From the NCBI RefSeq assembly GCF_014645015.1, contig NZ_BMLC01000005.1, forward strand, positions 1 through 64,000: a stretch of DNA of 64,000 nucleotides. Reading direction: 5' to 3'. The notes below the pieces were generated by a model. The model had not been told where the DNA came from. It saw only the letters and a list, made by a program, of their open reading frames with translations, and did not search any database. Origin of the DNA: Salinibacterium xinjiangense (GTDB lineage Bacteria; Actinomycetota; Actinomycetes; Actinomycetales; Microbacteriaceae). The translations under genes and the position numbers were made by a program. Shown here one piece after another: positions 1 through 64,000 of this stretch (positions are counted from its first letter, which is position 1; the number at the start of each line of letters is the position of its first letter).

Positions 1-496
1 ACGTCGCAAAGCGATCCACGCCTGACAGCCTCGAAACAGTCCCACCAGTCGACGCGGCCAACGAAACGGACGCAGACACAGATGTAGCTGCCAACATGCT
101 GAGATAGAGCGCAAAAATCATTACAACACCAGTGACAAGAAGGCCTGTACTAGATTTAGAGGGCGAATGCATCAAATCGCGTCTCGATACCCGAAATTCC
201 GGAGGCATTGCCACTGGAATGGCGGGACGGTGCGCCGACATTAATTCATCCTCAGGTTACGGTCCGCTAGTACGAACATTTAGGATTCAAGCTCAAGTTA
301 GATGCCACGTCAACTGTAATTTGTAGCCGTCCTGCCGGTTTTTTGTCGGTGATCGCCAACGCCATCAAGAACCTTGATGGTTCGGGAGGATCTGCTGGCG
401 ATCTTGTTGACTCTGTGACGTGACCTACGGTGACGGTGGTCGCCGATGGAACGACGTCGGTTAGGCCCGCTTCCAGCGCCGCTGTCGGGCGCCAAT
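1..496. other. No supported gene upstream of the first IS
   Basis: Only short overlapping open frames are present, and none resembles a known family. The region ends exactly at the inverted repeat of the first IS3-family element. It may be decayed sequence interrupted by that insertion. Confidence 0.5.
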
Positions 497-541
497 TGAA
501 GCGCCCCAGGTTTCCTGCCGCTCCCATGCGGGGTGCGGCTC

Positions 542-1501
542 TCAGTTGAGGGTCGCGTAGTGGGCGTTCTCGGACTCGACTGGTGGGACGTAGCCGAGGC
601 TCGAGTGAAGCCTAAGATTGTTGAACCAATCGACCCAGCCAGCGGTCGCGTATTCGACGTCGGCGATGGTTCTGTAGGGACCGTCGTGGAAAACGGTGGT
701 GCGGATGCACTCGGCTTTATAGAGCCCGTTGATCGTCTCCATGAGGGCGTTATCGTAAGCATCACGGACGCTTCCGATCGATGGCGCGATGCCGTCGAGA
801 GCGAGCTTGTCGGTGTATGCCAACGAAACATATTGAGATCCGGCATCGGAATGCGCTCTCAGCTGCTGCGGCTGAACAGGCCGGCCCTGACGCCCGCGTT
901 CCCACAGCCCCATCCGCAGCGGGATCATCACCAGCTCGACATGCTTCGAGGTCTGCGCGTGCCAGGCGACGATTCTCTGCGAGTAGACATCGATGATGAA
1001 TGCGACGTAGACCCAACCGGCCCAGGTGCGGCAGTAAGTGAAGTCCATCACCCAGGTGTGATCAGGGCCAGGTGCAGTGAAGTCCCGATTCAGCAGGTCA
1101 CCCGCACGGATCCCGTCCTTCGCGGGGATCGTGGTGCGCACCCCCTTGTCGCGGCGAATGCCCGATAACCCGAGCGCCCTCATGGCCCGGTCGATCGCTC
1201 CCCGAGACGCGCCAGGGACCGTCGTGCGGCGGATCAGCGCCGTCATCTTCCGCCGCCCATAAAGGCCTTCAGTGGTGAGCTTTCTGCGCTGATGGCCCGC
1301 GATCGTGGCAGTGGTCCAGGCCGCATAGCGAACAGCGCCTTGGACCGGAGCGTCGGTGACCGTCCGAGACGCGACAGCGCCGGTCTTCCAGGCCCGGTAG
1401 GTGCGCGCAGCGATCTGGCAGTCCTGCTCACGCAGAACCCGGCAGATCGACTCGACTGCGTACCCCTCGGATCTCATCGTGTCGATGAAACCCAACATCA
1501 A
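542..1501 (-). CDS. IS3-family transposase, OrfB
   Basis: A 319-residue DDE recombinase that cuts and joins the IS ends. An HTH_21-like N-terminal part (about residues 80-120) is followed by an integrase core. Catalytic residues are visible as D153 (WVMDFTY), D219 (HSDAGSQY) and E255 (ALMETINGLYK), with the 35-residue D-E spacing typical of IS3. A C-terminal NNLRLHSSLGYVPP segment completes the family pattern. It is normally made as an OrfAB fusion by -1 frameshifting, but OrfA here is broken. It overlaps the end of the OrfA frame by four bases. Confidence 0.92.
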   Translation of the reverse strand: MMLGFIDTMRSEGYAVESICRVLREQDCQIAARTYRAWKTGAVASRTVTDAPVQGAVRYAAWTTATIAGHQRRKLTTEGLYGRRKMTALIRRTTVPGASRGAIDRAMRALGLSGIRRDKGVRTTIPAKDGIRAGDLLNRDFTAPGPDHTWVMDFTYCRTWAGWVYVAFIIDVYSQRIVAWHAQTSKHVELVMIPLRMGLWERGRQGRPVQPQQLRAHSDAGSQYVSLAYTDKLALDGIAPSIGSVRDAYDNALMETINGLYKAECIRTTVFHDGPYRTIADVEYATAGWVDWFNNLRLHSSLGYVPPVESENAHYATLN

Positions 1502-1817
1502 CGGTTTCGGGGGTCGAGTTCCCCCACGAAGAAACTCGTCGCCTTCCGAAGAATCGCGACATCCTCACGCAGGCGCGTGTTCTCCGCCTCCAATTTCTTG
1601 ATCTCCGCATGATCGACGGAGCTCACCCCGTCACGGGTGCCATCGTCAATATCGGCTTGCAACACCCATCGGGGCACAGACTCGTGGCCGACACCGACCT
1701 GACGGCCCACGGCCGCTGACGCGGCGTCAACGACGGATACTCCGACCGGTGCTCCCGCGCCAGCCGAACTGCCCGATCACGGAGGGCAGAATCTATTTTC
1801 TTAGGCATGACATACAT
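1498..1817 (-). pseudogene. IS3-family OrfA, frameshifted
   Basis: The DNA-binding partner of OrfB. The first frame reads MPKKIDSALRDRAVRLAREH and then leaves the family sequence. A second frame resumes with VGRQVGVGHESVPRWVLQAD and runs through a leucine-zipper stretch (IKKLEAENTRLREDVAIL) to the ELDPRNR end. The frames are joined if one base is missing near 1720. A functional OrfAB fusion therefore cannot be made from this copy. Confidence 0.8.
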
Positions 1818-1970
1818 CCTTCCAACTCAAAAGGATGCTGCAGGAAACCTGAGGCGCTTCATGTTGCGGAAACGGAATTGGCCCTTACAACGTGTGTGTG
1901 GCTCATGTTAGTGTCGGGGATCAACGGGTCGCCCACGATACGTTCACCAGTCAGACGTTAGGGGACCGCA

Positions 1971-3755
1971 GTGAAGCGGCATCTTTGTGCAGTAATTACG
2001 ACTGCGATCACTGCAGCTTTAGTGCTCAGCGTCGGCGGCGTTTCGGCTACCGCCGCATCCGCCGGCAGTCAGGCTGCAATTTCCACCCTTCTGGATGAGC
2101 TCTTAACGGCCTCGCCGAGCATAGCCAGCTATGACCGTGCCTCCTTCACCCATTGGATCGATGCCGACGGTGACGGCTGTGACACGCGGAACGAGGTTCT
2201 CATCCTCGAATCTCAAACGGCGGTCACCCTGGGTGCGGGATGCAGCATCAGCAACGGGTCTTGGCTCTCCTACTATGACGGGGCTACTTGGACAAATCCC
2301 TCAGATGTCGATGTGGACCACATGGTGCCGCTTGGCGAGGCATGGAAATCGGGCGCGAGTGCATGGACCTCGTCACAGCGGCAGGCATTTGCTAACGACC
2401 TGGGTTTGGACGTTTCACTAGAGGCTGTAACCGACAATGTGAATTCGTCCAAGGGCGACCGCGATCCCGGGGCATGGCTTCCGCCGTTGAGTAACGTCCA
2501 CTGCCAGTACGCAACCAACTGGGTCCTCGTGAAGTACCGGTGGAATCTTGCAGTCGACAGCAATGAGCGAGCCGCGCTTCAGAGCATCATCGCGGGCACG
2601 TGCGCCTCGACGATTGTCACAGTGCCAGAAAAAGCGGGCACTCCCACCGTTCCGGCATCTGTGGAACGGTTGTGGGGGGTGGACCGCTACGCGACGGCAA
2701 TTGCTATAGCCGGTCAATACGCGGCGGGCGTGGACGCTCTCTATGTTGCCACCGGCACGAACTACCCCGACGCTCTTAGTGCAGCCCCCGCCGCTGCCGC
2801 TCAAGGCAGCCCGTTGCTGCTCACTGATCCATCGTCGCTGCCACTAAGTGTGGAACAGGAGATACGCAGACTTGCGCCGGCGTTGATCGTTGTCGTCGGA
2901 GGTCCCGGCGCCATCTCCAGCACCGTCTACGACAAGCTCGCAACGCTCGCGCCAGCGATCAGGCGAGATTCAGGCGTCGACCGGTATCAAACCTCCTACG
3001 CAATCAACCAAGCCGCGTTCCCGTCAGGGGCAAGTACCGCATTCATCGCCACAGGAAGCAACTTCCCGGATGCGCTCAGCGCATCCGCTGCTGCAGGAAG
3101 CATGGGAGCGCCCGTGATCCTTGTGAATGGCGCGGCAGCGAGCGTCGACACCGCAACCAGAAACCTCATCACTGAACTCGGCGTGACGAACGTGAAAATC
3201 GCTGGCGGAATCAGTGTCGTATCAGCAGGGATGGAGACATCTCTCAGCGGCATCACCGGTGTCACATCGGTGGTGCGTCATTCAGGAATCGATCGCTACA
3301 CCACCTCCAGTGCAATCAGCAGAGCCTCCTTCATCTCCGCCCCGACCGTCTATTTCGCGGTGGGAACTGGCTTCGCCGACGCCCTCGCCGGTGCTGCCCT
3401 CGCCGGCCTCAACAATTCCCCCCTTTATGTGGTGCCCACGAACTGCGTGCCCTCCTACGTGTTGACCGACCTGCAAGCTCTCGGCACACGACAGCGGGTT
3501 CTGCTCGGCGGCAGCAGTGTGCTCGGCGCGGGCGTTGAAGCACTCACACCGTGCGACTCCAGCACGCCCCCACCGCCACCGCCACCGCCCGTATCACCGG
3601 CGAACCCCGGTGATACCAAGAACTGTGGCGACTTCGGCACCTGGCAGGAAGCACAAGCCTGGTTCAACACCTACTATCCCTACTATGGGGACGTCGCCCG
3701 GCTTGATTTTGATAACGACCTGATTGCCTGCCAAAGCCTGCCTGGTCACCCCTGA
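1971..3755 (+). CDS. Secreted HNH nuclease with cell-wall-binding repeats and Excalibur domain
   Basis: A 594-residue exported protein. Residues 1-32 form a signal peptide (KR, hydrophobic core, ATAASA cleavage region). Residues about 50-210 match the DUF1524-type HNH nuclease family, with D116-H117 in DHMVPL and N156/N158 in DNVNSSKGDRD. Three cell-wall-binding type 2 (CWB2) repeats follow at about 232-325, 330-425 and 432-525, each carrying a GVDRY/GIDRY-type start and an FPDAL-type motif. A proline run (533-540) leads to an Excalibur-like calcium-binding tail (551-594, DFDNDLIAC), in which the usual glycine is leucine. The start is GTG with AGGGGA about ten bases upstream. It likely acts on extracellular DNA while attached to the wall. 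No immunity gene adjoins it. Confidence 0.85.
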   Translation: MKRHLCAVITTAITAALVLSVGGVSATAASAGSQAAISTLLDELLTASPSIASYDRASFTHWIDADGDGCDTRNEVLILESQTAVTLGAGCSISNGSWLSYYDGATWTNPSDVDVDHMVPLGEAWKSGASAWTSSQRQAFANDLGLDVSLEAVTDNVNSSKGDRDPGAWLPPLSNVHCQYATNWVLVKYRWNLAVDSNERAALQSIIAGTCASTIVTVPEKAGTPTVPASVERLWGVDRYATAIAIAGQYAAGVDALYVATGTNYPDALSAAPAAAAQGSPLLLTDPSSLPLSVEQEIRRLAPALIVVVGGPGAISSTVYDKLATLAPAIRRDSGVDRYQTSYAINQAAFPSGASTAFIATGSNFPDALSASAAAGSMGAPVILVNGAAASVDTATRNLITELGVTNVKIAGGISVVSAGMETSLSGITGVTSVVRHSGIDRYTTSSAISRASFISAPTVYFAVGTGFADALAGAALAGLNNSPLYVVPTNCVPSYVLTDLQALGTRQRVLLGGSSVLGAGVEALTPCDSSTPPPPPPPPVSPANPGDTKNCGDFGTWQEAQAWFNTYYPYYGDVARLDFDNDLIACQSLPGHP

Positions 3756-4149
3756 GCTCCGAGCATTCTCGCTGATCGTGGTCCGAAGGACACAGAGACT
3801 CAATTGCTGTGAGCAGTCGCGGGAATTGCCGGTGCTGCCGGCATGGCCGTGCTCGCCATTTTCAGCCCTGTAAGTCCTGGGATATTCCTCCGCTGATTTC
3901 GCTGGATCGTCCGGTATTCGGCAAGGTCAACCAGCCATCGGACAGGCTCTCAGATGTAGGCGCTGAAGTCCTGATCCGATTGCTACGCTCATCAGACCGA
4001 TCGGCGGGCTGGATGGCGGCACGGGAACAACGACCTGTGACGTTTGGCTTTCGACAGGACTTAACGGTCGAGTGGTGCGATCCTGAGATCGACGCGATTC
4101 GGCCAAAACGCGGGTCGGATCGAAGCTCTTCCAAGTCGACTTGGGGAAG
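3756..4149. other. No supported gene
   Basis: About 390 bases between the nuclease gene and the second IS3 element. The open frames are short, overlap on both strands and resemble nothing recognised. Confidence 0.5.
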
Positions 4150-4217
4150 TGACGTGCCCCATGGTTTGGTTACCCGAAATGGTGTGTGGATCGGGCTCTC
4201 TTTGAGAGGCTTCATCC

Positions 4218-4514
4218 ATGCCAAGTCCCTTTCCCGCTGAGTTCAGAATGCGAGCAGTTGCGCTCGTTCGCGCCGGCAAACCGATCACGACCGCAGCCGT
4301 TGAGCTGGGGGTGAGCGCGGCGGCGATTCACAATTGGGTTCGCCAGGATCAGATCGATCGAGGGGAACGCCCCGGGATAAGGACGCCGGAGAGTATGGAG
4401 TTGGCGAAGGCGAAGAAACGGATTCGGCAGCTCGAAACTGAAGTCGAGATTCTGAAGGTCGCGGCGAAGCTGCTCGGGGAGGATCACCCGGGCCCAAAGG
4501 GATTCACCCGGTAG
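4218..4514 (+). CDS. IS3-family transposase, OrfA
   Basis: A 98-residue DNA-binding subunit. The N-terminus MPSPFPAEFRMRAVALVR and the helix-turn-helix TAAVELGVSAAAIHNWVRQD are typical of the HTH_Tnp_1 domain. The C-terminal half (AKAKKRIRQLETEVEILKVA) is a leucine-zipper-like coiled coil for dimerisation. The stop lies just after a slippery site at 4493-4499, allowing -1 frameshifting into OrfB. Confidence 0.9.
   Translation: MPSPFPAEFRMRAVALVRAGKPITTAAVELGVSAAAIHNWVRQDQIDRGERPGIRTPESMELAKAKKRIRQLETEVEILKVAAKLLGEDHPGPKGFTR
4493..4499 (+). promoter_or_regulatory. Programmed -1 frameshift heptamer
   Basis: C CCA AAG fits the X XXY YYZ rule in the OrfA frame. A -1 slip here continues into the OrfB frame, which is open from this point. 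This is the usual way IS3 elements make the OrfAB transposase. Confidence 0.65.
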
Positions 4515-4525
4515 TCGAGACCCTC

Positions 4526-5371
4526 GTGAAGGCGGGCTACCGGGCCAAAGTCTGCTGCCGGCTTCTCGGCGTCAGCAGCCCCGGGTATTACAAATACAAG
4601 AACCGCGTCCTGTCGCCGACTCAGATGCGTCGGCAATGGTTGACCGGGCTGATCCGGGAGGTTCACAGAGCCTCGCGGCAAACCTACGGTTCCAGGCGCG
4701 TCCACGCCGAGCTGACCCTCGGGATGGGTGTTCGGGTCAGCGAGCGGCTCGTCGCCGTTCTCATGAGTCATGCCCGGATCGCCGGACTTCCGGGGCCGGC
4801 GAAGGTGAAGCGACTGCACGGGGTTGTGACCGCCGATGACCTCGTTCACCGCAAGTTCCACCGGCTCTCCCCGAACGAACTCTGGGTTACCGACATCACA
4901 GAACATCCCACGAGAGAGGGGAAGGTTTTCTGTTGCGCCGTGATGGACACCTTCTCCCGGAAGATCGTCGGCTGGTCGATCGACAACGCGCAGGACTCGA
5001 CTCTCGTCGTCAATGCCCTCGACATGGCGACTAAGAATCGCCAACCTGCCGCTGGCGGGATCGTTGATGCCGACCGCAGAGTCCAGTTCACCTCATGGGC
5101 GTTCACGAACAAGATCCGCGCCTCCGGGCTGATGCCGTCGTTTGGCACGATCGGCGATTGTTACGACAATTCGATGATGGAGTCGTTCTGGTCATCCATG
5201 CAGATCGAGATGCTGAACAGGAAGAAATGGCGCACGAGGATCGACCTGGCGAATGCGATATTCGACTACATCGAGATCTTCTACAACCGGCAGAGGCGCC
5301 ACTCACAGCTCGGATATTTGACACCGATCGAGCACGAGCTACGCTTCAACCAAACATCCATCCCGGACTGA
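4526..5371 (+). CDS. IS3-family transposase, OrfB
   Basis: The catalytic subunit, 281 residues from the first GTG, but probably translated as an OrfAB fusion after frameshifting. Catalytic acids are D123 (LWVTDITEH), D183 and E219 (YDNSMMESFW), with 35 residues between the last two. The block around the second acid reads DADRRVQF where the family normally has HSDRGSQF, so activity may be reduced. The end QRRHSQLGYLTPIEHE is the standard C-terminal signature. Confidence 0.9.
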   Translation: MKAGYRAKVCCRLLGVSSPGYYKYKNRVLSPTQMRRQWLTGLIREVHRASRQTYGSRRVHAELTLGMGVRVSERLVAVLMSHARIAGLPGPAKVKRLHGVVTADDLVHRKFHRLSPNELWVTDITEHPTREGKVFCCAVMDTFSRKIVGWSIDNAQDSTLVVNALDMATKNRQPAAGGIVDADRRVQFTSWAFTNKIRASGLMPSFGTIGDCYDNSMMESFWSSMQIEMLNRKKWRTRIDLANAIFDYIEIFYNRQRRHSQLGYLTPIEHELRFNQTSIPD

Positions 5372-5412
5372 TCTTCACACCCGCGCCGGTAACCAAGCTG
5401 TGGGGCACGTCA

Positions 5413-5657
5413 TTAGCGACGTCCGTGTTAATCAGCATCAGGTCAACAAGAGCGGCTCCAGAGTCGGCATCAACCGTCCTGACCTCCAATATACGAAGGA
5501 CGGCAAGCGCTATTACGTCGAGTACGACAAACAGCGATGCGGGAGCCCGGGCACAAGTCGGCGGGGAGATGCACACGAGCAGCGCGTCCTCGACAACGTC
5601 CCAACCATAGACCTCGGCGCTCAAGTGCTTTTGAAGCTCGTCGGCGCTTGCGAATGA
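5413..5657 (+). pseudogene. Truncated polymorphic-toxin-like C-terminal domain
   Basis: Beginning immediately after the IS right end, the open frame reads GINRPDLQYTKDGKRYYVEY, then a GTSRRGDAHEQRVLDN stretch. The pattern (RPD.Q.T, YYVE.D, RG..H..R...N.P) resembles terminal effector domains of Rhs/CDI-type or other polymorphic secreted toxins. That is recognition by pattern, not by alignment. The upstream part is missing, presumably removed or displaced by the IS insertion. A complete gene starts 24 bases downstream, the usual position of an immunity gene. No expression signal is visible for the remnant. Confidence 0.4.
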
Positions 5658-5681
5658 CCCGAATCGTGAGAAGCTCGGCGC

Positions 5682-6434
5682 ATGACTGAGCGCTCTTCGG
5701 ACAAATACGCTTCGCGCCTTCTCCTCGAGGGCGAGTGGCTACCGGTCACATCGACGATCCTTTTTATTCATGCGCCGGTCGAGCACTGTGTCGAGACACT
5801 CGTGAGCGGGGTTCGGGGTGTCCACGTTCGCCGCGAGTTCGGCAAGCCGCTCGTGCCGGAAACCGTCTCGGGCTCGCTCCCGGCTCTCCTGGCCAATCTC
5901 GTTCCCCTCGACTCGAGCCAGGATCGTCGCAACCTGCTACTTGCTACCGCGGATGCATCGTGGACGGCGATGTTCGGCTCGAACTGGCGGGGGTTCGACC
6001 CTCATTCGGCGATGAGCTGGTTCGGGGCGGCACGGATCGAGACGGTGGCAATCAGCGGCATCCCGAACGCTTACGAATCTGCTCTCGACAAGGGTTTCTA
6101 TGGTGAACGCAAGATCGAGTCGTACGAGATACCGAGTGAAGGGGAGCCGGTAGGGCAGTCGCTCGGGGTGAGGATGTCTGAGCCCCGCAAGTGGGAACTC
6201 GTGTCACCGAGCGCTTCGTTCCGTGTCGGCAACGTGTGGAATCCCGCGGCGAAGCGAATCACCGATCGGTTCACCCACGATCACCTGAGCGAAATGGCAA
6301 ACCGGTATGGTCTGCGACCCTTCGACGCCGACTTCTTCGCTCCCGAGGGAAGCGGGGTGCTGGTGTCGCGCACCGATGCTCCTCAGCCAGATGAGAGCCT
6401 GATCTCGCTCGCGATCGCGCGCGGCGAGCGCTGA
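5682..6434 (+). CDS. Hypothetical protein, possible immunity partner
   Basis: A 250-residue cytoplasmic-looking protein with no signal peptide or membrane segment and no family I recognise. It is rich in W and F (SWTAMFGSNWRGFDPHSAMSW) and ends in a hydrophilic tail. It starts with ATG 24 bases after the toxin-like remnant on the same strand, so an immunity role is possible by position only. A short inverted repeat follows at 6447. The long, clean frame with typical codon use supports a real gene. Confidence 0.7.
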   Translation: MTERSSDKYASRLLLEGEWLPVTSTILFIHAPVEHCVETLVSGVRGVHVRREFGKPLVPETVSGSLPALLANLVPLDSSQDRRNLLLATADASWTAMFGSNWRGFDPHSAMSWFGAARIETVAISGIPNAYESALDKGFYGERKIESYEIPSEGEPVGQSLGVRMSEPRKWELVSPSASFRVGNVWNPAAKRITDRFTHDHLSEMANRYGLRPFDADFFAPEGSGVLVSRTDAPQPDESLISLAIARGER

Positions 6435-6446
6435 GCGCACTGCGTC

Positions 6447-6488
6447 GGTCGAGCGAAGTCGAGACCAGGCCGAGCGAAGCCGAGGCTC
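6447..6488. repeat. Two short GAGCGAAG-centred repeat units
   Basis: GGTCGAGCGAAGTCGAGACC (6447-6466) is followed by a related unit, GGCCGAGCGAAGCCGAGG (6469-6486). Each can fold into a small hairpin around GCGAAG. Such units are common between genes in actinobacteria. There is no T-tract, so terminator function is uncertain. Confidence 0.4.
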
Positions 6489-6896
6489 ATCCACTCAAGA
6501 AGGCAACCGCCGCACGGTACCCGCCTTTGCAGCCATCCATGCGAGCCCGCTCGGCTTGAGTTCCACCGACGCGACGACCATGAGCATGACGAGCACTCCG
6601 AAAACGATCGTTTAGGACAGGTCAAACTGACTCACCTTGTACCCTGATTTTTTAGGGTGGAGGACCTGTCCAAAAGTCGTTGCTGAAATCAAAGTCGCCG
6701 AAACGCTGCCGTCGTGCTTTCTGACCAAGATCCCTGGAAGCTATCTGCCGTGTCTTGAATAGCTAATGATTATCGAGACATGCGATCGGGCAGATTTCAC
6801 GGGTCACAGATCGCTGCATTGCTGGGGGACTCGACTGTTTCGGAAACCCATCTCGGCGAGTTCAGGTGGTGAGCGCAACACCCTGAGTTCTATGGG
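6489..6896. other. No supported gene
   Basis: About 400 bases between the hypothetical gene and the IS30 remnant. No family similarity was recognised. Part of it is probably the left flank of the IS30 element, but no end could be defined. Confidence 0.4.
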
Positions 6897-7215
6897 GTGT
6901 CGTCGATGGGCAGACCGTGGTCGCTGTTGGATGTTCGTTTGGCGTTCTGGGAAGGGCTCGCCGCGGGGTTGTCGATGGCCGCTACGGCGCGGGCCGCGGG
7001 GGTTTCGTGGGCGACTGCCTACCGGTGGTTGAGCGACGATCAGAAGGTGCTATCTCCTCCAGTTGAAGATTTCAGTGTTCCCCGTTCGGGGCTCTTGTCG
7101 TTGCGTGAGTGGGAAGAGATCGGCTTCTAGCTCGCCAAAAGCCAGGGGGTGCGGCATATTGCCACGCTGCTGAATCGGGCGCCGTTGACGATCAGCCGGG
7201 AGGTCGCTCGGACCC
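6897..7215 (+). pseudogene. IS30-family transposase N-terminal remnant
   Basis: The frame encodes MGRPWSLLDVRLAFWEGLAA with an HTH (AARAAGVSWATAYRWL), then an in-frame TAG at 7128-7130. Similarity resumes with LAKSQGVRHIATLLNRAPLT and ISREVARTR. This is the DNA-binding part of an IS30 transposase. The catalytic domain is absent. The sequence runs directly into an oppositely oriented IS3 fragment near 7215. Confidence 0.75.
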
Positions 7216-7656
7216 GGCCCAGGCGGCGACACAGCTGAAGTCGGTCACCCAGGAATGATTCGGGAATGGGGCGGTGAAGTCCCGGTTCAGCAGATCACCG
7301 GCGCGTTTGCCATCCTTGGCAGGGACCGTGGTCCTGGTTTTCCTGCCGCGGACCAGTCCGTTCATCCCGGCCAGACGCATGAGGCGGTCGACCGTGTGCT
7401 TGGACACTCCGGGGAACCCGTTGCGGGACAGCCACGCCGTCATCGTCCGCAGCCCATAGAGGACCTCGGGTTTGGGCCGGCCCTTCGCGTCCCGCTGGTG
7501 AAGCCGGTGGAACACGTCGAGGATTCCGGCGTCGCTGAACGCGTGCGGCGGCGCGGCATGTCTCTTGCACGCCCGATATGTTCGCGCAGCGACCCCCACG
7601 CCCTGCATGCGCAGGACCTCACAGGCCGACTCGACTCCGCGACCATCAGCTTTCAT
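7216..7656 (-). pseudogene. IS3-family OrfB, C-terminally truncated
   Basis: It keeps the N-terminal region (VGVAARTYRACKR) and the start of the integrase core (AGDLLNRDFTAPFPNHSW, VTDFSCVAAWAG) with the first catalytic aspartate. It then loses similarity at the junction with the IS30 fragment, so the second aspartate and the glutamate are missing. Confidence 0.8.
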
Positions 7657-7673
7657 CTGGTCGATGAACGCGA

Positions 7674-7994
7674 CTATCCGTGGCGGCGAGGGTCGAGTTC
7701 CCTCGCGAAGAAAAACGCAGCAACTTTGAGGATCTCGTTTGTCTCCTTCAACTCACGAACCTCCTTCCTCAGCCGGCGTATCTCTTCCAGCTCCAAGCTC
7801 GAGGGCCCCGACTTCGTCCCGGCATCGGGTTGAGCCCGCCGGACCCACTTCCGCAGCGTCTCCGGGCCAACGTTCAACTTCTCGCCCAGGTCTCGGCATG
7901 CCGCCCACGGGGACGGGTAATTACGCAGACGATCCAGGGCCATCTGGGTCGCAGGCTGACGAACCTCGAGGGGATGTTTGTTGGGCATAACCAA
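7674..7994 (-). CDS. IS3-family transposase, OrfA
   Basis: A 106-residue DNA-binding subunit. It has an HTH region (AACRDLGEKLNVGPETLRKW), then a leucine-zipper-like helix (LELEEIRRLRKEVRELKE) and the family end FFFARELDPRRHG. Its partner OrfB is truncated, so it has no catalytic role here. It is the only undamaged gene left in this composite remnant. Confidence 0.8.
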   Translation of the reverse strand: MVMPNKHPLEVRQPATQMALDRLRNYPSPWAACRDLGEKLNVGPETLRKWVRRAQPDAGTKSGPSSLELEEIRRLRKEVRELKETNEILKVAAFFFARELDPRRHG

Positions 7995-8038
7995 ATCCTT
8001 TCAACGAAAGAAAGCGGCACGAAACCCGGGACGGTTCA

Positions 8039-8717
8039 GGGTTCGACGGCGGCTGTTCAGCAGCTTCGGTTGGGGATCAACGATTCAGAGATCATGGATT
8101 TGTCGGTGGGCGCGGAGAAAGTCGGCATCGATTGCCCGTTCGGCTGGCCCGATGAGCTCGTGGATTTTATCGCTGCACACTCGCGCAGAGAAGTCGCGCC
8201 GCGGGAATTGGCCGGATCGGCATGGCGCCGCCGACTCGCGTATCGAGACACTGACCGTTTCGTCAGGGAGAGGGTTGGCCGTTGGCCGTTGAGTGTGTCG
8301 ACTGATCGGCTCGGCCCAATGGCGATGCACTGTGTAGAACTTCTCTCCTTCTTTGAAGACAGGGGCGACATCATCGTGGATAGATCCGGGGCCGACGTAC
8401 TGGTCGAGGTCTATCCGCGGGCTGCTCTTAGGGTCTGGGGTGTCGCGGTCGACGGGTATAAGACCGAGCTCCCAGCGCGAGCGTCCGCAACCGAGAATCT
8501 GCAGGTTCTCGCACCGTGGCTTGACCTGCAGCCAGCACATGTCGCGTTGATGTCGCGGTCCGACGATGCGTTCGACGCGGTTGTTGCGGCACTCGTCGCT
8601 CGTGCTCACGCGCGAGGCCAGACGTATGGAATACCCGATCATTCGCGCGAACGGGCGAAAAGGGAGGGGTGGATGGCGCTGCCACTGGGAACGATTGGTG
8701 AGCTCGTTCACACCTAA
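8039..8717 (+). pseudogene. DUF429 protein, N-terminus removed by IS
   Basis: Directly after the IS end the frame reads LRLGINDSEIMDLSVGAEKV then GIDCPFGWPDELVDF, a DUF429 (RNase H-like fold, predicted nuclease) pattern. It continues to the normal C-terminus with a DAFDAVVAALVARAHA helix. The first 25-30 residues, including the usual first acidic motif, are missing. An open frame runs upstream into the IS, but that part is IS DNA and not a genuine start. A weak internal ATG at 8094 could make a shorter product of doubtful function. Confidence 0.75.
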
Positions 8718-8780
8718 GTGCCGCGATCCTTACATCGCCGACGCCGATCAAGGAGACAGTGCACGAGCGTTATCGCCTGA

Positions 8781-9812
8781 TCACTCGAGCCACTCGGTCC
8801 CGCTTATCTCCTTCGCCTCCGACCCGCGTAGCACCAGCCGAGTCGGCAGCACGTGCGTCTCAACGAGAGGAGCGAGGCCCTGGGCGGCGGCGAGAACGGT
8901 CTCGGCGGCGACGCGACCCATCTCGGCGACATCCTGAGCCACAACCGACACCGCGGGATTCAGAAGCGGGGCGGCCTCGAAATCATCGAATCCAATCAGC
9001 GGAAGCCGGTGGCCTGCACGGGCGAAGGCGCGCAGGGCGCCGATCGTTGAACGGTTGTTTGCCGCAAAGATCGCATCGGCGAGGTTCTTCTCCAGCAACG
9101 ACAGCACGATGTCGGATGCCTGGTCGGCGGTGTGCGCGCCGGTGAACGTCAGCCTGGCCGATAACCTCAGGTCGTCGTGCTCGATGATCCGCCGGTACCC
9201 CGCGAGCCGCTCGCGCATCGTGTACAGCTTGAGAGAGTCGCCTATGAACGCCACGCGTGCGGCGCCCTGCCGCACCAGCTCAGCGGTGGCTGCCTCGGTA
9301 CCACCGGCGTTGTCGGCAAGGATCGTGTGGATTCCCGGGGCAGTGACCGGACGGTCGACGACGACCAGCGGTATGCGCCAGCGCGCGCCATCGGCCCAGG
9401 CATTGGGGTCGTCGCGCGGGGGCACCACGATGAGTCCATCGACCCGCTGGGCGATCAACCTGTCGATAAGCAGCTGATGCCGCTCGGTATCCTCGTCGCA
9501 ACTCATCGACATCAGCAGATAGCCGTGCTCCGAGCAGACGCGCTCGATCGACCGCGCGAGGCTCGAGTAATAGGGATTTGCGAGGTCGCTGATCACCAGC
9601 CCGATGAGCTTTGATGAGCGGCCGGGCCGGATGCTCGCGGCGGCAAGATTATGGCGGTAGTCCAGGGCCTCGATCGCGAGAGCGATGCGAGCGGCCAGAA
9701 CCGGATCGATGTTTGTGGCGCCATTGACGAAGCGCGAGACGGTTTTGAGGCCGACGGATGCCGTGGCAGCGACATCATTCATGGTGGGTGGCCGCGCCTG
9801 CATCTGCCTCAT
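8781..9812 (-). CDS. LacI-family transcriptional regulator
   Basis: A 343-residue sugar-responsive repressor. Residues about 10-60 form the LacI HTH and hinge (MNDVAATASVGLKTVSRFVN, HNLAAASIR). The remainder is a periplasmic-binding-protein-like effector domain. It lies 21 bases downstream of the PfkB kinase gene on the same strand, so the two are probably co-transcribed. The natural target is the palindrome at 10892-10905 between this operon and the divergent aldolase operon. The effector is unknown, probably a sugar or sugar phosphate handled by these genes. Confidence 0.92.
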   Translation of the reverse strand: MRQMQARPPTMNDVAATASVGLKTVSRFVNGATNIDPVLAARIALAIEALDYRHNLAAASIRPGRSSKLIGLVISDLANPYYSSLARSIERVCSEHGYLLMSMSCDEDTERHQLLIDRLIAQRVDGLIVVPPRDDPNAWADGARWRIPLVVVDRPVTAPGIHTILADNAGGTEAATAELVRQGAARVAFIGDSLKLYTMRERLAGYRRIIEHDDLRLSARLTFTGAHTADQASDIVLSLLEKNLADAIFAANNRSTIGALRAFARAGHRLPLIGFDDFEAAPLLNPAVSVVAQDVAEMGRVAAETVLAAAQGLAPLVETHVLPTRLVLRGSEAKEISGTEWLE

Positions 9813-9833
9813 CCTCCGGTATCGGCCGACGGT

Positions 9834-10862
9834 TCAGTTGAGCGGGACGAGGTGGGGAGCGAGCGTGCGAAGGACCTGGGGATTCGGCTGCGCCCCGGTC
9901 ACGATCGCCGCTGAGCTTGCGGCCGCCCACTCGAGAGCCGCGCGCGGGTCGGCCCCGCCCAGCATGGCAAACAACAGCCCTGCCGTCGACGCGTCACCGG
10001 CACCATTGGTGGTGTGGATCTTATCCACGCGGCGGGGCAGCATGCGCAGGGTGACGTTAGCCCAGCGATCGGCGAGCGGCGCCAGCATCCGTCCACCGTC
10101 CCTGAGGCGTTTGGCTCCGGCCGTGCGCAGCAGCACACCCTCGGCGCCCGCGGAGATTGCCACGACAGCGGCGCCCCAGGCGAGCAGTTTCTCGGCCATC
10201 GCCTCGACGGTCCAATCGTCAGAGTGAACCGCTCCGATTGCGGAGGTCAGATCATCCACGCTCGGGGAAATGATGTCGGTAAGGGGGAGCACACTGCCCA
10301 GAATCAGCTCCCAGTCGTAGCTGCCCGCCTCGGAGGCAGTGTCGACGACGGCAAGGTCGAGGGAGGTGGTCGTGCCGTTGCGGTGGGCGCGGGTGAAGAG
10401 GGTGACGAGTGGTGCACCACCATCGCTAAGAAGTCCTGGTAGCAGGGGTGGATACCCGACATGGAGAAGGTCGGCGGAATCCAGTTGCAGCTGGGCTCCC
10501 GTGAATTCGGCGTTCGCTCCCGTGTGGTGCCAGAATGTGCGGTCGGTGTCTGGCGGCTCGATCACGAGACTGTACGAGGTCGCGAGGGTGGCGGACATGC
10601 TGAGGTCGGCGCTCAGATTCGAGTGCTCAGCAATCTTACGTTCGGCGATGCGACCCAGTTCGTCATTACCGATCGTCGCATGCAGCCGCACGGTCGCTCC
10701 GAGTTCGGCCAATGCGATGCCGGTGTTGGCGACACACCCGCCCAGGCTGATGTTGACCGGGCCGACTCCAATGAGGGTGCCGGGGTCGATGCGCGCGTTG
10801 GTGTCCACGGTTGGGGTCAGGTCGACACAGATATGTCCGGCCACCACGATGTCGCCCATCAC
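9834..10862 (-). CDS. PfkB-family carbohydrate kinase
   Basis: A 342-residue ribokinase-fold kinase. The N-terminal glycine motif (NISLGGCVANTGIALAELGA) and the C-terminal ATP/anion-hole motif (TTNGAGDASTAGLLFAMLGG, with the catalytic Asp of GAGD) are clear. It phosphorylates a sugar or similar alcohol, but the substrate cannot be read from sequence. First gene of a minus-strand operon with the LacI regulator. Diverges from a class I aldolase and a dehydrogenase across a shared operator, which suggests a kinase, aldolase and dehydrogenase pathway. Confidence 0.9.
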   Translation of the reverse strand: MMGDIVVAGHICVDLTPTVDTNARIDPGTLIGVGPVNISLGGCVANTGIALAELGATVRLHATIGNDELGRIAERKIAEHSNLSADLSMSATLATSYSLVIEPPDTDRTFWHHTGANAEFTGAQLQLDSADLLHVGYPPLLPGLLSDGGAPLVTLFTRAHRNGTTTSLDLAVVDTASEAGSYDWELILGSVLPLTDIISPSVDDLTSAIGAVHSDDWTVEAMAEKLLAWGAAVVAISAGAEGVLLRTAGAKRLRDGGRMLAPLADRWANVTLRMLPRRVDKIHTTNGAGDASTAGLLFAMLGGADPRAALEWAAASSAAIVTGAQPNPQVLRTLAPHLVPLN

Positions 10863-10890
10863 TCTCCGTCCAGCTTCGGTGAGAGCAACC

Positions 10891-10918
10891 TAGACAACGT
10901 TGTCTCACCGGGGATACT
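10891..10918 (+). promoter_or_regulatory. LacI-type operator and candidate promoter
   Basis: AGACAACGTTGTCT (10892-10905) is a perfect 14-bp palindrome with the CG centre usual for LacI operators, in the 120-bp gap between the divergent PfkB and aldolase genes. A -35-like TAGACA (10891-10896) and -10-like GATACT (10913-10918), 16 bases apart, would place the operator over the plus-strand promoter. The same core recurs twice near 14.5 kb. Confidence 0.7.
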
Positions 10919-10982
10919 GTGTCACATCGGGAGGCAAACAGAAACCCCTCACGACCGATACCTCAAGAGCAGGAGCCACCCC

Positions 10983-11825
10983 ATGTCGTTGTACCGACTG
11001 AACCGTCTCTTCAATCCGAGTTCGGGGCGCCTCCTCGATGTCGCCGTGGACCATGGTTTCTTCGGCGAACAGTCATTCATCGCCGGGATCGAAGACATGC
11101 AGAGCGTCGTCGACACGCTCGTCGAAGCGGGGCCAGACGCCGTGCAATTGACCCTTGGACAGGCCAAATACCTGCAGCGTGTGCCAGGAAAGAGCAAGCC
11201 GGCCCTCGTGATGCGCACAGACATCGCCAACGTGTACGGAAACCCACTCGACGCGATGCTCTACAGCCACCATCTTCCGGATGCGATCGAGCAGGCGGTG
11301 CGACTCGATGCTGCCGCCGTGTGCGTCAACCTCATTCAGCTGCCCGGGCACCCCGAGGTGCGTGAGGCGAATATCCGGTCGATCATGGCCCTCAGGACCG
11401 AGGCAACCCGCTATGAAATGCCCCTCATGATCGAACCCCTCGTCATGCAAAACAACAGCACGGCGGGTGGCTATCAGGTTGACGGCGATATCGACAAGAT
11501 CACGACCCTCGTGCGCCAGGCCGTCGAACTCGGCGCAGACCTGATCAAGGCAGACCCCAGCACCGATATCAGCGAGTACGGTCGCGTCATTGAGGTTGCC
11601 GGCGACATTCCTGTCCTCGTGCGCGGTGGCGGTCGAGTGGATGACCGGACTCTGCTCGAGCGTACGGTCGCCGTGCTCGGCGCAGGAGCGAGCGGCATCG
11701 TCTACGGGCGAAACATCGTCCAGCACGAGCATCCTGCAGCCATCACCGCCGCACTGCTCGCGATCCTTCACGACGGAGCCGACGTCGATACCGCCCTCGC
11801 GATGGTGACGGGAGCCGCGGCATGA
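10983..11825 (+). CDS. Class I aldolase of the DeoC/LsrF/DhnA type
   Basis: A 280-residue TIM-barrel aldolase. Features include LLDVAVDHGFFGEQSF near the N-terminus, a strand ending in ADLIKADPS that holds the likely Schiff-base lysine, and a C-terminal phosphate-binding VRGGGRV / GASGIVYGRNI region. The start chosen is ATG 10983 with AGGAG seven bases upstream. The open frame extends further upstream, but that stretch overlaps the divergent operator. It overlaps the following Gfo/Idh gene by four bases (ATGA). The substrate is probably the phosphorylated product of the divergent PfkB kinase. Confidence 0.85.
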   Translation: MSLYRLNRLFNPSSGRLLDVAVDHGFFGEQSFIAGIEDMQSVVDTLVEAGPDAVQLTLGQAKYLQRVPGKSKPALVMRTDIANVYGNPLDAMLYSHHLPDAIEQAVRLDAAAVCVNLIQLPGHPEVREANIRSIMALRTEATRYEMPLMIEPLVMQNNSTAGGYQVDGDIDKITTLVRQAVELGADLIKADPSTDISEYGRVIEVAGDIPVLVRGGGRVDDRTLLERTVAVLGAGASGIVYGRNIVQHEHPAAITAALLAILHDGADVDTALAMVTGAAA

Positions 11826-12970
11826 CCGCGGAACGCGTAAACATTGCCATCATCGGCGGTGGCCTCATGGGGCGCGAGATCGCCGCGGCGATCCAGCGAT
11901 GGCCTGCGCTTATCGAGCATCCGGTGCGACCGCGACTCACCGCGGTCTGTGACATCAACCCGGCAGCGCTCGAATGGTTCGACGAGATCGACACCGTCGT
12001 AACCAAGACCACGAACTACCAGCAACTGCTCTCGGATGACAGTATCGACGTCATCTACGTCGCTGTGCGCCACGATCTGCACGAAGGTATCTACACGGAC
12101 GTGATCCGAAGCGGCAAGGGACTCCTCGCCGAGAAGCCGTTCGGAATCGACGGGGACGCAGTCCAGGCGATCCTCGCGGCGATTGCGGAGCATCCCGAGA
12201 GCTTTGTTCGATGCTCAAGTGAGATGCCGTTCTTTCCCGGTGCGCAGGTAGCTATCGACTACGTACGCTCCGGTGCTCTCGGAACGATCGTTGAGGCGCG
12301 CAACAGCTTCCTGCACTCGAGCGACATCGACGTGAACAAGCCGATCAACTGGAAGCGCCAGACCCAGTTCTGTGGAAAGGCAGGGGTGCTCAATGATCTC
12401 GGGATGCATACCTGGCACGTTCCGCTGCGCCTCGGATGGGTGCCGGACTCGGTGTACGGAGTGCTGCAGAACATCGTGACGGAGCGGCCAGGGCCCGATG
12501 GCTCGACTGTCGATTGCGACACCTGGGATAACGCGGTCATTCACAGTTGGGCGCGTCACGATGGCGTCAGCTTCCCGCTCACCACCGAGACGAAGCGCAT
12601 CGATCCCGGCCAGAAGAACACCTGGGAGTTCGAGGCGATCGGCCTTGACGGTGGCGTCAGGTTCAGCACCAAAAACCCTAAGCTGGTTGAGATCTTCACG
12701 GTGACGACGGTGCCGGGCGGTGGGCGCGAGCAGGTCTGGCAGCAGGTGGATTCGGGCAGCCAGTCGGTGTGGCCTACGGTCACCGGCCCCAATTTCGAGT
12801 CGGGTTTCTCTGACACCATCCTGCAGATGTGGGCCGTCTTCCTTGCCGAGCGTCACGGTTCCCTAGGCGATCGATTCGGCGCTGTTCGCCCGGAGGAGGC
12901 GGCGCTCACCCATCTCATTTACAACGCCGCGATAACATCGCACAGCGAGAAGCGCGCGGTCGAGCTGTAG
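11822..12970 (+). CDS. Gfo/Idh/MocA-family oxidoreductase
   Basis: A 382-residue NAD(P)-dependent sugar dehydrogenase. The Rossmann motif IIGGGLMGREIA is at residues 8-19, the conserved EKPFG catalytic lysine motif is present (LLAEKPFGID), and a C-terminal GVLNDLGMHTWHVP block supplies the usual active-site histidine. It is translationally coupled to the aldolase by an ATGA overlap, so the pair acts in the same pathway. The LacI operator upstream of the aldolase should control both. Oxidation of a sugar or sugar-derived polyol is likely; the exact substrate is unknown. Confidence 0.9.
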   Translation: MTAERVNIAIIGGGLMGREIAAAIQRWPALIEHPVRPRLTAVCDINPAALEWFDEIDTVVTKTTNYQQLLSDDSIDVIYVAVRHDLHEGIYTDVIRSGKGLLAEKPFGIDGDAVQAILAAIAEHPESFVRCSSEMPFFPGAQVAIDYVRSGALGTIVEARNSFLHSSDIDVNKPINWKRQTQFCGKAGVLNDLGMHTWHVPLRLGWVPDSVYGVLQNIVTERPGPDGSTVDCDTWDNAVIHSWARHDGVSFPLTTETKRIDPGQKNTWEFEAIGLDGGVRFSTKNPKLVEIFTVTTVPGGGREQVWQQVDSGSQSVWPTVTGPNFESGFSDTILQMWAVFLAERHGSLGDRFGAVRPEEAALTHLIYNAAITSHSEKRAVEL

Positions 12971-12982
12971 GGCACGCCGAGG

Positions 12983-13743
12983 CTAACCGGGTATCAAAGC
13001 AGTGCCGAACTGCTGGCATGACATTCGCTCAATGAGCCGCACATTGAGTATGGTTCGTGGATAGAACGCGTAGCCAGGGCTCTCGATCCCGTCAAGAATG
13101 CGAGTGGCCGCGAGGCGACCGAGCTCGATCGGATCCTGCTCGATCACGCTTATCGACGGGCTCACCATATCGGCGAGCGGAAAGTCGCCGAACGCGATCA
13201 GGCCCAGCGGATGCTCGCCCAGCGAGGGAATCATGGCGATGGTGGATAGGGCGTTTGACGAGAACACGGCGGTCGGCGGGAGTGCGAGCCCGGCAAAACG
13301 GTCGAGCGCAGCCGCGGCGCTCTCCCGGGTGCTCGCATCGAGAGCGGTGAGTTCGTCATCGTAGCCGATCGCCGATTCGTCGAGCGCCGAGCGATAGCCC
13401 TCGAATCGCACAGCGATCGTTGGCAGCGCCAGTTTGCCTCCCAGGAAGACCAGCGTCGATGGCCATGACCGATGAGGTGCATGGTGGCATCGAACGCTCC
13501 GCGAAAGTCATCCTGGATGAAGATGTCTGCGGCCAGTCCTCGCGGTGCCCGGTCGACGAACACGACGGGGATCCGATCGGCCCATGCGGCCAGCGAGCCC
13601 CGGTCGTCTGAGGTCAGCGCGACGATGCCGTCCATGTTGGCGGCTTCGATCTCGATCACCCTGGCGAGTGCTTCATCGGCGAGATGGGGAGGAAACACAC
13701 TGGCGATGACCCTCGCGACGGGCTGGCCGTGGCCCTTGGGCAA
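12983..13743 (-). pseudogene. LacI-family regulator, lacks HTH and is frameshifted
   Basis: Two frames on the minus strand together give the effector domain of a LacI regulator. The first is VARVIASVFPPHLADEALAR to HLIGHGHRR; the second starts MRFEGYRSALDES and runs to QDPIELGRLAATRILDG. A frameshift separates them near 13440. The N-terminal 60-70 residues with the HTH are gone, and the sequence runs into the remains of a HAD gene at about 13743. It resembles the intact LacI gene at 14626 (IAFGDFPLAD against IAFGDFSLAD), so it may be a decayed paralogue. Confidence 0.8.
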
Positions 13744-14410
13744 GAAGATCCACTGTCAACTCGTACTCCTCGGCAAGCTGGGGCCATGACCGGTTGACGG
13801 AGGGAGTGGAGTCGACGAGCGTTCCGTCGAGGTCGAACAGTGCACCCGCGAAGGTCCGGGAGAAAGTCGGATGATCAGCCGAGGGAGCTTCGATGAGGTC
13901 GAGGTGCCGTCTCACGATCGCCACCTGTTGGGAGATGGCGAGGGCAGCACCCACGACAATGTGCGGAACCTGGGGAGTCTCTCCCGCGGGTGGGTCGACG
14001 ATGTGGTTGTCCCTGGTTGCTGCGCGGCCTGCGCGACGGGCTGCGAGGGTTCTCTCTGAAGCCGAAAGCCAGACCACGGTGAGAGCTCCGCCTGCCGCAT
14101 TAGAAAGTAGCTCCCATTCGGCCCAACCCTGGAGTTCCACTGTCAATGGTGCGACTTCGATGGCACCCGAACCAACAGCGATCTGCTCGGCGATGGTGGA
14201 CAGCAGCGCCGCATACCGGGCGGGTCGGATGACAATTCGCAGGGACCCATCGTTTCAGTGACGACCGGTGAACAGTGGTTCGCTGATCCCCTGCAGTAGG
14301 CGGTTCGTGAGCGTATCGAGGTCGAGGATCGGCAGTGCGAGCGATCGCGCGAGCTCGCACCCCAGGCTGCTTTTACCGCTTCCGGCGGCACCGGCGATAA
14401 GGATGATCAC
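13744..14410 (-). pseudogene. P-loop kinase / HAD phosphatase fusion, broken
   Basis: From GTG 14410 the frame reads VIILIAGAAGSGKSSLGCEL, a P-loop of the gluconokinase/AAA type, then stops at TGA 14257-14255, codon 52. The same frame continues after the stop with NDGSLRIVIRPARYAALLST to a HAD phosphatase start (ALFDLDGTLVDST). A single tryptophan-to-stop change would explain the interruption. The HAD domain is cut after about 30 residues by a deletion that joins it to the broken LacI gene. The intact ancestor was probably a bifunctional sugar kinase-phosphatase in the same regulon as the genes nearby. Confidence 0.7.
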
Positions 14411-14449
14411 GTGCTGCTCCGTGCATTAAACGAATTTTTTGACAACACT

Positions 14450-14463
14450 TGACAGCGTTGTCA
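14450..14463 (+). promoter_or_regulatory. LacI-type operator, copy 1 of pair
   Basis: TGACAGCGTTGTCA, a near-perfect palindrome with a CG centre. It is the exact reverse complement of the site at 14516-14529 and shares its core with the operator at 10892. It lies just upstream of the broken kinase-HAD gene on the minus strand. Confidence 0.65.
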
Positions 14464-14515
14464 TTATGAACACATCATAAGCGGATGACGGATTTCACTT
14501 CACGAAACACGCACA

Positions 14516-14529
14516 TGACAACGCTGTCA
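14516..14529 (+). promoter_or_regulatory. LacI-type operator, copy 2 of pair
   Basis: TGACAACGCTGTCA, 66 bp from the first copy (about six helical turns), which suits repression by looping. It lies upstream of the plus-strand LacI-manA operon. The spacing and inverted identity argue against chance. Confidence 0.65.
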
Positions 14530-14625
14530 GGGGGCACGACCAGTGGAGCATCTTTTCATAGCCGAGTCTGCGTCCATGATCGCATCGCCTGAGTCGTCCA
14601 TCGTCACCAACGGCCGGATTCGCTG

Positions 14626-15651
14626 ATGCGCCGGCCAGGGATCAAAGAGGTCGCTGAAGAATCGGGCGTCAGCATAAAGACAGTCTCCAGGGTCGTCAAC
14701 GGTGAAGCTTCGGTTCATCCTGACACCCGCGGTCGTGTCCTCGCCGCCATCGAGCGCCTGGGCTATGTACCGAATACCGCCGCGCGATCCCTCAAGTCGG
14801 GCACCGCCGGAGGCATCGGCGTCGTCATCGACTCGCTCGCCGACCCCTTCTTCGCTTCCCTGGTTAGCGCGATCGAAGCGCGAGCGCTCGTCGAGGGACT
14901 CAGCGTGTTGGTCGCAACCACGGGGCTTGACCCTGAGCGTGAACGCAGCCAGCTTCTCAATCTCATCGCTGGCCACCAGGTCGCCGGGGTGATCTTCGCT
15001 CCCGTCGCCGACGAATTGCCGTACCTCGAGCCGTACCGTGCGCTGACACCCGTCGTCGCCGTCGATCGTCCGAGTCCCGCGCACGACAGCGTCGTCGTGG
15101 ACGACTACGGAGCTACCCAGCTCGCCCTGCGCCAACTGGCATCATTCGGTCATCGCAGGATCGCGTTTTATGACCAGGACGAGAGGTTTCTGACCGTCCG
15201 CCGTCGCTTCCATGGCTACTGCGACCTGCATGAGGAATTTGGCATGAAACTCGACCCAGCTCTCGTGGCATGGACTGTCGACGGCTCGCTCGACTATGCG
15301 GCAGAGACGCAGAGGCTGCTGGGCATGGATGACCCGCCCACCGCGTTCTTTGCGTCGAATACGAAGGCGGCCATCGGGCTCGCGACCTCGCTTCACAGGA
15401 TCGGCAGGGGAGACACTGCCTTTATCGCCTTCGGCGATTTCTCCCTCGCCGACGTTTTGCGCCCTGGCGTGAGTTGCGTTGACCAGGACCCGTTCCTCAT
15501 CGGCAACGCCGCGATCGAGCGGCTGCTGGAACTTCGCGAGAACCCCACGACCGAACCCCGGGAATGGATCGTGCCCACCTCGCTCGTGCAGCGCGGTTCC
15601 GGCGAGATCCCCGCTCCCATTCCCATAACTATGGAAGGAATCCTCCTGTGA
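14626..15651 (+). CDS. LacI-family transcriptional regulator
   Basis: A 341-residue repressor with an N-terminal HTH (IKEVAEESGVSIKTVSRVVN), a hinge (VPNTAARSLKSG) and a sugar-binding domain. It is the first gene of an operon with manA, whose GTG start overlaps its stop codon. The operator pair at 14450 and 14516 lies directly upstream, so autoregulation is likely. Either this protein or the LacI at 8781 could also read the related site at 10892. The effector is probably a mannose-related sugar, judged from manA alone. Confidence 0.92.
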   Translation: MRRPGIKEVAEESGVSIKTVSRVVNGEASVHPDTRGRVLAAIERLGYVPNTAARSLKSGTAGGIGVVIDSLADPFFASLVSAIEARALVEGLSVLVATTGLDPERERSQLLNLIAGHQVAGVIFAPVADELPYLEPYRALTPVVAVDRPSPAHDSVVVDDYGATQLALRQLASFGHRRIAFYDQDERFLTVRRRFHGYCDLHEEFGMKLDPALVAWTVDGSLDYAAETQRLLGMDDPPTAFFASNTKAAIGLATSLHRIGRGDTAFIAFGDFSLADVLRPGVSCVDQDPFLIGNAAIERLLELRENPTTEPREWIVPTSLVQRGSGEIPAPIPITMEGILL

Positions 15652-16697
15652 ACCCACTCGTCCTTGCCCCCAATCTCATCGACCACTTCTACCGGGGTGG
15701 CGACAGGATCGCAGCTCTGCGCGGAATCGAGCAGACCTCCGAATACCAGCCTGAAGAATGGCTCGGCTCGACGGTCAGTCGCGTGGGCGAAGCACGCTCC
15801 GGTCTCGCGAGCACCCTGAGCGGTGAGCTCCTGCGTGATCTGGTTGCCGCAGACCGCGCGGGCTGGATCGGCGCTGGTCACGAAGGGGCATCCTCCACCT
15901 CAGATGTCGGGCTTCTCGTCAAACTTCTGGATGCACGCCAGCGGCTCCCCGTGCATGTGCACCCCGAGCGTGCTTTTGCCGTGAGCCACCTGGACTGCCC
16001 TTATGGCAAGACAGAAGCATGGTTCGTCCTCGACGCGGAACCGGGTGCAGCGGTGTACGTCGGGTGGAATACACGCGTCGATCGCGCAGAACTCGAACGG
16101 CGGATGAATGTTCAGGACAGCGAGTGGATGCTCGCCCACATGAATCGGGTCGAGGTGGAGCGCGGCATGGGGATCCTTATTCCGGCGGGTACGGCCCACG
16201 CGATCGATGGTGGAATCTTCGTCGCCGAGGTACAGGAACCCACCGACTTCTCGATCCTGCTTGAATGGTCGATCACGACATCGACTCGCGACGATTCGCA
16301 CCTCGGCCTCGGCTTCGACACGGTACTCCCAGCTGTGTCAGTGGATGCTCTCGGGGCGTCGGAGCTCGAGAGTCTGGTGGTGCGGCATGACTTGAACGTT
16401 CGCACGCCTGTACCGGTGAGCCTGCTGCCCGAACTCGCGGACCCCTACTTTCGACTTCACCAGGTGACGGCGGGCCCTGAGAACACAGCCAGGGTTAATT
16501 CTGGATTCGCGGTGGCGCTCGTGCTCGAGGGCTCAGGCGCCATCGAGGGCACGGGTGAGATCGAATTTTCGGCTGGCGAGGTGTTCGCCGTTCCCGCAAG
16601 CTTCGGCCCGTGGAGAGCGCGCGGGTTGGGGCAACTGCTCGTCGCCTCTCCCGGGGCAGGGTGGCCGACGAGCATGTCCGAAGGCGGGATCCGATGA
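15648..16697 (+). CDS. manA: Mannose-6-phosphate isomerase, class I
   Basis: A 349-residue cupin-fold zinc isomerase interconverting mannose 6-phosphate and fructose 6-phosphate. Zinc ligands are visible as H103 and H105 (PVHVHPERAF), E123 (GKTEAWFVL) and H184 (IPAGTAHAIDGG). The start is GTG 15648, overlapping the LacI stop (GTGA) with GGAAGGA upstream, so translation is coupled. An upstream extension of the frame lies inside LacI and was rejected. With the GH38 mannosidase locus 8 kb away, it can feed released mannose, once phosphorylated, into glycolysis. Confidence 0.9.
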   Translation: MNPLVLAPNLIDHFYRGGDRIAALRGIEQTSEYQPEEWLGSTVSRVGEARSGLASTLSGELLRDLVAADRAGWIGAGHEGASSTSDVGLLVKLLDARQRLPVHVHPERAFAVSHLDCPYGKTEAWFVLDAEPGAAVYVGWNTRVDRAELERRMNVQDSEWMLAHMNRVEVERGMGILIPAGTAHAIDGGIFVAEVQEPTDFSILLEWSITTSTRDDSHLGLGFDTVLPAVSVDALGASELESLVVRHDLNVRTPVPVSLLPELADPYFRLHQVTAGPENTARVNSGFAVALVLEGSGAIEGTGEIEFSAGEVFAVPASFGPWRARGLGQLLVASPGAGWPTSMSEGGIR

Positions 16698-16760
16698 CGC
16701 CGGGCTCGATTCGAAAGCTTGTATCCACAACTCGTGCGCCGAAGGACGACGCGAAATGCA

Positions 16761-17108
16761 TCACCAGTAATCGATCACACCGCCCAGCGGTTCCGGTCGG
16801 AAAGGAAGTGAACTGAGATGATCACCCCAATTCTGGAGGCACGCGGCCTCTCCCGGGCGATCGTGGAGTCCACCGGCAAAGATCAATCGATCAGACCGCG
16901 GCAGCATCGGCGGCAGCCGTCGGCTTCTCGAGCATTCGATCCCCGGTGCCATCCACCGCCAGGCGATGCCACATCGATACCGGTAGACGATGCCCTCGCC
17001 CACCGTCCGTACGTCAGCGAACGGTCTTCCCTTCGGGCCCGTCGGGCGCGGCAGCATCCCATCGTTCAACGACCACTGAGCATCCGACAACACCTGAAAC
17101 CTCGACAC
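16761..17108 (-). pseudogene. IS5-family transposase remnant
   Basis: The N-terminal 50 residues match the DUF4096 domain of IS5-family transposases (MSRFQVLSDAQWSLNDGMLP, GEGIVYRYRCGIAWRW). After that the sequence loses similarity, and no DDE motifs remain. The fragment sits between manA and the convergent glycosidase gene. Only a short piece of the IS survives, and it is not functional. Confidence 0.7.
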
Positions 17109-17154
17109 CGGACGAGCGTCTCAGCGAACCCTCCACTCGTTTACCAGACAGACG

Positions 17155-18996
17155 CTAGCTCAGGCGTGTGAGGGTGTTTTCAATCCCAGCAGGTCCGGCA
17201 AGGGCGAGCGTTCCGTCGGGTGCCACTGTGCCGACCTCATCCCCCCAGCGGTATAAATCCCCGGCCCCGAGGTCGTGGAAGAGAAAATCTCTGGTGCCCT
17301 CGCCCGGCACGATCACGCGCCAGTCCTGGCCCGAGCGCTCGACTCCGACGTCTCCGAGCCGGTATAACAGGTCGCCGTCGCGCTGGGGCCGGATATCTAC
17401 CTTCGCCACATCGACGATGAGACCGTAGACGCCCTCCCTCAGCAGGATGTCCAGAATGCCCGGATACTCGTGGTAGCCATCGGCACGGGTCATGGCGCCG
17501 TGAGCGTCGTAACGTTCGCCCATCCAGGTGTGCTCGATCAGGTCAGCGCGCACGGCCTCGAACATGGCCAGAAATGCGCCGCGGTCGCCGCGGTCCCGGC
17601 GCGCGCGCATCTCGGCCCACCAGATGCGCGCGAAGGCGCAGTTCGAATCGCCCACGTTGCCGTCGTAGCAGAGCTCGGGCCCGTACCCGCGCGCACTGAC
17701 CCACGTGCCACGACCGCCCGGGTGCATCCCCGAACTTTCCAGTCGATCGAATACGACGCGAGCGCGCGCATCGTCAGCGACTCCAGCGAGCACCACCAAC
17801 ACGTCATCGGAGTCGTGCATGTCGAGATCGTCACCGGTCCCTGGCAGCACGGTGGCGTAGTGGTCTCCGCGCCAGAAGCCCTCGATCGCGGCACTGATCC
17901 GGTCACGATTCGCACGCCACCTCCCCGCAGTCCCGGTCTCGCCGAGGTGTGTCGCGGCGTCGATCATCCGGCTGAGGAGAAGCACCGTGGCGGCGTTCGT
18001 GTCGAGGGTTATTCCCTCACGCCGGAAGACATCGATCCACAGCGGACCGCCCGAGCGGAGCAAATCATGGTCGGAATCGAGCGTTGCGAGGAGCGCATCC
18101 ACACAGGGAATGAGTGTGTCCGTCCAGAGCGTGCGCAAGTAGTCTCGATCCCCGGTGGCAGCGACATGGTCGAGCACCGCGAGACAGAAGAAGATGTTGG
18201 GACCGGGCTGGGTTGCGCCGGAGATCGCGAGATACACGGGTTTGTGTGAATCGTAGTGGTGCGGGACTACGCCGTCTGCGGTGATGTCCGATCGAACCCG
18301 ATCCAGTACGAGCCGGGCCTGATTGACGAGATACCCATCACCCGAGAAGCTCAGGCAGTTGAGCACGCTCCAGGAATCGGGATCGAAGAACGTGTTGAGG
18401 CTCCAATATTCGCGTTCGGGCAGCTTCAGGGTGGGATACACGGATCCGGGGACCTCGATGCCACCGAGGGTTCCGACCTGATTTGCCCAGAGCGCCGTGA
18501 GGTGTGTCTGCTCGTCCAGGGGGTCCGAGAATTTCGCGGAGCCGCGCGCGAATCCCGGAACCGAAACCGACTCTGTCCGAACGCGCACGATCGCTGGACT
18601 GTCAACCGATCCGAAACTGACGACGAGCTTCACCCGCGTATCGTCGAGATGGGTGATCGATGCCGACACAGGATGCGCGTCGCGGAGGTCGATGGAGACA
18701 CATCCGGCTCCCCGCACGACCGTGTAAAACCGCTCAAGTCGATGCGGCAGCGCATGTTCATCGCGGTCATTCGGACCCGTCTGGACGACGCCGGAGTCGA
18801 ACAGGGCGAAGGCGAGAGTGCCGTCGAGCAGGAACTCGAGGAACCGTGCCTCCTCGGGCACGTTGAGTTCGACTGTGCCATCACGCAGCGTGAGGCTCTT
18901 TAACGACACGGCCCCGTCTGCGACGACGTTCCATGTCGGGCGCCCCTGTCCAAGGGATGGATGTGCGGGGGAAGCTCCTCGGGATACCTGGGTCAT
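17155..18996 (-). CDS. Six-hairpin glycosidase-like protein
   Basis: A 613-residue cytoplasmic protein with a beta-sandwich-like N-terminal region and an (alpha/alpha)6-barrel-like centre (residues about 200-520). Visible motifs include WSLNTFFDPDSWSVLNC, PLWIDVFRREGITLDTNAAT and PELCYDGNVGDSNCAFARIW. The pattern suits GH15/GH63/GH78-like glycosidases, but I cannot assign a family. The start is taken as ATG 18996 with AGGACAG upstream. Another in-frame ATG lies 24 bases further up, and a long 5' extension is unlikely. Transcribed convergently to manA and divergently from the broken aldo-keto reductase gene. It probably trims oligosaccharides imported by the nearby transporter. Confidence 0.7.
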   Translation of the reverse strand: MTQVSRGASPAHPSLGQGRPTWNVVADGAVSLKSLTLRDGTVELNVPEEARFLEFLLDGTLAFALFDSGVVQTGPNDRDEHALPHRLERFYTVVRGAGCVSIDLRDAHPVSASITHLDDTRVKLVVSFGSVDSPAIVRVRTESVSVPGFARGSAKFSDPLDEQTHLTALWANQVGTLGGIEVPGSVYPTLKLPEREYWSLNTFFDPDSWSVLNCLSFSGDGYLVNQARLVLDRVRSDITADGVVPHHYDSHKPVYLAISGATQPGPNIFFCLAVLDHVAATGDRDYLRTLWTDTLIPCVDALLATLDSDHDLLRSGGPLWIDVFRREGITLDTNAATVLLLSRMIDAATHLGETGTAGRWRANRDRISAAIEGFWRGDHYATVLPGTGDDLDMHDSDDVLVVLAGVADDARARVVFDRLESSGMHPGGRGTWVSARGYGPELCYDGNVGDSNCAFARIWWAEMRARRDRGDRGAFLAMFEAVRADLIEHTWMGERYDAHGAMTRADGYHEYPGILDILLREGVYGLIVDVAKVDIRPQRDGDLLYRLGDVGVERSGQDWRVIVPGEGTRDFLFHDLGAGDLYRWGDEVGTVAPDGTLALAGPAGIENTLTRLS

Positions 18997-19130
18997 CGGC
19001 TGTCCTGTCTCCCGAACCATGAGTGTCGTCTCTGCGGTGTGAGTATTGCAGTGTCTGCTGGTGCTGACAAGCGCAGAACGTCGGTGATGATGACTTTGCC
19101 CACTCGATGGGGATATTCCCCTAGGCTCAC

Positions 19131-19938
19131 ATGGTGAATCCCAATGGTGCGACTCTTCCGACACTCGCCCTGAACGACGGGAACTCCATTCCCGCGATCG
19201 GTCTCGGCACGTTCGGAATGTGGGGAGCCGACGGGGTAGCTGCTGTAGCCGAGGGGATCCGCGCCGGAAATCGCCCTCTGGACACGGCTCGTAAATATCA
19301 CAACGAGTCGGAAGTGGGGGAGGGGCTTCGCGCGTCCGGGGTCGCCATCACGGCTACGACCAGGCCTTCGAGGGATTCGAAGAGTCACTCCAGAGTCTCG
19401 GACTCGACTACGTCGACCCTTACATCATTCATTGGCCGCTGGCGAAGCTCGACAGATTCGTCGACTCGTGGCGGGCGGTGATAGAACTTCGCGACCGAGG
19501 GTTGGTGAGGTCGATCGGGGTCAGCAACTTCACTACGGACCAGCTGACGCGGCTGGCCGATGAGACCGGTGTCACTCCCGCAGTCAACCAGATCGAGCTG
19601 TACCCTCACTTCCCCCAGGTCGGCGTGAGGGCAGTGCATGACAGTCTCGGCATCGTGACGGAGAGTTGGGCCCGCTGGCGACCCAGAAGTCGCTCATCAC
19701 CGACCCGGTCATCCCGTCTCTTGCCAGCTCGAAGGGTGTCAGCCACACCCGGATCGTGCTGCGCTGGCCTGTGCAGCTGGGAGCGGTACCCATTCCCAAG
19801 TCAGCCGATCCGCAACGGCGACGCGAGAACCTCGAGGGTTTCGATTTCGAACTCTCGGCCGACGAGATCGCGGCCATTTCCGCGTTGGAGTCAGAACGAC
19901 TTTGGGGTGGCGACCCCGAGACCCACGAGGAATTCTGA
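19131..19938 (+). pseudogene. Aldo/keto reductase, frameshifted
   Basis: Three frames in order give one aldo/keto reductase. The first has LALNDGNSIPAIGLGTFGMW and PLDTARKYHNESEVGEGL. The second has HHGYDQAFEGFEESLQSLGL, YIIHWPLAKL and SIGVSNFTTDQLTRL. The third has PLATQKSLITDPVIPSLAS, IPKSADPQRRRENLEGFDF and a normal end. A deletion of roughly 45 bases plus a frame change lies near 19345, and one base is missing near 19671. The enzyme cannot be made. It sits between the glycosidase and the ROK regulator and was presumably part of the sugar locus. Confidence 0.85.
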
Positions 19939-19997
19939 GTCCGGTCCCAGGGCGCACCCAGGGACTATCCTGCAGTTGTCGAGAGTAAGGATGCGCC

Positions 19998-21248
19998 GTG
20001 GCAGAGCAGCCGCAATTCACCATGCGCCGCGGGACTAATCTGCCGGCCATGGGCGACTTCAACCAGTCGGTCATCCTCGACGCGATCCGTCGTTCCCGCA
20101 CGGGCCTGAGCAGAGTCGAGCTGGCGAGCGCAACCGGCCTCTCGGCCCAGACGATCTCGAACATCTGTCGTCGGCTGCTCGACCGCGATTTCATCGTCGC
20201 GGCGGGAAAGGAGATCAGCGGCCCCGGCAAACCGCGCACGATCCTGAAAATCAATCCGGACGGCAGGTATGCACTCGGAGTGCACCTCGACCCCACGGTG
20301 ATGACCTTCGTCATGCTCGACCTCACTGGCGCTGTGGTCGCTCGTTCGCGCCATGCGACTCCCACCTCGACAGAGCCCGAGGTCATCATCGCGAGCCTGG
20401 TGAGCGCCATCACCGACCTCGTCTCCGAATCCGGTGTCAGGCGGGATCGAATCGGGGGAGTCGGGATCGCCGCGCCCGGACCGATCGACAGGGTGCGGGG
20501 AACGGTTGTCGATCCGCCCCACCTCGTCGGGTGGCACCAGGTGGCGCTCCGTGACGCGTTGGCTGAGGGAACCGGGTTTCCCGCCATCCTCGATAAGGAT
20601 GTCACGGCGGCCGCGGTCGCCGAGATGTGGGCCGGTGGCCCGAGCGGTCTTGGCAGTTTCGTGTTTTTCTATCTCGGGACGGGAATCGGCGCGGGCCTCG
20701 TCGTCAAGGACGAGGTGGTGAGAGGCAGTTCCGATAACGCCGGGGAGATCGGCCACATCGTCACGGACCCCGACGGGCCTCCCTGTTTCTGCGGTCTGAG
20801 GGGCTGCGTGATCGTGACCTGTATGCCGAGGTCGCTGGTGATCGAAGCGGATCAGCGTGGCGTGTTCGGTGGTGTCCCGATCGGGCTCGACACGGTGTCG
20901 ATCGACGAGCGCTTTACCGAACTGTGCGCCGCCGCTGCCGCCGGCGACGAGGCCGCGACCGACATCCTCGATCGCTCAGCCGTGAGACTCTCCAAGGCCG
21001 TCTCGGTGGTGGCGAACCTCCTTGATCTCGACAGGGTCGTCTTCGGCGGGCCGTTCTGGTCGAGACTCTCGGGCCACTACAAGCGAAGCATCCCTGCTCT
21101 CCTCGAAGAGTTGCGGGTGGCTCGCAGCATCCATCGCATCAGCGTCGTGGGAACCGGTGTCGGCGAAGACGTCGCCGCGATCGGGGCGGCGTGTCTCGTG
21201 CTCGATCGCGCACTCACCCCCAACCCAAAATCACTGCTTTTGGCCTGA
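19998..21248 (+). CDS. ROK-family transcriptional regulator
   Basis: A 416-residue NagC/XylR-type regulator. A winged HTH is at about residues 25-75 (LSRVELASATGLSAQTISNI). The ROK domain follows, with the zinc cluster CFCGLRGC and the upstream GEIGHIV histidine. The phosphate and catalytic motifs are degenerate (LDKDVTAAAVAEMW in place of NDANAAA), which fits a sugar sensor rather than a kinase. The start is GTG 19998. It lies directly upstream of the ABC importer and glycosidase genes on the same strand and most likely controls them. Confidence 0.9.
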   Translation: MAEQPQFTMRRGTNLPAMGDFNQSVILDAIRRSRTGLSRVELASATGLSAQTISNICRRLLDRDFIVAAGKEISGPGKPRTILKINPDGRYALGVHLDPTVMTFVMLDLTGAVVARSRHATPTSTEPEVIIASLVSAITDLVSESGVRRDRIGGVGIAAPGPIDRVRGTVVDPPHLVGWHQVALRDALAEGTGFPAILDKDVTAAAVAEMWAGGPSGLGSFVFFYLGTGIGAGLVVKDEVVRGSSDNAGEIGHIVTDPDGPPCFCGLRGCVIVTCMPRSLVIEADQRGVFGGVPIGLDTVSIDERFTELCAAAAAGDEAATDILDRSAVRLSKAVSVVANLLDLDRVVFGGPFWSRLSGHYKRSIPALLEELRVARSIHRISVVGTGVGEDVAAIGAACLVLDRALTPNPKSLLLA

Positions 21249-21388
21249 GAATATCTCGTCGGATAAACCCTCGCCTTAATAAGTCAAATCGATGTACTAT
21301 TGGCCCGAGGCACAACGAAGCGCTCAACCCTGCACTCGCGGTGTGTCATCGATATGGTCACATTCGCACAGTGGAGCAAGGGAGCACC

Positions 21389-22756
21389 ATGCGCAGGACA
21401 GCAGCAATCGGCATCTCGGCGATAGCCATCGGGGCCATGATCGGTCTGGTCGGATGTTCAGCATCCGGAGATGCGGGCGGGGACAAAGTCCTCAAGATCA
21501 GTTACATCAAGACCGACGCCTTCACCGCGCTGGATACCCTCTTCACCTCGGTGAAAGCGGACTTCGAAGCGGCCAACGAGGGCGTCACGGTCGAACTCCA
21601 ACCCGTCGCCGGCACCGACGACGACTACAAAACCAAGCTCGCACTGTCGCAGCGTTCGGCAGAGACCGCGCCTGACGTCTTCTACGAGGACACGACGGCA
21701 CTCAGGTCGGACGCCGAGGCGGGGTTCCTGTTGAACCTCGACGACTATGTCGCCGAGTGGGATGACTGGAAGCAGTTCGACGACGCCGCCAAAGCGGCAG
21801 GGGCCGGCGATGATGGAAGCATCTACGCGGTCTCACTCGGCACCGACACTCGCGCTATCTGGTACCGCGAATCGATCTTCAAGGCCGCTGGCCTGACCGT
21901 ACCGTGGAAACCGTCGTCCTGGCAGGACATCCTCGATGCCGCAGCGGCCATCAAGGTCTCACAGCCCGCGGTGGTGCCGTTCAACCTGTATGCCGGCACC
22001 GGCACCGGCGAAGGCTCCAACATGCAGGGCTTCTACGAGCTGCTCTACGGAACCGAGCTTGGTGGGGATGCTCTATACGACTCGAAGTCGTCCAAGTGGG
22101 TCACCGGCTCACAGGGCTTCATCGACTCGCTTGAGTTCCTCGACACGCTTTACAGCGAGAACTACGCACTCACGCCGGCACAGGCTCTCGACCCGAACAT
22201 CTGGCAGGAAGTCTTCGGCACGATGTTCCCCAAGGGAACCCTGGGAGCTACGGTCGAAGGGTCATACACCCCGTCATTCTGGGTAGAGGGTGGCTCATAC
22301 GCGTGGCCCGAGTACGCCGATGAGATGGGTGCTGTCGCGTTCCCGACACAGGATGGCCAGGAGCCAGGCGGAGTCAGCATGTCCGGTGGCTGGACCCTGG
22401 CAGTGGGCGCGAAGTCGGCCAACCCCGATCTTGCGTTCCAATTCCTGGCGATGGCGCTAAATAAGGAGAATGCCCTCTCCTACGACAACGAGAACTCGCA
22501 GATCGCGGTGCGGGCAGATGTGGCCGCCGATCCGAGCTACACCGCGGCCAATCCGTTCGTCGCCACTGTCACCGACCTGGTCGCCGTGACGCACTTCCGC
22601 CCCGCCACTGCTGACTACAACCAGATTTCGGTTGAGGTGCAGCGTGCCACAGAGGCCATCATCACGGGCTCAGCGACGCCGAAAGAGGCCGCAGCGGCCT
22701 ATGACGCGGCGATCGAGGGCATAGTCGGAGCCGATGGAGTGATCAATAAGGGCTAG
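21389..22756 (+). CDS. Sugar ABC transporter substrate-binding lipoprotein
   Basis: A 455-residue extracellular binding protein of family 1. The signal peptide ends in a lipobox LVGC, with the lipidated cysteine near residue 24. The mature protein has the usual two-lobed pattern (KISYIKTDAF, DVFYEDTTALRSDAEAGFLL, GTDTRAIWYRESIFKAAGL). ATG 21389 was chosen because GGGAG lies just upstream and the signal peptide begins there. It delivers a di- or oligosaccharide to the two permeases that follow. The neighbouring glycosidases suggest mannosyl or galactosyl oligosaccharides. Confidence 0.92.
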   Translation: MRRTAAIGISAIAIGAMIGLVGCSASGDAGGDKVLKISYIKTDAFTALDTLFTSVKADFEAANEGVTVELQPVAGTDDDYKTKLALSQRSAETAPDVFYEDTTALRSDAEAGFLLNLDDYVAEWDDWKQFDDAAKAAGAGDDGSIYAVSLGTDTRAIWYRESIFKAAGLTVPWKPSSWQDILDAAAAIKVSQPAVVPFNLYAGTGTGEGSNMQGFYELLYGTELGGDALYDSKSSKWVTGSQGFIDSLEFLDTLYSENYALTPAQALDPNIWQEVFGTMFPKGTLGATVEGSYTPSFWVEGGSYAWPEYADEMGAVAFPTQDGQEPGGVSMSGGWTLAVGAKSANPDLAFQFLAMALNKENALSYDNENSQIAVRADVAADPSYTAANPFVATVTDLVAVTHFRPATADYNQISVEVQRATEAIITGSATPKEAAAAYDAAIEGIVGADGVINKG

Positions 22757-22810
22757 TCACTAATTCGGCCCGGTGAGAAATCAGAACACGACATACAGGA
22801 GCGATCCACT

Positions 22811-23761
22811 GTGACTGCAGAAGTGCTCACACCCTCACCGCAGCCGGAACTGCGGCGGGATCCCGAGGAAGGGTCCCGCCGCAGCCGACGCCGCAGCCTC
22901 ACCAGCCTCATCAGGATGATCCCGCTCGTGCCGGCGATCTTCCTGATGCTGGTGTTTCTCGCGGGGCCGATCATCTGGTCGTTATGGGGCTCTCTCACCG
23001 ACGCGTCTCTGACGGGCCGAGCGGCGACCGATCCGCAGTTCATCGGGGTCGACAACTACACCCGCCTGTTTGCCGACCCGCTGTTTCCCCAGTCGGTATG
23101 GCTCACGGTGGTCTTCACGCTCGTCTCGGCGGTGATCGCGCAGACCGTGCTCGGACTGTCGCTCGCACTGTTGATGAACAAGGCCAATAAGAAGGTCGGG
23201 GCCGTCGTGGGCACGATCATCGTGGCCGCGTGGATCCTGCCGGAAATCGTGGCGGCTTTCGTGGCGTACGCATTTTTCAGCCAGGACGGGACTCTCAACC
23301 AGATGCTCTCCGTGGTGGGACTGGACGGTCCGAACTGGCTGTACAGCTTCCCCATGCTCGCCGTGATCTGCGCCAACATCTGGAGAGGCGCTGCCTTCTC
23401 GATGATGATTTACCAGGCGGCGCTGAACGATGTGCCGCCAGAGATTACGGAAGCGGCCATGATCGACGGTGCTGGGGGCGCCAAACGGCTCATTTACGTG
23501 ACGCTGCCGATGATCAGGCAGACGATCACCACGACACTGATGCTGATCACGCTCCAGACATTGTCACTCTTCACACTCATCTTCGTGATGACCGGGGGAG
23601 GGCCGAGCAACAACAGCACGACGCTGCCGATCCTTGCCTATAAGGAGGCGTTCCGGTTCAGCGACATCGGGTACGGCACCGCGATCGCGACGGTCATGCT
23701 GGCCGTCGGCGCGGCCTTCTCCATCGTGTACATCAGAGCGCTTCGCGCACCGAAGGACTGA
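22811..23761 (+). CDS. Sugar ABC transporter permease, MalF type
   Basis: A 316-residue inner-membrane protein with six predicted membrane segments and a charged cytoplasmic N-terminus (residues 1-35). The ATPase-contact EAA loop is visible as EITEAAMIDGAGGAKRLIYV followed by TLPMI. The start is GTG 22811 with AGGAG upstream. It follows the binding protein by 54 bases and precedes the partner permease by four bases, forming the transport channel with it. Confidence 0.93.
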   Translation: MTAEVLTPSPQPELRRDPEEGSRRSRRRSLTSLIRMIPLVPAIFLMLVFLAGPIIWSLWGSLTDASLTGRAATDPQFIGVDNYTRLFADPLFPQSVWLTVVFTLVSAVIAQTVLGLSLALLMNKANKKVGAVVGTIIVAAWILPEIVAAFVAYAFFSQDGTLNQMLSVVGLDGPNWLYSFPMLAVICANIWRGAAFSMMIYQAALNDVPPEITEAAMIDGAGGAKRLIYVTLPMIRQTITTTLMLITLQTLSLFTLIFVMTGGGPSNNSTTLPILAYKEAFRFSDIGYGTAIATVMLAVGAAFSIVYIRALRAPKD

Positions 23762-23765
23762 GCCG

Positions 23766-24671
23766 ATGACGACCACCACCACTCCCACCACGCCTCACGA
23801 GCCGGCGCTCACCCCCGACTCGCGACCTCGAACGCGCTCTGTCGCGGCACCGTCGAAGCGCATGTCGGCGTTCTTCGCCAACGCCTCCCTCATCATCATC
23901 GGATTCTGCTTCCTGCTTCCCCTGAGCTGGCTCGTCTTTGCGTCGTTCGACACGGCGGCCACCTACCAGACCCGTGTGCCTGCTGAACTGTCGTTCGACA
24001 ATTTCTCCGCCGTGCTCACGCCCGAGCTGACCTTCCTGCCGCTGTGGAACAGCCTTATTATCTCGGTATCGACAGCCGTGATCACCGTGGTGATCGCTTT
24101 GCTGGCGGCGTATCCCCTGTCGCGATACCAGGCGCGCTTCAATAAGCCGTTCATGTATACGGTTCTGTTCGGCACCTGCCTTCCCATCACCGCCATCATG
24201 GTGCCGGTGTACGCACTGTTCGTCGCGCTCAACCTGCTCGATTCCATCCCCGGCACGATCGCTTTCCTCGCAGCATCCTCCTTGCCGGTGGCGATCTACA
24301 TGGCCAAGAACTTCATGGACTCGGTGCCGATCAGCCTCGAAGAGGCCGCCTGGGTGGATGGCGCTTCCGCCATGCGGGCACTTCGAACCATCGTCATCCC
24401 GCTGATGAGACCCGGCATCGCCGTGATTTCGATCTACGTCTTCTTTGCGGCCTGGGGAAACTTCTTCGTTCCATTCGTGCTTCTGCTCTCGCCCAGCAAG
24501 CAGCCAGCAGCCATCAGCATCTACAGTTTTTTTGGTCAGTACGGCACCATCGCCTATGGTCAGCTCGCCGCGTTCTCGCTCATCTATGCGGTGCCCGTGA
24601 TCGCGCTGTATGTGCTCGTCTCGCGCGGCATTGGTGGATCTTTCGCACTCGCCGGCGCAGTCAAGGGCTGA
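23766..24671 (+). CDS. Sugar ABC transporter permease, MalG type
   Basis: A 301-residue inner-membrane protein. A Thr/Pro-rich N-terminal tail (residues 1-35) leads to six membrane segments. The EAA loop is SLEEAAWVDGASAMRALRTI followed by VIPLM. ATG 23766, four bases after the MalF-type stop, was chosen over an upstream extension that lies inside the previous gene. No ABC ATPase is encoded nearby, so a shared MsiK-type ATPase elsewhere is probably used. Confidence 0.93.
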   Translation: MTTTTTPTTPHEPALTPDSRPRTRSVAAPSKRMSAFFANASLIIIGFCFLLPLSWLVFASFDTAATYQTRVPAELSFDNFSAVLTPELTFLPLWNSLIISVSTAVITVVIALLAAYPLSRYQARFNKPFMYTVLFGTCLPITAIMVPVYALFVALNLLDSIPGTIAFLAASSLPVAIYMAKNFMDSVPISLEEAAWVDGASAMRALRTIVIPLMRPGIAVISIYVFFAAWGNFFVPFVLLLSPSKQPAAISIYSFFGQYGTIAYGQLAAFSLIYAVPVIALYVLVSRGIGGSFALAGAVKG

Positions 24672-24689
24672 CAGGCACCCCACTCCCAT

Positions 24690-24712
24690 CCTCGCCTTCC
24701 CGGCGGGGCTTT
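24690..24712 (+). terminator. Weak hairpin between transporter and mannosidase genes
   Basis: CCTCGCC (24690-24696) can pair with GGCGGGG (24702-24708) around a five-base loop, followed by CTTTG. The short T-tract suggests partial termination that would lower glycosidase expression relative to the transporter. Confidence 0.4.
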
Positions 24713-24732
24713 GTCTGAGCTAAGGAGACAAC

Positions 24733-27700
24733 ATGCACGACAACAGGGCGCTCGTCGAAGCGCGAATCGAGCGTTTCACGCGCGAGCGACTCTTGCCGGC
24801 TGTCTATCGCCATCGCTCACCGCTGGAAATCGAGGCGTGGGAGGTGTCCGACGAGCCCGTTCCCTTCGCCGAAGCACGCCGACAGCCTTATGTGCCCTTT
24901 GCCGTCGGATCCAGCTGGGGCCGGCCGTGGAGCACCGTCTGGTTCCACATCACCGGTACTGTGCCGTCAGACTGGAATGTCGACGGCACGCGTCCCGAAG
25001 TAGTCGTCGACCTCGGCTACAACATCACGCTGCCGGGCTTCCAGGCGGAGGGTACCGCCTTCGACCCACAGGGCCGCATCATCAAGGCCATTGAGCCGCT
25101 CAACAGCTATCTGCCGGCGGGTGAGCCCGGCAGTGCGGTCGACGTCTATCTCGAAGCAGCAGCAAACCCGAACGTGGCGGGCACCTTTACCTTCGGGGTG
25201 ACAGAGCTCGGTGACAAGGCGACGGCAGGTTCTGCGCACGTCTACCAATTGCGCACTCTCGAACTCGCTCTCCTCGACATCGAGGTGTGGGAGCTTGTGC
25301 AGGATGTCTGGACGCTGGCCGGGCTCATGGCCGAGCTCCCCGTGACCCTGCCGCGTCGGCTGGAGATCCTCATGGCGCTCGATCGAATGGTCGACGCCGT
25401 CGATCCGGAGAACGTATCAGGCACCGCCGCCGCCGGGCGCGCAGCGCTCGCCGACGTTCTGGCGCGGCCAGCCTACGCCAGCGCTCACAAACTCGACGCC
25501 GTCGGTCACGCCCACCTTGACTCCGCCTGGCTGTGGCCGGTGAGAGAGACCGTGCGAAAGGTAGCCCGCACGTTCTCCAACGTCCTGGCGCTCATGGAGC
25601 AGGATCCGGATTTCACGTTCGCCGCATCGAGCGCCCAGCAGTTTGCGTGGCTGAAGCAGTATTACCCCGAACTGTTCGAGCGCGTCAAAGCGCAGGTCGC
25701 CGCCGGACGTTTTGTTCCCGTCGGTGGAATGTGGGTCGAGTCGGACACCAACCTGCCGGGTGGCGAGGCGATGGCGCGCCAGTTCGTGGCTGGCAAACGC
25801 TTCTTCATGGAAGAGCTCGGGGTCGAACCTCTCGAGGTATGGTTGCCGGATTCGTTTGGCTATTCGGCGGCGCTGCCACAAATCGTCACAGCAGCCGGAT
25901 CGAAGTGGTTCCTCACCCAGAAGATCTCCTGGAACGAGACGAACAGGATGCCCCACCACACCTTCTGGTGGGAGGGGATCGATGGCACCAGGGTCTTCAC
26001 GCATTTCCCGCCGGTCGACACGTACAGCTCCGACATCTCCGGGCGCGAGTTGGCCAAGGCTGAGCGCCAGTATGCCGAGAAGGGTGCTGGCACGACCTCG
26101 TTGCTTCCGTTTGGCTGGGGGGATGGCGGCGGCGGTCCCACCCGCGAGATGCTGGCGGCGGCACAGCGCACAGCAGATCTCGAAGGCTCACCGAGGGTGT
26201 CCTTGTCAACGCCGCAGCGCTTCTTTGAGTCGGCGCAGGCAGAGTATGCCGATGCGCCGGTCTGGTCGGGGGAGCTCTATCTCGAATTCCATCGCGGAAC
26301 CTATACGTCCCAAGCGAAGACCAAACGAGGCAACCGGCGAAGCGAGCACCTGTTGCGCGAAGCAGAGCTCTGGGCGAGCGCCGCCACAGTGCTGGCTGGC
26401 GGCGCCTATCCCTACGACGCCCTCGAGTCGGTGTGGCGCACCGTGCTCCTGCAGCAGTTCCACGACATCCTGCCGGGCTCGTCGATCGCGTGGGTGCACC
26501 AGGAGGCCGAGCGCAACTACGCCGAGGTGGCCGTAATCCTCGAGGGCATCATCACCGAGGCCATCGCAGCGATCGCCGGTGCGGGTGACGATGTCGTGAC
26601 CTTCAACGCTAGTCCTTTCGCCCGCAACGGCGTCCACTCGCTCGGTGCCTCAGTTGAGGCTCCGTCGGCCGCGTCGATCGTGACGCAGACGGCGGAGGGC
26701 TTCGTGCTCGAGAACTCTGCAGTGCGCGTCGTCATCGACGCCCGCGGACTCATCGTGTCGATGCTCGACCGCATCGCCGGACGCGAGACCATTCCCGTCG
26801 GCGAGACGGCGAACCTCCTCCAGCTCTTCCGAGACACCCCCAACCAGTGGGACGCCTGGGACATCGATGAGAGCTATAAGCACAGCGGTGTTGACCTGAC
26901 CGAGGTGGATTCGATCGCAATCACCGACGATGGCCATGGCGTGCGCCTCGTGCGATCGTTCGGAGCATCGAGGCTGGAGCAGACACTCTGGCTCGACGGT
27001 GAGACGGGCGCCCTCGACATCCACGTCATCATCGACTGGCACGAGACACAGAAGCTGCTCAAGCTCGCCTTCCCGCTCGCGGTGCACGCGGACCGGGCCG
27101 CATCGGAGGTGCAGTTCGGGCACGTCTATCGCCCCACTCACGCCAATACGTCCTGGGATGCCGCCCGCTTCGAAACTTCGGCGCACCGCTGGGTGCATGT
27201 GGGGGAGCCCGGCTTCGGGGTGGCTATCGCCAACGACGCCAGCTATGGCTACGACATTCGTCGACAGGCCGTCCCCGGGGCAGGCACATCCACTGTCGTC
27301 CGGGTGTCTTTGCTGCGCGCGGCGTTGTTCCCGGATCCCGACGCAGACCAGGGACGCCAGGAGTTCCGGTTCTCGGTCAGGGTCGGCGCCGGCATTGCCG
27401 ACGCGGTTGAGGAGGGTTATCGCCTCAACCTCCCGCTGCGGCAGGCGACTGGGGCTGCTGACTGCGTCGCAGCACCATTCGTCTCGGTCGATGCGCCCGG
27501 CATCGTGGTGGAAGCGGTCAAGCTGGCCGAAGACCGCACTGGTGACGTCGTTGTCAGGCTCTATGAAGCGCTCGGGGCCACCTCCAGTGGGATGCTTCGC
27601 ACGGGATTCAGCTGGATTCGCGTCGACGAGACCGACCTCCTCGAACGCGTCATCGATCGTCTCGCCGTCGCTACGGTGGACGATGACGGGGTCGCGCTGA

Positions 27701-27753
27701 CGCTTCGCCCCTTCCAGATCGTGACCCTCCGCTTCGCCGGACCCGGACGCTAG
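24733..27753 (+). CDS. Alpha-mannosidase, glycoside hydrolase family 38
   Basis: A 1006-residue cytoplasmic enzyme releasing mannose from alpha-mannosides with retention. Zinc ligands are H261 and D263 in GHAHLDSAWLW. The catalytic nucleophile is D373 in WLPDSFGYSAALPQ, which is also a zinc ligand. A further histidine, H577, is in QQFHDILPGSSIAWVH. The C-terminal half (about 630-1000) is the usual beta-sandwich region. The length fits bacterial GH38 enzymes. ATG 24733 has AAGGAGA upstream. It is placed between the importer and two Gfo/Idh genes, so it most likely acts on imported oligosaccharides. No signal peptide is present. Confidence 0.93.
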   Translation: MHDNRALVEARIERFTRERLLPAVYRHRSPLEIEAWEVSDEPVPFAEARRQPYVPFAVGSSWGRPWSTVWFHITGTVPSDWNVDGTRPEVVVDLGYNITLPGFQAEGTAFDPQGRIIKAIEPLNSYLPAGEPGSAVDVYLEAAANPNVAGTFTFGVTELGDKATAGSAHVYQLRTLELALLDIEVWELVQDVWTLAGLMAELPVTLPRRLEILMALDRMVDAVDPENVSGTAAAGRAALADVLARPAYASAHKLDAVGHAHLDSAWLWPVRETVRKVARTFSNVLALMEQDPDFTFAASSAQQFAWLKQYYPELFERVKAQVAAGRFVPVGGMWVESDTNLPGGEAMARQFVAGKRFFMEELGVEPLEVWLPDSFGYSAALPQIVTAAGSKWFLTQKISWNETNRMPHHTFWWEGIDGTRVFTHFPPVDTYSSDISGRELAKAERQYAEKGAGTTSLLPFGWGDGGGGPTREMLAAAQRTADLEGSPRVSLSTPQRFFESAQAEYADAPVWSGELYLEFHRGTYTSQAKTKRGNRRSEHLLREAELWASAATVLAGGAYPYDALESVWRTVLLQQFHDILPGSSIAWVHQEAERNYAEVAVILEGIITEAIAAIAGAGDDVVTFNASPFARNGVHSLGASVEAPSAASIVTQTAEGFVLENSAVRVVIDARGLIVSMLDRIAGRETIPVGETANLLQLFRDTPNQWDAWDIDESYKHSGVDLTEVDSIAITDDGHGVRLVRSFGASRLEQTLWLDGETGALDIHVIIDWHETQKLLKLAFPLAVHADRAASEVQFGHVYRPTHANTSWDAARFETSAHRWVHVGEPGFGVAIANDASYGYDIRRQAVPGAGTSTVVRVSLLRAALFPDPDADQGRQEFRFSVRVGAGIADAVEEGYRLNLPLRQATGAADCVAAPFVSVDAPGIVVEAVKLAEDRTGDVVVRLYEALGATSSGMLRTGFSWIRVDETDLLERVIDRLAVATVDDDGVALTLRPFQIVTLRFAGPGR

Positions 27754-27798
27754 CGTCAGCCACGACGGCGTCAGCAGAGACTACCGAGGAGAACATCA

Positions 27799-28875
27799 AT
27801 GGCCACCGACAGCACATCCATCGTTCCGCTCACCGCAGCCGTTGTCGGCGCCGGTGCGGGCGGTACCCTGAGTATCGACGCCCTGATGGCGTCTGAGTCC
27901 TACACTCTGATCGCCGTGGCTGATCTCAGCGAGGCGTCCCTGGCGGCAGTCTCCGAGCGCACGGGGGGAGGCGTCGCCACGTACACGAGCTACGAGGAGA
28001 TGCTGCGCGAGTCTCCCGCCGACGTTGTCTGCGTCTCCACGTATGCTCCCTCCCATCTGCAGTTCACACGCGCGGCCGTGGAGGCCGGGGCTGTGCTCGG
28101 AATGCTCGTCGAGAAGCCACTCGGCGACACGACCGCCGCGGGCAGGTCGATCCTGGCACTGCTCAAAAAGCATAATCTCCCGGTCGTTGTCCCTCACGGC
28201 CTGATGGCGCAGCGAGCAGCTCTCGAGATCATCGAGCGGGTGCACTCGGGAGACCTCGGTGAGCTGAGGCTTGTCGAGATGGAGAGTCCTGGCTGGGACA
28301 TCATCAATGCGGGCATCCACTGGTTCCAGTTCTTCGGAGCACTCGTGCAGTCGCCCGTGGAGATGGTGCTGTCGACGGCAGACACCTCGACCCGCACCTT
28401 CCGGGACGGCATGCAGGTCGAGACCGAGGCCATCACCCTCGCGCGCGCGGCCAACGGCGTGCGCATCCTGCTCAACACCGGCGATGCCATACCGGTCCCG
28501 GTTGACACCGTCTGCCTCATCAGAATCATCGGTACCCACGGCTACATCGAGTTCAGGGCATTCGAATCGTCCTACCTGCTCGTCGTTTCGGGACAGGATC
28601 GCGCGGTGGTCGAGGTTGAACCGTTCGCGGTGAGCGGCCATGAGCGCCATCTGGAGCACCTGGCCGAGCAGATCCGCTCTGGAGAGCGTGACTACGCAAT
28701 CCCCGATACCTCGCTCCAGGCGCTGGAGATCGTCGAGGCCGCGTACCTCTCGAACCGCACGGGCACGTCGGTCGTGCTCCCGCTCGGGGGGCCGCAGCCC
28801 GATCCGGGCGCCGACTGGGATCCAGGGTCGCCGTACGCGGGCTTGGGTGGCGGCCGCAATGGACGTGACCTGTGA
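27799..28875 (+). CDS. Gfo/Idh/MocA-family oxidoreductase
   Basis: A 358-residue dehydrogenase with a Rossmann motif (AVVGAGAGGTLSIDAL) near the N-terminus and the catalytic EKPLG motif (MLVEKPLGDT). The C-terminal domain carries the NAGIHWFQFFGA segment expected to reach the active site. It follows the mannosidase by 45 bases, with CGAGGAG upstream of the ATG, and its end overlaps the next Gfo/Idh gene by four bases. It probably oxidises a sugar or glycoside intermediate from the glycosidases. Confidence 0.9.
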   Translation: MATDSTSIVPLTAAVVGAGAGGTLSIDALMASESYTLIAVADLSEASLAAVSERTGGGVATYTSYEEMLRESPADVVCVSTYAPSHLQFTRAAVEAGAVLGMLVEKPLGDTTAAGRSILALLKKHNLPVVVPHGLMAQRAALEIIERVHSGDLGELRLVEMESPGWDIINAGIHWFQFFGALVQSPVEMVLSTADTSTRTFRDGMQVETEAITLARAANGVRILLNTGDAIPVPVDTVCLIRIIGTHGYIEFRAFESSYLLVVSGQDRAVVEVEPFAVSGHERHLEHLAEQIRSGERDYAIPDTSLQALEIVEAAYLSNRTGTSVVLPLGGPQPDPGADWDPGSPYAGLGGGRNGRDL

Positions 28876-30005
28876 TCGCCCGGGAGACCCACGAGTATGC
28901 GACTCCCGTGCGCATCGGGGTCATCGGCGCGAGCTGGAGGGCCCAGTACTATTTCCGAATTGCTCGCGAGCTGCCTGACCGTTTCCTTGTGACCGGGGTC
29001 CTCGTGCGCAGTGCCGACTCTGTCTCACGCGTGGCGGCACAGTGGGGGTTCGACGCCACGACAAGTCTCGATTCCTTTCTCCGCGCTGGTCCCTACGACT
29101 TCGTGGTGGTGTCGGTGCCGGTCGAGGAGGCCGCAGACCTCGTGCGCGCCGTCGCCTCTGCCGGTATCCCCGTGCTCGTCGAAACACCGCCGGCGTCGTC
29201 ACTGGAGGCGATGGAGCAGCTCTACCGCGATACGGCAGGTGCACCGGTCCAGGTCGCCGAGCAGTATCGCTTCCAGCCTCATCACGCTGCCCGGCTCTCG
29301 GTCGCCCGCTCGGGAGTGCTCGGCCGAATATCCAGTGCCCACGTCTCGGTGGCGCACGGCTATCACGGCATCAGCATCATCCGCTTCGCTGTCGGTGTCG
29401 GTTTCGAGCCAGCCCGGATCTCCGGTTTCGAGGTCGTCGACCACGTTGTCTCGGCTCGAGGTCGCGACGCCTGGGCAACCGATTACACCGAGACCGAAAC
29501 TGCCAACATCACGGCGCTTCTCCAGTTCTCCGGCTCGTCGGGCGTATTCGAGTTCAGCATCGAGCAGTACTTCTCGCCGATTCGCGCGCGGCACATCACG
29601 ATTCGAGGCTCGCGGGGAGAGCTGCGGGGTGACGAGGTCGACTATCTCACCGAGCCGGGATTTGCGGCGCACGAGAGGCTTGTGCGCGAGGAGACCGGTC
29701 GTGACGGAGACCTCGAGGGCTCATTTCTGCGACGGATCAGCCTGCGAGACACCGTGCACTGGAGCAATAACTTCGCGCCGGCGCGGTTCAGCGACGATGA
29801 ACTCGCTGTCGCCGAGGTCATGGAGCGGATGGCCGAATTCGCGAGGACGGGAGCGGGCTTCTACTCCCTCGCTGACGCGAGCCACGATCATTATCTCGGC
29901 ATTCTCATGACGCAGGCCGTGGCCACCGGTCGCACCCTCACGAGTGCGGCAACGGCCTGGTCTCTCGAGTCCAGTGCCTGCATCCAGGTCCCCGCCGGTG
30001 ACTGA
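28872..30005 (+). CDS. Gfo/Idh/MocA-family protein with altered EKP motif
   Basis: A 377-residue member with a Rossmann motif (VRIGVIGASWRAQYYFRIAR) and the family's two-domain layout. The usual EKP lysine is replaced: the motif reads VLVETPPASSLEAM. The centre reads VAHGYHGISIIRFAVG. It may therefore not be a classical dehydrogenase; it could act as a partner subunit or use NAD in a non-redox step. The GTG start overlaps the previous stop (GTGA), and its own end overlaps the galactosidase start by eight bases, so the three genes are tightly coupled. Confidence 0.85.
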   Translation: MIARETHEYATPVRIGVIGASWRAQYYFRIARELPDRFLVTGVLVRSADSVSRVAAQWGFDATTSLDSFLRAGPYDFVVVSVPVEEAADLVRAVASAGIPVLVETPPASSLEAMEQLYRDTAGAPVQVAEQYRFQPHHAARLSVARSGVLGRISSAHVSVAHGYHGISIIRFAVGVGFEPARISGFEVVDHVVSARGRDAWATDYTETETANITALLQFSGSSGVFEFSIEQYFSPIRARHITIRGSRGELRGDEVDYLTEPGFAAHERLVREETGRDGDLEGSFLRRISLRDTVHWSNNFAPARFSDDELAVAEVMERMAEFARTGAGFYSLADASHDHYLGILMTQAVATGRTLTSAATAWSLESSACIQVPAGD

Positions 30006-32145
30006 GCCCTGCGCTGTCACCCGCACGATCGACTGGGGCAATAGTCGCATTCGACTGCGGATGACGGTGGATGCGCATGACCGCCTCCGAATGGTCGCCC
30101 TGGGCCCGGCGGACCGGTTGGGTGATGACGTCCCGCAGGCTCTGGCCATCGGTCCGGTGGAGCTTCAACTGGCCGGTGATCAGTTTCCCCAGGGAGCCAG
30201 GCACGTCGAGCTCGGCGGCACCGAGCAGTTGCGATTCCGCTCGCATGAGATCTCGGAGGTCGATGGCGGCAGCACCCTTACTGTTCTCCAGTACCACGAG
30301 CCCCGCGGCGCCCGAGTCGAGTCGACCTGGACAGTCTTCGACGACATCGCGGTGATCCGCTGCGTGAGCCGGGTCGTCAATGACGGGGCCGTCCCGCTCA
30401 CGATCGAGTACGTCTCCTCCTTCGCCTTCAGCGGCTTCGTCGACTTCGGTCGACCTGACTGGGCCGATACGATCACCCTGGCGGTGCCGCACAACACCTT
30501 CTTCGGCGAGTACCAGTGGATCGAGCAGCACCTCCCCGACCACGGTATCTATGATGTCGGGTTCGTCGCGGGGGGAGAGCATTCGAGCAGGAAGCGCATC
30601 TCGATTGGCAGCGTTGGCACCCAGCCGACCACCGAATACCTGCCGATGGGTGCCCTGCGCGATGCAGCCAGGGGTGTCAGTTGGGCGTGGCAGATCGAGC
30701 ACAACGGATCGTGGCAGTGGGAGCTCGGGGATCTGCGCACCGCCGTTTACGTGACTGCGGGCGGTCCCAATGATCAGGAGCATCAGTGGCACACGGTGTT
30801 GGCGCCAGGGGAGTCCTTCGAGACGGTTCCGGTGGCCGTCGCCGCTGTCGTCGGGGATGTCGCCGAGACGTTCATCCCTCTCACGTCGTATCGGCGTCGC
30901 ATCCGTCGGCCGCACCGCGACGACCTCGAACTCGGCGTTGTCTTCAATGACTACATGAACTCACTCCTGGCCGATCCCACGGAGGAGAAGCTGATGCCCG
31001 TGATCGCGGCCGCGGCGGCGGTGGGTGCCGAGTACTATACGGTCGACGCCGGCTGGTACAGCAACGAGCCGGGATGGTGGAGTTCGGTGGGGGCTTGGAC
31101 GGAGTCGACGGCCAGGTTCCCGCGTGGTTTCTCGGTGGTGTTCGACGCGATTCGCGAGGCCGGGATGGTTGCGGGGCTGTGGATCGAGCCAGAGGTGATC
31201 GGTATCGACAGCCCGCTGGCCGCTGAGCTGCCCCGTGATGCTTTCTTCGTGCGCAACGGAAGCCGGGTCAACGGTGCTGGACGATATCAACTCGATTTCC
31301 GCAGCTCGGCCGTCATCTCTCGAATGGATGCCGTCATCGACCGGCTGATTGCCGATTACGGGCTCGGATATCTCAAGTTCGACTACAACATCAACGGCGG
31401 AATCGGCACGGACATCGCCTCGGTCAGTGCCGGAGACGGACTGCTCGGGCACAACAGGGCATTTCTCGAATGGATCGACCGCCTCTTCGACCGTCATCCT
31501 TCCGTCATTATCGAAGCCTGCGCCAGCGGCGGTGGGCGAGCCGATGGTGCCACCCTCGCGCGACACTCGATCATGTCGACCAGCGACCAGACCGACCCGC
31601 TGCTCTCGATTCCGATCGCCGCGGGCGCCGTTACCGCGATGACTCCTGAGCAGGCAGCGATCTGGGTCTATCCCCAGCCCGAGTTCACCGACGACGAGCT
31701 GCATCTGTGCATCATCAACGGATTACTGGGCCGGCCTCAGCTCAGCGGCGGCATGTGGAAACTGGACCGTCGCCAGCTTGACGCGGTGCGCAGCGCGATC
31801 ACTCTGTACAAGGGATTTCGCCACGATATCGCGACGGCGATCCCGTTGTGGCCGCTCGGGCTTCCTGGCTGGAGTGACGCGTGGTGTGCCCAGGCGCTTC
31901 AATTCCGGGATCGAATACTCGTCTCCGTCTGGAGACGCGGTGGCGATGAGAGTGTCGAGCTGGACTTCCCTCGACTGGCGGGTCTCGACGTGGATGTCGA
32001 GCTGCTGTTTCCGGCCGACCAGCCCACGGAAACAGTCTGGAATCCGGGAGGATCGCTCTCGGTGAAACTGCCGAACGCGCCCTCGGCCAGGCTCTTTTCA
32101 CTGACCGCCGCTGGCCGTGGAGTGTCCTCGCACAAGCGGTTGTGA
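29998..32145 (+). CDS. Alpha-galactosidase, glycoside hydrolase family 36
   Basis: A 715-residue enzyme hydrolysing terminal alpha-galactosides. The N-terminal beta-sandwich leads to a TIM barrel with YTVDAGWYSNEPGWW and GLWIEPEVIG. The nucleophile D462 is in YLKFDYN, and the acid/base D530 is in STSDQTDPL. CASGGGRADG precedes the latter. The GTG start at 29998 sits inside the end of the previous gene. No signal peptide, so cytoplasmic. With the GH38 enzyme, it suggests breakdown of imported galactose- and mannose-containing oligosaccharides. It is the last gene of the operon. Confidence 0.92.
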   Translation: MTEPCAVTRTIDWGNSRIRLRMTVDAHDRLRMVALGPADRLGDDVPQALAIGPVELQLAGDQFPQGARHVELGGTEQLRFRSHEISEVDGGSTLTVLQYHEPRGARVESTWTVFDDIAVIRCVSRVVNDGAVPLTIEYVSSFAFSGFVDFGRPDWADTITLAVPHNTFFGEYQWIEQHLPDHGIYDVGFVAGGEHSSRKRISIGSVGTQPTTEYLPMGALRDAARGVSWAWQIEHNGSWQWELGDLRTAVYVTAGGPNDQEHQWHTVLAPGESFETVPVAVAAVVGDVAETFIPLTSYRRRIRRPHRDDLELGVVFNDYMNSLLADPTEEKLMPVIAAAAAVGAEYYTVDAGWYSNEPGWWSSVGAWTESTARFPRGFSVVFDAIREAGMVAGLWIEPEVIGIDSPLAAELPRDAFFVRNGSRVNGAGRYQLDFRSSAVISRMDAVIDRLIADYGLGYLKFDYNINGGIGTDIASVSAGDGLLGHNRAFLEWIDRLFDRHPSVIIEACASGGGRADGATLARHSIMSTSDQTDPLLSIPIAAGAVTAMTPEQAAIWVYPQPEFTDDELHLCIINGLLGRPQLSGGMWKLDRRQLDAVRSAITLYKGFRHDIATAIPLWPLGLPGWSDAWCAQALQFRDRILVSVWRRGGDESVELDFPRLAGLDVDVELLFPADQPTETVWNPGGSLSVKLPNAPSARLFSLTAAGRGVSSHKRL

Positions 32146-32167
32146 GAATATAGAGAGTGCCTTTCTA

Positions 32168-32182
32168 GATAGTTTCACTATC
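32168..32182 (+). promoter_or_regulatory. Inverted repeat before MerR gene
   Basis: GATAG-TTTCA-CTATC ends four bases before the MerR start codon. MerR proteins bind dyads in their own promoters. No ribosome binding site fits between the dyad and ATG 32187, so the transcript may be leaderless or start at the second ATG (32193). Confidence 0.45.
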
Positions 32183-32186
32183 GACT

Positions 32187-32813
32187 ATGAAGATGTCCGA
32201 ATTGAGTGAGCGCAGTGGGGTGAGCGCCGCATCAATCAAGGCCTACCAGCGTGAGGAACTGCTGCCGGATCCTGAGCGATCCAGCCCCAACCAGGCGCGG
32301 TACGACGGGAACCACATCGACAGGCTGCGCCTGGTGCGCGCACTGATCGACGTGGGCGGGCTGTCTGTGGCGGCCGTACGGAATGTACTGGCCGCTGCCG
32401 AAGCTGACATCCCCCTCGACTGGTCGATGGGGGCGGCCCAGCGTGCCATCCCCGGCTCCATCGACCTGCCAGAGCTTCCCAGCCGGGGAGTGACCAAGGT
32501 CGACCAGATCACAAAGGACCTGGGCTGGATGGTCTCTCACGACAATTCGGGACGGGGGATGGCCGCTCGGGTCGTCGATTCCTATCTTGAGCTCGATCAC
32601 GGGGAGTTCCTGAGCGGTCTCCCCGAGTACTCGCGGGCCGCAGCCATCGTCGCGGACACCGACCTCGCCACCGTCGCGCTGCAGCCGAGTCGCGCACGTA
32701 TGTCGGAGACCGTCGTGGTGGGAACGGTGCTGGGTGACGTGCTTTTCGCTGGCCTGCGCCGAACGGCACAGGAGGATGCAGCTCGCCGCCTTTATTCCGG
32801 GTACCAGTCATGA
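32187..32813 (+). CDS. MerR-family transcriptional regulator
   Basis: A 208-residue regulator. The winged HTH is MSELSERSGVSAASIKAYQR, and RLRLVRALIDVGGLSVAAVR continues the family pattern to residue 75. The C-terminal half is a helical region of unknown ligand. The last codons overlap the start of a membrane-protein gene (ATGA), which it presumably controls. That target is now broken. Confidence 0.88.
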   Translation: MKMSELSERSGVSAASIKAYQREELLPDPERSSPNQARYDGNHIDRLRLVRALIDVGGLSVAAVRNVLAAAEADIPLDWSMGAAQRAIPGSIDLPELPSRGVTKVDQITKDLGWMVSHDNSGRGMAARVVDSYLELDHGEFLSGLPEYSRAAAIVADTDLATVALQPSRARMSETVVVGTVLGDVLFAGLRRTAQEDAARRLYSGYQS

Positions 32814-33726
32814 CCGCGCATCGGCCCCTATTGTGGCTCGTAGCCCTGATGGGTGGCCTCGCTGTGGTGGCGATTGTCGGCGTCGTCGTCGACCCTCGTG
32901 AGGTGCTGGGCGCTCCGGTCTGGGTAAAGCCTCTGAAGTTCGTGCTGTCCATCGCTATCTACGCGGTAACTCTGTCGTGGCTTATCGGCCAGCTCACAGG
33001 ATGCGCCGCCTGGCACCCATGGCCGGTTCGATCAGCGTCGTCGGCCTGGCTATCGAGATGGTCATCATCGTCGGAGCTGCGATCCTGGGGGAGACGAGCC
33101 ACTTCAACGTCTCGTCCCCGTTTCACACGTTCCTCTGGTCTGTGATGGCCTTCTCCATCGTCGTTGTCTGGAGGATGACGCTGATCGTGGGGACGGCGCT
33201 GTTCAGGAACCCGCTCGGAGATCCCGCCCGCACTCTCGCCATCAGAAGCGGCGTCGTCATCGCGATCGTCGGCATGGGGCTCGCATTCCTGATGACGACC
33301 CCGATTGCCCAGTAGCTCGACGACTTCCAGGGCATCGCCCGTGCCCGCGCCGTTGGTGTCGCCGACGGTGGTCCCGGTCTCTTCTTGCTTGGTTGCGGCC
33401 CTGTGGCCGGCGATCTGCGCATTCCGCATTTCATCGGCATGCATGCCCTCCGGGTGCTGCCGATCCTCGTGATCGTCCTCGAGTTCCTGTCGCAGCGGAT
33501 GCCATGCCTCGCCTTCCCGCAGGTGCGCCTGCGGCTGGTGCGCGTGGCCGTCGTCACCTACGTGGCCACCCTTTCCATCCTGACCTGGCAGGAGCTGGCG
33601 GGCCAGTCGATCGTGAGCCCCGCCGGACCGATCCTCGCTGCCGGAGCGGCTGTCGCCGTGGCCACTGTGATCGCGGCTGTCACCGCCATCATGGCGCCGG
33701 AGCGAGAACTAGTCCGGGATCATTGA
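32810..33726 (+). pseudogene. Multi-pass membrane protein, frameshifted and interrupted
   Basis: Three stretches make up a membrane protein of about 300 residues. The first runs from MTAHRPLLWLVALMGGLAVV to WLIGQLTG. A frame change near 33000 leads to RRLAPMAGSISVVGLAIEMV and on to FLMTTPIAQ, where an in-frame TAG (33313-33315) interrupts. The same frame resumes with LDDFQGIARARAVGVADGGP and continues through two or three more membrane segments to VRDH. A CAG-to-TAG change would explain the stop. The family is unknown to me. Its start overlaps the MerR stop, so it was the MerR partner gene. Confidence 0.75.
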
Positions 33727-33729
33727 GGC

Positions 33730-34227
33730 ATGCAGATTCGCCCGGCGATCGATTCCGACCTCGACGCGATCCTCGTCATCCACAACCACGCCATCCGCGA
33801 GACGACCGGGATCTGGACGGACGTCGAGGTCGAACGCGCCGACCGAGAATTGTGGCTCGAAGCGCGGCGGGAGGCGCGACAACCGGTCATCGTCGCCGAG
33901 GTCGATGGAGCGCTTGCCGGGTACGCGGCCTACGGGCCGTGGCGGGACAAGACGGGGTTCCGGTTCACCGTCGAGAACTCCGTGTACGTGGCGGAGGGCT
34001 TCCAGCGGCGCGGCATCGCACGGGAACTGATGACCGAGCTGATCCGCCTCGCCGGGGAGCGGGGCATCCACGTCATGATCGCTGCCATCGAGGTGGGTAA
34101 CACAGGGTCGATCGCGCTGCACAGGTCCCTGGGATTCGGCGAGCCGGTGGTGATCGCGGAGGTCGGATTCAAGTTCGGCCGATTTCTGGACCTCGCGTTC
34201 CTGCGGCTTGAGCTACGCGCCCCCTGA
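33730..34227 (+). CDS. GNAT-family N-acetyltransferase
   Basis: A 165-residue acetyltransferase like the phosphinothricin/methionine sulfoximine acetyltransferases. The start IRPAIDSDLDAILVIHNHAI and IWTDVEVERADRELW are typical. The acetyl-CoA loop lies in VYVAEGFQRRGIARELMTEL, and IEVGNTGSIALHRSLGFGE closes the fold. ATG 33730 lies a few bases after the broken membrane protein. The natural substrate is probably an amino-acid-like amine. Confidence 0.9.
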   Translation: MQIRPAIDSDLDAILVIHNHAIRETTGIWTDVEVERADRELWLEARREARQPVIVAEVDGALAGYAAYGPWRDKTGFRFTVENSVYVAEGFQRRGIARELMTELIRLAGERGIHVMIAAIEVGNTGSIALHRSLGFGEPVVIAEVGFKFGRFLDLAFLRLELRAP

Positions 34228-34807
34228 CGCCGGACGCCCCCGACGACAGTCGGTGGCGTTCGTCAAAGTCGGCTAGCGGGATCCGACCACGACTCGCGAG
34301 TCTTCGGTGGTGGAATCCACCTGGACGAGGATGCTGTGGGTCACCGATGCCGATCTCGGGACGACGTGAGCGATCGGCCGGCCCGATGAAATCACCAACT
34401 CCACAACCTCGGCGTGGAACTCAGCGTCGAACGTAAGACGTTCGCCATGAACCAGATCCTCCTGACGTCTGTCTCGATTACCCGTACGGGCGCAATCAGT
34501 CGGTGAATCCGGAACGTGCCTCCGGAGAGATCCGGGGCACCGAACGATGAGGCAGGTGAAGTTGAAATCTTTGATGTCTTCCCAAGAGGACAAGCTCTTG
34601 AGACAAAATCACCTCAACGACCTCAACGACCTCAACGACCTCAACAACCTCCACTCGATGGTCGGCCGGCCCACCGCATAAAGGGCCCGAATCGAATTCG
34701 TGAAGGAATGGATTTTTTCTGGTTCCGAGTTGTCTTCGGCCGTCAGCGGTGACTTTTATAACAATCGATAACACCGCTCAGGTCTGCTGTCGATCTAGCC
34801 AACTCAG
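34228..34807. other. No supported gene; contains a 9-bp tandem repeat
   Basis: About 580 bases without a recognisable gene. Short frames on both strands read through the tandem repeat at 34612 and look like artefacts of it. Confidence 0.45.
34612..34647. repeat. Four 9-bp tandem repeats
   Basis: Three exact copies and one variant copy of CCTCAACGA. The repeat keeps frame (9 bp), giving Leu-Asn-Asp or Val-Glu-Val runs depending on strand, but no surrounding gene is supported. Confidence 0.8.
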
Positions 34808-35593
34808 GTGACACCAAACCGCGCCGGAGACCCGATTGCAATTACGCACTTCGAGCGCGCTATCGAGTGGGGAGAGGTTGGAGCCGGGCTCAATCTTGGA
34901 AATAGCTACAGAGCTCTCGGGGAGATTCAGCGTGCAATGGATTCATACCGGTTCGGCGTGGATGGGAGGAGACCTGGATGCGGCTTACAACCTCGCGACC
35001 ACTCTCGAGGATTGCGGGGAAACTGAAGAGGCGGCGAGGGTGTACCGACTGCTTTTCGAACAAAACTATGTCAAGTCGGTTATTTCTCACGCATGGATAT
35101 TGAAGGACGAGCATCAAGATATTGCAGCCGATGAAGTCCTCGTGAGCGTACTCGGGCAGCCTGGCTTGGTTGGGACTCTTGTCGCGGGAACTCTCGGACA
35201 TTGGCGGTGGAGTGACGGCGCTCGCGACGTCGAGTCACTACTGCGCAAAGGAGCGGATGTTTATCCAGCCGCACGGGCTGATTTGGCAGTCCTCCTGCTT
35301 CATCGAGGCGGTGGGCCGAGGCTCGACAGACATTGGAGACGGGATCCGCTCACGGGGAGGTGGCCAGCATGGTGCCGCTAGGGAATCTCTTGTGGGAAGA
35401 CGGCGAGTTGGTCGCTGCAGAACAACACCCTAATGTCGCCGCTGCTCTGGGCGATGCGTACGCCACATGCAACTATGCCCAGTTGCTCGTTGAACTTGGT
35501 CGGAAGTCTGAAGCGCGCGCTATGTTCAAGACCGCAGTTGAACTGGACGACCGTGATGAAGCTCGGCTGCTCAAGGACTTGGAAAACGGATGA
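34808..35593 (+). pseudogene. Tetratricopeptide-repeat protein, multiple frameshifts
   Basis: Pieces in different frames follow one another: FERAIEWGEVGAGLNLGNSY, AAYNLATTLEDCGETEEAAR, RADLAVLLLHRGG, then VPLGNLLWEDGELVAAEQHP and NYAQLLVELGRKSEARAMFK to the end. All are TPR/Sel1-like helices. At least two frame changes break the gene (near 34970 and 35300-35340). The original was probably a protein-interaction protein of about 260 residues. It lies just outside the first att-like repeat. Confidence 0.7.
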
Positions 35594-35865
35594 TGCCCAT
35601 ACTGGACATCCTGATCCATGATGGAGCGCCGATACGCTCAGCTCTATTTTGACCGGGCCGATTGTGTTCTTCGCACGATAATCACTACTGCTTGTCCGAA
35701 TTGTGGCTACTAAGGGAGGTGCTGTTCGTGGTGGGGGGGACTCGGATCGATTTCTTCGATTGATCGTCCGGGACGATCCGATCGCGCTTGAGAATTCGCA
35801 GCGGATGATTTCCGTCGTGCTCGCCTGGAGCGTGGGTGTTCTCCAACGCAAGGCGAGCTTGCTCG
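35594..35865. other. No supported gene
   Basis: A short plus-strand frame (35703-35894) runs into the att-like repeat and ends SANTYPTL. The same eight residues end a frame at the third repeat, which reflects the shared DNA rather than a shared gene. Confidence 0.4.
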
Positions 35866-36157
35866 AATCAGCCAACACATACCCAACACTTTGACTCGGA
35901 ATCGGCCCGAAATGCTCGGTAATCATCAGACCTGACGTCTCCCCGAAATGGCTCAGATCCCGCGCAATTCCTAGGTTTTCGGCATCGTTCGGTAGCTGGC
36001 AGAGTCTCCGATTCTGCGTCAGGGGGTCGCAGGTTCAAATCCTGTCAGCCCGACAATGTGCCCCGGATTTCTGCGGAAGTTCGGGGCTTTTCGTTGCGTT
36101 TTTGAGGGTCACGCTATACATCCAGCACTCACCCAACACTTTGAATTCCCGGGCGAA
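35866..36157 (+). repeat. Attachment-site-like repeat, copy 1 (both arms)
   Basis: A unit of about 290 bp matching the unit at 51326-51618 along its length. The left arm has two CCAACAC-type direct repeats (35872-35891). The core at 36020-36055 is a tRNA 3' end: TTCAAATCCTGTCAGCCCGA, containing the T-arm and an acceptor strand needing a C1-G72 pair, a tRNA-Pro trait. The right arm has another ACCCAACACTTTGA (36131-36144). Arm-core-arm organisation is that of a tyrosine-integrase attP or of a junction between tandem elements. No 5' half of the tRNA is present. Confidence 0.75.
36060..36091 (+). terminator. Rho-independent terminator inside att repeat 1
   Basis: GCCCCG (36060-36065) pairs with CGGGGC (36082-36087), followed by TTTT. 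The same hairpin occurs in repeat 3, directly after the tRNA-like core where a tRNA terminator would lie. Confidence 0.6.
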
Positions 36158-36398
36158 TGAAAGTCACGAAGAAGCGCGGAGAAAAGTGCGAACAAAAGGG
36201 GCTGCTGTCGCGGCACCAGCATGCTCACCAGGCTGGAGCCGATGACCTGCTTCCTGAATGAAGAGCGGCTGCTTCCTGCCAGAGTCGTCTACGCTGCTCG
36301 CGCGGAAAGCCGAAGGCAGTAGAGTTCGGGCGAACGAGCTTCACCGGAGCATTCGTCCGCAAGCAGCGCTCGTACACGACCGTGCAGACGGGACACTC

Positions 36399-37724
36399 AT
36401 GAACGACATCGGCACCTCGCTGCTCCGCATCGACATCGTCACCGGCCCATTGCTGTACGTCGTGCTGGGTCTTGCGACCGTCCAGCTGCTCTACCTTCTC
36501 GTGCGCGCCCCGACCAGGGTCTGGATTGTGACGGTCGTGATCGCCGTTGCCGCTGGGGTCGGGGTCGCTGGCATGACCTGGTTCGTGGTCGTGACGGTCG
36601 TCGATGCTTTCGGGATGTCGCCTGGTTTGGTGAGCTTCCTCTGGTTTGCCGCAACGTGTTCGGCGATAGCCCTGGCGTTGGCAAATCTGTGGCGTTCGCG
36701 CCGGCGTCGTAAAATCGTGGCTGTAGCATCCGTGCTGCTTTTTCTGGTGTCTGGGACATTAGCGATCAATGCGAGCTTCGGGCTGAACCGCACGCTGGGC
36801 TCGCTTTTCGGTGTGACGATGGCAGCGGCGGTCTCGCTACCGGCCACGAGTACGCCCCCGGAGACAGGCCCGAGTGCGCCCCCAAAGACCGGCCCGCTCT
36901 ACCAGAGCTGGGTAGCTCCGGCCGATCTCCCCGCGCAGGGCACGACCGGCAGCCAAGTGATCCCGAACACGGTTTCGGGATTCACCTCACGGCCGGCTGG
37001 GATCTATCTGCCGCCCGCGGCATTCGTTGCCAATGCGCCTGCGTTGCCGCTGGTCATCCTCCTCATGGGGCAGCCGGGTAACCCCGATCCGTCGTTCATC
37101 GCCGCGACCCTCGACCGGGATGCCGCCGCCCACGATGGTCTCGCACCGATCGTCATCGTCGCCGACCAACTCGGCGACCCGGCCAGCGACCCGCTGTGCC
37201 TGGACACTCCGAATTACGGCAAGGCTGAAACGTTCATCACCCAGGACGTCGTGAACTGGGCAGTGTCGAACCTGAACATCATCAAGGACCCGAGGTATTG
37301 GACCATTGCCGGGTATTCCAACGGCGGACAGTGCGCCATTTCTTTCGCAGCCAAGCACCCCGACTTGTTCTCTAACGTCGTCGACATCTCCGGCGAGGAA
37401 TTCGCTGGATCAGAGAGCGAAGAGGCGACACTCGCCGACGTCTTCCTCGGGGACCAGGCCGCCTACGACGCGATCAAACCCCTCAACCTGCTCGCCGCGA
37501 GGAAATTCATCGACACGGTCGCCGTCTTCACCGTCGGGTCCAACGACACAGGATTCATCCCCGGACAGCAGCGGATGGCGGCCGCAGCGACGGCCGCCGG
37601 CATGACGGTCACCTATTGGGAATCGCCCGACGGCGGGCACGTCCTTCCCGCGCTCACCGACGGCCTCGACGAGGCCTTCGTCGTGCTCTACCCACGGCTT
37701 GGGCTCGCACCAGCAACCGGTTGA
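36399..37724 (+). CDS. Membrane-anchored esterase-like alpha/beta hydrolase
   Basis: A 441-residue protein. Residues 1-165 contain four to five membrane segments with a basic loop (RSRRRRK). A Pro/Thr-rich linker (ATSTPPETGPSAPPKTGP) then leads to an extracytoplasmic hydrolase domain. The nucleophile motif is GYSNGGQCA, with a likely acid in GSNDTGF and histidine in PDGGHVLPAL. This fits the putative-esterase family (esterase D / Ag85-like). ATG 36399 was chosen because the membrane region starts there. It is the first gene of the cassette after att repeat 1. The substrate is unknown, possibly a cell-envelope ester. Confidence 0.75.
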   Translation: MNDIGTSLLRIDIVTGPLLYVVLGLATVQLLYLLVRAPTRVWIVTVVIAVAAGVGVAGMTWFVVVTVVDAFGMSPGLVSFLWFAATCSAIALALANLWRSRRRRKIVAVASVLLFLVSGTLAINASFGLNRTLGSLFGVTMAAAVSLPATSTPPETGPSAPPKTGPLYQSWVAPADLPAQGTTGSQVIPNTVSGFTSRPAGIYLPPAAFVANAPALPLVILLMGQPGNPDPSFIAATLDRDAAAHDGLAPIVIVADQLGDPASDPLCLDTPNYGKAETFITQDVVNWAVSNLNIIKDPRYWTIAGYSNGGQCAISFAAKHPDLFSNVVDISGEEFAGSESEEATLADVFLGDQAAYDAIKPLNLLAARKFIDTVAVFTVGSNDTGFIPGQQRMAAAATAAGMTVTYWESPDGGHVLPALTDGLDEAFVVLYPRLGLAPATG

Positions 37725-38197
37725 CCCGATACCAACTGCCTGTTGGCACCCTTGTTGCACCATTCCTCCGCGCCCGCCCCGCGCGCAAAAATGTCACATG
37801 GGACGGCCCGGGTTCAACATTGGCCCTGGTCAGCGAGTGACAAGCATCGGAGTGGGATTCAGCATTGGGTCTGGATCGAAATCTCAAGCGTGACAATCCG
37901 ACGTCCTGACGCCATTGCGACATCGGAGCGACGAGCACCGCCTGAGAGTGCAGGCGATAGTGGATCAACAGGTGTCTAACCATTACGAACAGCGTCATAG
38001 AAATATCCATGGCGCACGCGGAACGCGCAGCGCCCAATCCCGGCCTGGCCGCGGCGTATCGAGGGCAGGCTATCAACGCGGCGGTAAAGGGGGCAGTTGC
38101 TGAGGATCCGGTCTTTGGCGGACGTCTTTGGATGTCTCGATCCGGAGAGTACGGTTCACGATGTTATGACCGATGAATCGTAGGACGAGACAACGTC
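37725..38197. other. No supported gene
   Basis: About 470 bases after the esterase gene. The frames are short and unlike any known protein. No repeat or terminator stands out. Confidence 0.45.
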
Positions 38198-38638
38198 GTG
38201 GCAGAAGCATTTGGACTCGTAATCGCCACTGTTTGGGAATGGGACGGGGTTGTTCACGCAATGGCGTCGGGGCCGCATTCCGACCGGTGGATGACGTCGG
38301 CTGCTCGAGTGCTCACAGCCGAGGCGGGGTTTCGGCTCATCGTCGGCGAGAGCTTCGAGGGACTCGACCGCGTCTGGCTGTATCTCGGTCGCAGGGAAAT
38401 CAATTCTCGTGGGGACGCGAACCGAGATGATCTGCGCAATCACCACAACTATTCCGGCTGTGAGGTACGGCCCGGATGGCCAGCAAAAGGCAACTTCGAT
38501 GTTTCCGTTCCTTGGCGGATTACCCTGGAAATCGGAATGCGGCTCAACCCCAGAACGACCCGGGAGGAGGGCAAGGAGATTGTCGAGCAGAGATGCCTGT
38601 GCCGGGCACTAACGCGCTTGGGGGAGTCGCGTCTGTAG
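38198..38638 (+). CDS. Hypothetical protein
   Basis: A 146-residue open frame starting at GTG 38198. I recognise no family. It is hydrophilic with several tryptophans (VWEWDGVVH, WRITLEIGMRLNP) and no signal peptide or membrane segment. It converges on the small HTH gene 14 bases downstream. Overlapping frames on the other strand are shorter. It may be real, or a chance frame in high-GC DNA. Confidence 0.35.
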   Translation: MAEAFGLVIATVWEWDGVVHAMASGPHSDRWMTSAARVLTAEAGFRLIVGESFEGLDRVWLYLGRREINSRGDANRDDLRNHHNYSGCEVRPGWPAKGNFDVSVPWRITLEIGMRLNPRTTREEGKEIVEQRCLCRALTRLGESRL

Positions 38639-38652
38639 CGGCGTCGGCCGGA

Positions 38653-38949
38653 TTAGGTTGCGTCGGCCTGAGCGGACCGCATATGTGCCGGCCACAGCGC
38701 TACAGCCAGGCCGATTTCGAGCTTGGCGATCGTTTCCAACTCCGGCCAGGACCGTCCGTCGACGATCGAAAAAATCGTGGAGTGATCGACCCCGCAGCGA
38801 GCCGCCGCCTCCCGGAGGCTCAGGCCCTGAAGTTCCGACCGGAGATTCAACGCAAATCGGCGTGCAACCTCCGCTACCGCATCGTCGGTCGGAGTCTCTG
38901 GCCAGTTCGGCACACGCTCGCGAGGGGACAGCTTCTTCGGACGGGGCAT
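38653..38949 (-). CDS. Small XRE-type HTH protein
   Basis: A 98-residue protein. A basic N-terminus (MPRPKKLSPRERVPNW) is followed by a helix-turn-helix of the Cro/C1 type (LSLREAAARCGVDHSTIFSI) and a helix ELETIAKLEIGLAVALW. It has the size of an antitoxin or element-borne repressor and lies inside the first att-bounded cassette. No partner gene is recognised. Confidence 0.7.
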   Translation of the reverse strand: MPRPKKLSPRERVPNWPETPTDDAVAEVARRFALNLRSELQGLSLREAAARCGVDHSTIFSIVDGRSWPELETIAKLEIGLAVALWPAHMRSAQADAT

Positions 38950-39674
38950 AATCAGAGCGTAAAGGACACGGGTCGACCCGAGGCTTCACCATCAGAGACG
39001 AGAACCTCGGCGCAAACGGGAGGATGCGAATCTGTAGGTCAGGTCGCCTCAGGTCACCGAAACCCTCAGCAATCTCGAACGGACTGCTGCATCCAGCTTT
39101 TCCGCTCAATCATCGCAGCACAAAAAGCGAACGGCTGCGACGCCTCAGCAACTATCCGCTACTCGATCGTATGACGGGCACTCAGAACGCTTTGGACTCC
39201 ACATGGCCGACCAGTCACGGTCGCCGAATACCGCAGGCTCGAGACGAGGCTGGCGCCACGATTTGCCGTCGCGTGCTCGAAAACGCTATTTGTGCGACTG
39301 AAGATTAAGCTCATGAGACGCCTCGTATCCCACGCTTGGTCTCAAGGGGTCATCGCAACACCTGGGGTGCGCGATGAACATCCGTCTTTCGAGGACCAGA
39401 CGTTCTGATAACGCAACACCGCTGCACGCGTCGGACTGAAATGGTGCACCTCAACGAGGACGGTTGCTCGCGCGCCGCAGGGTGAAACGACGCTCGACCG
39501 ACCCTATTCACCAGAAAAAGCGGCCGGGGGTCGGGGACGGTCTTAGGAGCATTCTTTGGTTCACGCGCCGTGGTCAGAAGCAAGAGGAGTCAGAGCCTGA
39601 CGCTACCCACGTCGATCGCGCCGGGCATATAGTCGAGAACGTGTAATTATGCTCATCTCTTCGAGAGGAACTCC
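38950..39674. other. No supported gene; decayed sequence
   Basis: About 720 bases with only short conflicting frames and somewhat lower GC than its surroundings. No protein family or RNA recognised. Confidence 0.45.
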
Positions 39675-40730
39675 ATGAAGGCACTCGTTTATAAAGGTCC
39701 AGGCCAGAAGTCGTGGGAAGAGGTGCCCAACCCGGCGATCCTGCAACCGACCGACATCATCGTGAAGATCGACACAACGACGATCTGCGGCACCGACCTG
39801 CACATCCTCAAAGGCCACGTTCCCACTGTCGAGGTGGGAAGGATCCTCGGCCACGAGGGCGTGGGCACGGTCACTGAGCTCGGGGCCGCCGTCACGAGCC
39901 TCAAGTTGGGCGACCAGGTCATCCTTTCCTGCGTCTCCGCCTGCGGACACTGCAGCTACTGCAAGCTAGGGGTCTATTCGCACTGTCTTGCCGACGAGGG
40001 GGCATCCGGCATCGGCTGGATTTTGGGCCATCTCATCGACGGGACGCAGGCCGAATTCGTGCGGGTGCCCTTCGCGGAGACGTCGGTCTACCTGCTGCCC
40101 GAGAATGTCACCCCCCAGCAGGGAACTGTGCTCTCGGACATCCTGCCGACTGGGCACGAGATTGGTGTGAAGTACGGCAGGGTCAAGGCTGGCGATGTCG
40201 TCGCTGTCGTCGGTGCGGGTCCGGTCGGACTCGCGGCGATTGCCACCGCGGGTCTCTATGGCCCCTCGCGGATTATTGCGATCGATCTCGACGCCAATCG
40301 AGTGGAGGAGGCCAGAAAATTCGGCGCCACCGACACGGTCGTCTCGAGTGATGCTGACTGGAAGAAGCAGGTACTTGCGATGACCGACGGGCTCGGGGTC
40401 GACGTCGCGATAGAGGCCGTCGGTATTCCGCAGACTTTCACGATGTGTCTCGACATCGTGCGTCCCGCTGGCGCCGTGGCAAACGTCGGAGTGCACAGCA
40501 AGTCGGTCGATTTCCCGTTGCAGGACTTGTGGATCTCGAACATCAATATCAGCATGGGTCTCGTCAACACCGACACACTCGATATTCTCCTCAAGCTCGT
40601 TGCGCAGAAAAAGATCGTGGCCGAGAACTTCGTCAGCCACACCTTCGAACTCGGAGACATTATCGAGGCCTACGACGTGTTTGGGCGTGCCGCCGAAACA
40701 AAAGCCCTCAAGGTTCTTCTCAACGCATAG
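39675..40730 (+). CDS. Zinc-dependent alcohol dehydrogenase
   Basis: A 351-residue medium-chain dehydrogenase. Catalytic zinc residues are C38 (TTTICGTDLH) and H60-E61 (ILGHEGVG). The structural zinc loop has C90, C93, C96 and C104 (CGHCSYCKLGVYSHC). The Rossmann glycine motif is VVGAGPVGLAAIATA. The sequence looks like secondary-alcohol or broad-range ADHs of actinobacteria. ATG 39675 follows GAGAGGAAC. It is the last gene before the second att-like repeat and stands alone. Confidence 0.9.
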   Translation: MKALVYKGPGQKSWEEVPNPAILQPTDIIVKIDTTTICGTDLHILKGHVPTVEVGRILGHEGVGTVTELGAAVTSLKLGDQVILSCVSACGHCSYCKLGVYSHCLADEGASGIGWILGHLIDGTQAEFVRVPFAETSVYLLPENVTPQQGTVLSDILPTGHEIGVKYGRVKAGDVVAVVGAGPVGLAAIATAGLYGPSRIIAIDLDANRVEEARKFGATDTVVSSDADWKKQVLAMTDGLGVDVAIEAVGIPQTFTMCLDIVRPAGAVANVGVHSKSVDFPLQDLWISNINISMGLVNTDTLDILLKLVAQKKIVAENFVSHTFELGDIIEAYDVFGRAAETKALKVLLNA

Positions 40731-41100
40731 GTCCCTTCCCGATCCGGCCCAGCGTCCGGCGGGGTCTGCCCCGAAGTGCGCGGGATCTGTCCCGCCGCTC
40801 GCGCGGTTGTCCTCTGACGTGCCCCACGATTTAGTTTCTTCGGTGGGTGTGGAGTTTCGGGCCTTGCTGGGAGGCTGTGAAACATGTTGATACCGTGCTC
40901 TGCCGAGTCGCAGCTAGCGCGGTCGCGCTGGGCAGGGACAGCAGACCTCTGTCACCACCACTGCCGCTGAGGTCGGGATCAGTCAGTCGTGCCTTCGTGA
41001 CCAGACCCGTCAGGACCAGGCGAATCGGGGTGAGCTTCTCGGAGTCATAACGGTCGAGAACGCGGAAGTTGCCCGCCGACAGAAGTATCTGCGCGGAGTG
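40731..41100. other. No gene; contains a lone IS end
   Basis: Between the dehydrogenase gene and att repeat 2. The only recognisable sequence is the IS3-type terminus at 40817. Remaining frames are short. Confidence 0.5.
40817..40860 (+). repeat. Solo IS3-type inverted repeat
   Basis: TGACGTGCCCCACGATTTAG matches the left end of the IS at 4150 at most positions, and GGTGTGGAGTTT continues the resemblance. No transposase follows. It is the scar of a deleted relative. Confidence 0.6.
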
Positions 41101-41293
41101 ATTCAGCCAACACTTACCCAACACTTTGACCCGGAATTGCCCCGGAATGTTCGGTAATCGTCAGACCTGGTGTCTTTCCCAGACGCCTTTACTTCCGCAT
41201 GATTCCGGGGTTCTCGGCACTACTCGGTGCTTGACGGACCCGTCGATTCGAAGACAGGGGGTCACAGGTTCAAATCCTGTCAGCCCGACAATG
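41101..41293 (+). repeat. Attachment-site-like repeat, copy 2 (left arm and core)
   Basis: It shares the left arm (two CCAACACTT-type repeats at 41106-41125) and core (41255-41290) with copies 1 and 3, with one core difference (GTCACAGG for GTCGCAGG). Similarity stops within a few bases after the core, so the right arm and terminator hairpin are missing. This looks like an attL/attR-type junction between two cassettes. Confidence 0.7.
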
Positions 41294-41709
41294 GGGCTGT
41301 TCAAAGAACTGCCTGAAAGAGAAACGCTCCGGAGAGATTTCGGGCGCGTTTCGTGTTTTCTGGACCAGAATCGGTCCCGGGGAGGCAGCTGCATCGCCCT
41401 TCGACACGATCTGCTCGTTGACTGCTGGGCGCGCCCGGGTCGGTGTGCATCACATCGTTCGGTGTGCGGTGAGTTTTACCCTCTCGGGCGGTGTTGCAGC
41501 CGGGCTGACGGGACAGGAGGCAGGCGGAATCCGTCGACTCCGCCTGCCGCAACACTGCAGAATCACGAGCAGCTAGCAGTATTTCTGCAGAAACATGTCG
41601 CCGCGCCTTACCCCGTGCGAATGATCCGCAAACCGGTTCGCACGGCGCTCGCGGCAGGAAGACGGGCAGGGGATTCTGGAGGGCTGGTGACCCTGATAAA
41701 ATTGGCATT
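41294..41709. other. No supported gene
   Basis: About 415 bases between att repeat 2 and the second alcohol dehydrogenase. Short frames on both strands overlap, and nothing is recognised. Confidence 0.45.
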
Positions 41710-42717
41710 GTGTTCGCCATTGAGCTAGACGCTCCTTCCCCGCTGTCTGAACATCCACTCAACTGGCGCGAGATCGCCACCCCCGAGCCCGGCCCAGGGC
41801 AGCTGCTGATCAAAATAGCGGCGTGCGGGGTGTGCCGCTCGAATCTGCACATGATCGAGGGCGATTGGATTGATGGGGGAGTGCCTGCCATCAGCCCGAT
41901 CATCCCCGGGCACGAGGCGACCGGCACGGTAGCCGCGATTGGTGCGGGCGTGACGACATTCCAGATCGGTGATCGGGTTGGTGTGCAGCCGCTGTGGTGG
42001 ACGTGCGAGGAGTGCGAGTTCTGCCTCTCCGGCCGCGAGGAACTCTGCCATGAGCGCAAGATCACGGGTGAGCACGTAAACGGCGCGTACGCGGAGTTCA
42101 TGCTCTCGTATGCGGCGCACAGCTATCACGTGCCTGAGTCCATCGACCTGGTTGATGCCGCTCCGCTGTTCTGCCCGGGAATCACCGCGTTCAGCGCCGT
42201 TTCAAAGCTCGACCTCGGGCCCGGAAAGCGTGTCGGAGTGTTCGGCATCGGTGGCGTTGGCCATATGGCCCTGCAGTTTGCGGTACTCACCGGAGCCGAT
42301 GTCATCGCAGTGGGTCGCAGCGCTGGTCACCTCGAGGTAGCGAAAGAGCTCGGTGCAACGGAGGTGGTGGACTCGACGAAGGTCGACCCGGGTGAATACC
42401 TGGAAGACTCTCTCGACGCGGTGCTCACCTTCGCGCCCTCCGACGTGGTGAACGCCGGCGCGCTCCGGGCGCTCAAGTGGGGCGGCACTCTCGTCACTGG
42501 TGTTCCCCTGACGTTCGAGGGGTTCCCTTTCAACAAGAGTCAGACTGTGATCGGTACGATCCTCGGCAACCGCGCGCAGATGAACGAGGTGCTGCGTCTC
42601 GCCGCGGACGGGAAGATCCGCACCGTGGTCGACCGCTTCCCGATGGCCGACGCAGCCGAGGTCCTTCAGAAGCTCACCAGCGGAGAGTTGCGCTCGCGCG
42701 CCGTGCTCGAGAACTGA
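41710..42717 (+). CDS. Zinc-dependent alcohol dehydrogenase
   Basis: A 335-residue medium-chain dehydrogenase of the AdhA type. Catalytic zinc residues are C39 or C42 within ACGVCRSNLH, and H68-E69 (IPGHEATG). The structural zinc motif is CEECEFCLSGREELC. The coenzyme motif is GVFGIGGVGHMALQFA. The conserved TD before LH is SN here (N45), a change next to the catalytic site. The start is GTG 41710. Convergent with fhs and first gene of the second cassette, it may oxidise a polyol or primary alcohol for the ketose genes beyond. Confidence 0.88.
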   Translation: MFAIELDAPSPLSEHPLNWREIATPEPGPGQLLIKIAACGVCRSNLHMIEGDWIDGGVPAISPIIPGHEATGTVAAIGAGVTTFQIGDRVGVQPLWWTCEECEFCLSGREELCHERKITGEHVNGAYAEFMLSYAAHSYHVPESIDLVDAAPLFCPGITAFSAVSKLDLGPGKRVGVFGIGGVGHMALQFAVLTGADVIAVGRSAGHLEVAKELGATEVVDSTKVDPGEYLEDSLDAVLTFAPSDVVNAGALRALKWGGTLVTGVPLTFEGFPFNKSQTVIGTILGNRAQMNEVLRLAADGKIRTVVDRFPMADAAEVLQKLTSGELRSRAVLEN

Positions 42718-42862
42718 TTTTCACCCAGCCCCGTCAGGTGGCCGAAAACAGCATGGGCATCTCGCACGGCTGAGTGAACGCGCGGCATCACAGCCGTATC
42801 CGGGCACCCCGCACGACGTCACCGATCGTCCAAACGGGCATCTGCCTGACAGCATCTGCCTA

Positions 42863-44554
42863 TCAGGACAACCCGACGATCTCGCCGTTCTCATCGATAT
42901 CGATGTGTTCGGCCGCTGGTGCAGACGAGAGACCGGGCATGGTGCGCATGTCGCCACAGATGGGGTAGATGAATCCGGCCCCGATTGACGCACGTACCTC
43001 ACGCACCGGCAGTCGCCACCCGGTCGGTGCTCCCTTGATGCTGGGGTCGGCCGACAGGGACAGGTGTGTCTTGGCGATGCATACCGGCAGGTTGCCGAAG
43101 CCCGCCTGCTCGTATCTGTCGAGTTGCCGCGCGGCTAGCGGTGAGATGTCTACCCCGTCGGCGCCGTACATCTCGCGCGCGATCAGATCGATCTTGTCGA
43201 CCAGGGAAAGCTCGTCGGGATAGAGCCGGTGGTAGCTCGACGGCTCAGTGCAGGCCTCGGCTACAGCCTCGGCCAGTTCGGCCGCACCGCGACCGCCCTC
43301 GGTGAAGTGGTGACTGATGGCCACTCGTACACCCTCCTCCGCCGCGATGTCCATGATCGCCCGGTGCTCACTGTCATGGTCGGTGGGAAACGCATTCACG
43401 GCAATGACCGGTGTGACTCCGTGCTTGCGGATGTTGGCGATCTGCTGGCGGAGGTTCGCCGCCCCGGCGAAGATGTCATCGGGGTTCTCGGCCAGCATCT
43501 CCGCTGGCAGCGGTCGACCGGCGACCACCCGGTACTTGCTCGAGTGGGTTTTCAGGTCACGCACCGTCGCGACGATGACGGCAGCATCCGGTGTCAGCCC
43601 GGACGCGCGGCACTTGATGTTGAAGAACTTTTCCGCGCCGATATCTGCACCGAACCCCGCCTCGGTGATGAGGTAGTCACCCGCATGGATGCCGATCAGG
43701 TCGGCGACGACGGAGGAGTTACCGGTGGCGATGTTGCCGAACGGACCCGCGTGCACGAGAACTGGCGTCTGCTCCACGGTCTGCATCAGGTTCGGCTTGA
43801 TGGCATCCTTCAGCATCACCGTCATGGCGCCGGCCACCTTGAGCGTCTCGGCCGTCACCGGATCGCCATCGCCGTTGTAGCCGACGACGATTCTTCCCAT
43901 CCGCTCGCGGAGATCACGCAGTGATGTGCACAGCGACAACAGCGCCATCACCTCGCTGGCTGCGGAGATGTCGAAACCGGTCTGCAGCGGATTGCCGTCA
44001 TCAGGAGTGCCGAGCCCGGTGATGATGTTGCGCAGTTCGCGGTCGTTGACGTCGAGGACACGCCGCCAGGTGATCTGATGGGGATCCAACCCGAGACGGT
44101 TTCCCTTGTGGATATGGTTACCGATCATCGCCGACAGAAGGTTGTGGGCCGCGGTCACGGCGTGCATGTCGCCGGTCAGGTGCAGGTTGAGTGCCTCCAT
44201 CGGCACCACCTGGGCGTAGCCACCACCAGCGGCGCCACCCTTGATACCGAACACCGGTCCCATCGACGGCTGCCGGATGGCGACGATCCCGAGCTTGTCG
44301 ATCTGCCGAAAGCCCTGGCCGAGCCCGATCGCGGTGGTCGTCTTACCTGACCCAAGTGGTGTGGGCGTGATTGCGCTGACGACGACATACTTGGCCCGGG
44401 GACGATCACGCAGCTCATCAATCGCGCCGAGGGAGATCTTCGCTGCCGCGTTTCCGTAGGGTTCAAGCAGGTGTGCACCGATGCCCATGTCGGCTGCCAC
44501 CTCTGTCAGCGGACGACGGGTCGCAGCACGGGAAATAGCGAGATCCGAGGGCAT
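42863..44554 (-). CDS. fhs: Formate-tetrahydrofolate ligase
   Basis: A 563-residue ATP-dependent ligase making 10-formyl-tetrahydrofolate from formate. The N-terminus MPSDLAISRAA is the family start. The ATP motif TPTPLGSGKTTT is at about residues 63-74, and GGAAGGGYAQVVPMEALNLH and DFDVSAA-like blocks follow. Length is normal. An AGGAGG at 44592-44597 lies 37 bases upstream of ATG 44554, too far for that start, and no other site is evident. It is the last gene on the minus strand, about 200 bases after the SDR gene. Confidence 0.93.
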   Translation of the reverse strand: MPSDLAISRAATRRPLTEVAADMGIGAHLLEPYGNAAAKISLGAIDELRDRPRAKYVVVSAITPTPLGSGKTTTAIGLGQGFRQIDKLGIVAIRQPSMGPVFGIKGGAAGGGYAQVVPMEALNLHLTGDMHAVTAAHNLLSAMIGNHIHKGNRLGLDPHQITWRRVLDVNDRELRNIITGLGTPDDGNPLQTGFDISAASEVMALLSLCTSLRDLRERMGRIVVGYNGDGDPVTAETLKVAGAMTVMLKDAIKPNLMQTVEQTPVLVHAGPFGNIATGNSSVVADLIGIHAGDYLITEAGFGADIGAEKFFNIKCRASGLTPDAAVIVATVRDLKTHSSKYRVVAGRPLPAEMLAENPDDIFAGAANLRQQIANIRKHGVTPVIAVNAFPTDHDSEHRAIMDIAAEEGVRVAISHHFTEGGRGAAELAEAVAEACTEPSSYHRLYPDELSLVDKIDLIAREMYGADGVDISPLAARQLDRYEQAGFGNLPVCIAKTHLSLSADPSIKGAPTGWRLPVREVRASIGAGFIYPICGDMRTMPGLSSAPAAEHIDIDENGEIVGLS

Positions 44555-44763
44555 GGCCGCGCCGCTTGGTCGAGATGGCTTGAGAATGATGCCTCCTGAG
44601 TTTTAACCGCCTGCAGCGCAGCTGACTCGGTGGGGTGGTGGTTTCACGCGGCTGTAAGCGCCACCACTATTCTCTCAAACTCGATCGGGTTGAGCGCAGC
44701 GACGCGGCTCAGCTGATCGGTGCGGTGTCTGATCCCTGTGATGCGCCGGGCGGTACCTGTTGC

Positions 44764-45621
44764 TCAGATGCTGCGGTGGTCGCGCACGGCCAACTCGAGG
44801 GCTTCGAGACCGGGTGCGAGGGCAGCATCCACCGCCATCGGATCGGTGATGTTGAGCTGCTGCATCTGCCGGCGATCGCCCGGTGCGGTGTTTATTTCGT
44901 GCTCTCCAGCTTCCAGAGCAGCTATCAGGTCGGTGATGACGTCGCCCAGCGATCGACGTTCCCACCCGAGATCGGCACCGGCGTTCTGCGAGGTCATCAT
45001 CGCCGTCTCGGTGGCACCGGGGTAGACCGTCGCGACATGCACGCCAGTGCCAATCAACTCACGGCGAAGAGATTCGCCGAACCGGGCAAGGCCTGACTTC
45101 GTGGCCGCATAGACGGAGTAGAACGGCATACCGACCAGCGCAATCCCGCTGGCAATGTTCAGAAGGATGCTCCCTCGGCCAGTTCCGCTCTGACGAAGAG
45201 CGGGAAGCAGGGCCTTGGTGAGCAGAATCGGGGCAGTGAGGTTCAAAGTGATCATGGAGTGGACATCCGCATCGCTGGTCAATTCGAGCCGCCCCGCGCG
45301 AACATTGCCGGCGTTGTTTACCAGCAGATCAATCGTGTCCCAGGATGCGACCGCCTGCACAATCCGCTCGGCTGCACCGGGCTGAGTGAGGTCTTCGACC
45401 AGAATTTCGGATGTTCCGCCAGCAGAGGTCACGAGCCCGGCCGTTTCCGTGAGCGTGGTCTGCTGTCGCCCGACGAGCAGCAAGTGACCCCCGCGCCGAC
45501 CGAATTCAAGCGCGAGTGCCCGGCCAATGCCCTGCCCTGCGCCCGTGATGATCCCGCGGCGGTTGGTGAGATCAAGGGCCGTGAGATTCGTAGCGGTGAG
45601 ATCGGGAGTCGTTGAATGCAT
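44764..45621 (-). CDS. Short-chain dehydrogenase/reductase
   Basis: A 285-residue classical SDR. TGAGQGIGRALALEFG is the coenzyme motif, NNAGN the structural motif, and the catalytic Ser, Tyr and Lys occur in NIASGIALVGMPFYSVYAAT plus K. ATG 45621 was chosen with GAAAGAAG upstream; a longer frame has no support. The C-terminal 60 residues are less typical. It sits between the broken IclR regulator and fhs. A polyol or keto-sugar substrate is likely. Confidence 0.88.
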   Translation of the reverse strand: MHSTTPDLTATNLTALDLTNRRGIITGAGQGIGRALALEFGRRGGHLLLVGRQQTTLTETAGLVTSAGGTSEILVEDLTQPGAAERIVQAVASWDTIDLLVNNAGNVRAGRLELTSDADVHSMITLNLTAPILLTKALLPALRQSGTGRGSILLNIASGIALVGMPFYSVYAATKSGLARFGESLRRELIGTGVHVATVYPGATETAMMTSQNAGADLGWERRSLGDVITDLIAALEAGEHEINTAPGDRRQMQQLNITDPMAVDAALAPGLEALELAVRDHRSI

Positions 45622-45823
45622 TGGAGCACGCTTCTTTCCGTTGATTTCGGCAGGATGGAAGCGGCCCGAAGTTCCGGGCCGTCGCCACGGACGCTGATTG
45701 AAGACAACCGGGCACACCGACAGAAATTCCGCAGCTGTCCCGCAGCCCGCCGATGTGGCCGGCGCGGCTGCGCACCGGAACCTGCGCTCACCTCACGAGC
45801 GTGACCGGGCAACCCGAATCACA

Positions 45824-46223
45824 TCACCGTCGTCCGACGGTCGATCGATTTCTTAGTTTTTTGGTGATCACGTGTGCCTGTTCCAGCAGCAGCCTGCTCA
45901 GTTCTGGCCTGCGTGAAGTGCTGCAGCGTGACTCGATCCCGGTGAGGCTGAGCGCCCATGCGGGGCGGCCGTACTCGTCGAACATTGCTGCTCCCATACC
46001 CCAGCCGCCTTCCACAATGAGGCCCGGGTTGACCGCGTAGCCGTGTTGCCGCGTCTCGGGCGATGCGCTGTCGCAAGACGGGAATCGCATGCGATGCGCC
46101 CCACTCAGCCTCCAACAGATCCCATGCCAGATAGGCCTCGGCCTGGGCGAGGGAGAGAAAGTAGAGGATTGCCAGCCCGGCTGAGGCCATACCAAGCGGG
46201 AACCGAACACCCTCGTGAAGCAC
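45824..46223 (-). pseudogene. IclR-family regulator, C-terminal domain only
   Basis: The effector domain of an IclR regulator in two frames. LHEGVRFPLGMASAGLAILY and EAYLAWDLLEAEWGASHAIP lie in one frame. After a frame change near 46055 the other reads HGYAVNPGLIVEGGWGMGAA and RPAWALSLTGIESR, with further damage before the end. The HTH domain is missing. It probably once controlled the DhaK or SDR genes beside it. Confidence 0.8.
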
Positions 46224-46408
46224 GACCGACCCAACGGGAAAGCTACCTCCTCACGCTGCCGCGCGTTTTGCGTGCGGCGTGGAGATTCCACCGCGTCATC
46301 GAGCATCCGTCGCATCGGTTGGCCCGGTGCATTACCGGCGTGGTGACGGCCCGGCTCGAGACGCACAGAGGGCGCTAAACACCGTCGGCGGCGTAATCGG
46401 ACTCTTCT

Positions 46409-47404
46409 CTAGAAGATGCGCACAGCCACCTCGGCTGGAGCCTCGAGCAGTCGTTCGATCTCGTCATCCAGCCGAACCAGCGTGAGCGAGGCACCCGCCA
46501 TATCGAGAGACGTGCAGTACTCACCGACATAGCTTCGCCCCACTGTGATTCCCTGGGCTGCGAGCTTTTCGTGGGCGATTCCGTACAGGATATACAGCTC
46601 ACTGGTGGGGGTTCCTCCGAGACCGTTAATCATCAGCGCCACCCGGTCGCCGCTGGCGAAAGGAAGGTCAGGAACGACAGCTCCCAGCAGCTCATCGATG
46701 ATCTCGTTGGCCGGCATCCACTTGGCCCGTCGTCGTCCGGGTTCTCCGTGGATTCCCACCCCGATCTCGATCTCGTCGTCGGCCAGTTCGAACAGCGGCG
46801 AACCCTTGGACGGGGGTGTGCATGCGGTCAGAGCGATGCCCATCGTGCGGGTGACAGAGTTGACTTTTTCGCCGATCCGGACCAACTCGTCGAGGTCCGC
46901 TCCGGTTTCAGCGGCTGCGCCGACGGCTTTCATCACGAAGAAGTTTCCGGCCACCCCGCGGCGTCCAACCGTGTAGGTGGAGTCCTCGACCGACACATCG
47001 TCATTGATGAACAGCGTTTTCACCTTCACGCCGTCGGCTTCACTCATTTCCTGGGCCATATCGAACGCCATCCGGTCGCCGGTGTAGTTGTTCACCAGCA
47101 GCAAAACGCCCTTGGGGGAGGCCAGCAACTTCGTCGTCTCGTAGACGTAGTCCATCGGCGGTGCGGCAAAGATGTCACCAGGGCAGGCTGCGTCGAGCAT
47201 TCCCTTACCCACGGTCATCACATGGGCCGGCTCGTGGCCGGAGCCCGACCCCTGGATGATTGTCACCTTGTCGTCCCGAGGCGAATCGATGCGGTGGATG
47301 AGGTTGTACTTCGGAACGTAGACAAGGGTTGCCGGGTTTGCGAGTGCAATACCTTTCAACATCTCGGGAACGAATTGCTGCGGGTCGTTGATGAACTTTT
47401 TCAT
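46409..47404 (-). CDS. dhaK: Dihydroxyacetone kinase subunit DhaK-like
   Basis: A 331-residue ketose-binding kinase subunit. The nucleotide-independent substrate site is visible: GSGSGHEPAHVMTVG (H57, H61), and H219 in GVGIHGEPGRRR corresponds to the histidine that binds the substrate carbonyl covalently. ATG 47404 was chosen, since upstream extension lacks similarity. DhaL follows as a separate gene on the upstream side, and no DhaM phosphocarrier is present. Related split kinases use dihydroxyacetone or tetrose ketoses such as erythrulose. The aldolase and dehydrogenases beside it suit a ketose pathway. Confidence 0.88.
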   Translation of the reverse strand: MKKFINDPQQFVPEMLKGIALANPATLVYVPKYNLIHRIDSPRDDKVTIIQGSGSGHEPAHVMTVGKGMLDAACPGDIFAAPPMDYVYETTKLLASPKGVLLLVNNYTGDRMAFDMAQEMSEADGVKVKTLFINDDVSVEDSTYTVGRRGVAGNFFVMKAVGAAAETGADLDELVRIGEKVNSVTRTMGIALTACTPPSKGSPLFELADDEIEIGVGIHGEPGRRRAKWMPANEIIDELLGAVVPDLPFASGDRVALMINGLGGTPTSELYILYGIAHEKLAAQGITVGRSYVGEYCTSLDMAGASLTLVRLDDEIERLLEAPAEVAVRIF

Positions 47405-47453
47405 TGACTTCTCCAATTGGCGGGTGGTGAGATGGAAAATCTTGAGGGGTGCC

Positions 47454-48098
47454 TCACACGGGTTGGCGGCTACTCCAGGTTTCTGCAAGCCGTTCGGCCA
47501 ATACTGCGACGGCGAGCGCTCCTGCATCTGCAGACCCGATACTGCGTTCGCCGCTGTAGCTGGCCCGCCCGCGCCTCGCCTGCATTGTGCTCGTATGTTC
47601 GGCAGCGGCGCGAGCCGCCGTCGCCATTGCCCGCACAGAATCCTCCACGGACTCGCCGGCATCGTGCGCCCGCTCCAGGGCGTCTACGGCAGGCGCGAGT
47701 GCGTCGAGCAGCGTCTTGTCACCGATATCCGAGTTTCCCCGTTTCTTGATGCCTTCGATACTCGAGCGCAGTGCGGTAACGACATCGCCGACCGCCACGT
47801 TTTCCATGCCCTTGAGCTGAGTCCCCGCCCGCAAGAAGGCGGTTCCCCAGATCGGCCCGGACGTGCCCCCGATTCGACTCGTGATTTCGATGGCCACCTT
47901 CAACAGGAACGTGCCCGAATCTTCACGGTCGAACTGGTCCCAGTTCGCAAGCACCTGCTCGAAACCGCGGGCAAGGGAAAATCCGAAATCCCCATCGCCG
48001 ACGACCGAGTCGAGATCTCCGAAATATTTCTCATTCTCGACGCAGGTCGTCGCGATCGTGCGGACGACGAATTCGGTCGTGTCAAGACTGCTGCTCAT
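47454..48098 (-). CDS. dhaL: Dihydroxyacetone kinase subunit DhaL-like
   Basis: A 214-residue all-helical nucleotide-binding subunit. Magnesium ligands D30, D35 and D37 are present in LDSVVGDGDFGFSLARG; the usual GDGDHG histidine is phenylalanine. GGTSGPIWGTAFLR and NSDIGDKTLLDALAPAVDAL are the other conserved blocks. The C-terminus RASYSGERSIGSADAGALAV is standard. It overlaps the HAD gene by four bases and precedes dhaK by 49 bases. It transfers phosphate from nucleotide to the ketose held by DhaK. Confidence 0.88.
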   Translation of the reverse strand: MSSSLDTTEFVVRTIATTCVENEKYFGDLDSVVGDGDFGFSLARGFEQVLANWDQFDREDSGTFLLKVAIEITSRIGGTSGPIWGTAFLRAGTQLKGMENVAVGDVVTALRSSIEGIKKRGNSDIGDKTLLDALAPAVDALERAHDAGESVEDSVRAMATAARAAAEHTSTMQARRGRASYSGERSIGSADAGALAVAVLAERLAETWSSRQPV

Positions 48099-48922
48099 AG
48101 CTGTTTCCTCTCGTGTCCATCGGAGCGTTCCGGTTCGAAGGCACCAGGTGATGCTCCCGCCAGAACTGCATCGATGTCTGAAATTGTGATGTAGGCCTGT
48201 GGATGCACCCCGGCGGCGTCAACCAGCACAGCGGTGACTTCGCCATCGGGTTCACCAAGGGAAGTGACAACGAGGGATGCGCCGGCGAAATCTTCCTCAC
48301 GCGTGTAGCCGCTGACCGTGACGACAGTCGAGATCCCGGCTGCGAGTGCGGCCCGGAGCCCATTGGCGCTGTCTTCGATGACAACCGCATCGTCGGCAGT
48401 AATGCCGAGTTGATCAAGGGCGAGCAGATAAATGTCCGGTGCCGGCTTTTTTGCCGCGACCGAGTCGCCGGCAAAAATACGAAATTCCTGAGCAGTGGTT
48501 GTACCGACCACGTGTGTGAGCACTGCCCGGACGGATGCTTCCGCTGAGGTCGAGGCGATCGCCAGGGTGTAGCCCGCCGCAAGCGCTTCGTTCACAATCC
48601 GCGGAATACCCGGCCGTGCCGGGAGCGCCCCGGATGCGACGAGGCCAGTGTAAATTTCCGTCTTGCGCCGATGCCACTCTGCGACGAGTGCGGCCTGCCC
48701 CGCGGCATCCGTTGGCAAGCTGGCCAGGGAGACCAGGTCAGCGGTCAGCACGCTCGCCATCCGTTCCTTGCCCCCACCGATCAGCACTTTTTGGGCGTAA
48801 TCCGCATCGCTCCACTCCACCGGAATACCGAATTCCTTGAAGGTCTGGTTGAAGGCGGGAAGGTGCCCGAAACGCTCGGTGTCTGCGAGCACACCATCGC
48901 AGTCGAAAATCAGGGCAGGCAT
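48095..48922 (-). CDS. HAD-family phosphatase, CbbY/PGMB-like
   Basis: A 275-residue haloacid-dehalogenase-fold enzyme. The nucleophile and acid are D7 and D9 (LIFDCDGVLADTE). Motif II is in LAIASTSAEASV, motif III/IV in KKPAPDIYLLALDQLG and VVIEDSANGLRAALAAG. The N-terminal cap resembles CbbY and beta-phosphoglucomutase types. ATG 48922 begins one base after the aldolase stop, so the two are coupled. The last 30 residues are an unusual hydrophilic extension. It probably dephosphorylates or mutates a sugar phosphate from the aldolase-kinase pathway. Confidence 0.88.
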   Translation of the reverse strand: MPALIFDCDGVLADTERFGHLPAFNQTFKEFGIPVEWSDADYAQKVLIGGGKERMASVLTADLVSLASLPTDAAGQAALVAEWHRRKTEIYTGLVASGALPARPGIPRIVNEALAAGYTLAIASTSAEASVRAVLTHVVGTTTAQEFRIFAGDSVAAKKPAPDIYLLALDQLGITADDAVVIEDSANGLRAALAAGISTVVTVSGYTREEDFAGASLVVTSLGEPDGEVTAVLVDAAGVHPQAYITISDIDAVLAGASPGAFEPERSDGHERKQL

Positions 48923-48923
48923 C

Positions 48924-49784
48924 TCACCACGCCTTCCCGGCGCTGCCAAAGGTTGCTGCAAGCGCTGTTGTCATTTCCCTGACATCACTGGACACCGCGG
49001 CGAAGACAGTCGGCGGATCCCACTTGCCCGCGGCCCCTGATTTCTGCGTGTGTGACAGTGAGGACTGTAGGTAGAGCATCTTGAGTGCTGTCGAGATATT
49101 GACCTTCGCACAGCCACGGCTGATGAGGTCGCGAAACTGGTCATCAGTCATTCCGCTGCCCCCGTGTAACGCGATCGGCACAGGTTCGGCTCCAACCAGG
49201 GCCGTCACGCGGTCGAAATCGAGTACCGGCTCGGAGGCGTACACGCCATGTGCATTACCGATCGATGGTGCGAACACATCCACCCCGGTTCGGCGGATGA
49301 AGTCGAGCGAGACCTCAAGGGTCTGGCGTGCTCCGACCTCGTCAGAACCATGGCCGTCTTCGACTCCGGTAATGGCCTCGATTTCCCCTTCGACGTGAGC
49401 GCCATGGGCGCGAGCTTCAGCCACAACCTCAATCGTCTGCCGCAGATTTTCCTCCACCGGCAACTGGGACGCATCGAAGAGCACCGAGTTCCAGCCGAGA
49501 TCGAGACATTGGGTGATTACCGCACGATCCGGGCAGTGATCGAGGTGAAGAGTGACGGGAACGTCGACGTGCTCGGTCATGCTTTTCCACATCGCGAACA
49601 GCACCGGAGCGCCTATCGACTTCACGGTCTTGACCGAGGTCTGAACGATCAGTGGAGATCTCGCCTCCATCGCGCCCGCGAGCACCGATTGCAGGGTGAG
49701 ATCGTTCAGGATGTTGATTGCTGGCACGCCGTACCGCTCGCCAAAAGCCCGATCAACAATCTCCTTGAGTGAGACGACACCCAC
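48924..49784 (-). CDS. Class II aldolase (ketose-bisphosphate type)
   Basis: A 286-residue zinc aldolase of the FbaA/GatY family. HLDHCPD holds the catalytic D82 and zinc H83, and further zinc histidines are likely in SIGNAHGVY and ALHGGSGM. VNISTALKM is the phosphate-binding end. An E-rich loop (HVEGEIEAITGVEDG) is typical of the family. First gene of the aldolase-HAD-dhaL-dhaK run on the minus strand. Its natural reaction is cleavage of a ketose phosphate into a three-carbon phosphate and an aldehyde. Confidence 0.9.
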   Translation of the reverse strand: MGVVSLKEIVDRAFGERYGVPAINILNDLTLQSVLAGAMEARSPLIVQTSVKTVKSIGAPVLFAMWKSMTEHVDVPVTLHLDHCPDRAVITQCLDLGWNSVLFDASQLPVEENLRQTIEVVAEARAHGAHVEGEIEAITGVEDGHGSDEVGARQTLEVSLDFIRRTGVDVFAPSIGNAHGVYASEPVLDFDRVTALVGAEPVPIALHGGSGMTDDQFRDLISRGCAKVNISTALKMLYLQSSLSHTQKSGAAGKWDPPTVFAAVSSDVREMTTALAATFGSAGKAW

Positions 49785-49815
49785 ATTGGCCTCCGTAATT
49801 TGCGTACTTCCGAAC

Positions 49816-50673
49816 CTAGATCGCAGCTCGGACAGCGGCTATGGGGAGTTTCCCTACTGGATCCCCCGGATCGCCTCGGATGATACGAGCCGCAACTTCC
49901 GCCCGGCTGCGTGCGCCGGACTTGCGAAGAATTGTGCCGACGTGCTTCTCGACTGTCTTCGCTGAAATCCCGAGTTCCCGCGCGATGAGTTTGTCGGGCC
50001 AACCGCGCTCGAGGAATGTGGTCACCTGGAGTTCGCGGGTTGTCAGGCCCGGTATCTGCGCGGCTGTCGGCACGTTGAGTACGCGCGAATTCGCTATTGC
50101 AACCGCGGCATGAATTGCAAATAGCTCGAGAAGCTGCACGTCATCGGTATCAAAGCGACGGGAGGGGGCATCCCCGAACACGACACAGGCCCCGACGATG
50201 GCGGGTCCGAGACGAATTGGCACGCCGATAACCGCGCGGGAATATCGGAGGTCACTCGGTTGGATGTGGCCTCCGGGCACCAGCGAATACTGGTCAAATC
50301 CAATCGGCCCGCCCGCTCGCACGACGGCTCCGGTAACGCCCTCGTCAAGGGGGAAGACCTCGCCTGACCGGCATCCGACGTCGAGGTCCACTTCCTTGCG
50401 GTAGTGCCCCGCAGTGGCGTCGATCGTGCAGATCGATCCACTGTGACAGTGCAGCAACTCGACAGCATTGCGAAGGATGCGGCGCAAAAGCGGTTCGAGT
50501 GCAAACTCCCCGGCCAGATCATTCGCCAGCAGCGACAGGGTGGCAAGCTGACTGACTGGCTGAGGAGACTGTCCAATCCGAGCGTTATTGCCGAGAATCC
50601 GGGTGACTGCGGTGTGGTTGGTAGCCGCACCGGTGCCCTGGATCGGGTCTGATGCAAGCGACGAAATAGTCAT
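49816..50673 (-). CDS. GAF-domain LuxR-family regulator
   Basis: A 285-residue transcription factor. A GAF sensor occupies residues about 45-195 (LLRRILRNAVELLHCHSGSI, VPIRLGPAIVGACVVFGD). The C-terminal LuxR HTH is LTTRELQVTTFLERGWPDKL followed by ISAKTVEKHVGTILRK. ATG 50673 was chosen because AGGAAG lies seven bases upstream; an earlier ATG lacks a site. It lies 31 bases upstream of the aldolase operon on the same strand, so it likely activates it, and no receiver domain suggests direct sensing of a small molecule. Confidence 0.88.
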   Translation of the reverse strand: MTISSLASDPIQGTGAATNHTAVTRILGNNARIGQSPQPVSQLATLSLLANDLAGEFALEPLLRRILRNAVELLHCHSGSICTIDATAGHYRKEVDLDVGCRSGEVFPLDEGVTGAVVRAGGPIGFDQYSLVPGGHIQPSDLRYSRAVIGVPIRLGPAIVGACVVFGDAPSRRFDTDDVQLLELFAIHAAVAIANSRVLNVPTAAQIPGLTTRELQVTTFLERGWPDKLIARELGISAKTVEKHVGTILRKSGARSRAEVAARIIRGDPGDPVGKLPIAAVRAAI

Positions 50674-51026
50674 CGATATCTTCCTGCCTCGCGCCGGTGC
50701 GAAGTCCTTTTCCATCCTGTCCCAGACCGCGCCGAGGTGCGAGGGTTTCGGCTGTATTCACGGAGACATCAAGGAAAGGTGACATTCAGGCTTCACATTT
50801 CCCGCAGGGGACGTCCTGGGTGTCAAAGCTCACATCCGATCCCGAACCACCACACTTTTCATTGCCGCTGGCAGGGCCCAGTGATCAGCTAATACCTGGG
50901 CCGCGACGATCGATCTGGTCGATTGGCCCGCAACTAGGTGCCCTCGTGCACCCGGTTTCGTGTGGCCTCTACCGGTGATGCTGAACAGCCTCACCTGGGG
51001 TTTTATGCCGTCCGCATAGACCGTTT
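50674..51026. other. No supported gene
   Basis: About 350 bases between the LuxR gene start and an esterase remnant. It should hold the LuxR promoter, but no convincing boxes were found. Confidence 0.4.
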
Positions 51027-51325
51027 CTACGACATCAGCTGAGACCTGATGTTCCGCCCCGGGGTCAGAATGCCGTTGCGTTGCGCGAAATACTCCGCAG
51101 TCGCTGGTGCTGAGAGCATCCCGCCACCGCGGAGTGGTCCCCAGCGCCTGGCGGATTGGCCGCTGTATTTGACGAAAAAATCGCTGGTGCCGTGGAACAT
51201 GGTGACGGCCATTGGCGTGGATTCGTATCGGCCGCCGATGAAGTGTGCCGCGTCAGCTTGCGTTGCCGAGATCAGGCCGGCTCCGGCGATTTTGACCGGT
51301 CCAAGTGACTCTCGCCTCCGAGACG
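51027..51325 (-). pseudogene. PHB-depolymerase-like esterase fragment
   Basis: The frame reads GGRYESTPMAVTMFHGTSDF then FVKYSGQSARRWGPLRGG and ATAEYFAQRNGI. The FHG.SD...Y.G block is the segment before the catalytic acid in LpqC/PHB-depolymerase esterases. No nucleophile motif remains. It directly abuts att repeat 3, as though the gene was cut by element insertion or excision. Confidence 0.45.
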
Positions 51326-51618
51326 AATCAGCCAACACTTACCCAACACTTTGACCCCGAAATACCCCGAAATGCTCGGTAATCACCAGACCCGGTCTCT
51401 GCCAAAAATGCCTGAACTCCCGCATAATTCCGGGGTTTTCGGCATTGTTCGGTAGCTGGCAGAGTCCACGATTGTGAGTCAGGGGGTCGCAGGTTCAAAT
51501 CCTGTCAGCCTGACAATGTGCCCCGGATTTCTGCGGAAGTTCGGGGCTTTTTCATTGTGTTTTTCAGGTTCAGGGCTAAAACGCCGCATTTTGCTAACAC
51601 TTCGAATTCCCGAGCGAT
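51326..51618 (+). repeat. Attachment-site-like repeat, copy 3 (both arms)
   Basis: It matches copy 1 along about 290 bp. The left arm CCAACACTTA-CCCAACACTT is at 51332-51351. The core at 51480-51515 differs from copy 1 at one position (GCCTGACA for GCCCGACA). A right-arm sequence (GCTAACACTTCGAATTCCCG) ends near 51612. It marks the right border of the second cassette. Confidence 0.75.
51520..51552 (+). terminator. Rho-independent terminator inside att repeat 3
   Basis: GCCCCG pairs with CGGGGC across the same loop as in repeat 1, followed by TTTTT. It lies directly after the tRNA-like core. Confidence 0.6.
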
Positions 51619-51951
51619 CAAGGTCGTGAATTAACCGCGCCTCGCGGGTGACCCTTCAGCGGCAGAAACGAGTTCTCGCTCGAGGCTGATACTCGCCTCA
51701 ACCGCAATCGCGGCCTAAACAAACCAGTAACCGAAACCGTCAGCAGTCCCACCCGACAGCAGTCCACGACTGAAGCGAGCCCTATGCAACCGGTCGATGC
51801 CGCACCGCCAAGCGATCGCAAGTTTCGGGAAAAGCTATGGCGTCCTCGACGACGTGTAGAACTCAGGCAATGAAGAGCGTTAGTGGATCTTTGACGCCGG
51901 AACCGTTCCGGATCTCCGCCACGCCCTGAAACGGCTACTCGATCCGCGGTT
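51619..51951. other. No supported gene
   Basis: About 330 bases between att repeat 3 and the small membrane protein. Only short conflicting frames are seen. Confidence 0.45.
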
Positions 51952-52095
51952 TCACGTGAAGAGGCTCACACCACCTGGGCCGACCAGCAGTCCCACGACG
52001 ATGAGCACAATACCCCAGAGAACTTGGCGTCGAACTAGCGCGACAATACCTGAAATGATGAGGATTGCCGCAATGACCCAGAGAATTGTTGCCAT
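51952..52095 (-). CDS. GPGG-motif small membrane protein
   Basis: A 47-residue protein: MATILWVIAAILIISGIVAL, a short basic turn (VRRQ), then a second hydrophobic stretch (ILWGI-like to VVGLLVGPGG) and the end VSLFT. Two membrane helices with the GPGG motif match a small-protein family common in Microbacteriaceae and relatives. ATG 52095 has GGAGCA upstream. Function unknown. Easily missed because of its size. Confidence 0.8.
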   Translation of the reverse strand: MATILWVIAAILIISGIVALVRRQVLWGIVLIVVGLLVGPGGVSLFT

Positions 52096-52283
52096 GGTGT
52101 TGCTCCATTTCATTCAGCGCCGACGGGCCGTACGCCCACAGCGGTTTTCGGTCTGTTGAAGCGAACGTACCCCCTTCCCGGTCTCTGACCACTGTGTTTT
52201 ATCCAGAATTTCGTGGTGGTGGGAGGGATTGGTGTCGGTTTGATTGACTTTTGGTTTGCGAAGATTTCGGTTCTCACGAAGGG

Positions 52284-52631
52284 ATGATCAGTCTGCCGAA
52301 AGCTTTTCCTTTGGAGTTCCGTCGCGACGTGGTTGCGGTCGCTCGGAAGAATGGCGCCCCGATCGCCCGAGTGGCGAAGGACTTCGGGATCTCCGAATGG
52401 TGTTTGCAACGCTGGTTGAAACTGGTCGATTTCGAGGACGGCAACCGGCCCGGGGTGACGCAGGCTGATGCGGCCGAGCTGCGGGAGGTAAAGAAACGGA
52501 TCCGGCTGCTGGAGCAGGAGAACGAGATTCTCCGCCGGGCGGCCGCATATTGGTCGCAGGCGTCGCTCCCAAAATGGGGTTCCCGCTGGTCCTCGAACTG
52601 GCCGCCGACCGGAAGATTCCGGTCGCGGTGA
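52284..52631 (+). CDS. IS3-family transposase, OrfA
   Basis: A 115-residue subunit starting MISLPKAFPLEFRRDVVAVA. The HTH lies in IARVAKDFGISEWCLQRWLK, and the zipper helix is ELREVKKRIRLLEQENEILR. ATG 52284 has GAAGGG upstream. The downstream OrfB frame is -1 relative to it, entered at the heptamer at 52568. Confidence 0.8.
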   Translation: MISLPKAFPLEFRRDVVAVARKNGAPIARVAKDFGISEWCLQRWLKLVDFEDGNRPGVTQADAAELREVKKRIRLLEQENEILRRAAAYWSQASLPKWGSRWSSNWPPTGRFRSR

Positions 52632-53452
52632 CCTGCCGGGTGTTGGGCTTCTCCAGACAGGCGTTTTTCGTCTGGCGGAGGAATCCGGGGTCGCGACGCG
52701 ACTGGGACAACGCCCACCTGATCAATGCGGCCCTCGCCATTCATGGCGATGAGCCCGGCTTCGGGCATCGGTTCATCGCTGACGAGATCGAGGCGGAGTC
52801 TGGCATTGCGGCGTCGGAGCGGCGTGTGTGGCGGCTGTGCTCGCAGCAGCGGATCTGGTCGCGCTTCTCGAAGAAACGCGGCCTGAATCGCAAAGCCGGC
52901 CCTCCTGTCCGTGACGACCTCGTGCAACGCGACTTCACCGCGCAGCGTGCGAATCAGTTGTAGCTGACCGACATGACCGAGCACTGGAATCCAAGCCGAC
53001 GAGGGCAAGCTGTATTTGTGCGCGATCAAGACCTGTGGTCGAACCGGATCATCGGCTACTCGATCGATTCGAGGATGACCGCGGAGCTCGCGGTGGCGGC
53101 GGTGCGCAACGCGGTCGCCCTCCGCGATGTCGACGGAACGATCCTGCATTCGGACCGCGGATCACAATTTCAGTTCAGGATGTTTGTCGAGTTGCTCCGC
53201 CAGGAGGGCATCGCCGGATTGATGGGACGGGTCGGCGCGTGTGGTGACAACGCCGCGATGGAGTTGTTCTTCGCCCTGCTGCAGAAGAACGTCCCCAAAA
53301 AGAGGAAATGGCGCACCCCGCAGGAACTTCGGCTCGCGATGGTGACCTGGATCGGGCGAATCTATCACCGTCGGCGCCGCCAACGTGGACTCGGCACGTT
53401 CACCCCGATCGAGTTCGAGATAATCAATTCACAAGCCGGTCACGCGGCCTGA
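52550..53452 (+). pseudogene. IS3-family OrfB, interrupted
   Basis: The frame opens with PLVLELAADRKIPVAVTCRV and runs to NQL, then an in-frame TAG (52962-52964) replaces the tryptophan of the usual LWLTDITEH. LTDMTEHW follows, and the next 20 codons are out of frame. Similarity then resumes at LWSNRIIGYSIDSRM with HSDRGSQFQF, ACGDNAAMELFFALLQKNV and a normal end. Catalytic residues are all recognisable but cannot be in one product. Confidence 0.85.
52568..52574 (+). promoter_or_regulatory. Programmed -1 frameshift heptamer
   Basis: C CCA AAA in the OrfA frame, at the point where the OrfB frame is open. It is the same C CCA AAR design as in the IS at 4150. Confidence 0.6.
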
Positions 53453-53486
53453 AAACCCCAAACAGGACGAGTCAACCAAACCGACA

Positions 53487-53825
53487 GCAGACCCCTTCGG
53501 ATGCGATCGGCCGGGCATCGTGGTCACCTGGTTGACATAGTCATTCCGATCGGTTGCGAGGCATTTGAGTAGTCACACCACGTCGGGTGCAAAACGAAGA
53601 GGGTCCTCGAAGCGAAGCCCCGAAAAGATGCCAGCGCTGTTCAATTCAGAGAACACCAACGAGCACCGACCAATTATCAGAAACCCGCCGAGCACACTCA
53701 GGGCGCTGTCTGTCCTGATGAACTGACCTTCGCCAGACGGAAATGTTGCCGGGATTACGGGCGACTATATGCGCGAGCTGCCACCTCAGGGCCATCCACC
53801 AACGGACTGGCTGAACCCCACCCCG
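53487..53825. other. No supported gene
   Basis: About 340 bases between the IS and the BlaI operator. No family or RNA recognised. Confidence 0.45.
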
Positions 53826-53841
53826 CTACTATGAACGGTAG
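53826..53841 (+). promoter_or_regulatory. Candidate BlaI/CopY-type operator
   Basis: CTAC-N8-GTAG (CTACTATGAACGGTAG) lies 49 bases before the BlaI-family start. BlaI/MecI/CopY repressors bind TACA/CTAC-type dyads in their own promoters. The spacing suits autoregulation. Confidence 0.5.
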
Positions 53842-53889
53842 TGGGAGCGGCCATCGCGGTCGGACACGAAGGCACAACGGAGACGGAAA

Positions 53890-54270
53890 ATGACACGCCC
53901 GCTAGGCACTCTGGAACAGTCGGTCATGGACCGTTTGTGGTCTTGGAGCCAGCCTGTGGCGGTGCGTGAAGTCCTGGAGGATCTTCGACGCGATCGAATG
54001 CTGGCGTATACAACTGTGATGACTGTCATGGACAATTTGCATCGAAATGGCGTACTGACTCCTGAAAAAGATGGGCGCGCCTATGTGTACCGTCCGGCCG
54101 TGACGCGTGAACAGTTCACCGCAGTGTTGATGGGTGATGTTCTAGCCGGCAGCGCCAACACAACGGCCACGTTCCTGCACTTCCTCGAACAAATGCCACC
54201 CGCAGAGGTGGCCAGTCTCTGTGCGGCGCTTGATGGACACGAGAAGAATGCTCCCGACCCAACACCATGA
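53890..54270 (+). CDS. BlaI/MecI/CopY-family repressor
   Basis: A 126-residue winged-helix repressor. LGTLEQSVMDRLWSWSQPVA, VREVLEDLRRDRMLAYTTVM and TVMDNLHRNGVL form the DNA-binding domain, and a C-terminal helical dimerisation part follows. The start ATG 53890 follows GGAGACGG. Its stop overlaps the start of a broken M56 peptidase gene (ATGA), the classic regulator-sensor pair. In actinobacteria such pairs respond to beta-lactams or copper. Confidence 0.9.
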   Translation: MTRPLGTLEQSVMDRLWSWSQPVAVREVLEDLRRDRMLAYTTVMTVMDNLHRNGVLTPEKDGRAYVYRPAVTREQFTAVLMGDVLAGSANTTATFLHFLEQMPPAEVASLCAALDGHEKNAPDPTP

Positions 54271-54950
54271 CTGCTCCGATCGCGGTAATTATCTTCGCCG
54301 TGCTCGGGGCTGTGCCTGGCCCGGCTCTGCCACGCCGGAGCCCGTAGCTCGAGCGGTCACCGAACATGGATATCGCGATGCGGCAGGCGGCGAGTTTTTC
54401 ATTGCTGTCGATCGTGACACTCGTCGGCCTGGCTCTCGCGCTTCCGGCGATCCCGTGGATTACGGATTTGGCATTGCTGATCGAGGCTTGTGCGATGGCC
54501 CTTCGTAAGCGGTGCTTCACCCCTGCCGGCGCCATCGTCAGTGCCGCGGGTGCCATCGCTGTTCTCGTCGTGCTCGGGGGAGTCGCCTACTGCCTGGCGT
54601 TGGGGCTGACCCGGTCGATGCGCTTGTGGAACACACGTGCAAGCCCTGAGCCTCATCGCCCGGCCGCATCATCATGACGATGCACTCGTGGTCGAGCACG
54701 AATCGGCTGCCGCTTACTGCCTGCCGGGTCGGGCTGTGGTCGACGCTCTATAGCGGGCCCTTCCCAGAGGTGACGCCGTCCATGAGGCACTCAGCACCCT
54801 CGCACGTCTGGTGGAGATGTCGGCCGATGACACCGCAGCCCGGAGCAGCGAAAGGTTGACTGCAGCTGCAGCTGCAGCGTTGATGCGGTCGGCGGAACGA
54901 GGGATGACGCCGCCCGTGGAGCCGGCGGCGGTTCCGCCGCCGGCCGCGTC
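54267..54950 (+). pseudogene. M56 (BlaR1-like) peptidase, broken
   Basis: The frame begins MTAPIAVIIFAVLGAVPGPA and stops at TAG. After a stop it continues LERSPNMDIAMRQAASFSLL and IPWITDLALLIEACAMALRK, which is the membrane part of an M56 peptidase. VQALSLIARPHHHDDALVVE and VEHESAAAYCLPGR follow in another frame. A late fragment (EALSTLARLVEMSADDTAAR) recalls the C-terminal helices. The HExxH zinc motif is not found, so an internal deletion has removed it. Without its protease, the BlaI repressor may be locked on. Confidence 0.7.
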
Positions 54951-55346
54951 CGGAGGCTCGTCGGCCCGGCTGGGCCCCCTGATGAAAAAAGGATTGCGGG
55001 GACAGCACGAGGAGTCGGTGTCGTGCTGACCCTGCCGTTATTCTGCATTGTCGCCTCAGCGTCCGCTGCTGGAGCGATGTCTCCGTGCACGGTGACAAGC
55101 GCCATCTGGATCTTGCAACGGGAGTGGCTTGTGGCTCGCCTGAACGATCGGCCGAAGATGACAGGTTCACCGAAAAGCTCTGCGGTGATCCGCACCAGGC
55201 GCCAACAGTACGTGCCGCTGAATTTGCTGCGAATTCGCCACCCAACGGTAAAAAGTGGAATGGCGCGTCTTCCAACTACGTACGATCGGAGCTTGGCATC
55301 CGCAACGCGCGGGCCGACCGACATCGTGTGGAAATGAGAAGCTGGT
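54951..55346. other. No supported gene
   Basis: About 400 bases between the M56 remnant and the DUF4396 gene. Two overlapping frames exist, and neither resembles a known family. Confidence 0.4.
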
Positions 55347-56069
55347 ATGAGTTCGATGGAGTCTATGGTGCCGGACTATCTCTATCCCGTTGCCTGGCTA
55401 TTTGTCGCCGTAGGGGTGATTAGTGCTGCGGTCATCCTTTATGACGTCCACAGCCGCGGCTTTCGCCAGGACAAAAAGGCGATGGAAGCTATCTGGGCCA
55501 TCACTGCTCTCTATTTTGGCCCGGTAGCGCTGCTGGCCTATTACAAATGGGGCCGCACCAACAGCGCAAAGGTCCGCGAGCTCACGACTTCTCCCATCCA
55601 GGGCGGGTGGGGCCGTTCGTTCACCGATGGAACCCCCGGTGGTGCCGCCGCTACGGTTGCGCATTTCATCGGTGTACCGCTCGTCGTCACCAGCGGCCTG
55701 ACCATAGCCGGAACAGACCTGTGGGTGATGATCATCACCATCGCCCTCCTCGCTATCGCCCTCCTGTTTCTTTTTGAGAAGTTCGTGGCCGGTCTCAATA
55801 CGGGCCGCGCCCTCCTCACCGCCGCCATCATCGTTCTCGCGTTCGACGTCGGCATGGGTGGCTGGATGATTTTCCTGCATTTTTCATCTTTCATGCCACC
55901 GCCTTCTGACATCAGATTCTTCCTCCTCATGCAGATCGGAAACATTCTCGGCTTCATCACTGCCTATCCGGTCGTGAGAGTCCTCGCCCGACGTGGCCCT
56001 AGTGCGGCCCACTCCGGCCAGGCCCGCCTCCCTGACGTCGCCGATCCGATCCCGGCGAGCACGACGTAG
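55347..56069 (+). CDS. DUF4396 membrane protein
   Basis: A 240-residue integral membrane protein with about six hydrophobic segments. It carries the family block GGAAATVAHFIGVPLVVTSG with TIAGTDLWVMIITIALLAIA. An N-terminal helix pair (YPVAWLFVAVGVISAAVILY) and a charged C-terminal tail flank it. DUF4396 genes often sit near copper or metal-handling genes, and here BlaI/M56 lies upstream and a thioredoxin-like gene downstream. Biochemical role unknown. ATG 55347 is used; another ATG lies nine bases later. Confidence 0.82.
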   Translation: MSSMESMVPDYLYPVAWLFVAVGVISAAVILYDVHSRGFRQDKKAMEAIWAITALYFGPVALLAYYKWGRTNSAKVRELTTSPIQGGWGRSFTDGTPGGAAATVAHFIGVPLVVTSGLTIAGTDLWVMIITIALLAIALLFLFEKFVAGLNTGRALLTAAIIVLAFDVGMGGWMIFLHFSSFMPPPSDIRFFLLMQIGNILGFITAYPVVRVLARRGPSAAHSGQARLPDVADPIPASTT

Positions 56070-56370
<301 letters not shown>

Positions 56371-56679
56371 TCAGGCGTGCTCCTGGATTGCCCCGACAAG
56401 CTGGGTAACGGTGGGAGCACCTGCGAACCCCGTGTCAGTGCGATAAACGCGGCAGGCTAAATCGGAGGTGCGCCCAACCGTGGGGAACAGGTCAACACCA
56501 TCAAGAAGAATCGTCGGCGAACCCGCGAACGGAACCGCTGCCGCCGCGGCACTGTCCGCCAGCAGGCGATACGCCACCTCGATGTCGCCACGATCGAGTT
56601 CGGCGAGGGCTGCTTCGACCCGCGTCCCTGCCTCGACCCAGTTTGGGCACTCATCAATATGAAGGATCTCTACACGCAT
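56371..56679 (-). CDS. Thioredoxin-like small protein
   Basis: A 102-residue protein. The N-terminal strand VEILHIDECPNW is that of thioredoxin-fold proteins annotated as thioredoxin-like or alkylmercury-lyase-related in actinobacteria. GSPTILLDGVDLFPTVGR and LACRVYRTDTGFAGAPTVTQ complete the pattern. There is a single cysteine at the active-site turn (DECPNW) and another in LACRVY, so it is not a CXXC redox protein. Probably metal- or thiol-related, in keeping with the BlaI and DUF4396 neighbours. Confidence 0.75.
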   Translation of the reverse strand: MRVEILHIDECPNWVEAGTRVEAALAELDRGDIEVAYRLLADSAAAAAVPFAGSPTILLDGVDLFPTVGRTSDLACRVYRTDTGFAGAPTVTQLVGAIQEHA

Positions 56680-56754
56680 ACCCCCAGTATCGCTGTCGCC
56701 AGAGCTTCGAGTGATAGATCGACATTAGTGCTCAGGTGCGGCGAAACCAAGCGA

Positions 56755-56810
56755 GGGTTACGGGTTACGGGTTACGGGTTACGGGTTACGGGTTACGGGT
56801 TACGGGTTAC
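56755..56810. repeat. Eight 7-bp tandem repeats, GGGTTAC
   Basis: Eight perfect head-to-tail copies. The 7-bp unit shifts reading frame in coding sequence, so copy number would switch a frame on or off. It lies 76 bases from the start of the thioredoxin-like gene, on its upstream side, and may affect its promoter. Confidence 0.95.
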
Positions 56811-56945
56811 ACACACTCTTGGGTCAGGTTCTCCAGACGATGAGAGGATGGAAATGAAAACTAGAAATGGCCTGCTGGCTGTATCGACCTTCTTTCCAGT
56901 TGCCGCCACCATCGTGTTTGCTTTGAGAACGTCGTGGCTCCACCA

Positions 56946-58373
56946 TCAGGAGATGTACCGTCGCGATCGGTCGAAGGCCCACAGCGCGATGGAAAGAGAG
57001 ACCCGGTCGCTGTCATCCAAGGGGTTCCGGCCAACGATCTCAGCGATCCGCGCGAGTCGATGACGAACCGTGTTGACGTGAAGATATTGCAGATCCGCAG
57101 TCGACTGCAGCGCTCCCTGTTGTTCGAGGAACGTGCGGAGCGTTGCCAGAAGTTGACCTCCGCGGCGTGTGTCGTGGTCCAGCAGCGGCCGTATGAGTTG
57201 GTCGATGAACGGAACGAGCCTCACGGGGGGCTGTTGCTCGAGAAGGCCCGTGAGAGTGGTCAGGCTCTCCGGACCGGCAACCTTGCCGAGACGGCGTGCG
57301 AGACCGAGTGTTGCGCGAGCCTCCCCGATGCCACGGGAAATCTGGGACACCTCAACCGGACTTCCGTGCCCGCAGACCAAGCCGAGATCGCGGGCCGTGT
57401 CGTAAACAGGGTCGGAGCCAGTCGTGACTACGAAGGTCGCTTCGGGGGCGTCAGCGATGAGTGCGCCGGGTAAGTGCGCGGCGAGAAGGGATGCGGTCTC
57501 CGCGGGCCACGCCGAGATCGTCAGCGGTTTTCCGACAAGGCCTGCTGTCAGCAATTCCGGCATAAGGGCAGCGGAATCCGCAAGTCCCGCGGCGACCAAG
57601 GCGAATAACTGGCCAATGCGTTGCCGGTTCTGATTCTCGTGATCGTCCTTCTCATGCCTGGCGATTTCGAGGATCCTACTGATCTGGCCGAGTACGTCGA
57701 CTTCGGGCGCAGTAGATGACCCCGTCCATGCGAGGAGATTTCCTTCCGCTGTCGTGATGGACACGGAGCCAGGATCGTCATCCGCGATCGCGATGAGCGT
57801 TGCGTTGGGCAGCGGCTCCCCGGTCGCATCCGCAACCTGGTATTTCAGCGAACCCCCGAGAGCTGTGCTGCACAGGGTCAGGATGTCCTCAATTGGCGCG
57901 CTATTACGAAGGGCCGCGAGCAACGTGCTGACCAACTCTGCATTCCGGTGGTTGGTGCCTGCTTGCGCGCGAATGCGCGCCTCGGCCAGAACATCATTGA
58001 TCGCGAGGAAAGGAACTCCGTGAGCCATTTGGATGAGTGGCACCGAGAGCCGCCGGCATTCTTTGATGAGCGCCCGCGGAATCTGAGTGTGTACCTCGCC
58101 AATGCCGAGACAGATTCCGGCCGAACCGGTTGCATGGACAGCCTCAACCAATCTGGTGCAACTGGCAGAATCGAGAAGGGCAGACCCCACGGTGCAAACA
58201 AGTTCACCGCCGCGCAAATGCGGACGGGCATCGGTCATTTCTGTGGCGTGTGCCCAGCTGACGACTCGAGGGAGGGCCCACTCGGAGCCAACGATGAGCC
58301 GAAGCCCAAGCGCCGCCACCTCAACGAGTTGTCCGAGTTCCAGACCGAATGCTGGAGCAATTGTCTTGGCCAC
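56946..58373 (-). CDS. PucR-family transcriptional regulator
   Basis: A 475-residue regulator. The N-terminal PucR domain (residues about 8-130) includes LIVGSEWALPRVVSWAHATE. A GGDEF-like central region follows, and the C-terminal HTH_30 is LQYLHVNTVRHRLARIAEIV then GRNPLDDSDRVSLSIALWAF. I place the start at GTG 58373 because GGAGG (58382-58386) lies eight bases upstream. A longer frame starting at 58439 would begin inside the palindrome at 58438. It is transcribed away from the permease operon, which it probably controls in response to the imported nitrogen compound. Confidence 0.88.
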   Translation of the reverse strand: MAKTIAPAFGLELGQLVEVAALGLRLIVGSEWALPRVVSWAHATEMTDARPHLRGGELVCTVGSALLDSASCTRLVEAVHATGSAGICLGIGEVHTQIPRALIKECRRLSVPLIQMAHGVPFLAINDVLAEARIRAQAGTNHRNAELVSTLLAALRNSAPIEDILTLCSTALGGSLKYQVADATGEPLPNATLIAIADDDPGSVSITTAEGNLLAWTGSSTAPEVDVLGQISRILEIARHEKDDHENQNRQRIGQLFALVAAGLADSAALMPELLTAGLVGKPLTISAWPAETASLLAAHLPGALIADAPEATFVVTTGSDPVYDTARDLGLVCGHGSPVEVSQISRGIGEARATLGLARRLGKVAGPESLTTLTGLLEQQPPVRLVPFIDQLIRPLLDHDTRRGGQLLATLRTFLEQQGALQSTADLQYLHVNTVRHRLARIAEIVGRNPLDDSDRVSLSIALWAFDRSRRYIS

Positions 58374-58437
58374 TGCCACTACCTCCACGCCAAAATATCC
58401 GGATAACACCCCTAAAACGAGGTGAGAGTATAAATTC

Positions 58438-58455
58438 ATTGTAGTTTCCTACAAT
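58438..58455 (+). promoter_or_regulatory. Palindromic candidate PucR operator
   Basis: ATTGTAG-TTTC-CTACAAT, perfect 7-bp arms, in the gap between the divergent PucR and permease genes, 65 bases from the PucR start and 99 from the permease start. It is the only strong dyad in the gap. Confidence 0.6.
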
Positions 58456-58553
58456 TTATCCAGAACTTCTGGTCGGTTCGTCCGAACTTGTGTCGGAAAG
58501 CTGCCGGGTCTTGCGGTGCCACTCGATAATTACCGGAGTCAAAGGAGACCACC

Positions 58554-60074
58554 ATGACCCAGTTCGAAACGGTCGATGCTACCCAGGGCATTACCCTCAA
58601 GCGGGATTTCAACCTCTTCTCATCGTTTGCGTTCGGTTTCGCGTTCATCTCGCCGATCGTGGCGCTGTATGGGATCTTCGGGGTAGCCCTGTCGCTCGCC
58701 GGTCCGTCATTCTGGTGGGGCTTTCTTGTCGTGTTCGGTGGTCAGCTTCTCGTTGCCCTTGTCTTCGCGATGTTGGTCTCGCGCTGGCCGATCGAGGGGT
58801 CGATTTATCAGTGGTCCGCTCGACTCGGAGGTAAGACATTCGGCTGGTTTGCCGGCTGGGCGTACATGTGGACCCTGCTCATCGCCATGGCTACCGTCGC
58901 AATTGCTGCCGCGGGTTTCATCGCCAACGTCATTGGCATCGATAACCCCACCGGCGGTCAGAAGGCGTGGATTGCTCTTGTGGTTCTGGTTTTCGGCACG
59001 ATCGTGAACCTTGCCGGCCGGATGGCGTTGAAGGTTTTCATGGTCGCCAGTATCATCGCTGAAATCGTGGGCTCCCTCGGCCTCGGCACCTGGTTGCTGT
59101 TCTTCCACCAACGCAACCCCATCGGCGTTCTGTTCGATGGAAGCATCGGCCTGGCTGAGGGAACGGGATACCTTTCCCTCAGCGGGCCATTCCTGCTCGC
59201 GATGGTGTTCATCGGGTTCTCATTTGTCGGGTTCGAGAGTGCGGGCGCGATCGCCGAGGAGGTCAGCGAGCCGCGAAAGAACCTCCCCAAGGCGATCCTT
59301 TTTGCACTCATCTTCATCGCCGTGGTTGTCATGTACACGAGCCTCGCGCTCATCCTCGCCGTGCCGGATCTCGACGCCGTGCGCAGCGGCAGTGTCGCGG
59401 ATCCCGTGAACTTCACGCTGACCTCACAGCTCGGGAGCCAGATTGCGAAGCCCGTCGAAGTCCTCTTCGTCATCGGATTCCTGGCCAGCTTCCTGGCGCT
59501 GCAAACCTCGGCCTCACGGATGATCTGGTCGTTCGCGAGGGATAATGCTCTTCCGGCTTCGAAGATGCTGTCTCGTTTGAGCCGGAAGCAGCGCCAGCCC
59601 GTGGGACCCCTCCTGATCACCATGGTGGTCGGCGCCGCTTTGTTCCTCCTCAGCAATGTGGCGGAAAATGTCTATACGCTTATGCTCAACTTCACCTCCG
59701 GAGGATTCTTTCTCTCGTTCCTGTTCCCTCTCGTCGGCTTCGTTCTCGTCAATCTCCGCGGGCGGTGGCGCGCCGGCCCGTTCTCGCTTGGCAAGGCGTC
59801 GCTCCCGGTCGCTGTGATCGCACTGGTATGGGTTGCCTTCGAATTCCTCAACATCGCCTGGCCCCGCCCCTTTTTCACCGAGGCATTTCTCAACTGGTCA
59901 ATCTGGATCGCCATGCTCATACTGAGCGTGGTGGGAACGGCGATCTTCCTGGTCGTTCGCAGGGCGATCCCCGTGGTCACCGGAGTCGAATTCCGGATGG
60001 CCGGGGAGGCCGAGCCGGAGGGAGAGGTCCCGGACGAAGAAGGAATTCCGGAACTCAAGCGGGAATACTCATGA
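58554..60074 (+). CDS. APC-family amino acid/amine permease
   Basis: A 506-residue transporter with twelve membrane segments. The helix 1 region FNLFSSFAFGFAFISPIVAL and the loop VGFESAGAIAEEVSEPRKNL are typical of APC-superfamily permeases, especially those of the GABA/amine type. ATG 58554 has AAGGAGA upstream. The charged C-terminal tail is cytoplasmic. It overlaps the following SDR gene (ATGA) and heads the operon, so it imports the substrate of the enzymes that follow. Confidence 0.92.
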   Translation: MTQFETVDATQGITLKRDFNLFSSFAFGFAFISPIVALYGIFGVALSLAGPSFWWGFLVVFGGQLLVALVFAMLVSRWPIEGSIYQWSARLGGKTFGWFAGWAYMWTLLIAMATVAIAAAGFIANVIGIDNPTGGQKAWIALVVLVFGTIVNLAGRMALKVFMVASIIAEIVGSLGLGTWLLFFHQRNPIGVLFDGSIGLAEGTGYLSLSGPFLLAMVFIGFSFVGFESAGAIAEEVSEPRKNLPKAILFALIFIAVVVMYTSLALILAVPDLDAVRSGSVADPVNFTLTSQLGSQIAKPVEVLFVIGFLASFLALQTSASRMIWSFARDNALPASKMLSRLSRKQRQPVGPLLITMVVGAALFLLSNVAENVYTLMLNFTSGGFFLSFLFPLVGFVLVNLRGRWRAGPFSLGKASLPVAVIALVWVAFEFLNIAWPRPFFTEAFLNWSIWIAMLILSVVGTAIFLVVRRAIPVVTGVEFRMAGEAEPEGEVPDEEGIPELKREYS

Positions 60075-60781
60075 CGATGCCTCCAGCGGGGCGCAGGGTG
60101 GCGATTGTCACGGGCGCTGCGAGCGGTATTGGAGCGGCCGCTGCCGCGGAACTTGAATCCCGGGGTTGGGCGGTTGCTGGTTTCGACCTCAGGCCCTCGT
60201 CACACTGTTCCTTTGACCTGAGCCTCGATATGTCTGATTCGGAGAGTGTAAGCAACGCAGTCAGTCAGGTTGAGCAGGAACTCGGGCCGGTCGGGGCCGC
60301 TGTTTCCGCGGCCGGCTACTACGAGATGCTCCCGGTGTCTGAGATCACCCTGGATAAGTGGCGACGAATGCTCGCCGTGCATGTCGGCGGATTCGTGAAC
60401 CTGAGTCGTGCCGTGCTACCGGGAATGATCATGGCGGGCACCGGATCAATCGTGGCTATCACGAGCGAACTAGCCATCGGTGGCGGGTCGAATGATGCGC
60501 ACTATGCGGCGGCAAAGGGCACGCTACTGGGTCTCGTGCGCAGCCTCGCCGCGGAGTTCGCGCCCCAGGGTGTTCGAGTAAATTCCGTCGCACCGGGCCC
60601 GACGGATACCCCGCTGCTCGCGCCAGACTCACCCTGGCGCGCGCCGGAATACTTAGCTTCCCTCCCGCTGGGGAGGCTGACTTCGCCGGATGAAGTTGCG
60701 CTCTGCATCGCGTTCCTGCTTGACGAGGGAACCTTCTGTGTCGGAGAGACCCTCAACCCCAACGCCGGAGCGGTGATCTGA
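60071..60781 (+). CDS. Short-chain dehydrogenase/reductase
   Basis: A 236-residue classical SDR. The coenzyme motif is VTGAASGIGAAAAAEL. The usual NNAG block reads SAAGYY. The catalytic Ser and Tyr are in AITSELAIGGG and AHYAAAKGTL. The C-terminal VNSVAPGPTDTPLL is standard. ATG 60071 overlaps the permease stop (ATGA), and its own stop overlaps the next SDR start (TGATG), so the three genes are translationally linked. Substrate unknown, probably a hydroxy or keto derivative of the imported compound. Confidence 0.9.
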   Translation: MTMPPAGRRVAIVTGAASGIGAAAAAELESRGWAVAGFDLRPSSHCSFDLSLDMSDSESVSNAVSQVEQELGPVGAAVSAAGYYEMLPVSEITLDKWRRMLAVHVGGFVNLSRAVLPGMIMAGTGSIVAITSELAIGGGSNDAHYAAAKGTLLGLVRSLAAEFAPQGVRVNSVAPGPTDTPLLAPDSPWRAPEYLASLPLGRLTSPDEVALCIAFLLDEGTFCVGETLNPNAGAVI

Positions 60782-61566
60782 TGTCTGACAGAAAAGACCG
60801 GTCATACCCTGATCTCGAAGGCAAGGTCGTCCTCGTCACCGGCGCGGCGCAGGGCATGGGGGCGGCGCATGCGCGCCGACTCGCCGCATCCGGTGCCACC
60901 ATCGCCGTGAACGACCGTAAAGCCTCAAGTGAGCTGACCGCCCTTGCTGCTGAGCTTTCCAGCGTCGCCGTGCCCGGCGATGTGTCCGACCCGGAGCAGG
61001 TGCGGGCCCTGGTGCAGCGGGTGGAACAGGAGCTCGGCGCGGTCGACATCCTGGTGGCCAACCACGCCTTCATGACGATGACGCCATTCCTGGAAGCTGA
61101 CCCGGGGGAGTGGTGGAAAATCATCGAGACGAACCTCGGCGGGACCTTCCACTTGATCCAGGCCGTCCTACCGGGGATGCGGAGGCGCGGAGCCGGACGT
61201 ATCGTGGTCATCTCCAGCGAGTGGGGCGTGACCGGGTGGCCGGAGGCAACAGCGTACTCCGCTTCGAAAGCGGGGCTGATTTCGCTGGTCAAGACGCTGG
61301 GCCGTGAACTGGCACCCGAGGGCATCATCGTCAACGCGGTCGCACCCGGCGTCACCGACACCCCGCAGCTTGAGGTCGATGCGCGAAGCGCGGGAATCAG
61401 CCTCAGGGAGATGCGGGAGAGCTATGCCAACGAGATTCCTCTCGGACGAATCGGCACGGCTCGCGAAATCGCGGCCGCCGTCGCGCTGCTCTGCGATTTC
61501 CGACTCTCCGCCATCATCGGCCAGGTGGTGCAGGTCAATGGCGGCTCGACAAGAGGACGGGCGTGA
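60781..61566 (+). CDS. Short-chain dehydrogenase/reductase
   Basis: A 261-residue classical SDR. TGAAQGMGAAHARRLA is the coenzyme motif. The NNAG position reads VANHAF. The catalytic block is VISSEWGVTGWPEATAYSAS plus K. VNAVAPGVTDTPQLEV and the C-terminal GQVVQVNGGS complete the family pattern. It directly follows the other SDR (TGATG). Two different SDRs in tandem suggest successive redox steps or a heteromer. Confidence 0.9.
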   Translation: MSDRKDRSYPDLEGKVVLVTGAAQGMGAAHARRLAASGATIAVNDRKASSELTALAAELSSVAVPGDVSDPEQVRALVQRVEQELGAVDILVANHAFMTMTPFLEADPGEWWKIIETNLGGTFHLIQAVLPGMRRRGAGRIVVISSEWGVTGWPEATAYSASKAGLISLVKTLGRELAPEGIIVNAVAPGVTDTPQLEVDARSAGISLREMRESYANEIPLGRIGTAREIAAAVALLCDFRLSAIIGQVVQVNGGSTRGRA

Positions 61567-61630
61567 AAATTCCTATGGCTATTTGCTCTTTGAACTTCGC
61601 GCCAACACGATAGACAGAAAGAAGTACCCG

Positions 61631-62602
61631 ATGAACACCCCTGAGATCAGCGGCGGAAGCTTGCCGGTGGGCCAGATAGACGGCCAGAAGTCTCCGCGTT
61701 ACGCCGGCCTGACCACATTCGCCCGGCTGCCCCGACGCGAGGATGTTCCGGATTTCGACGTGGCGGTCGTCGGCATTCCCTTTGACGCGGGAGTCACCTA
61801 TCGGCCCGGAGCACGCTTCGGCCCCTCGTCGATCCGTGAGGCGTCCCGCCTTTTGCGCCCGTACAACCCCGCTCTCGGCTCGATGCCATTCGCTGACGCA
61901 CAGGTCGTCGATGCTGGCGACATCGACTGCAACCCCTTCGACATAGTGGAGGCACTGGGAGAGATGGAGGCGGGGCTGGTCGAGCTCATGTCGGGTGGCC
62001 GGGCGGTTCTGGCCCTCGGCGGCGACCACACCGTCGCCCTCCCGGCGCTCCGCGCTGTTCACGCTCAACACGGCCCGGTCGCCCTGGTGCATTTTGATGC
62101 GCACCTGGATACGTGGGACACCTATTTCGGAGCTCCATACACGCACGGCACCCCGTTCCGCCGTGCCTCGGAGGAAGGCCTGATCCGCAAAGACCGTTCG
62201 GCTCACGTCGGAATCCGAGGGTCGCTCTACGACCCGGCGGATCTCGCCGATGACGAGAAGCTGGGCTTCACGATTGTTCACTGCCGCGACTTTGACCGCA
62301 TCGGAGTCGATGGCATTCTCGAGCGGGTTCTACAGCGGGTCGGCGACGCTCCGCTCTATATCTCCATCGACATCGATGTTCTTGATCCGGCGTTCGCGCC
62401 CGCCACCGGAACTCCAGAAGCCGGTGGTATGACAAGCCGCGAGCTCCTCGAGGTACTGAGAGGATTCCGTCATCACCGGATCGTCGGCGCCGACATCGTC
62501 GAGGTGTCCCCGGCTTACGATCACGCGGCCATCACGGCCGTGGCGGCCGCCAATCTCGCCTACGAATTGATCACGATCATGTCTGCGCAGCGCGGCGAAT
62601 GA
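61631..62602 (+). CDS. Agmatinase-like ureohydrolase
   Basis: A 323-residue arginase-fold hydrolase that removes urea from a guanidino compound. The metal ligands are H133 (GGDHTV), D156, H158 and D160 (HFDAHLDTWD), and D247 and D249 (SIDIDVLDPAFAPATGTPE). These match agmatinase, guanidinobutyrase and related enzymes, and the substrate cannot be settled from sequence. ATG 61631 was chosen with AGAAAGAAG upstream; an earlier frame lies inside the SDR gene. It overlaps the deacetylase gene by four bases. Confidence 0.92.
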   Translation: MNTPEISGGSLPVGQIDGQKSPRYAGLTTFARLPRREDVPDFDVAVVGIPFDAGVTYRPGARFGPSSIREASRLLRPYNPALGSMPFADAQVVDAGDIDCNPFDIVEALGEMEAGLVELMSGGRAVLALGGDHTVALPALRAVHAQHGPVALVHFDAHLDTWDTYFGAPYTHGTPFRRASEEGLIRKDRSAHVGIRGSLYDPADLADDEKLGFTIVHCRDFDRIGVDGILERVLQRVGDAPLYISIDIDVLDPAFAPATGTPEAGGMTSRELLEVLRGFRHHRIVGADIVEVSPAYDHAAITAVAAANLAYELITIMSAQRGE

Positions 62603-63465
62603 GGGCCGCAGACCCGATCCGCTGGCCGGACGGAAAACAGTCCGCTGCGGCATTCACCTTTGATGTGGACGCAGAGTCGGCGGTGCTCTGGAATGCACCG
62701 GAGGACGCGGGCCGAATGAGCGTGATGAGTCATCAGGCTTACGGCCCGCTTGTCGGAGTTCCGCGGTTACTGGCACTGCTCGATCACCATCAGATCCGCT
62801 CCACCTTCTTCGTCCCGGGGTATACCGCTCACCGGTATCCGGGAGTTGTGCGCGACATCGCCCGCGCCGGCCATGAAATCGCACATCACGGCTACCTGCA
62901 CGAGCAGCCAAGCGCCATCGATCTTGCGGGCCAGATCGCCAACCTCGACCGGGGGCTGGAGGCTCTTGCCGAGGTCGCCGGTGTGCGGCCGGTTGGCTAC
63001 CGCGCCCCGATGTGGGACCTCTCCTGGGAGACCCCGGCACTCTTGTCAGAACGGGGATTTCTCTACGATTCGAGCCTGATGGACGCGGACGTTCCCTACG
63101 AGCTCTCGATCGTGCCGGGCTCCGAGAAGTCAATCGTCGAAATCCCTATCCAGTGGGCACTTGACGATTGGGAACAGTACTGCTTCCTCCCCGACATTTC
63201 TGGCAGCGGTCTGATCGAGACGCCCGCCAAGGCACGTGAACTCTGGACCAGCGAGTTCGAGGGGCTCCACGAGGAGGGTGGATGCTGGGTGCTCACGAAT
63301 CATCCCTTCCTTTCGGGCCGCCCGGGAAGAGCCAAGCACCTGGGCGAGCTCATGGCTGAGGTCATGGCAACCAAGGGAGTCTGGGTAGCCTCCCTCGAGG
63401 AAATCGCCATGCACACCCGAAGCCTGGACCTCACCCCGCGGTCGATCGTCCGCCCGGAACTCTGA
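62599..63465 (+). CDS. Polysaccharide-deacetylase-family hydrolase, PuuE-like
   Basis: A 288-residue NodB-fold metal hydrolase. The metal-binding aspartates lie in AFTFDVDAES (D22, D24) and the histidines in HEIAHHGYLHEQPS. FFVPGYTAHRYP and VGYRAPMWDLSWETPALL are typical of the PuuE/allantoinase-like and imidase branch rather than of chitin deacetylases. No signal peptide, so it acts inside the cell. Last gene of the PucR operon, coupled to the ureohydrolase (ATGA). Hydrolysis of an amide or ureide bond in the same pathway is likely. Confidence 0.88.
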   Translation: MRAADPIRWPDGKQSAAAFTFDVDAESAVLWNAPEDAGRMSVMSHQAYGPLVGVPRLLALLDHHQIRSTFFVPGYTAHRYPGVVRDIARAGHEIAHHGYLHEQPSAIDLAGQIANLDRGLEALAEVAGVRPVGYRAPMWDLSWETPALLSERGFLYDSSLMDADVPYELSIVPGSEKSIVEIPIQWALDDWEQYCFLPDISGSGLIETPAKARELWTSEFEGLHEEGGCWVLTNHPFLSGRPGRAKHLGELMAEVMATKGVWVASLEEIAMHTRSLDLTPRSIVRPEL

Positions 63466-64000
63466 CCGCCCGAAGCCACGGGTTCACGACCGCCTCGGGT
63501 AGCCCTCCATCAAAAAAATCTGATGTTCGTGAATAGCAACACCGTCACGTCTCGGCAGCGATGGGGCCCGACCAGCGCACGGGTCTGCTGCACGGTCGAA
63601 CTCGACCGTGCCTTCGTGCTCCATGGGAGATCCGCGTAGGGCGCCCCCGAGCCGCTCGTGATTTCCGGCCGACTGGGCTCGCGGGCGTGCGGATGCGATC
63701 GAGAATCCGATCCGGATGGCCGGGTTGCAGACCGGGCGGGACGGGGTTCTATCGGCTTACCGTTCCCACCATGCCAACACCGGTGCCGAGGTCGTGGCGA
63801 CCGGCGAGGCCGCCGCATCCCGAGCGAATATTCACGCGGCCCCGTGCACTTCTTTGCCCCTACCTCTACCGCACCGAGTTCTGGGCGGCCACACCCGAAT
63901 AGGAAGGCGAATGTGTGTTGCGCCACCTCGGGCGCATGACCCAGAGCGAGGGCTCTCCTCGATCGCGTCCGTGCTGCTCGAGTCGGCACCCGGCACGACT
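63466..64000. other. No supported gene
   Basis: After the deacetylase gene the frames are short, overlap on both strands and show no recognised family. The region contains the perfect inverted repeat at 63590. A gene running off the window end cannot be excluded. Confidence 0.4.
63590..63611. repeat. Perfect 10-bp inverted repeat with 2-bp spacer
   Basis: GCACGGTCGA-AC-TCGACCGTGC. It could be an operator. A hairpin is less likely with such a short spacer. No T-tract follows. Confidence 0.6.

Follow-up and report, generated by a model that had tools for sequence, protein, structure and literature searches.

A genomic island behind tRNA-Pro(GGG) in Salinibacterium xinjiangense, very probably stacked by elements of one tyrosine-integrase family

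The window, that is, the whole 64,000-nucleotide stretch of DNA analyzed here (C5:1-64000), very probably lies inside a stacked genomic island behind a tRNA-Pro(GGG) gene, built by elements of one tyrosine-integrase family. Such elements would have inserted successively at the 3' end of tRNA-Pro. Each would have supplied both a tRNA 3' end of its own and a replacement terminator; in this way, every insertion would have rebuilt the tRNA gene and shifted the older elements downstream. The P-core-P' junctions would be what was left between the stacked elements. Islands targeted to a tRNA gene are recognized by a tRNA 3' end duplicated at their borders with the intact tRNA at one end and by an empty site in relatives, and both were found here. 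An earlier note on this DNA inferred two tandem, cis-mobilizable cassettes in the window, moved by an integrase encoded elsewhere. Instead, the window appears to cover one section of a larger stack whose tRNA-proximal unit carries the integrase and whose distal 50 kb lacks a right end.

Anatomy and specificity of the repeats

From their sequence, the three repeats are recognizable as attachment-site junctions of one tyrosine-integrase family (Table 1). All three have a P arm of two CCAACAC-type repeats and a core that matches the tRNA-Pro 3' end, as the earlier note had proposed. Against the host tRNA-Pro(GGG), the 30-nt core shows no mismatch in copy 1 and one each in copies 2 and 3. A terminator and a P' arm follow in copies 1 and 3. 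The claim that copies 1 and 3 are alike over about 290 bp held for the alignment (84% over 295 columns) but not for the right arm, which in copy 3 is degraded to one repeat. Copy 2 does keep only the left arm and core, at 77 to 80% identity to copies 1 and 3 over 194 positions, and both the shared terminator and the P' arm are absent from its right side. Over the 195-nt P-core segment, 16 to 25% of positions differ between window copies, and the P arms of copies 1 and 2 are nonetheless intact. A recent tandem duplication was considered and rejected because the window copies differ mutually (75 to 84% identity) almost as much as they differ from copies in other species (69 to 78%).

The repeats are confined to one island and are not dispersed genome-wide. 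A copy 1 query against the whole genome matched copy 3 (E of 1e-82), the tRNA-Pro locus (1e-41), and copy 2 (6e-36), far above chance, and the remaining three matches were 22 to 23 nt of the tRNA T-arm. When up to 3 mismatches were allowed, the double arm repeat occurred at 5 places in 3.02 Mb, all inside the same four loci (the three copies and tRNA-Pro) and all on the strand of the tRNA, and the reversed pattern that served as a control occurred at 0 places. This arm-core-arm anatomy bears out the suggested likeness to the arm sites of tyrosine integrases. In a collection of named species, the exact arm pattern was found in 3 records, two from Salinibacterium and one a planctomycete contig that we read as a chance match because the rest of the attachment site is absent there; in IMG/VR, it was found 0 times.

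Neither an integrase nor the 5' half of the tRNA was found in the window, in agreement with the earlier note. PF00589 had no match in the window or elsewhere on C5 (E of 1e-3), PF00239 had none in C5:1-64000, and a search to an E of 1 returned no xis or int remnant from the window, nor was a tRNA gene or an Rfam match found within its 64 kb. A degenerate tRNA 5' half to the left of the cores was rejected, as the resemblance there was matched by 46 to 405 of 500 shuffles, depending on the copy.

Table 1. Features of the window, in contig C5 coordinates (gene starts are approximate)
Feature	Position	Strand	Basis
Unit 1, right part (tRNA-proximal element; tRNA-Pro attL, xis, and int are in its left part, on C3)	1..35863		C3/C5 synteny with ten relatives; join inferred
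Junction copy 1 (P - core - terminator - P')	35864..36152	+	Identity of 84% to copy 3 (295 columns) and of 88% to the C3 tRNA-Pro attL (136)
Copy 1 P arm, double arm-type repeat CCAACACATACCCAACACTTTGA	35872..35894	+	Exact pattern match
Copy 1 core, tRNA-Pro(GGG) 3' end	36018..36054	+	Aligns to C3:317281-317317, end of ARAGORN tRNA-Pro; 0 mismatches in 30-nt core
Copy 1 terminator-like hairpin, also 3' of the real tRNA-Pro	36055..36091	+	Sequence
Copy 1 P' arm CCAGCACTCACCCAACACTTTGA	36122..36144	+	Pattern match with 1 mismatch
Unit 2, putative integrase-less cassette	36145..41100		Bounded by copy 1 P' and copy 2 P; no PF00589 on C5
Putative esterase (PF00756), 441 aa, unit 2	36399..37724 (start approximate)	+	Pfam 2.7e-9
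HTH_3 protein, 98 aa, unit 2	38653..38949	-	79% nt twin at C3:341549-341836, tRNA-proximal unit
Zinc-type alcohol dehydrogenase, unit 2	39675..40730	+	86% orthologues in G024 and G026, next to the island's chromosomal flank
Junction copy 2 (P - core only)	41099..41293	+	77% to copy 1 and 80% to copy 3, over 194
Copy 2 P arm	41107..41129	+	Exact pattern match
Copy 2 core, tRNA-Pro 3' end	41255..41289	+	1 mismatch in 30-nt core versus host tRNA-Pro(GGG)
Unit 3	41294..51323		P at right end, no P' at left
Junction copy 3 (P - core - terminator - degraded P')	51324..51617	+	Alignment to copy 1
Copy 3 P arm	51332..51354	+	Exact pattern match
Copy 3 core, tRNA-Pro 3' end	51478..51514	+	1 mismatch in 30-nt core
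Copy 3 degraded P' arm	51594..51605	+	Single repeat, 2 mismatches

The occupied tRNA-Pro and the units behind it

The full tRNA-Pro and the tyrosine integrase that the earlier note proposed to seek elsewhere in the genome are both on another contig, C3. The intact tRNA-Pro(GGG) lies at C3:317243-317317, with the same terminator and then a P' arm behind it. A gene of the chromosomal flank, at C5:101159-102127, has orthologues (E of 1e-60 or better) in 10 of the 26 other genomes, and in all 10 it lies downstream of tRNA-Pro on the same contig, at distances of 1.4 kb (G013), 3.0 kb (G001), and up to 69 kb (G008). Because the flank that follows tRNA-Pro in ten relatives is found here at 101 kb of C5, we infer that the whole window belongs to a single stacked island spanning at least 127 kb, with C3 and C5 joined by synteny across a contig gap. 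Other contigs could lie between C3 and C5, and no repeat is common to the C3 end and the C5 start. Unit 1, from attL on C3 to copy 1, covers at least 61.8 kb. C3 also encodes GajA, part of a Gabija pair, as an open frame of 647 aa that matches GajA over its full length. Past copy 3, C5 showed no additional core from 51.6 to 116 kb. We note that infC was rejected as the right flank of the island; in the compared relatives (e.g., G004, G005, G024, and G026), it is about 50 kb off on the other side of the tRNA.

Unit 2, 5 kb in size, fits a cis-mobilizable element (CIME), as both arms are kept and no recombinase is present. Its P' arm at 36122 and P arm at 41107 belong to the two attachment sites that a CIME retains, and its three gene calls (esterase-like, HTH_3, and alcohol dehydrogenase) include no integration or transfer genes. 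In principle, the C3 integrase could excise unit 2 as a circle joining the P side of copy 2 to the P' side of copy 1. Part of the unit may be older resident DNA instead of cargo, since the alcohol dehydrogenase has close orthologues by the chromosomal flank and, in G002, G018, and G021, nucleotide matches of 75 to 77% on other contigs. Unit 3 encodes an alcohol dehydrogenase, a formate-THF ligase, an SDR, Dak1, Dak2, an HAD protein, a class II aldolase, and a GAF-LuxR regulator, and neither the shared terminator nor the P' arm that a CIME would have follows copy 2. Thus, of two supposed cis-mobilizable cassettes, the unit between copies 1 and 2 remains a candidate and the one between copies 2 and 3 does not; the latter and the 50 kb past copy 3, without an arm or an end, are probably immobile.

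Candidate integrase, relatives, and rival readings

The xis-int pair on C3 is likely the cognate pair of these attachment sites, as judged from the association of integrase and arms. Int_A (C3:327854-329056, with xis before it) is an open frame of 400 aa in the tRNA-proximal unit, and its catalytic motifs, judged by eye, are presumably complete. The 66-aa protein encoded before it passes the NCBIfam excisionase model. Among 27 congeneric genomes, Int_A was found at 80% identity or more in 2, both with CCAACAC-type arms, and the homologue in G011 is 83% identical to that on C3. Moreover, an Int_A relative (46%) that lies at tRNA-Pro(GGG) in G086 has the arm repeat in 13 of 14 letters, which 0 of 2,000 shuffles equaled, at an offset of 68 versus 76 to 77 in G000 and G011. 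In five Int_A relatives beside other tRNAs and in 6 attLs from elements of different types, the match reached 6 to 8 of 14 letters, the level of shuffles. No attachment site was found within about 1 kb before the integrase homologue of G016. Counting against the stacking explanation is the distance of Int_A from attL, 10.3 kb in G000 and 9.0 kb in G011, with no nucleotide similarity between these two attL-Int_A stretches. By contrast, 6 of the 9 Int_A relatives from other genera lie about 400 bp downstream of a tRNA.

Relatives hold the same site in several states. G013 has an empty site of the kind that the earlier note proposed to look for, reading tRNA-core-ATATGGAAAAAGG, and the ATATGGAAAAAGG flank also follows the right-hand core of G011 and, slightly different, that of G014. 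G011 carries a complete 28.8-kb element, P' to P, with an integrase; it has 3 PF00589 matches (Int_A and two others), and all 27 genomes have at least 2. Small integrase-less elements lie between core repeats in G006 (3.9 kb) and G014 (2.4 kb). These two genomes have two tyrosine recombinases each, all four of which pass an NCBIfam XerC/XerD-type subfamily model, and no PF00239, and the small elements gave no xis or int remnants up to an E of 1. Apart from genes in G000, G011, and G016, that search returned only weak matches and, in G008, G016, G017, and G023, excisionases of the other element type. Attachment DNA of this family is present in 9 genomes, 7 of them without Int_A at 80% identity, and two of the 7 (G023 and G026) have only 30 to 35% Int_A relatives, at other loci. 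Stacking is visible in G008 and G023, where an unrelated element lies between the tRNA and the P' arm of this attachment family, and the P' side in G008 is 97.6 to 98.8% identical to the tRNA-adjoining P' sides in G011 and G012. The cassettes of the window do not appear to be fixed, as they were not found as blocks in the 26 relatives (11 candidate places scored per genome).

What the integrase-less units are today can be read in two ways within the stacking explanation. We give an even chance to their being decayed, locked leftovers of larger elements, with the window sites no longer in use. Decay is seen in the degraded P' arm of copy 3, in the degraded P arm and core of G006, in the missing P' arm of G014, and in an inner junction of G012 without a core, and an absent right end after copy 3 and the solely XerC/XerD-type recombinases of G006 and G014 point the same way. 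The intact P arms of copies 1 and 2 and, in copy 1, a core that is intact and a P' arm that is nearly so, despite 16 to 25% divergence, are harder to reconcile with such leftovers, as is the open integrase frame in the same island. Alternatively, unit 2 and the small elements of relatives may be mobilized by integrases of the Int_A type, in cis or in trans, and spread independently, a reading that we regard as only tentative. Independent spread would account for small elements in two genomes with no tyrosine recombinase beyond the XerC/XerD type and for the absence of Int_A at 80% identity from 7 of the 9 genomes with this attachment DNA, but the small elements' own sites are damaged, no identical cassette was seen in two contexts, and unit 2 did not recur as a block in relatives. 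The decayed sites in relatives suggest remnants as much as active cassettes.

Since they are several similar copies between genes, two of them with a hairpin, the repeats might also be noncoding DNA of an ordinary dispersed kind, or a regulatory region that was duplicated, rather than attachment sites. The copies, however, all lie behind one tRNA-Pro in one orientation with none elsewhere in the genome, their core is the tRNA 3' end, and the empty and filled sites of relatives differ exactly there. On the whole-genome searches with copy 1 and the arm pattern, a dispersed repeat was rejected, and we attach almost no probability to this reading.

Relation to known islands and meaning

Tandem accretion is a known route of island growth, seen here with unusually clear anatomy. 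In the ICESt1 family of Streptococcus thermophilus, CIMEs lack integration genes, keep their attachment sites, and are stacked beside an integrase-bearing element (PMC5704250). Unit 2 fits the same form, likewise stacked with an integrase-bearing unit at one site, but here the integrase branch is of an actinobacterial family at tRNA-Pro. The carrier, unit 1, has no conjugation genes among the 29 of its 56 called proteins scanned with Pfam, on the sequenced sides of the contig gap. As to descent of unit 2 from an ICE or IME through gene loss, it has one HTH_3 gene in common with unit 1 (79% at the nucleotide level) and no xis or int remnant. The ssrA islands of Dehalococcoides are tandem, are marked by repeats of an RNA gene 3' end, and carry metabolic cargo, 16 with and 15 without an integration module (PMC3146451). 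They resemble this island in those repeats, in tandem order, and in cargo but use ssrA and a serine recombinase instead of tRNA-Pro, arm-type repeats, and a tyrosine integrase. In a source that also treats tycheposons, 20-bp tRNA-Lys repeats mark the additive flexible island of "Ca. Methylopumilus" (PMC10872708); there too, a variable island that carries metabolic genes is marked by repeats of a tRNA 3' end, but the tRNA and attachment arms are different. Also comparable are the islands with Int_A relatives (46 to 51% identity) at tRNA-Lys, -Ile, -Thr, and -Pro in the same bacterial family, which share the order tRNA, hairpin, xis, int and, in the tRNA-Pro member, the same arm motif; in those islands, however, xis-int adjoins the tRNA rather than lying 9 to 10 kb away. 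Among the literature matches listed, all open-license papers, none gives an earlier account of the Salinibacterium tRNA-Pro island.

Species of Salinibacterium might draw on a common pool of small cassettes without an integrase of their own, which would enter tRNA-Pro through a borrowed Int_A-type integrase and outlast it, a proposal that we consider doubtful. If it is true, a genome without a mobile integrase would still gain and keep cassettes with immunity-like, defense, and metabolic genes. The locus offers a clear example of an island that grew by stacking behind a single tRNA. Within one genus, its site occurs in empty, single, complete, and integrase-less form, and there is a candidate integrase together with its arm motif. 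Integrase borrowing by neighboring cassettes becomes directly testable in environmental bacteria, and the tRNA-Pro site can be named as a hotspot for defense and metabolic genes.

Attachment repeats and their tRNA gene

Three attachment-like repeats had been described in the window by an earlier note, and their existence and placement were borne out. Each copy opens with the double repeat CCAACACnnnCCCAACACTTTGA (the P arm, left of the core) and runs through about 120 nt of conserved sequence into a tRNA-Pro 3' end; in copies 1 and 3 a terminator-like hairpin comes next, with a P' arm behind it. The right arm that these two were said to share is near-intact in copy 1 and reduced to one degraded repeat in copy 3, while copy 2 indeed keeps only left arm and core, with matching that ends where the core ends. 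The double repeat occurred at 5 sites genome-wide at up to 3 mismatches (3,023,542 bp, 9 contigs), all within the loci of copies 1 to 3 or at tRNA-Pro and all on one strand, and a control search of the whole genome with the reversed pattern gave 0 matches.

The intact tRNA-Pro(GGG) on contig C3 is followed by the hairpin seen in copies 1 and 3 and by the P' arm CCAACATAAAACCAACACTTTGA. Since the same hairpin and arm stand behind the intact tRNA, we infer from the anatomy that integration would replace the 3' end of the tRNA and its terminator with versions that the element brings. Contig C3 terminates 26 kb beyond the tRNA, and C5 begins with the window.

Other tRNA fragments were observed. 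Directly behind the P' arm adjoining tRNA-Pro stands the 3' part of a tRNA-Met-like sequence, from its anticodon arm to its acceptor end, as if an element of a tRNA-Met site had also inserted there. On contig C1, an intact tRNA-Met and a duplicate of its 3' part lie 4.2 kb apart; no tRNA was called at the duplicate, and the pair is possibly a second small tRNA island. We note that an altered second tRNA-Pro-like sequence lies about 100 bp upstream of the intact gene in relatives G016, G024, G008 and G017.

Coordinates of features in S. xinjiangense (G000; contigs C1, C3, C5) and congeneric relatives (other G numbers); L numbers are local sequence handles
Feature	Position	Details
Intact tRNA-Pro(GGG)	C3:317243-317317	
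tRNA-Met-like 3' part	C3:317524-317573 = L020:3525-3574	own hairpin
Gabija-like pair adjoining attL, unit 1	C3:317654-321501 = L020:3655-7502	GajB, 635 aa; GajA, 647 aa
Integrase Int_A	C3:327854-329056	400 aa; 10.3 kb from tRNA-Pro
xis-int and attL	L020:3430-13654 (G000); L065:7642-16850 (G011)	
Copies 1, 2, 3	C5:35864-36152; 41099-41293; 51324-51617	
Unit 1	C3 attL to copy 1	Int_A, Gabija-like pair, sugar-related genes, IS transposases
Unit 2	between copies 1 and 2	P' and P arms present; recombinase absent
Unit 3	between copies 2 and 3	P' arm absent
Epimerase-like orthologue	C5:101159	
tRNA-Met pair	around C1:668089 and C1:672331	local: L007:1493-1535 and L006:1493-1567
Second tRNA-Pro-like sequence	L122:660-850 (G016); L072 (G024); L073 (G008); L078 (G017)	
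Coreless site	L066:9600-9870 (G012)	
Defence-type genes at tRNA-Pro	L066:2459-8532 (G012); L062:7503-8468 (G005); L064:6927-7865 (G011)	

Extent and contents of the island

Downstream of tRNA-Pro, relatives carry a conserved block of an epimerase-like gene and neighbors, whose three genes are 75-94% identical in the relatives compared. Eleven of 27 genomes, G000 included, matched the epimerase-like gene at E 1e-60 or better, and flank position is known for these 11, the other 16 having no match at that threshold. In 10 of 10 other genomes having it, the gene lies on tRNA-Pro's contig, downstream of the tRNA, at 1.4 (G013), 3.0 (G001), 7.3 (G024), 11.1 (G015), 12.9 (G014), 17.2 (G012), 17.8 (G006), 30.8 (G026), 39.2 (G011) and 69.2 kb (G008); in G000 the distance is at least 126.8 kb, to which an unsequenced gap must be added. 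The G000 orthologue lies beyond the window, and thus synteny places the whole window within the tRNA-Pro island, across a C3-C5 join that is unsequenced. No further core followed copy 3 as far as C5:116 kb.

GajA and GajB of unit 1 are full-length matches to their families. Unit 2 encodes an alcohol dehydrogenase, an esterase-like protein and an HTH_3 protein, the last of which has its twin in unit 1, and unit 3 encodes a second alcohol dehydrogenase, formate-THF ligase, dihydroxyacetone kinase domains, an aldolase and a regulator. Units 2 and 3 (15 kb) were not found as a block among 11 candidate places scored in each of 26 relatives; 17 gave some match, of about single-gene length apart from att segments.

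The integrase and genomes that lack it

Seven PF00589 (tyrosine recombinase) matches were listed in G000, none of them on C5. One is Int_A, which is preceded by a 66-aa protein that passed the excisionase model TIGR01764 (30.7 bits; cut-off, 28.8). Of the 27 genomes, only G000 and G011 have Int_A at 80% identity or above, and the next relatives reach at most 48%; PF00589 matches number at least two in every genome, and those of G011 are Int_A and two others. In 398 same-family genomes, a sample of a larger group with four or fewer candidate places scored in each, Int_A matched at E 1e-100 in 11, 9 of them outside the genus. A tRNA stands about 400 bp upstream in six of these nine, namely tRNA-Lys in three and tRNA-Ile, tRNA-Thr and tRNA-Pro(GGG) in one each, whereas in both Int_A genomes unrelated genes separate xis-int from attL by 9-10 kb. 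Among the six, the arm motif is present only in the Pro(GGG) case (13 of 14 letters matched, equaled by 0 of 2000 shuffles, at a nearly equal offset), an association that appears to tie this integrase branch to the motif.

With 2 mismatches allowed, window-family arms were found in 8 of 27 genomes, and adding G008, whose P' arm exceeds that tolerance, brings those with attachment DNA of this family to 9; Int_A (at least 80% identity) is absent from 7 of the 9. G006 and G014 each carry two tyrosine recombinases, every one of which passes NF001399, a subfamily model of XerC/XerD type (282-354 bits; cut-off, 279; Int_A, 54). PF00239 gave no match in either and was present in 7 of 9 genomes tested. 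The small elements of both carry Imm26-like genes; that of G014 matches PF15428 at 4.2e-5, just above cut-off, and that of G006 is 65% identical to the G014 gene.

Site states and probable stacking at tRNA-Pro

The site takes several states in the genus. G013 is free of the window's element family and reads tRNA, core and then ATATGGAAAAAGG; this flank recurs after the right-hand core of G011, and G014 has a closely similar version. The element of G011 is complete and spans 28.8 kb, with P' adjoining the tRNA and P adjoining the right core. In G006 the element measures 3.9 kb and keeps P', its P arm and core being damaged and its flank matched directly behind the tRNA in G015 and G024, and the 2.4-kb element of G014 has lost P'. 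In G012 the core is lost and a terminator-P' segment abuts unrelated sequence at the tRNA end. Two other element families occupy tRNA-Pro with arms GGTCCCC (G008, G016, G017 and G023) or GTTGCAC (G004 and G022). In G008 and G023 a GGTCCCC-type element is interposed between the tRNA and the window-family P' arm, which is direct evidence of stacking; the G008 P' side is 97.6-98.8% identical to those of G011 and G012. Among named species genomes, the exact arm pattern occurs in three records: Salinibacterium sp. PAMC 21357 (Microbacteriaceae), Salinibacterium sp. SWN248 and one planctomycete contig, where the remaining site is absent. Defence-type genes at relatives' tRNA-Pro include a DrmD-like helicase with a TmtA-like neighbor, a CBASS-type cyclase and a PDC-S35 match.

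Stacking very probably explains the tRNA-Pro island. Every insertion would re-form the tRNA and displace older DNA downstream, and successive insertions would leave P-core-P' seams. Within stacking, the chances are about even that the seams are mostly fossils, and damage in copy 3, G006, G012 and G014 is consistent with function lost over time. Active borrowing of an integrase is a more doubtful form of stacking; excision of unit 2 would require Int_A to act at copies 1 and 2, which the anatomy makes possible.

The window's stack shares its form with CIMEs and accretion, in the sense of PMC5704250, and with the Dehalococcoides ssrA islands, 15 of which are without an integration module (PMC3146451), and its repeats resemble the Methylopumilus tRNA-Lys repeats (PMC10872708). 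What the present case contributes is its host group, a branch of integrases together with their arm motif, and a series of site states within one genus.
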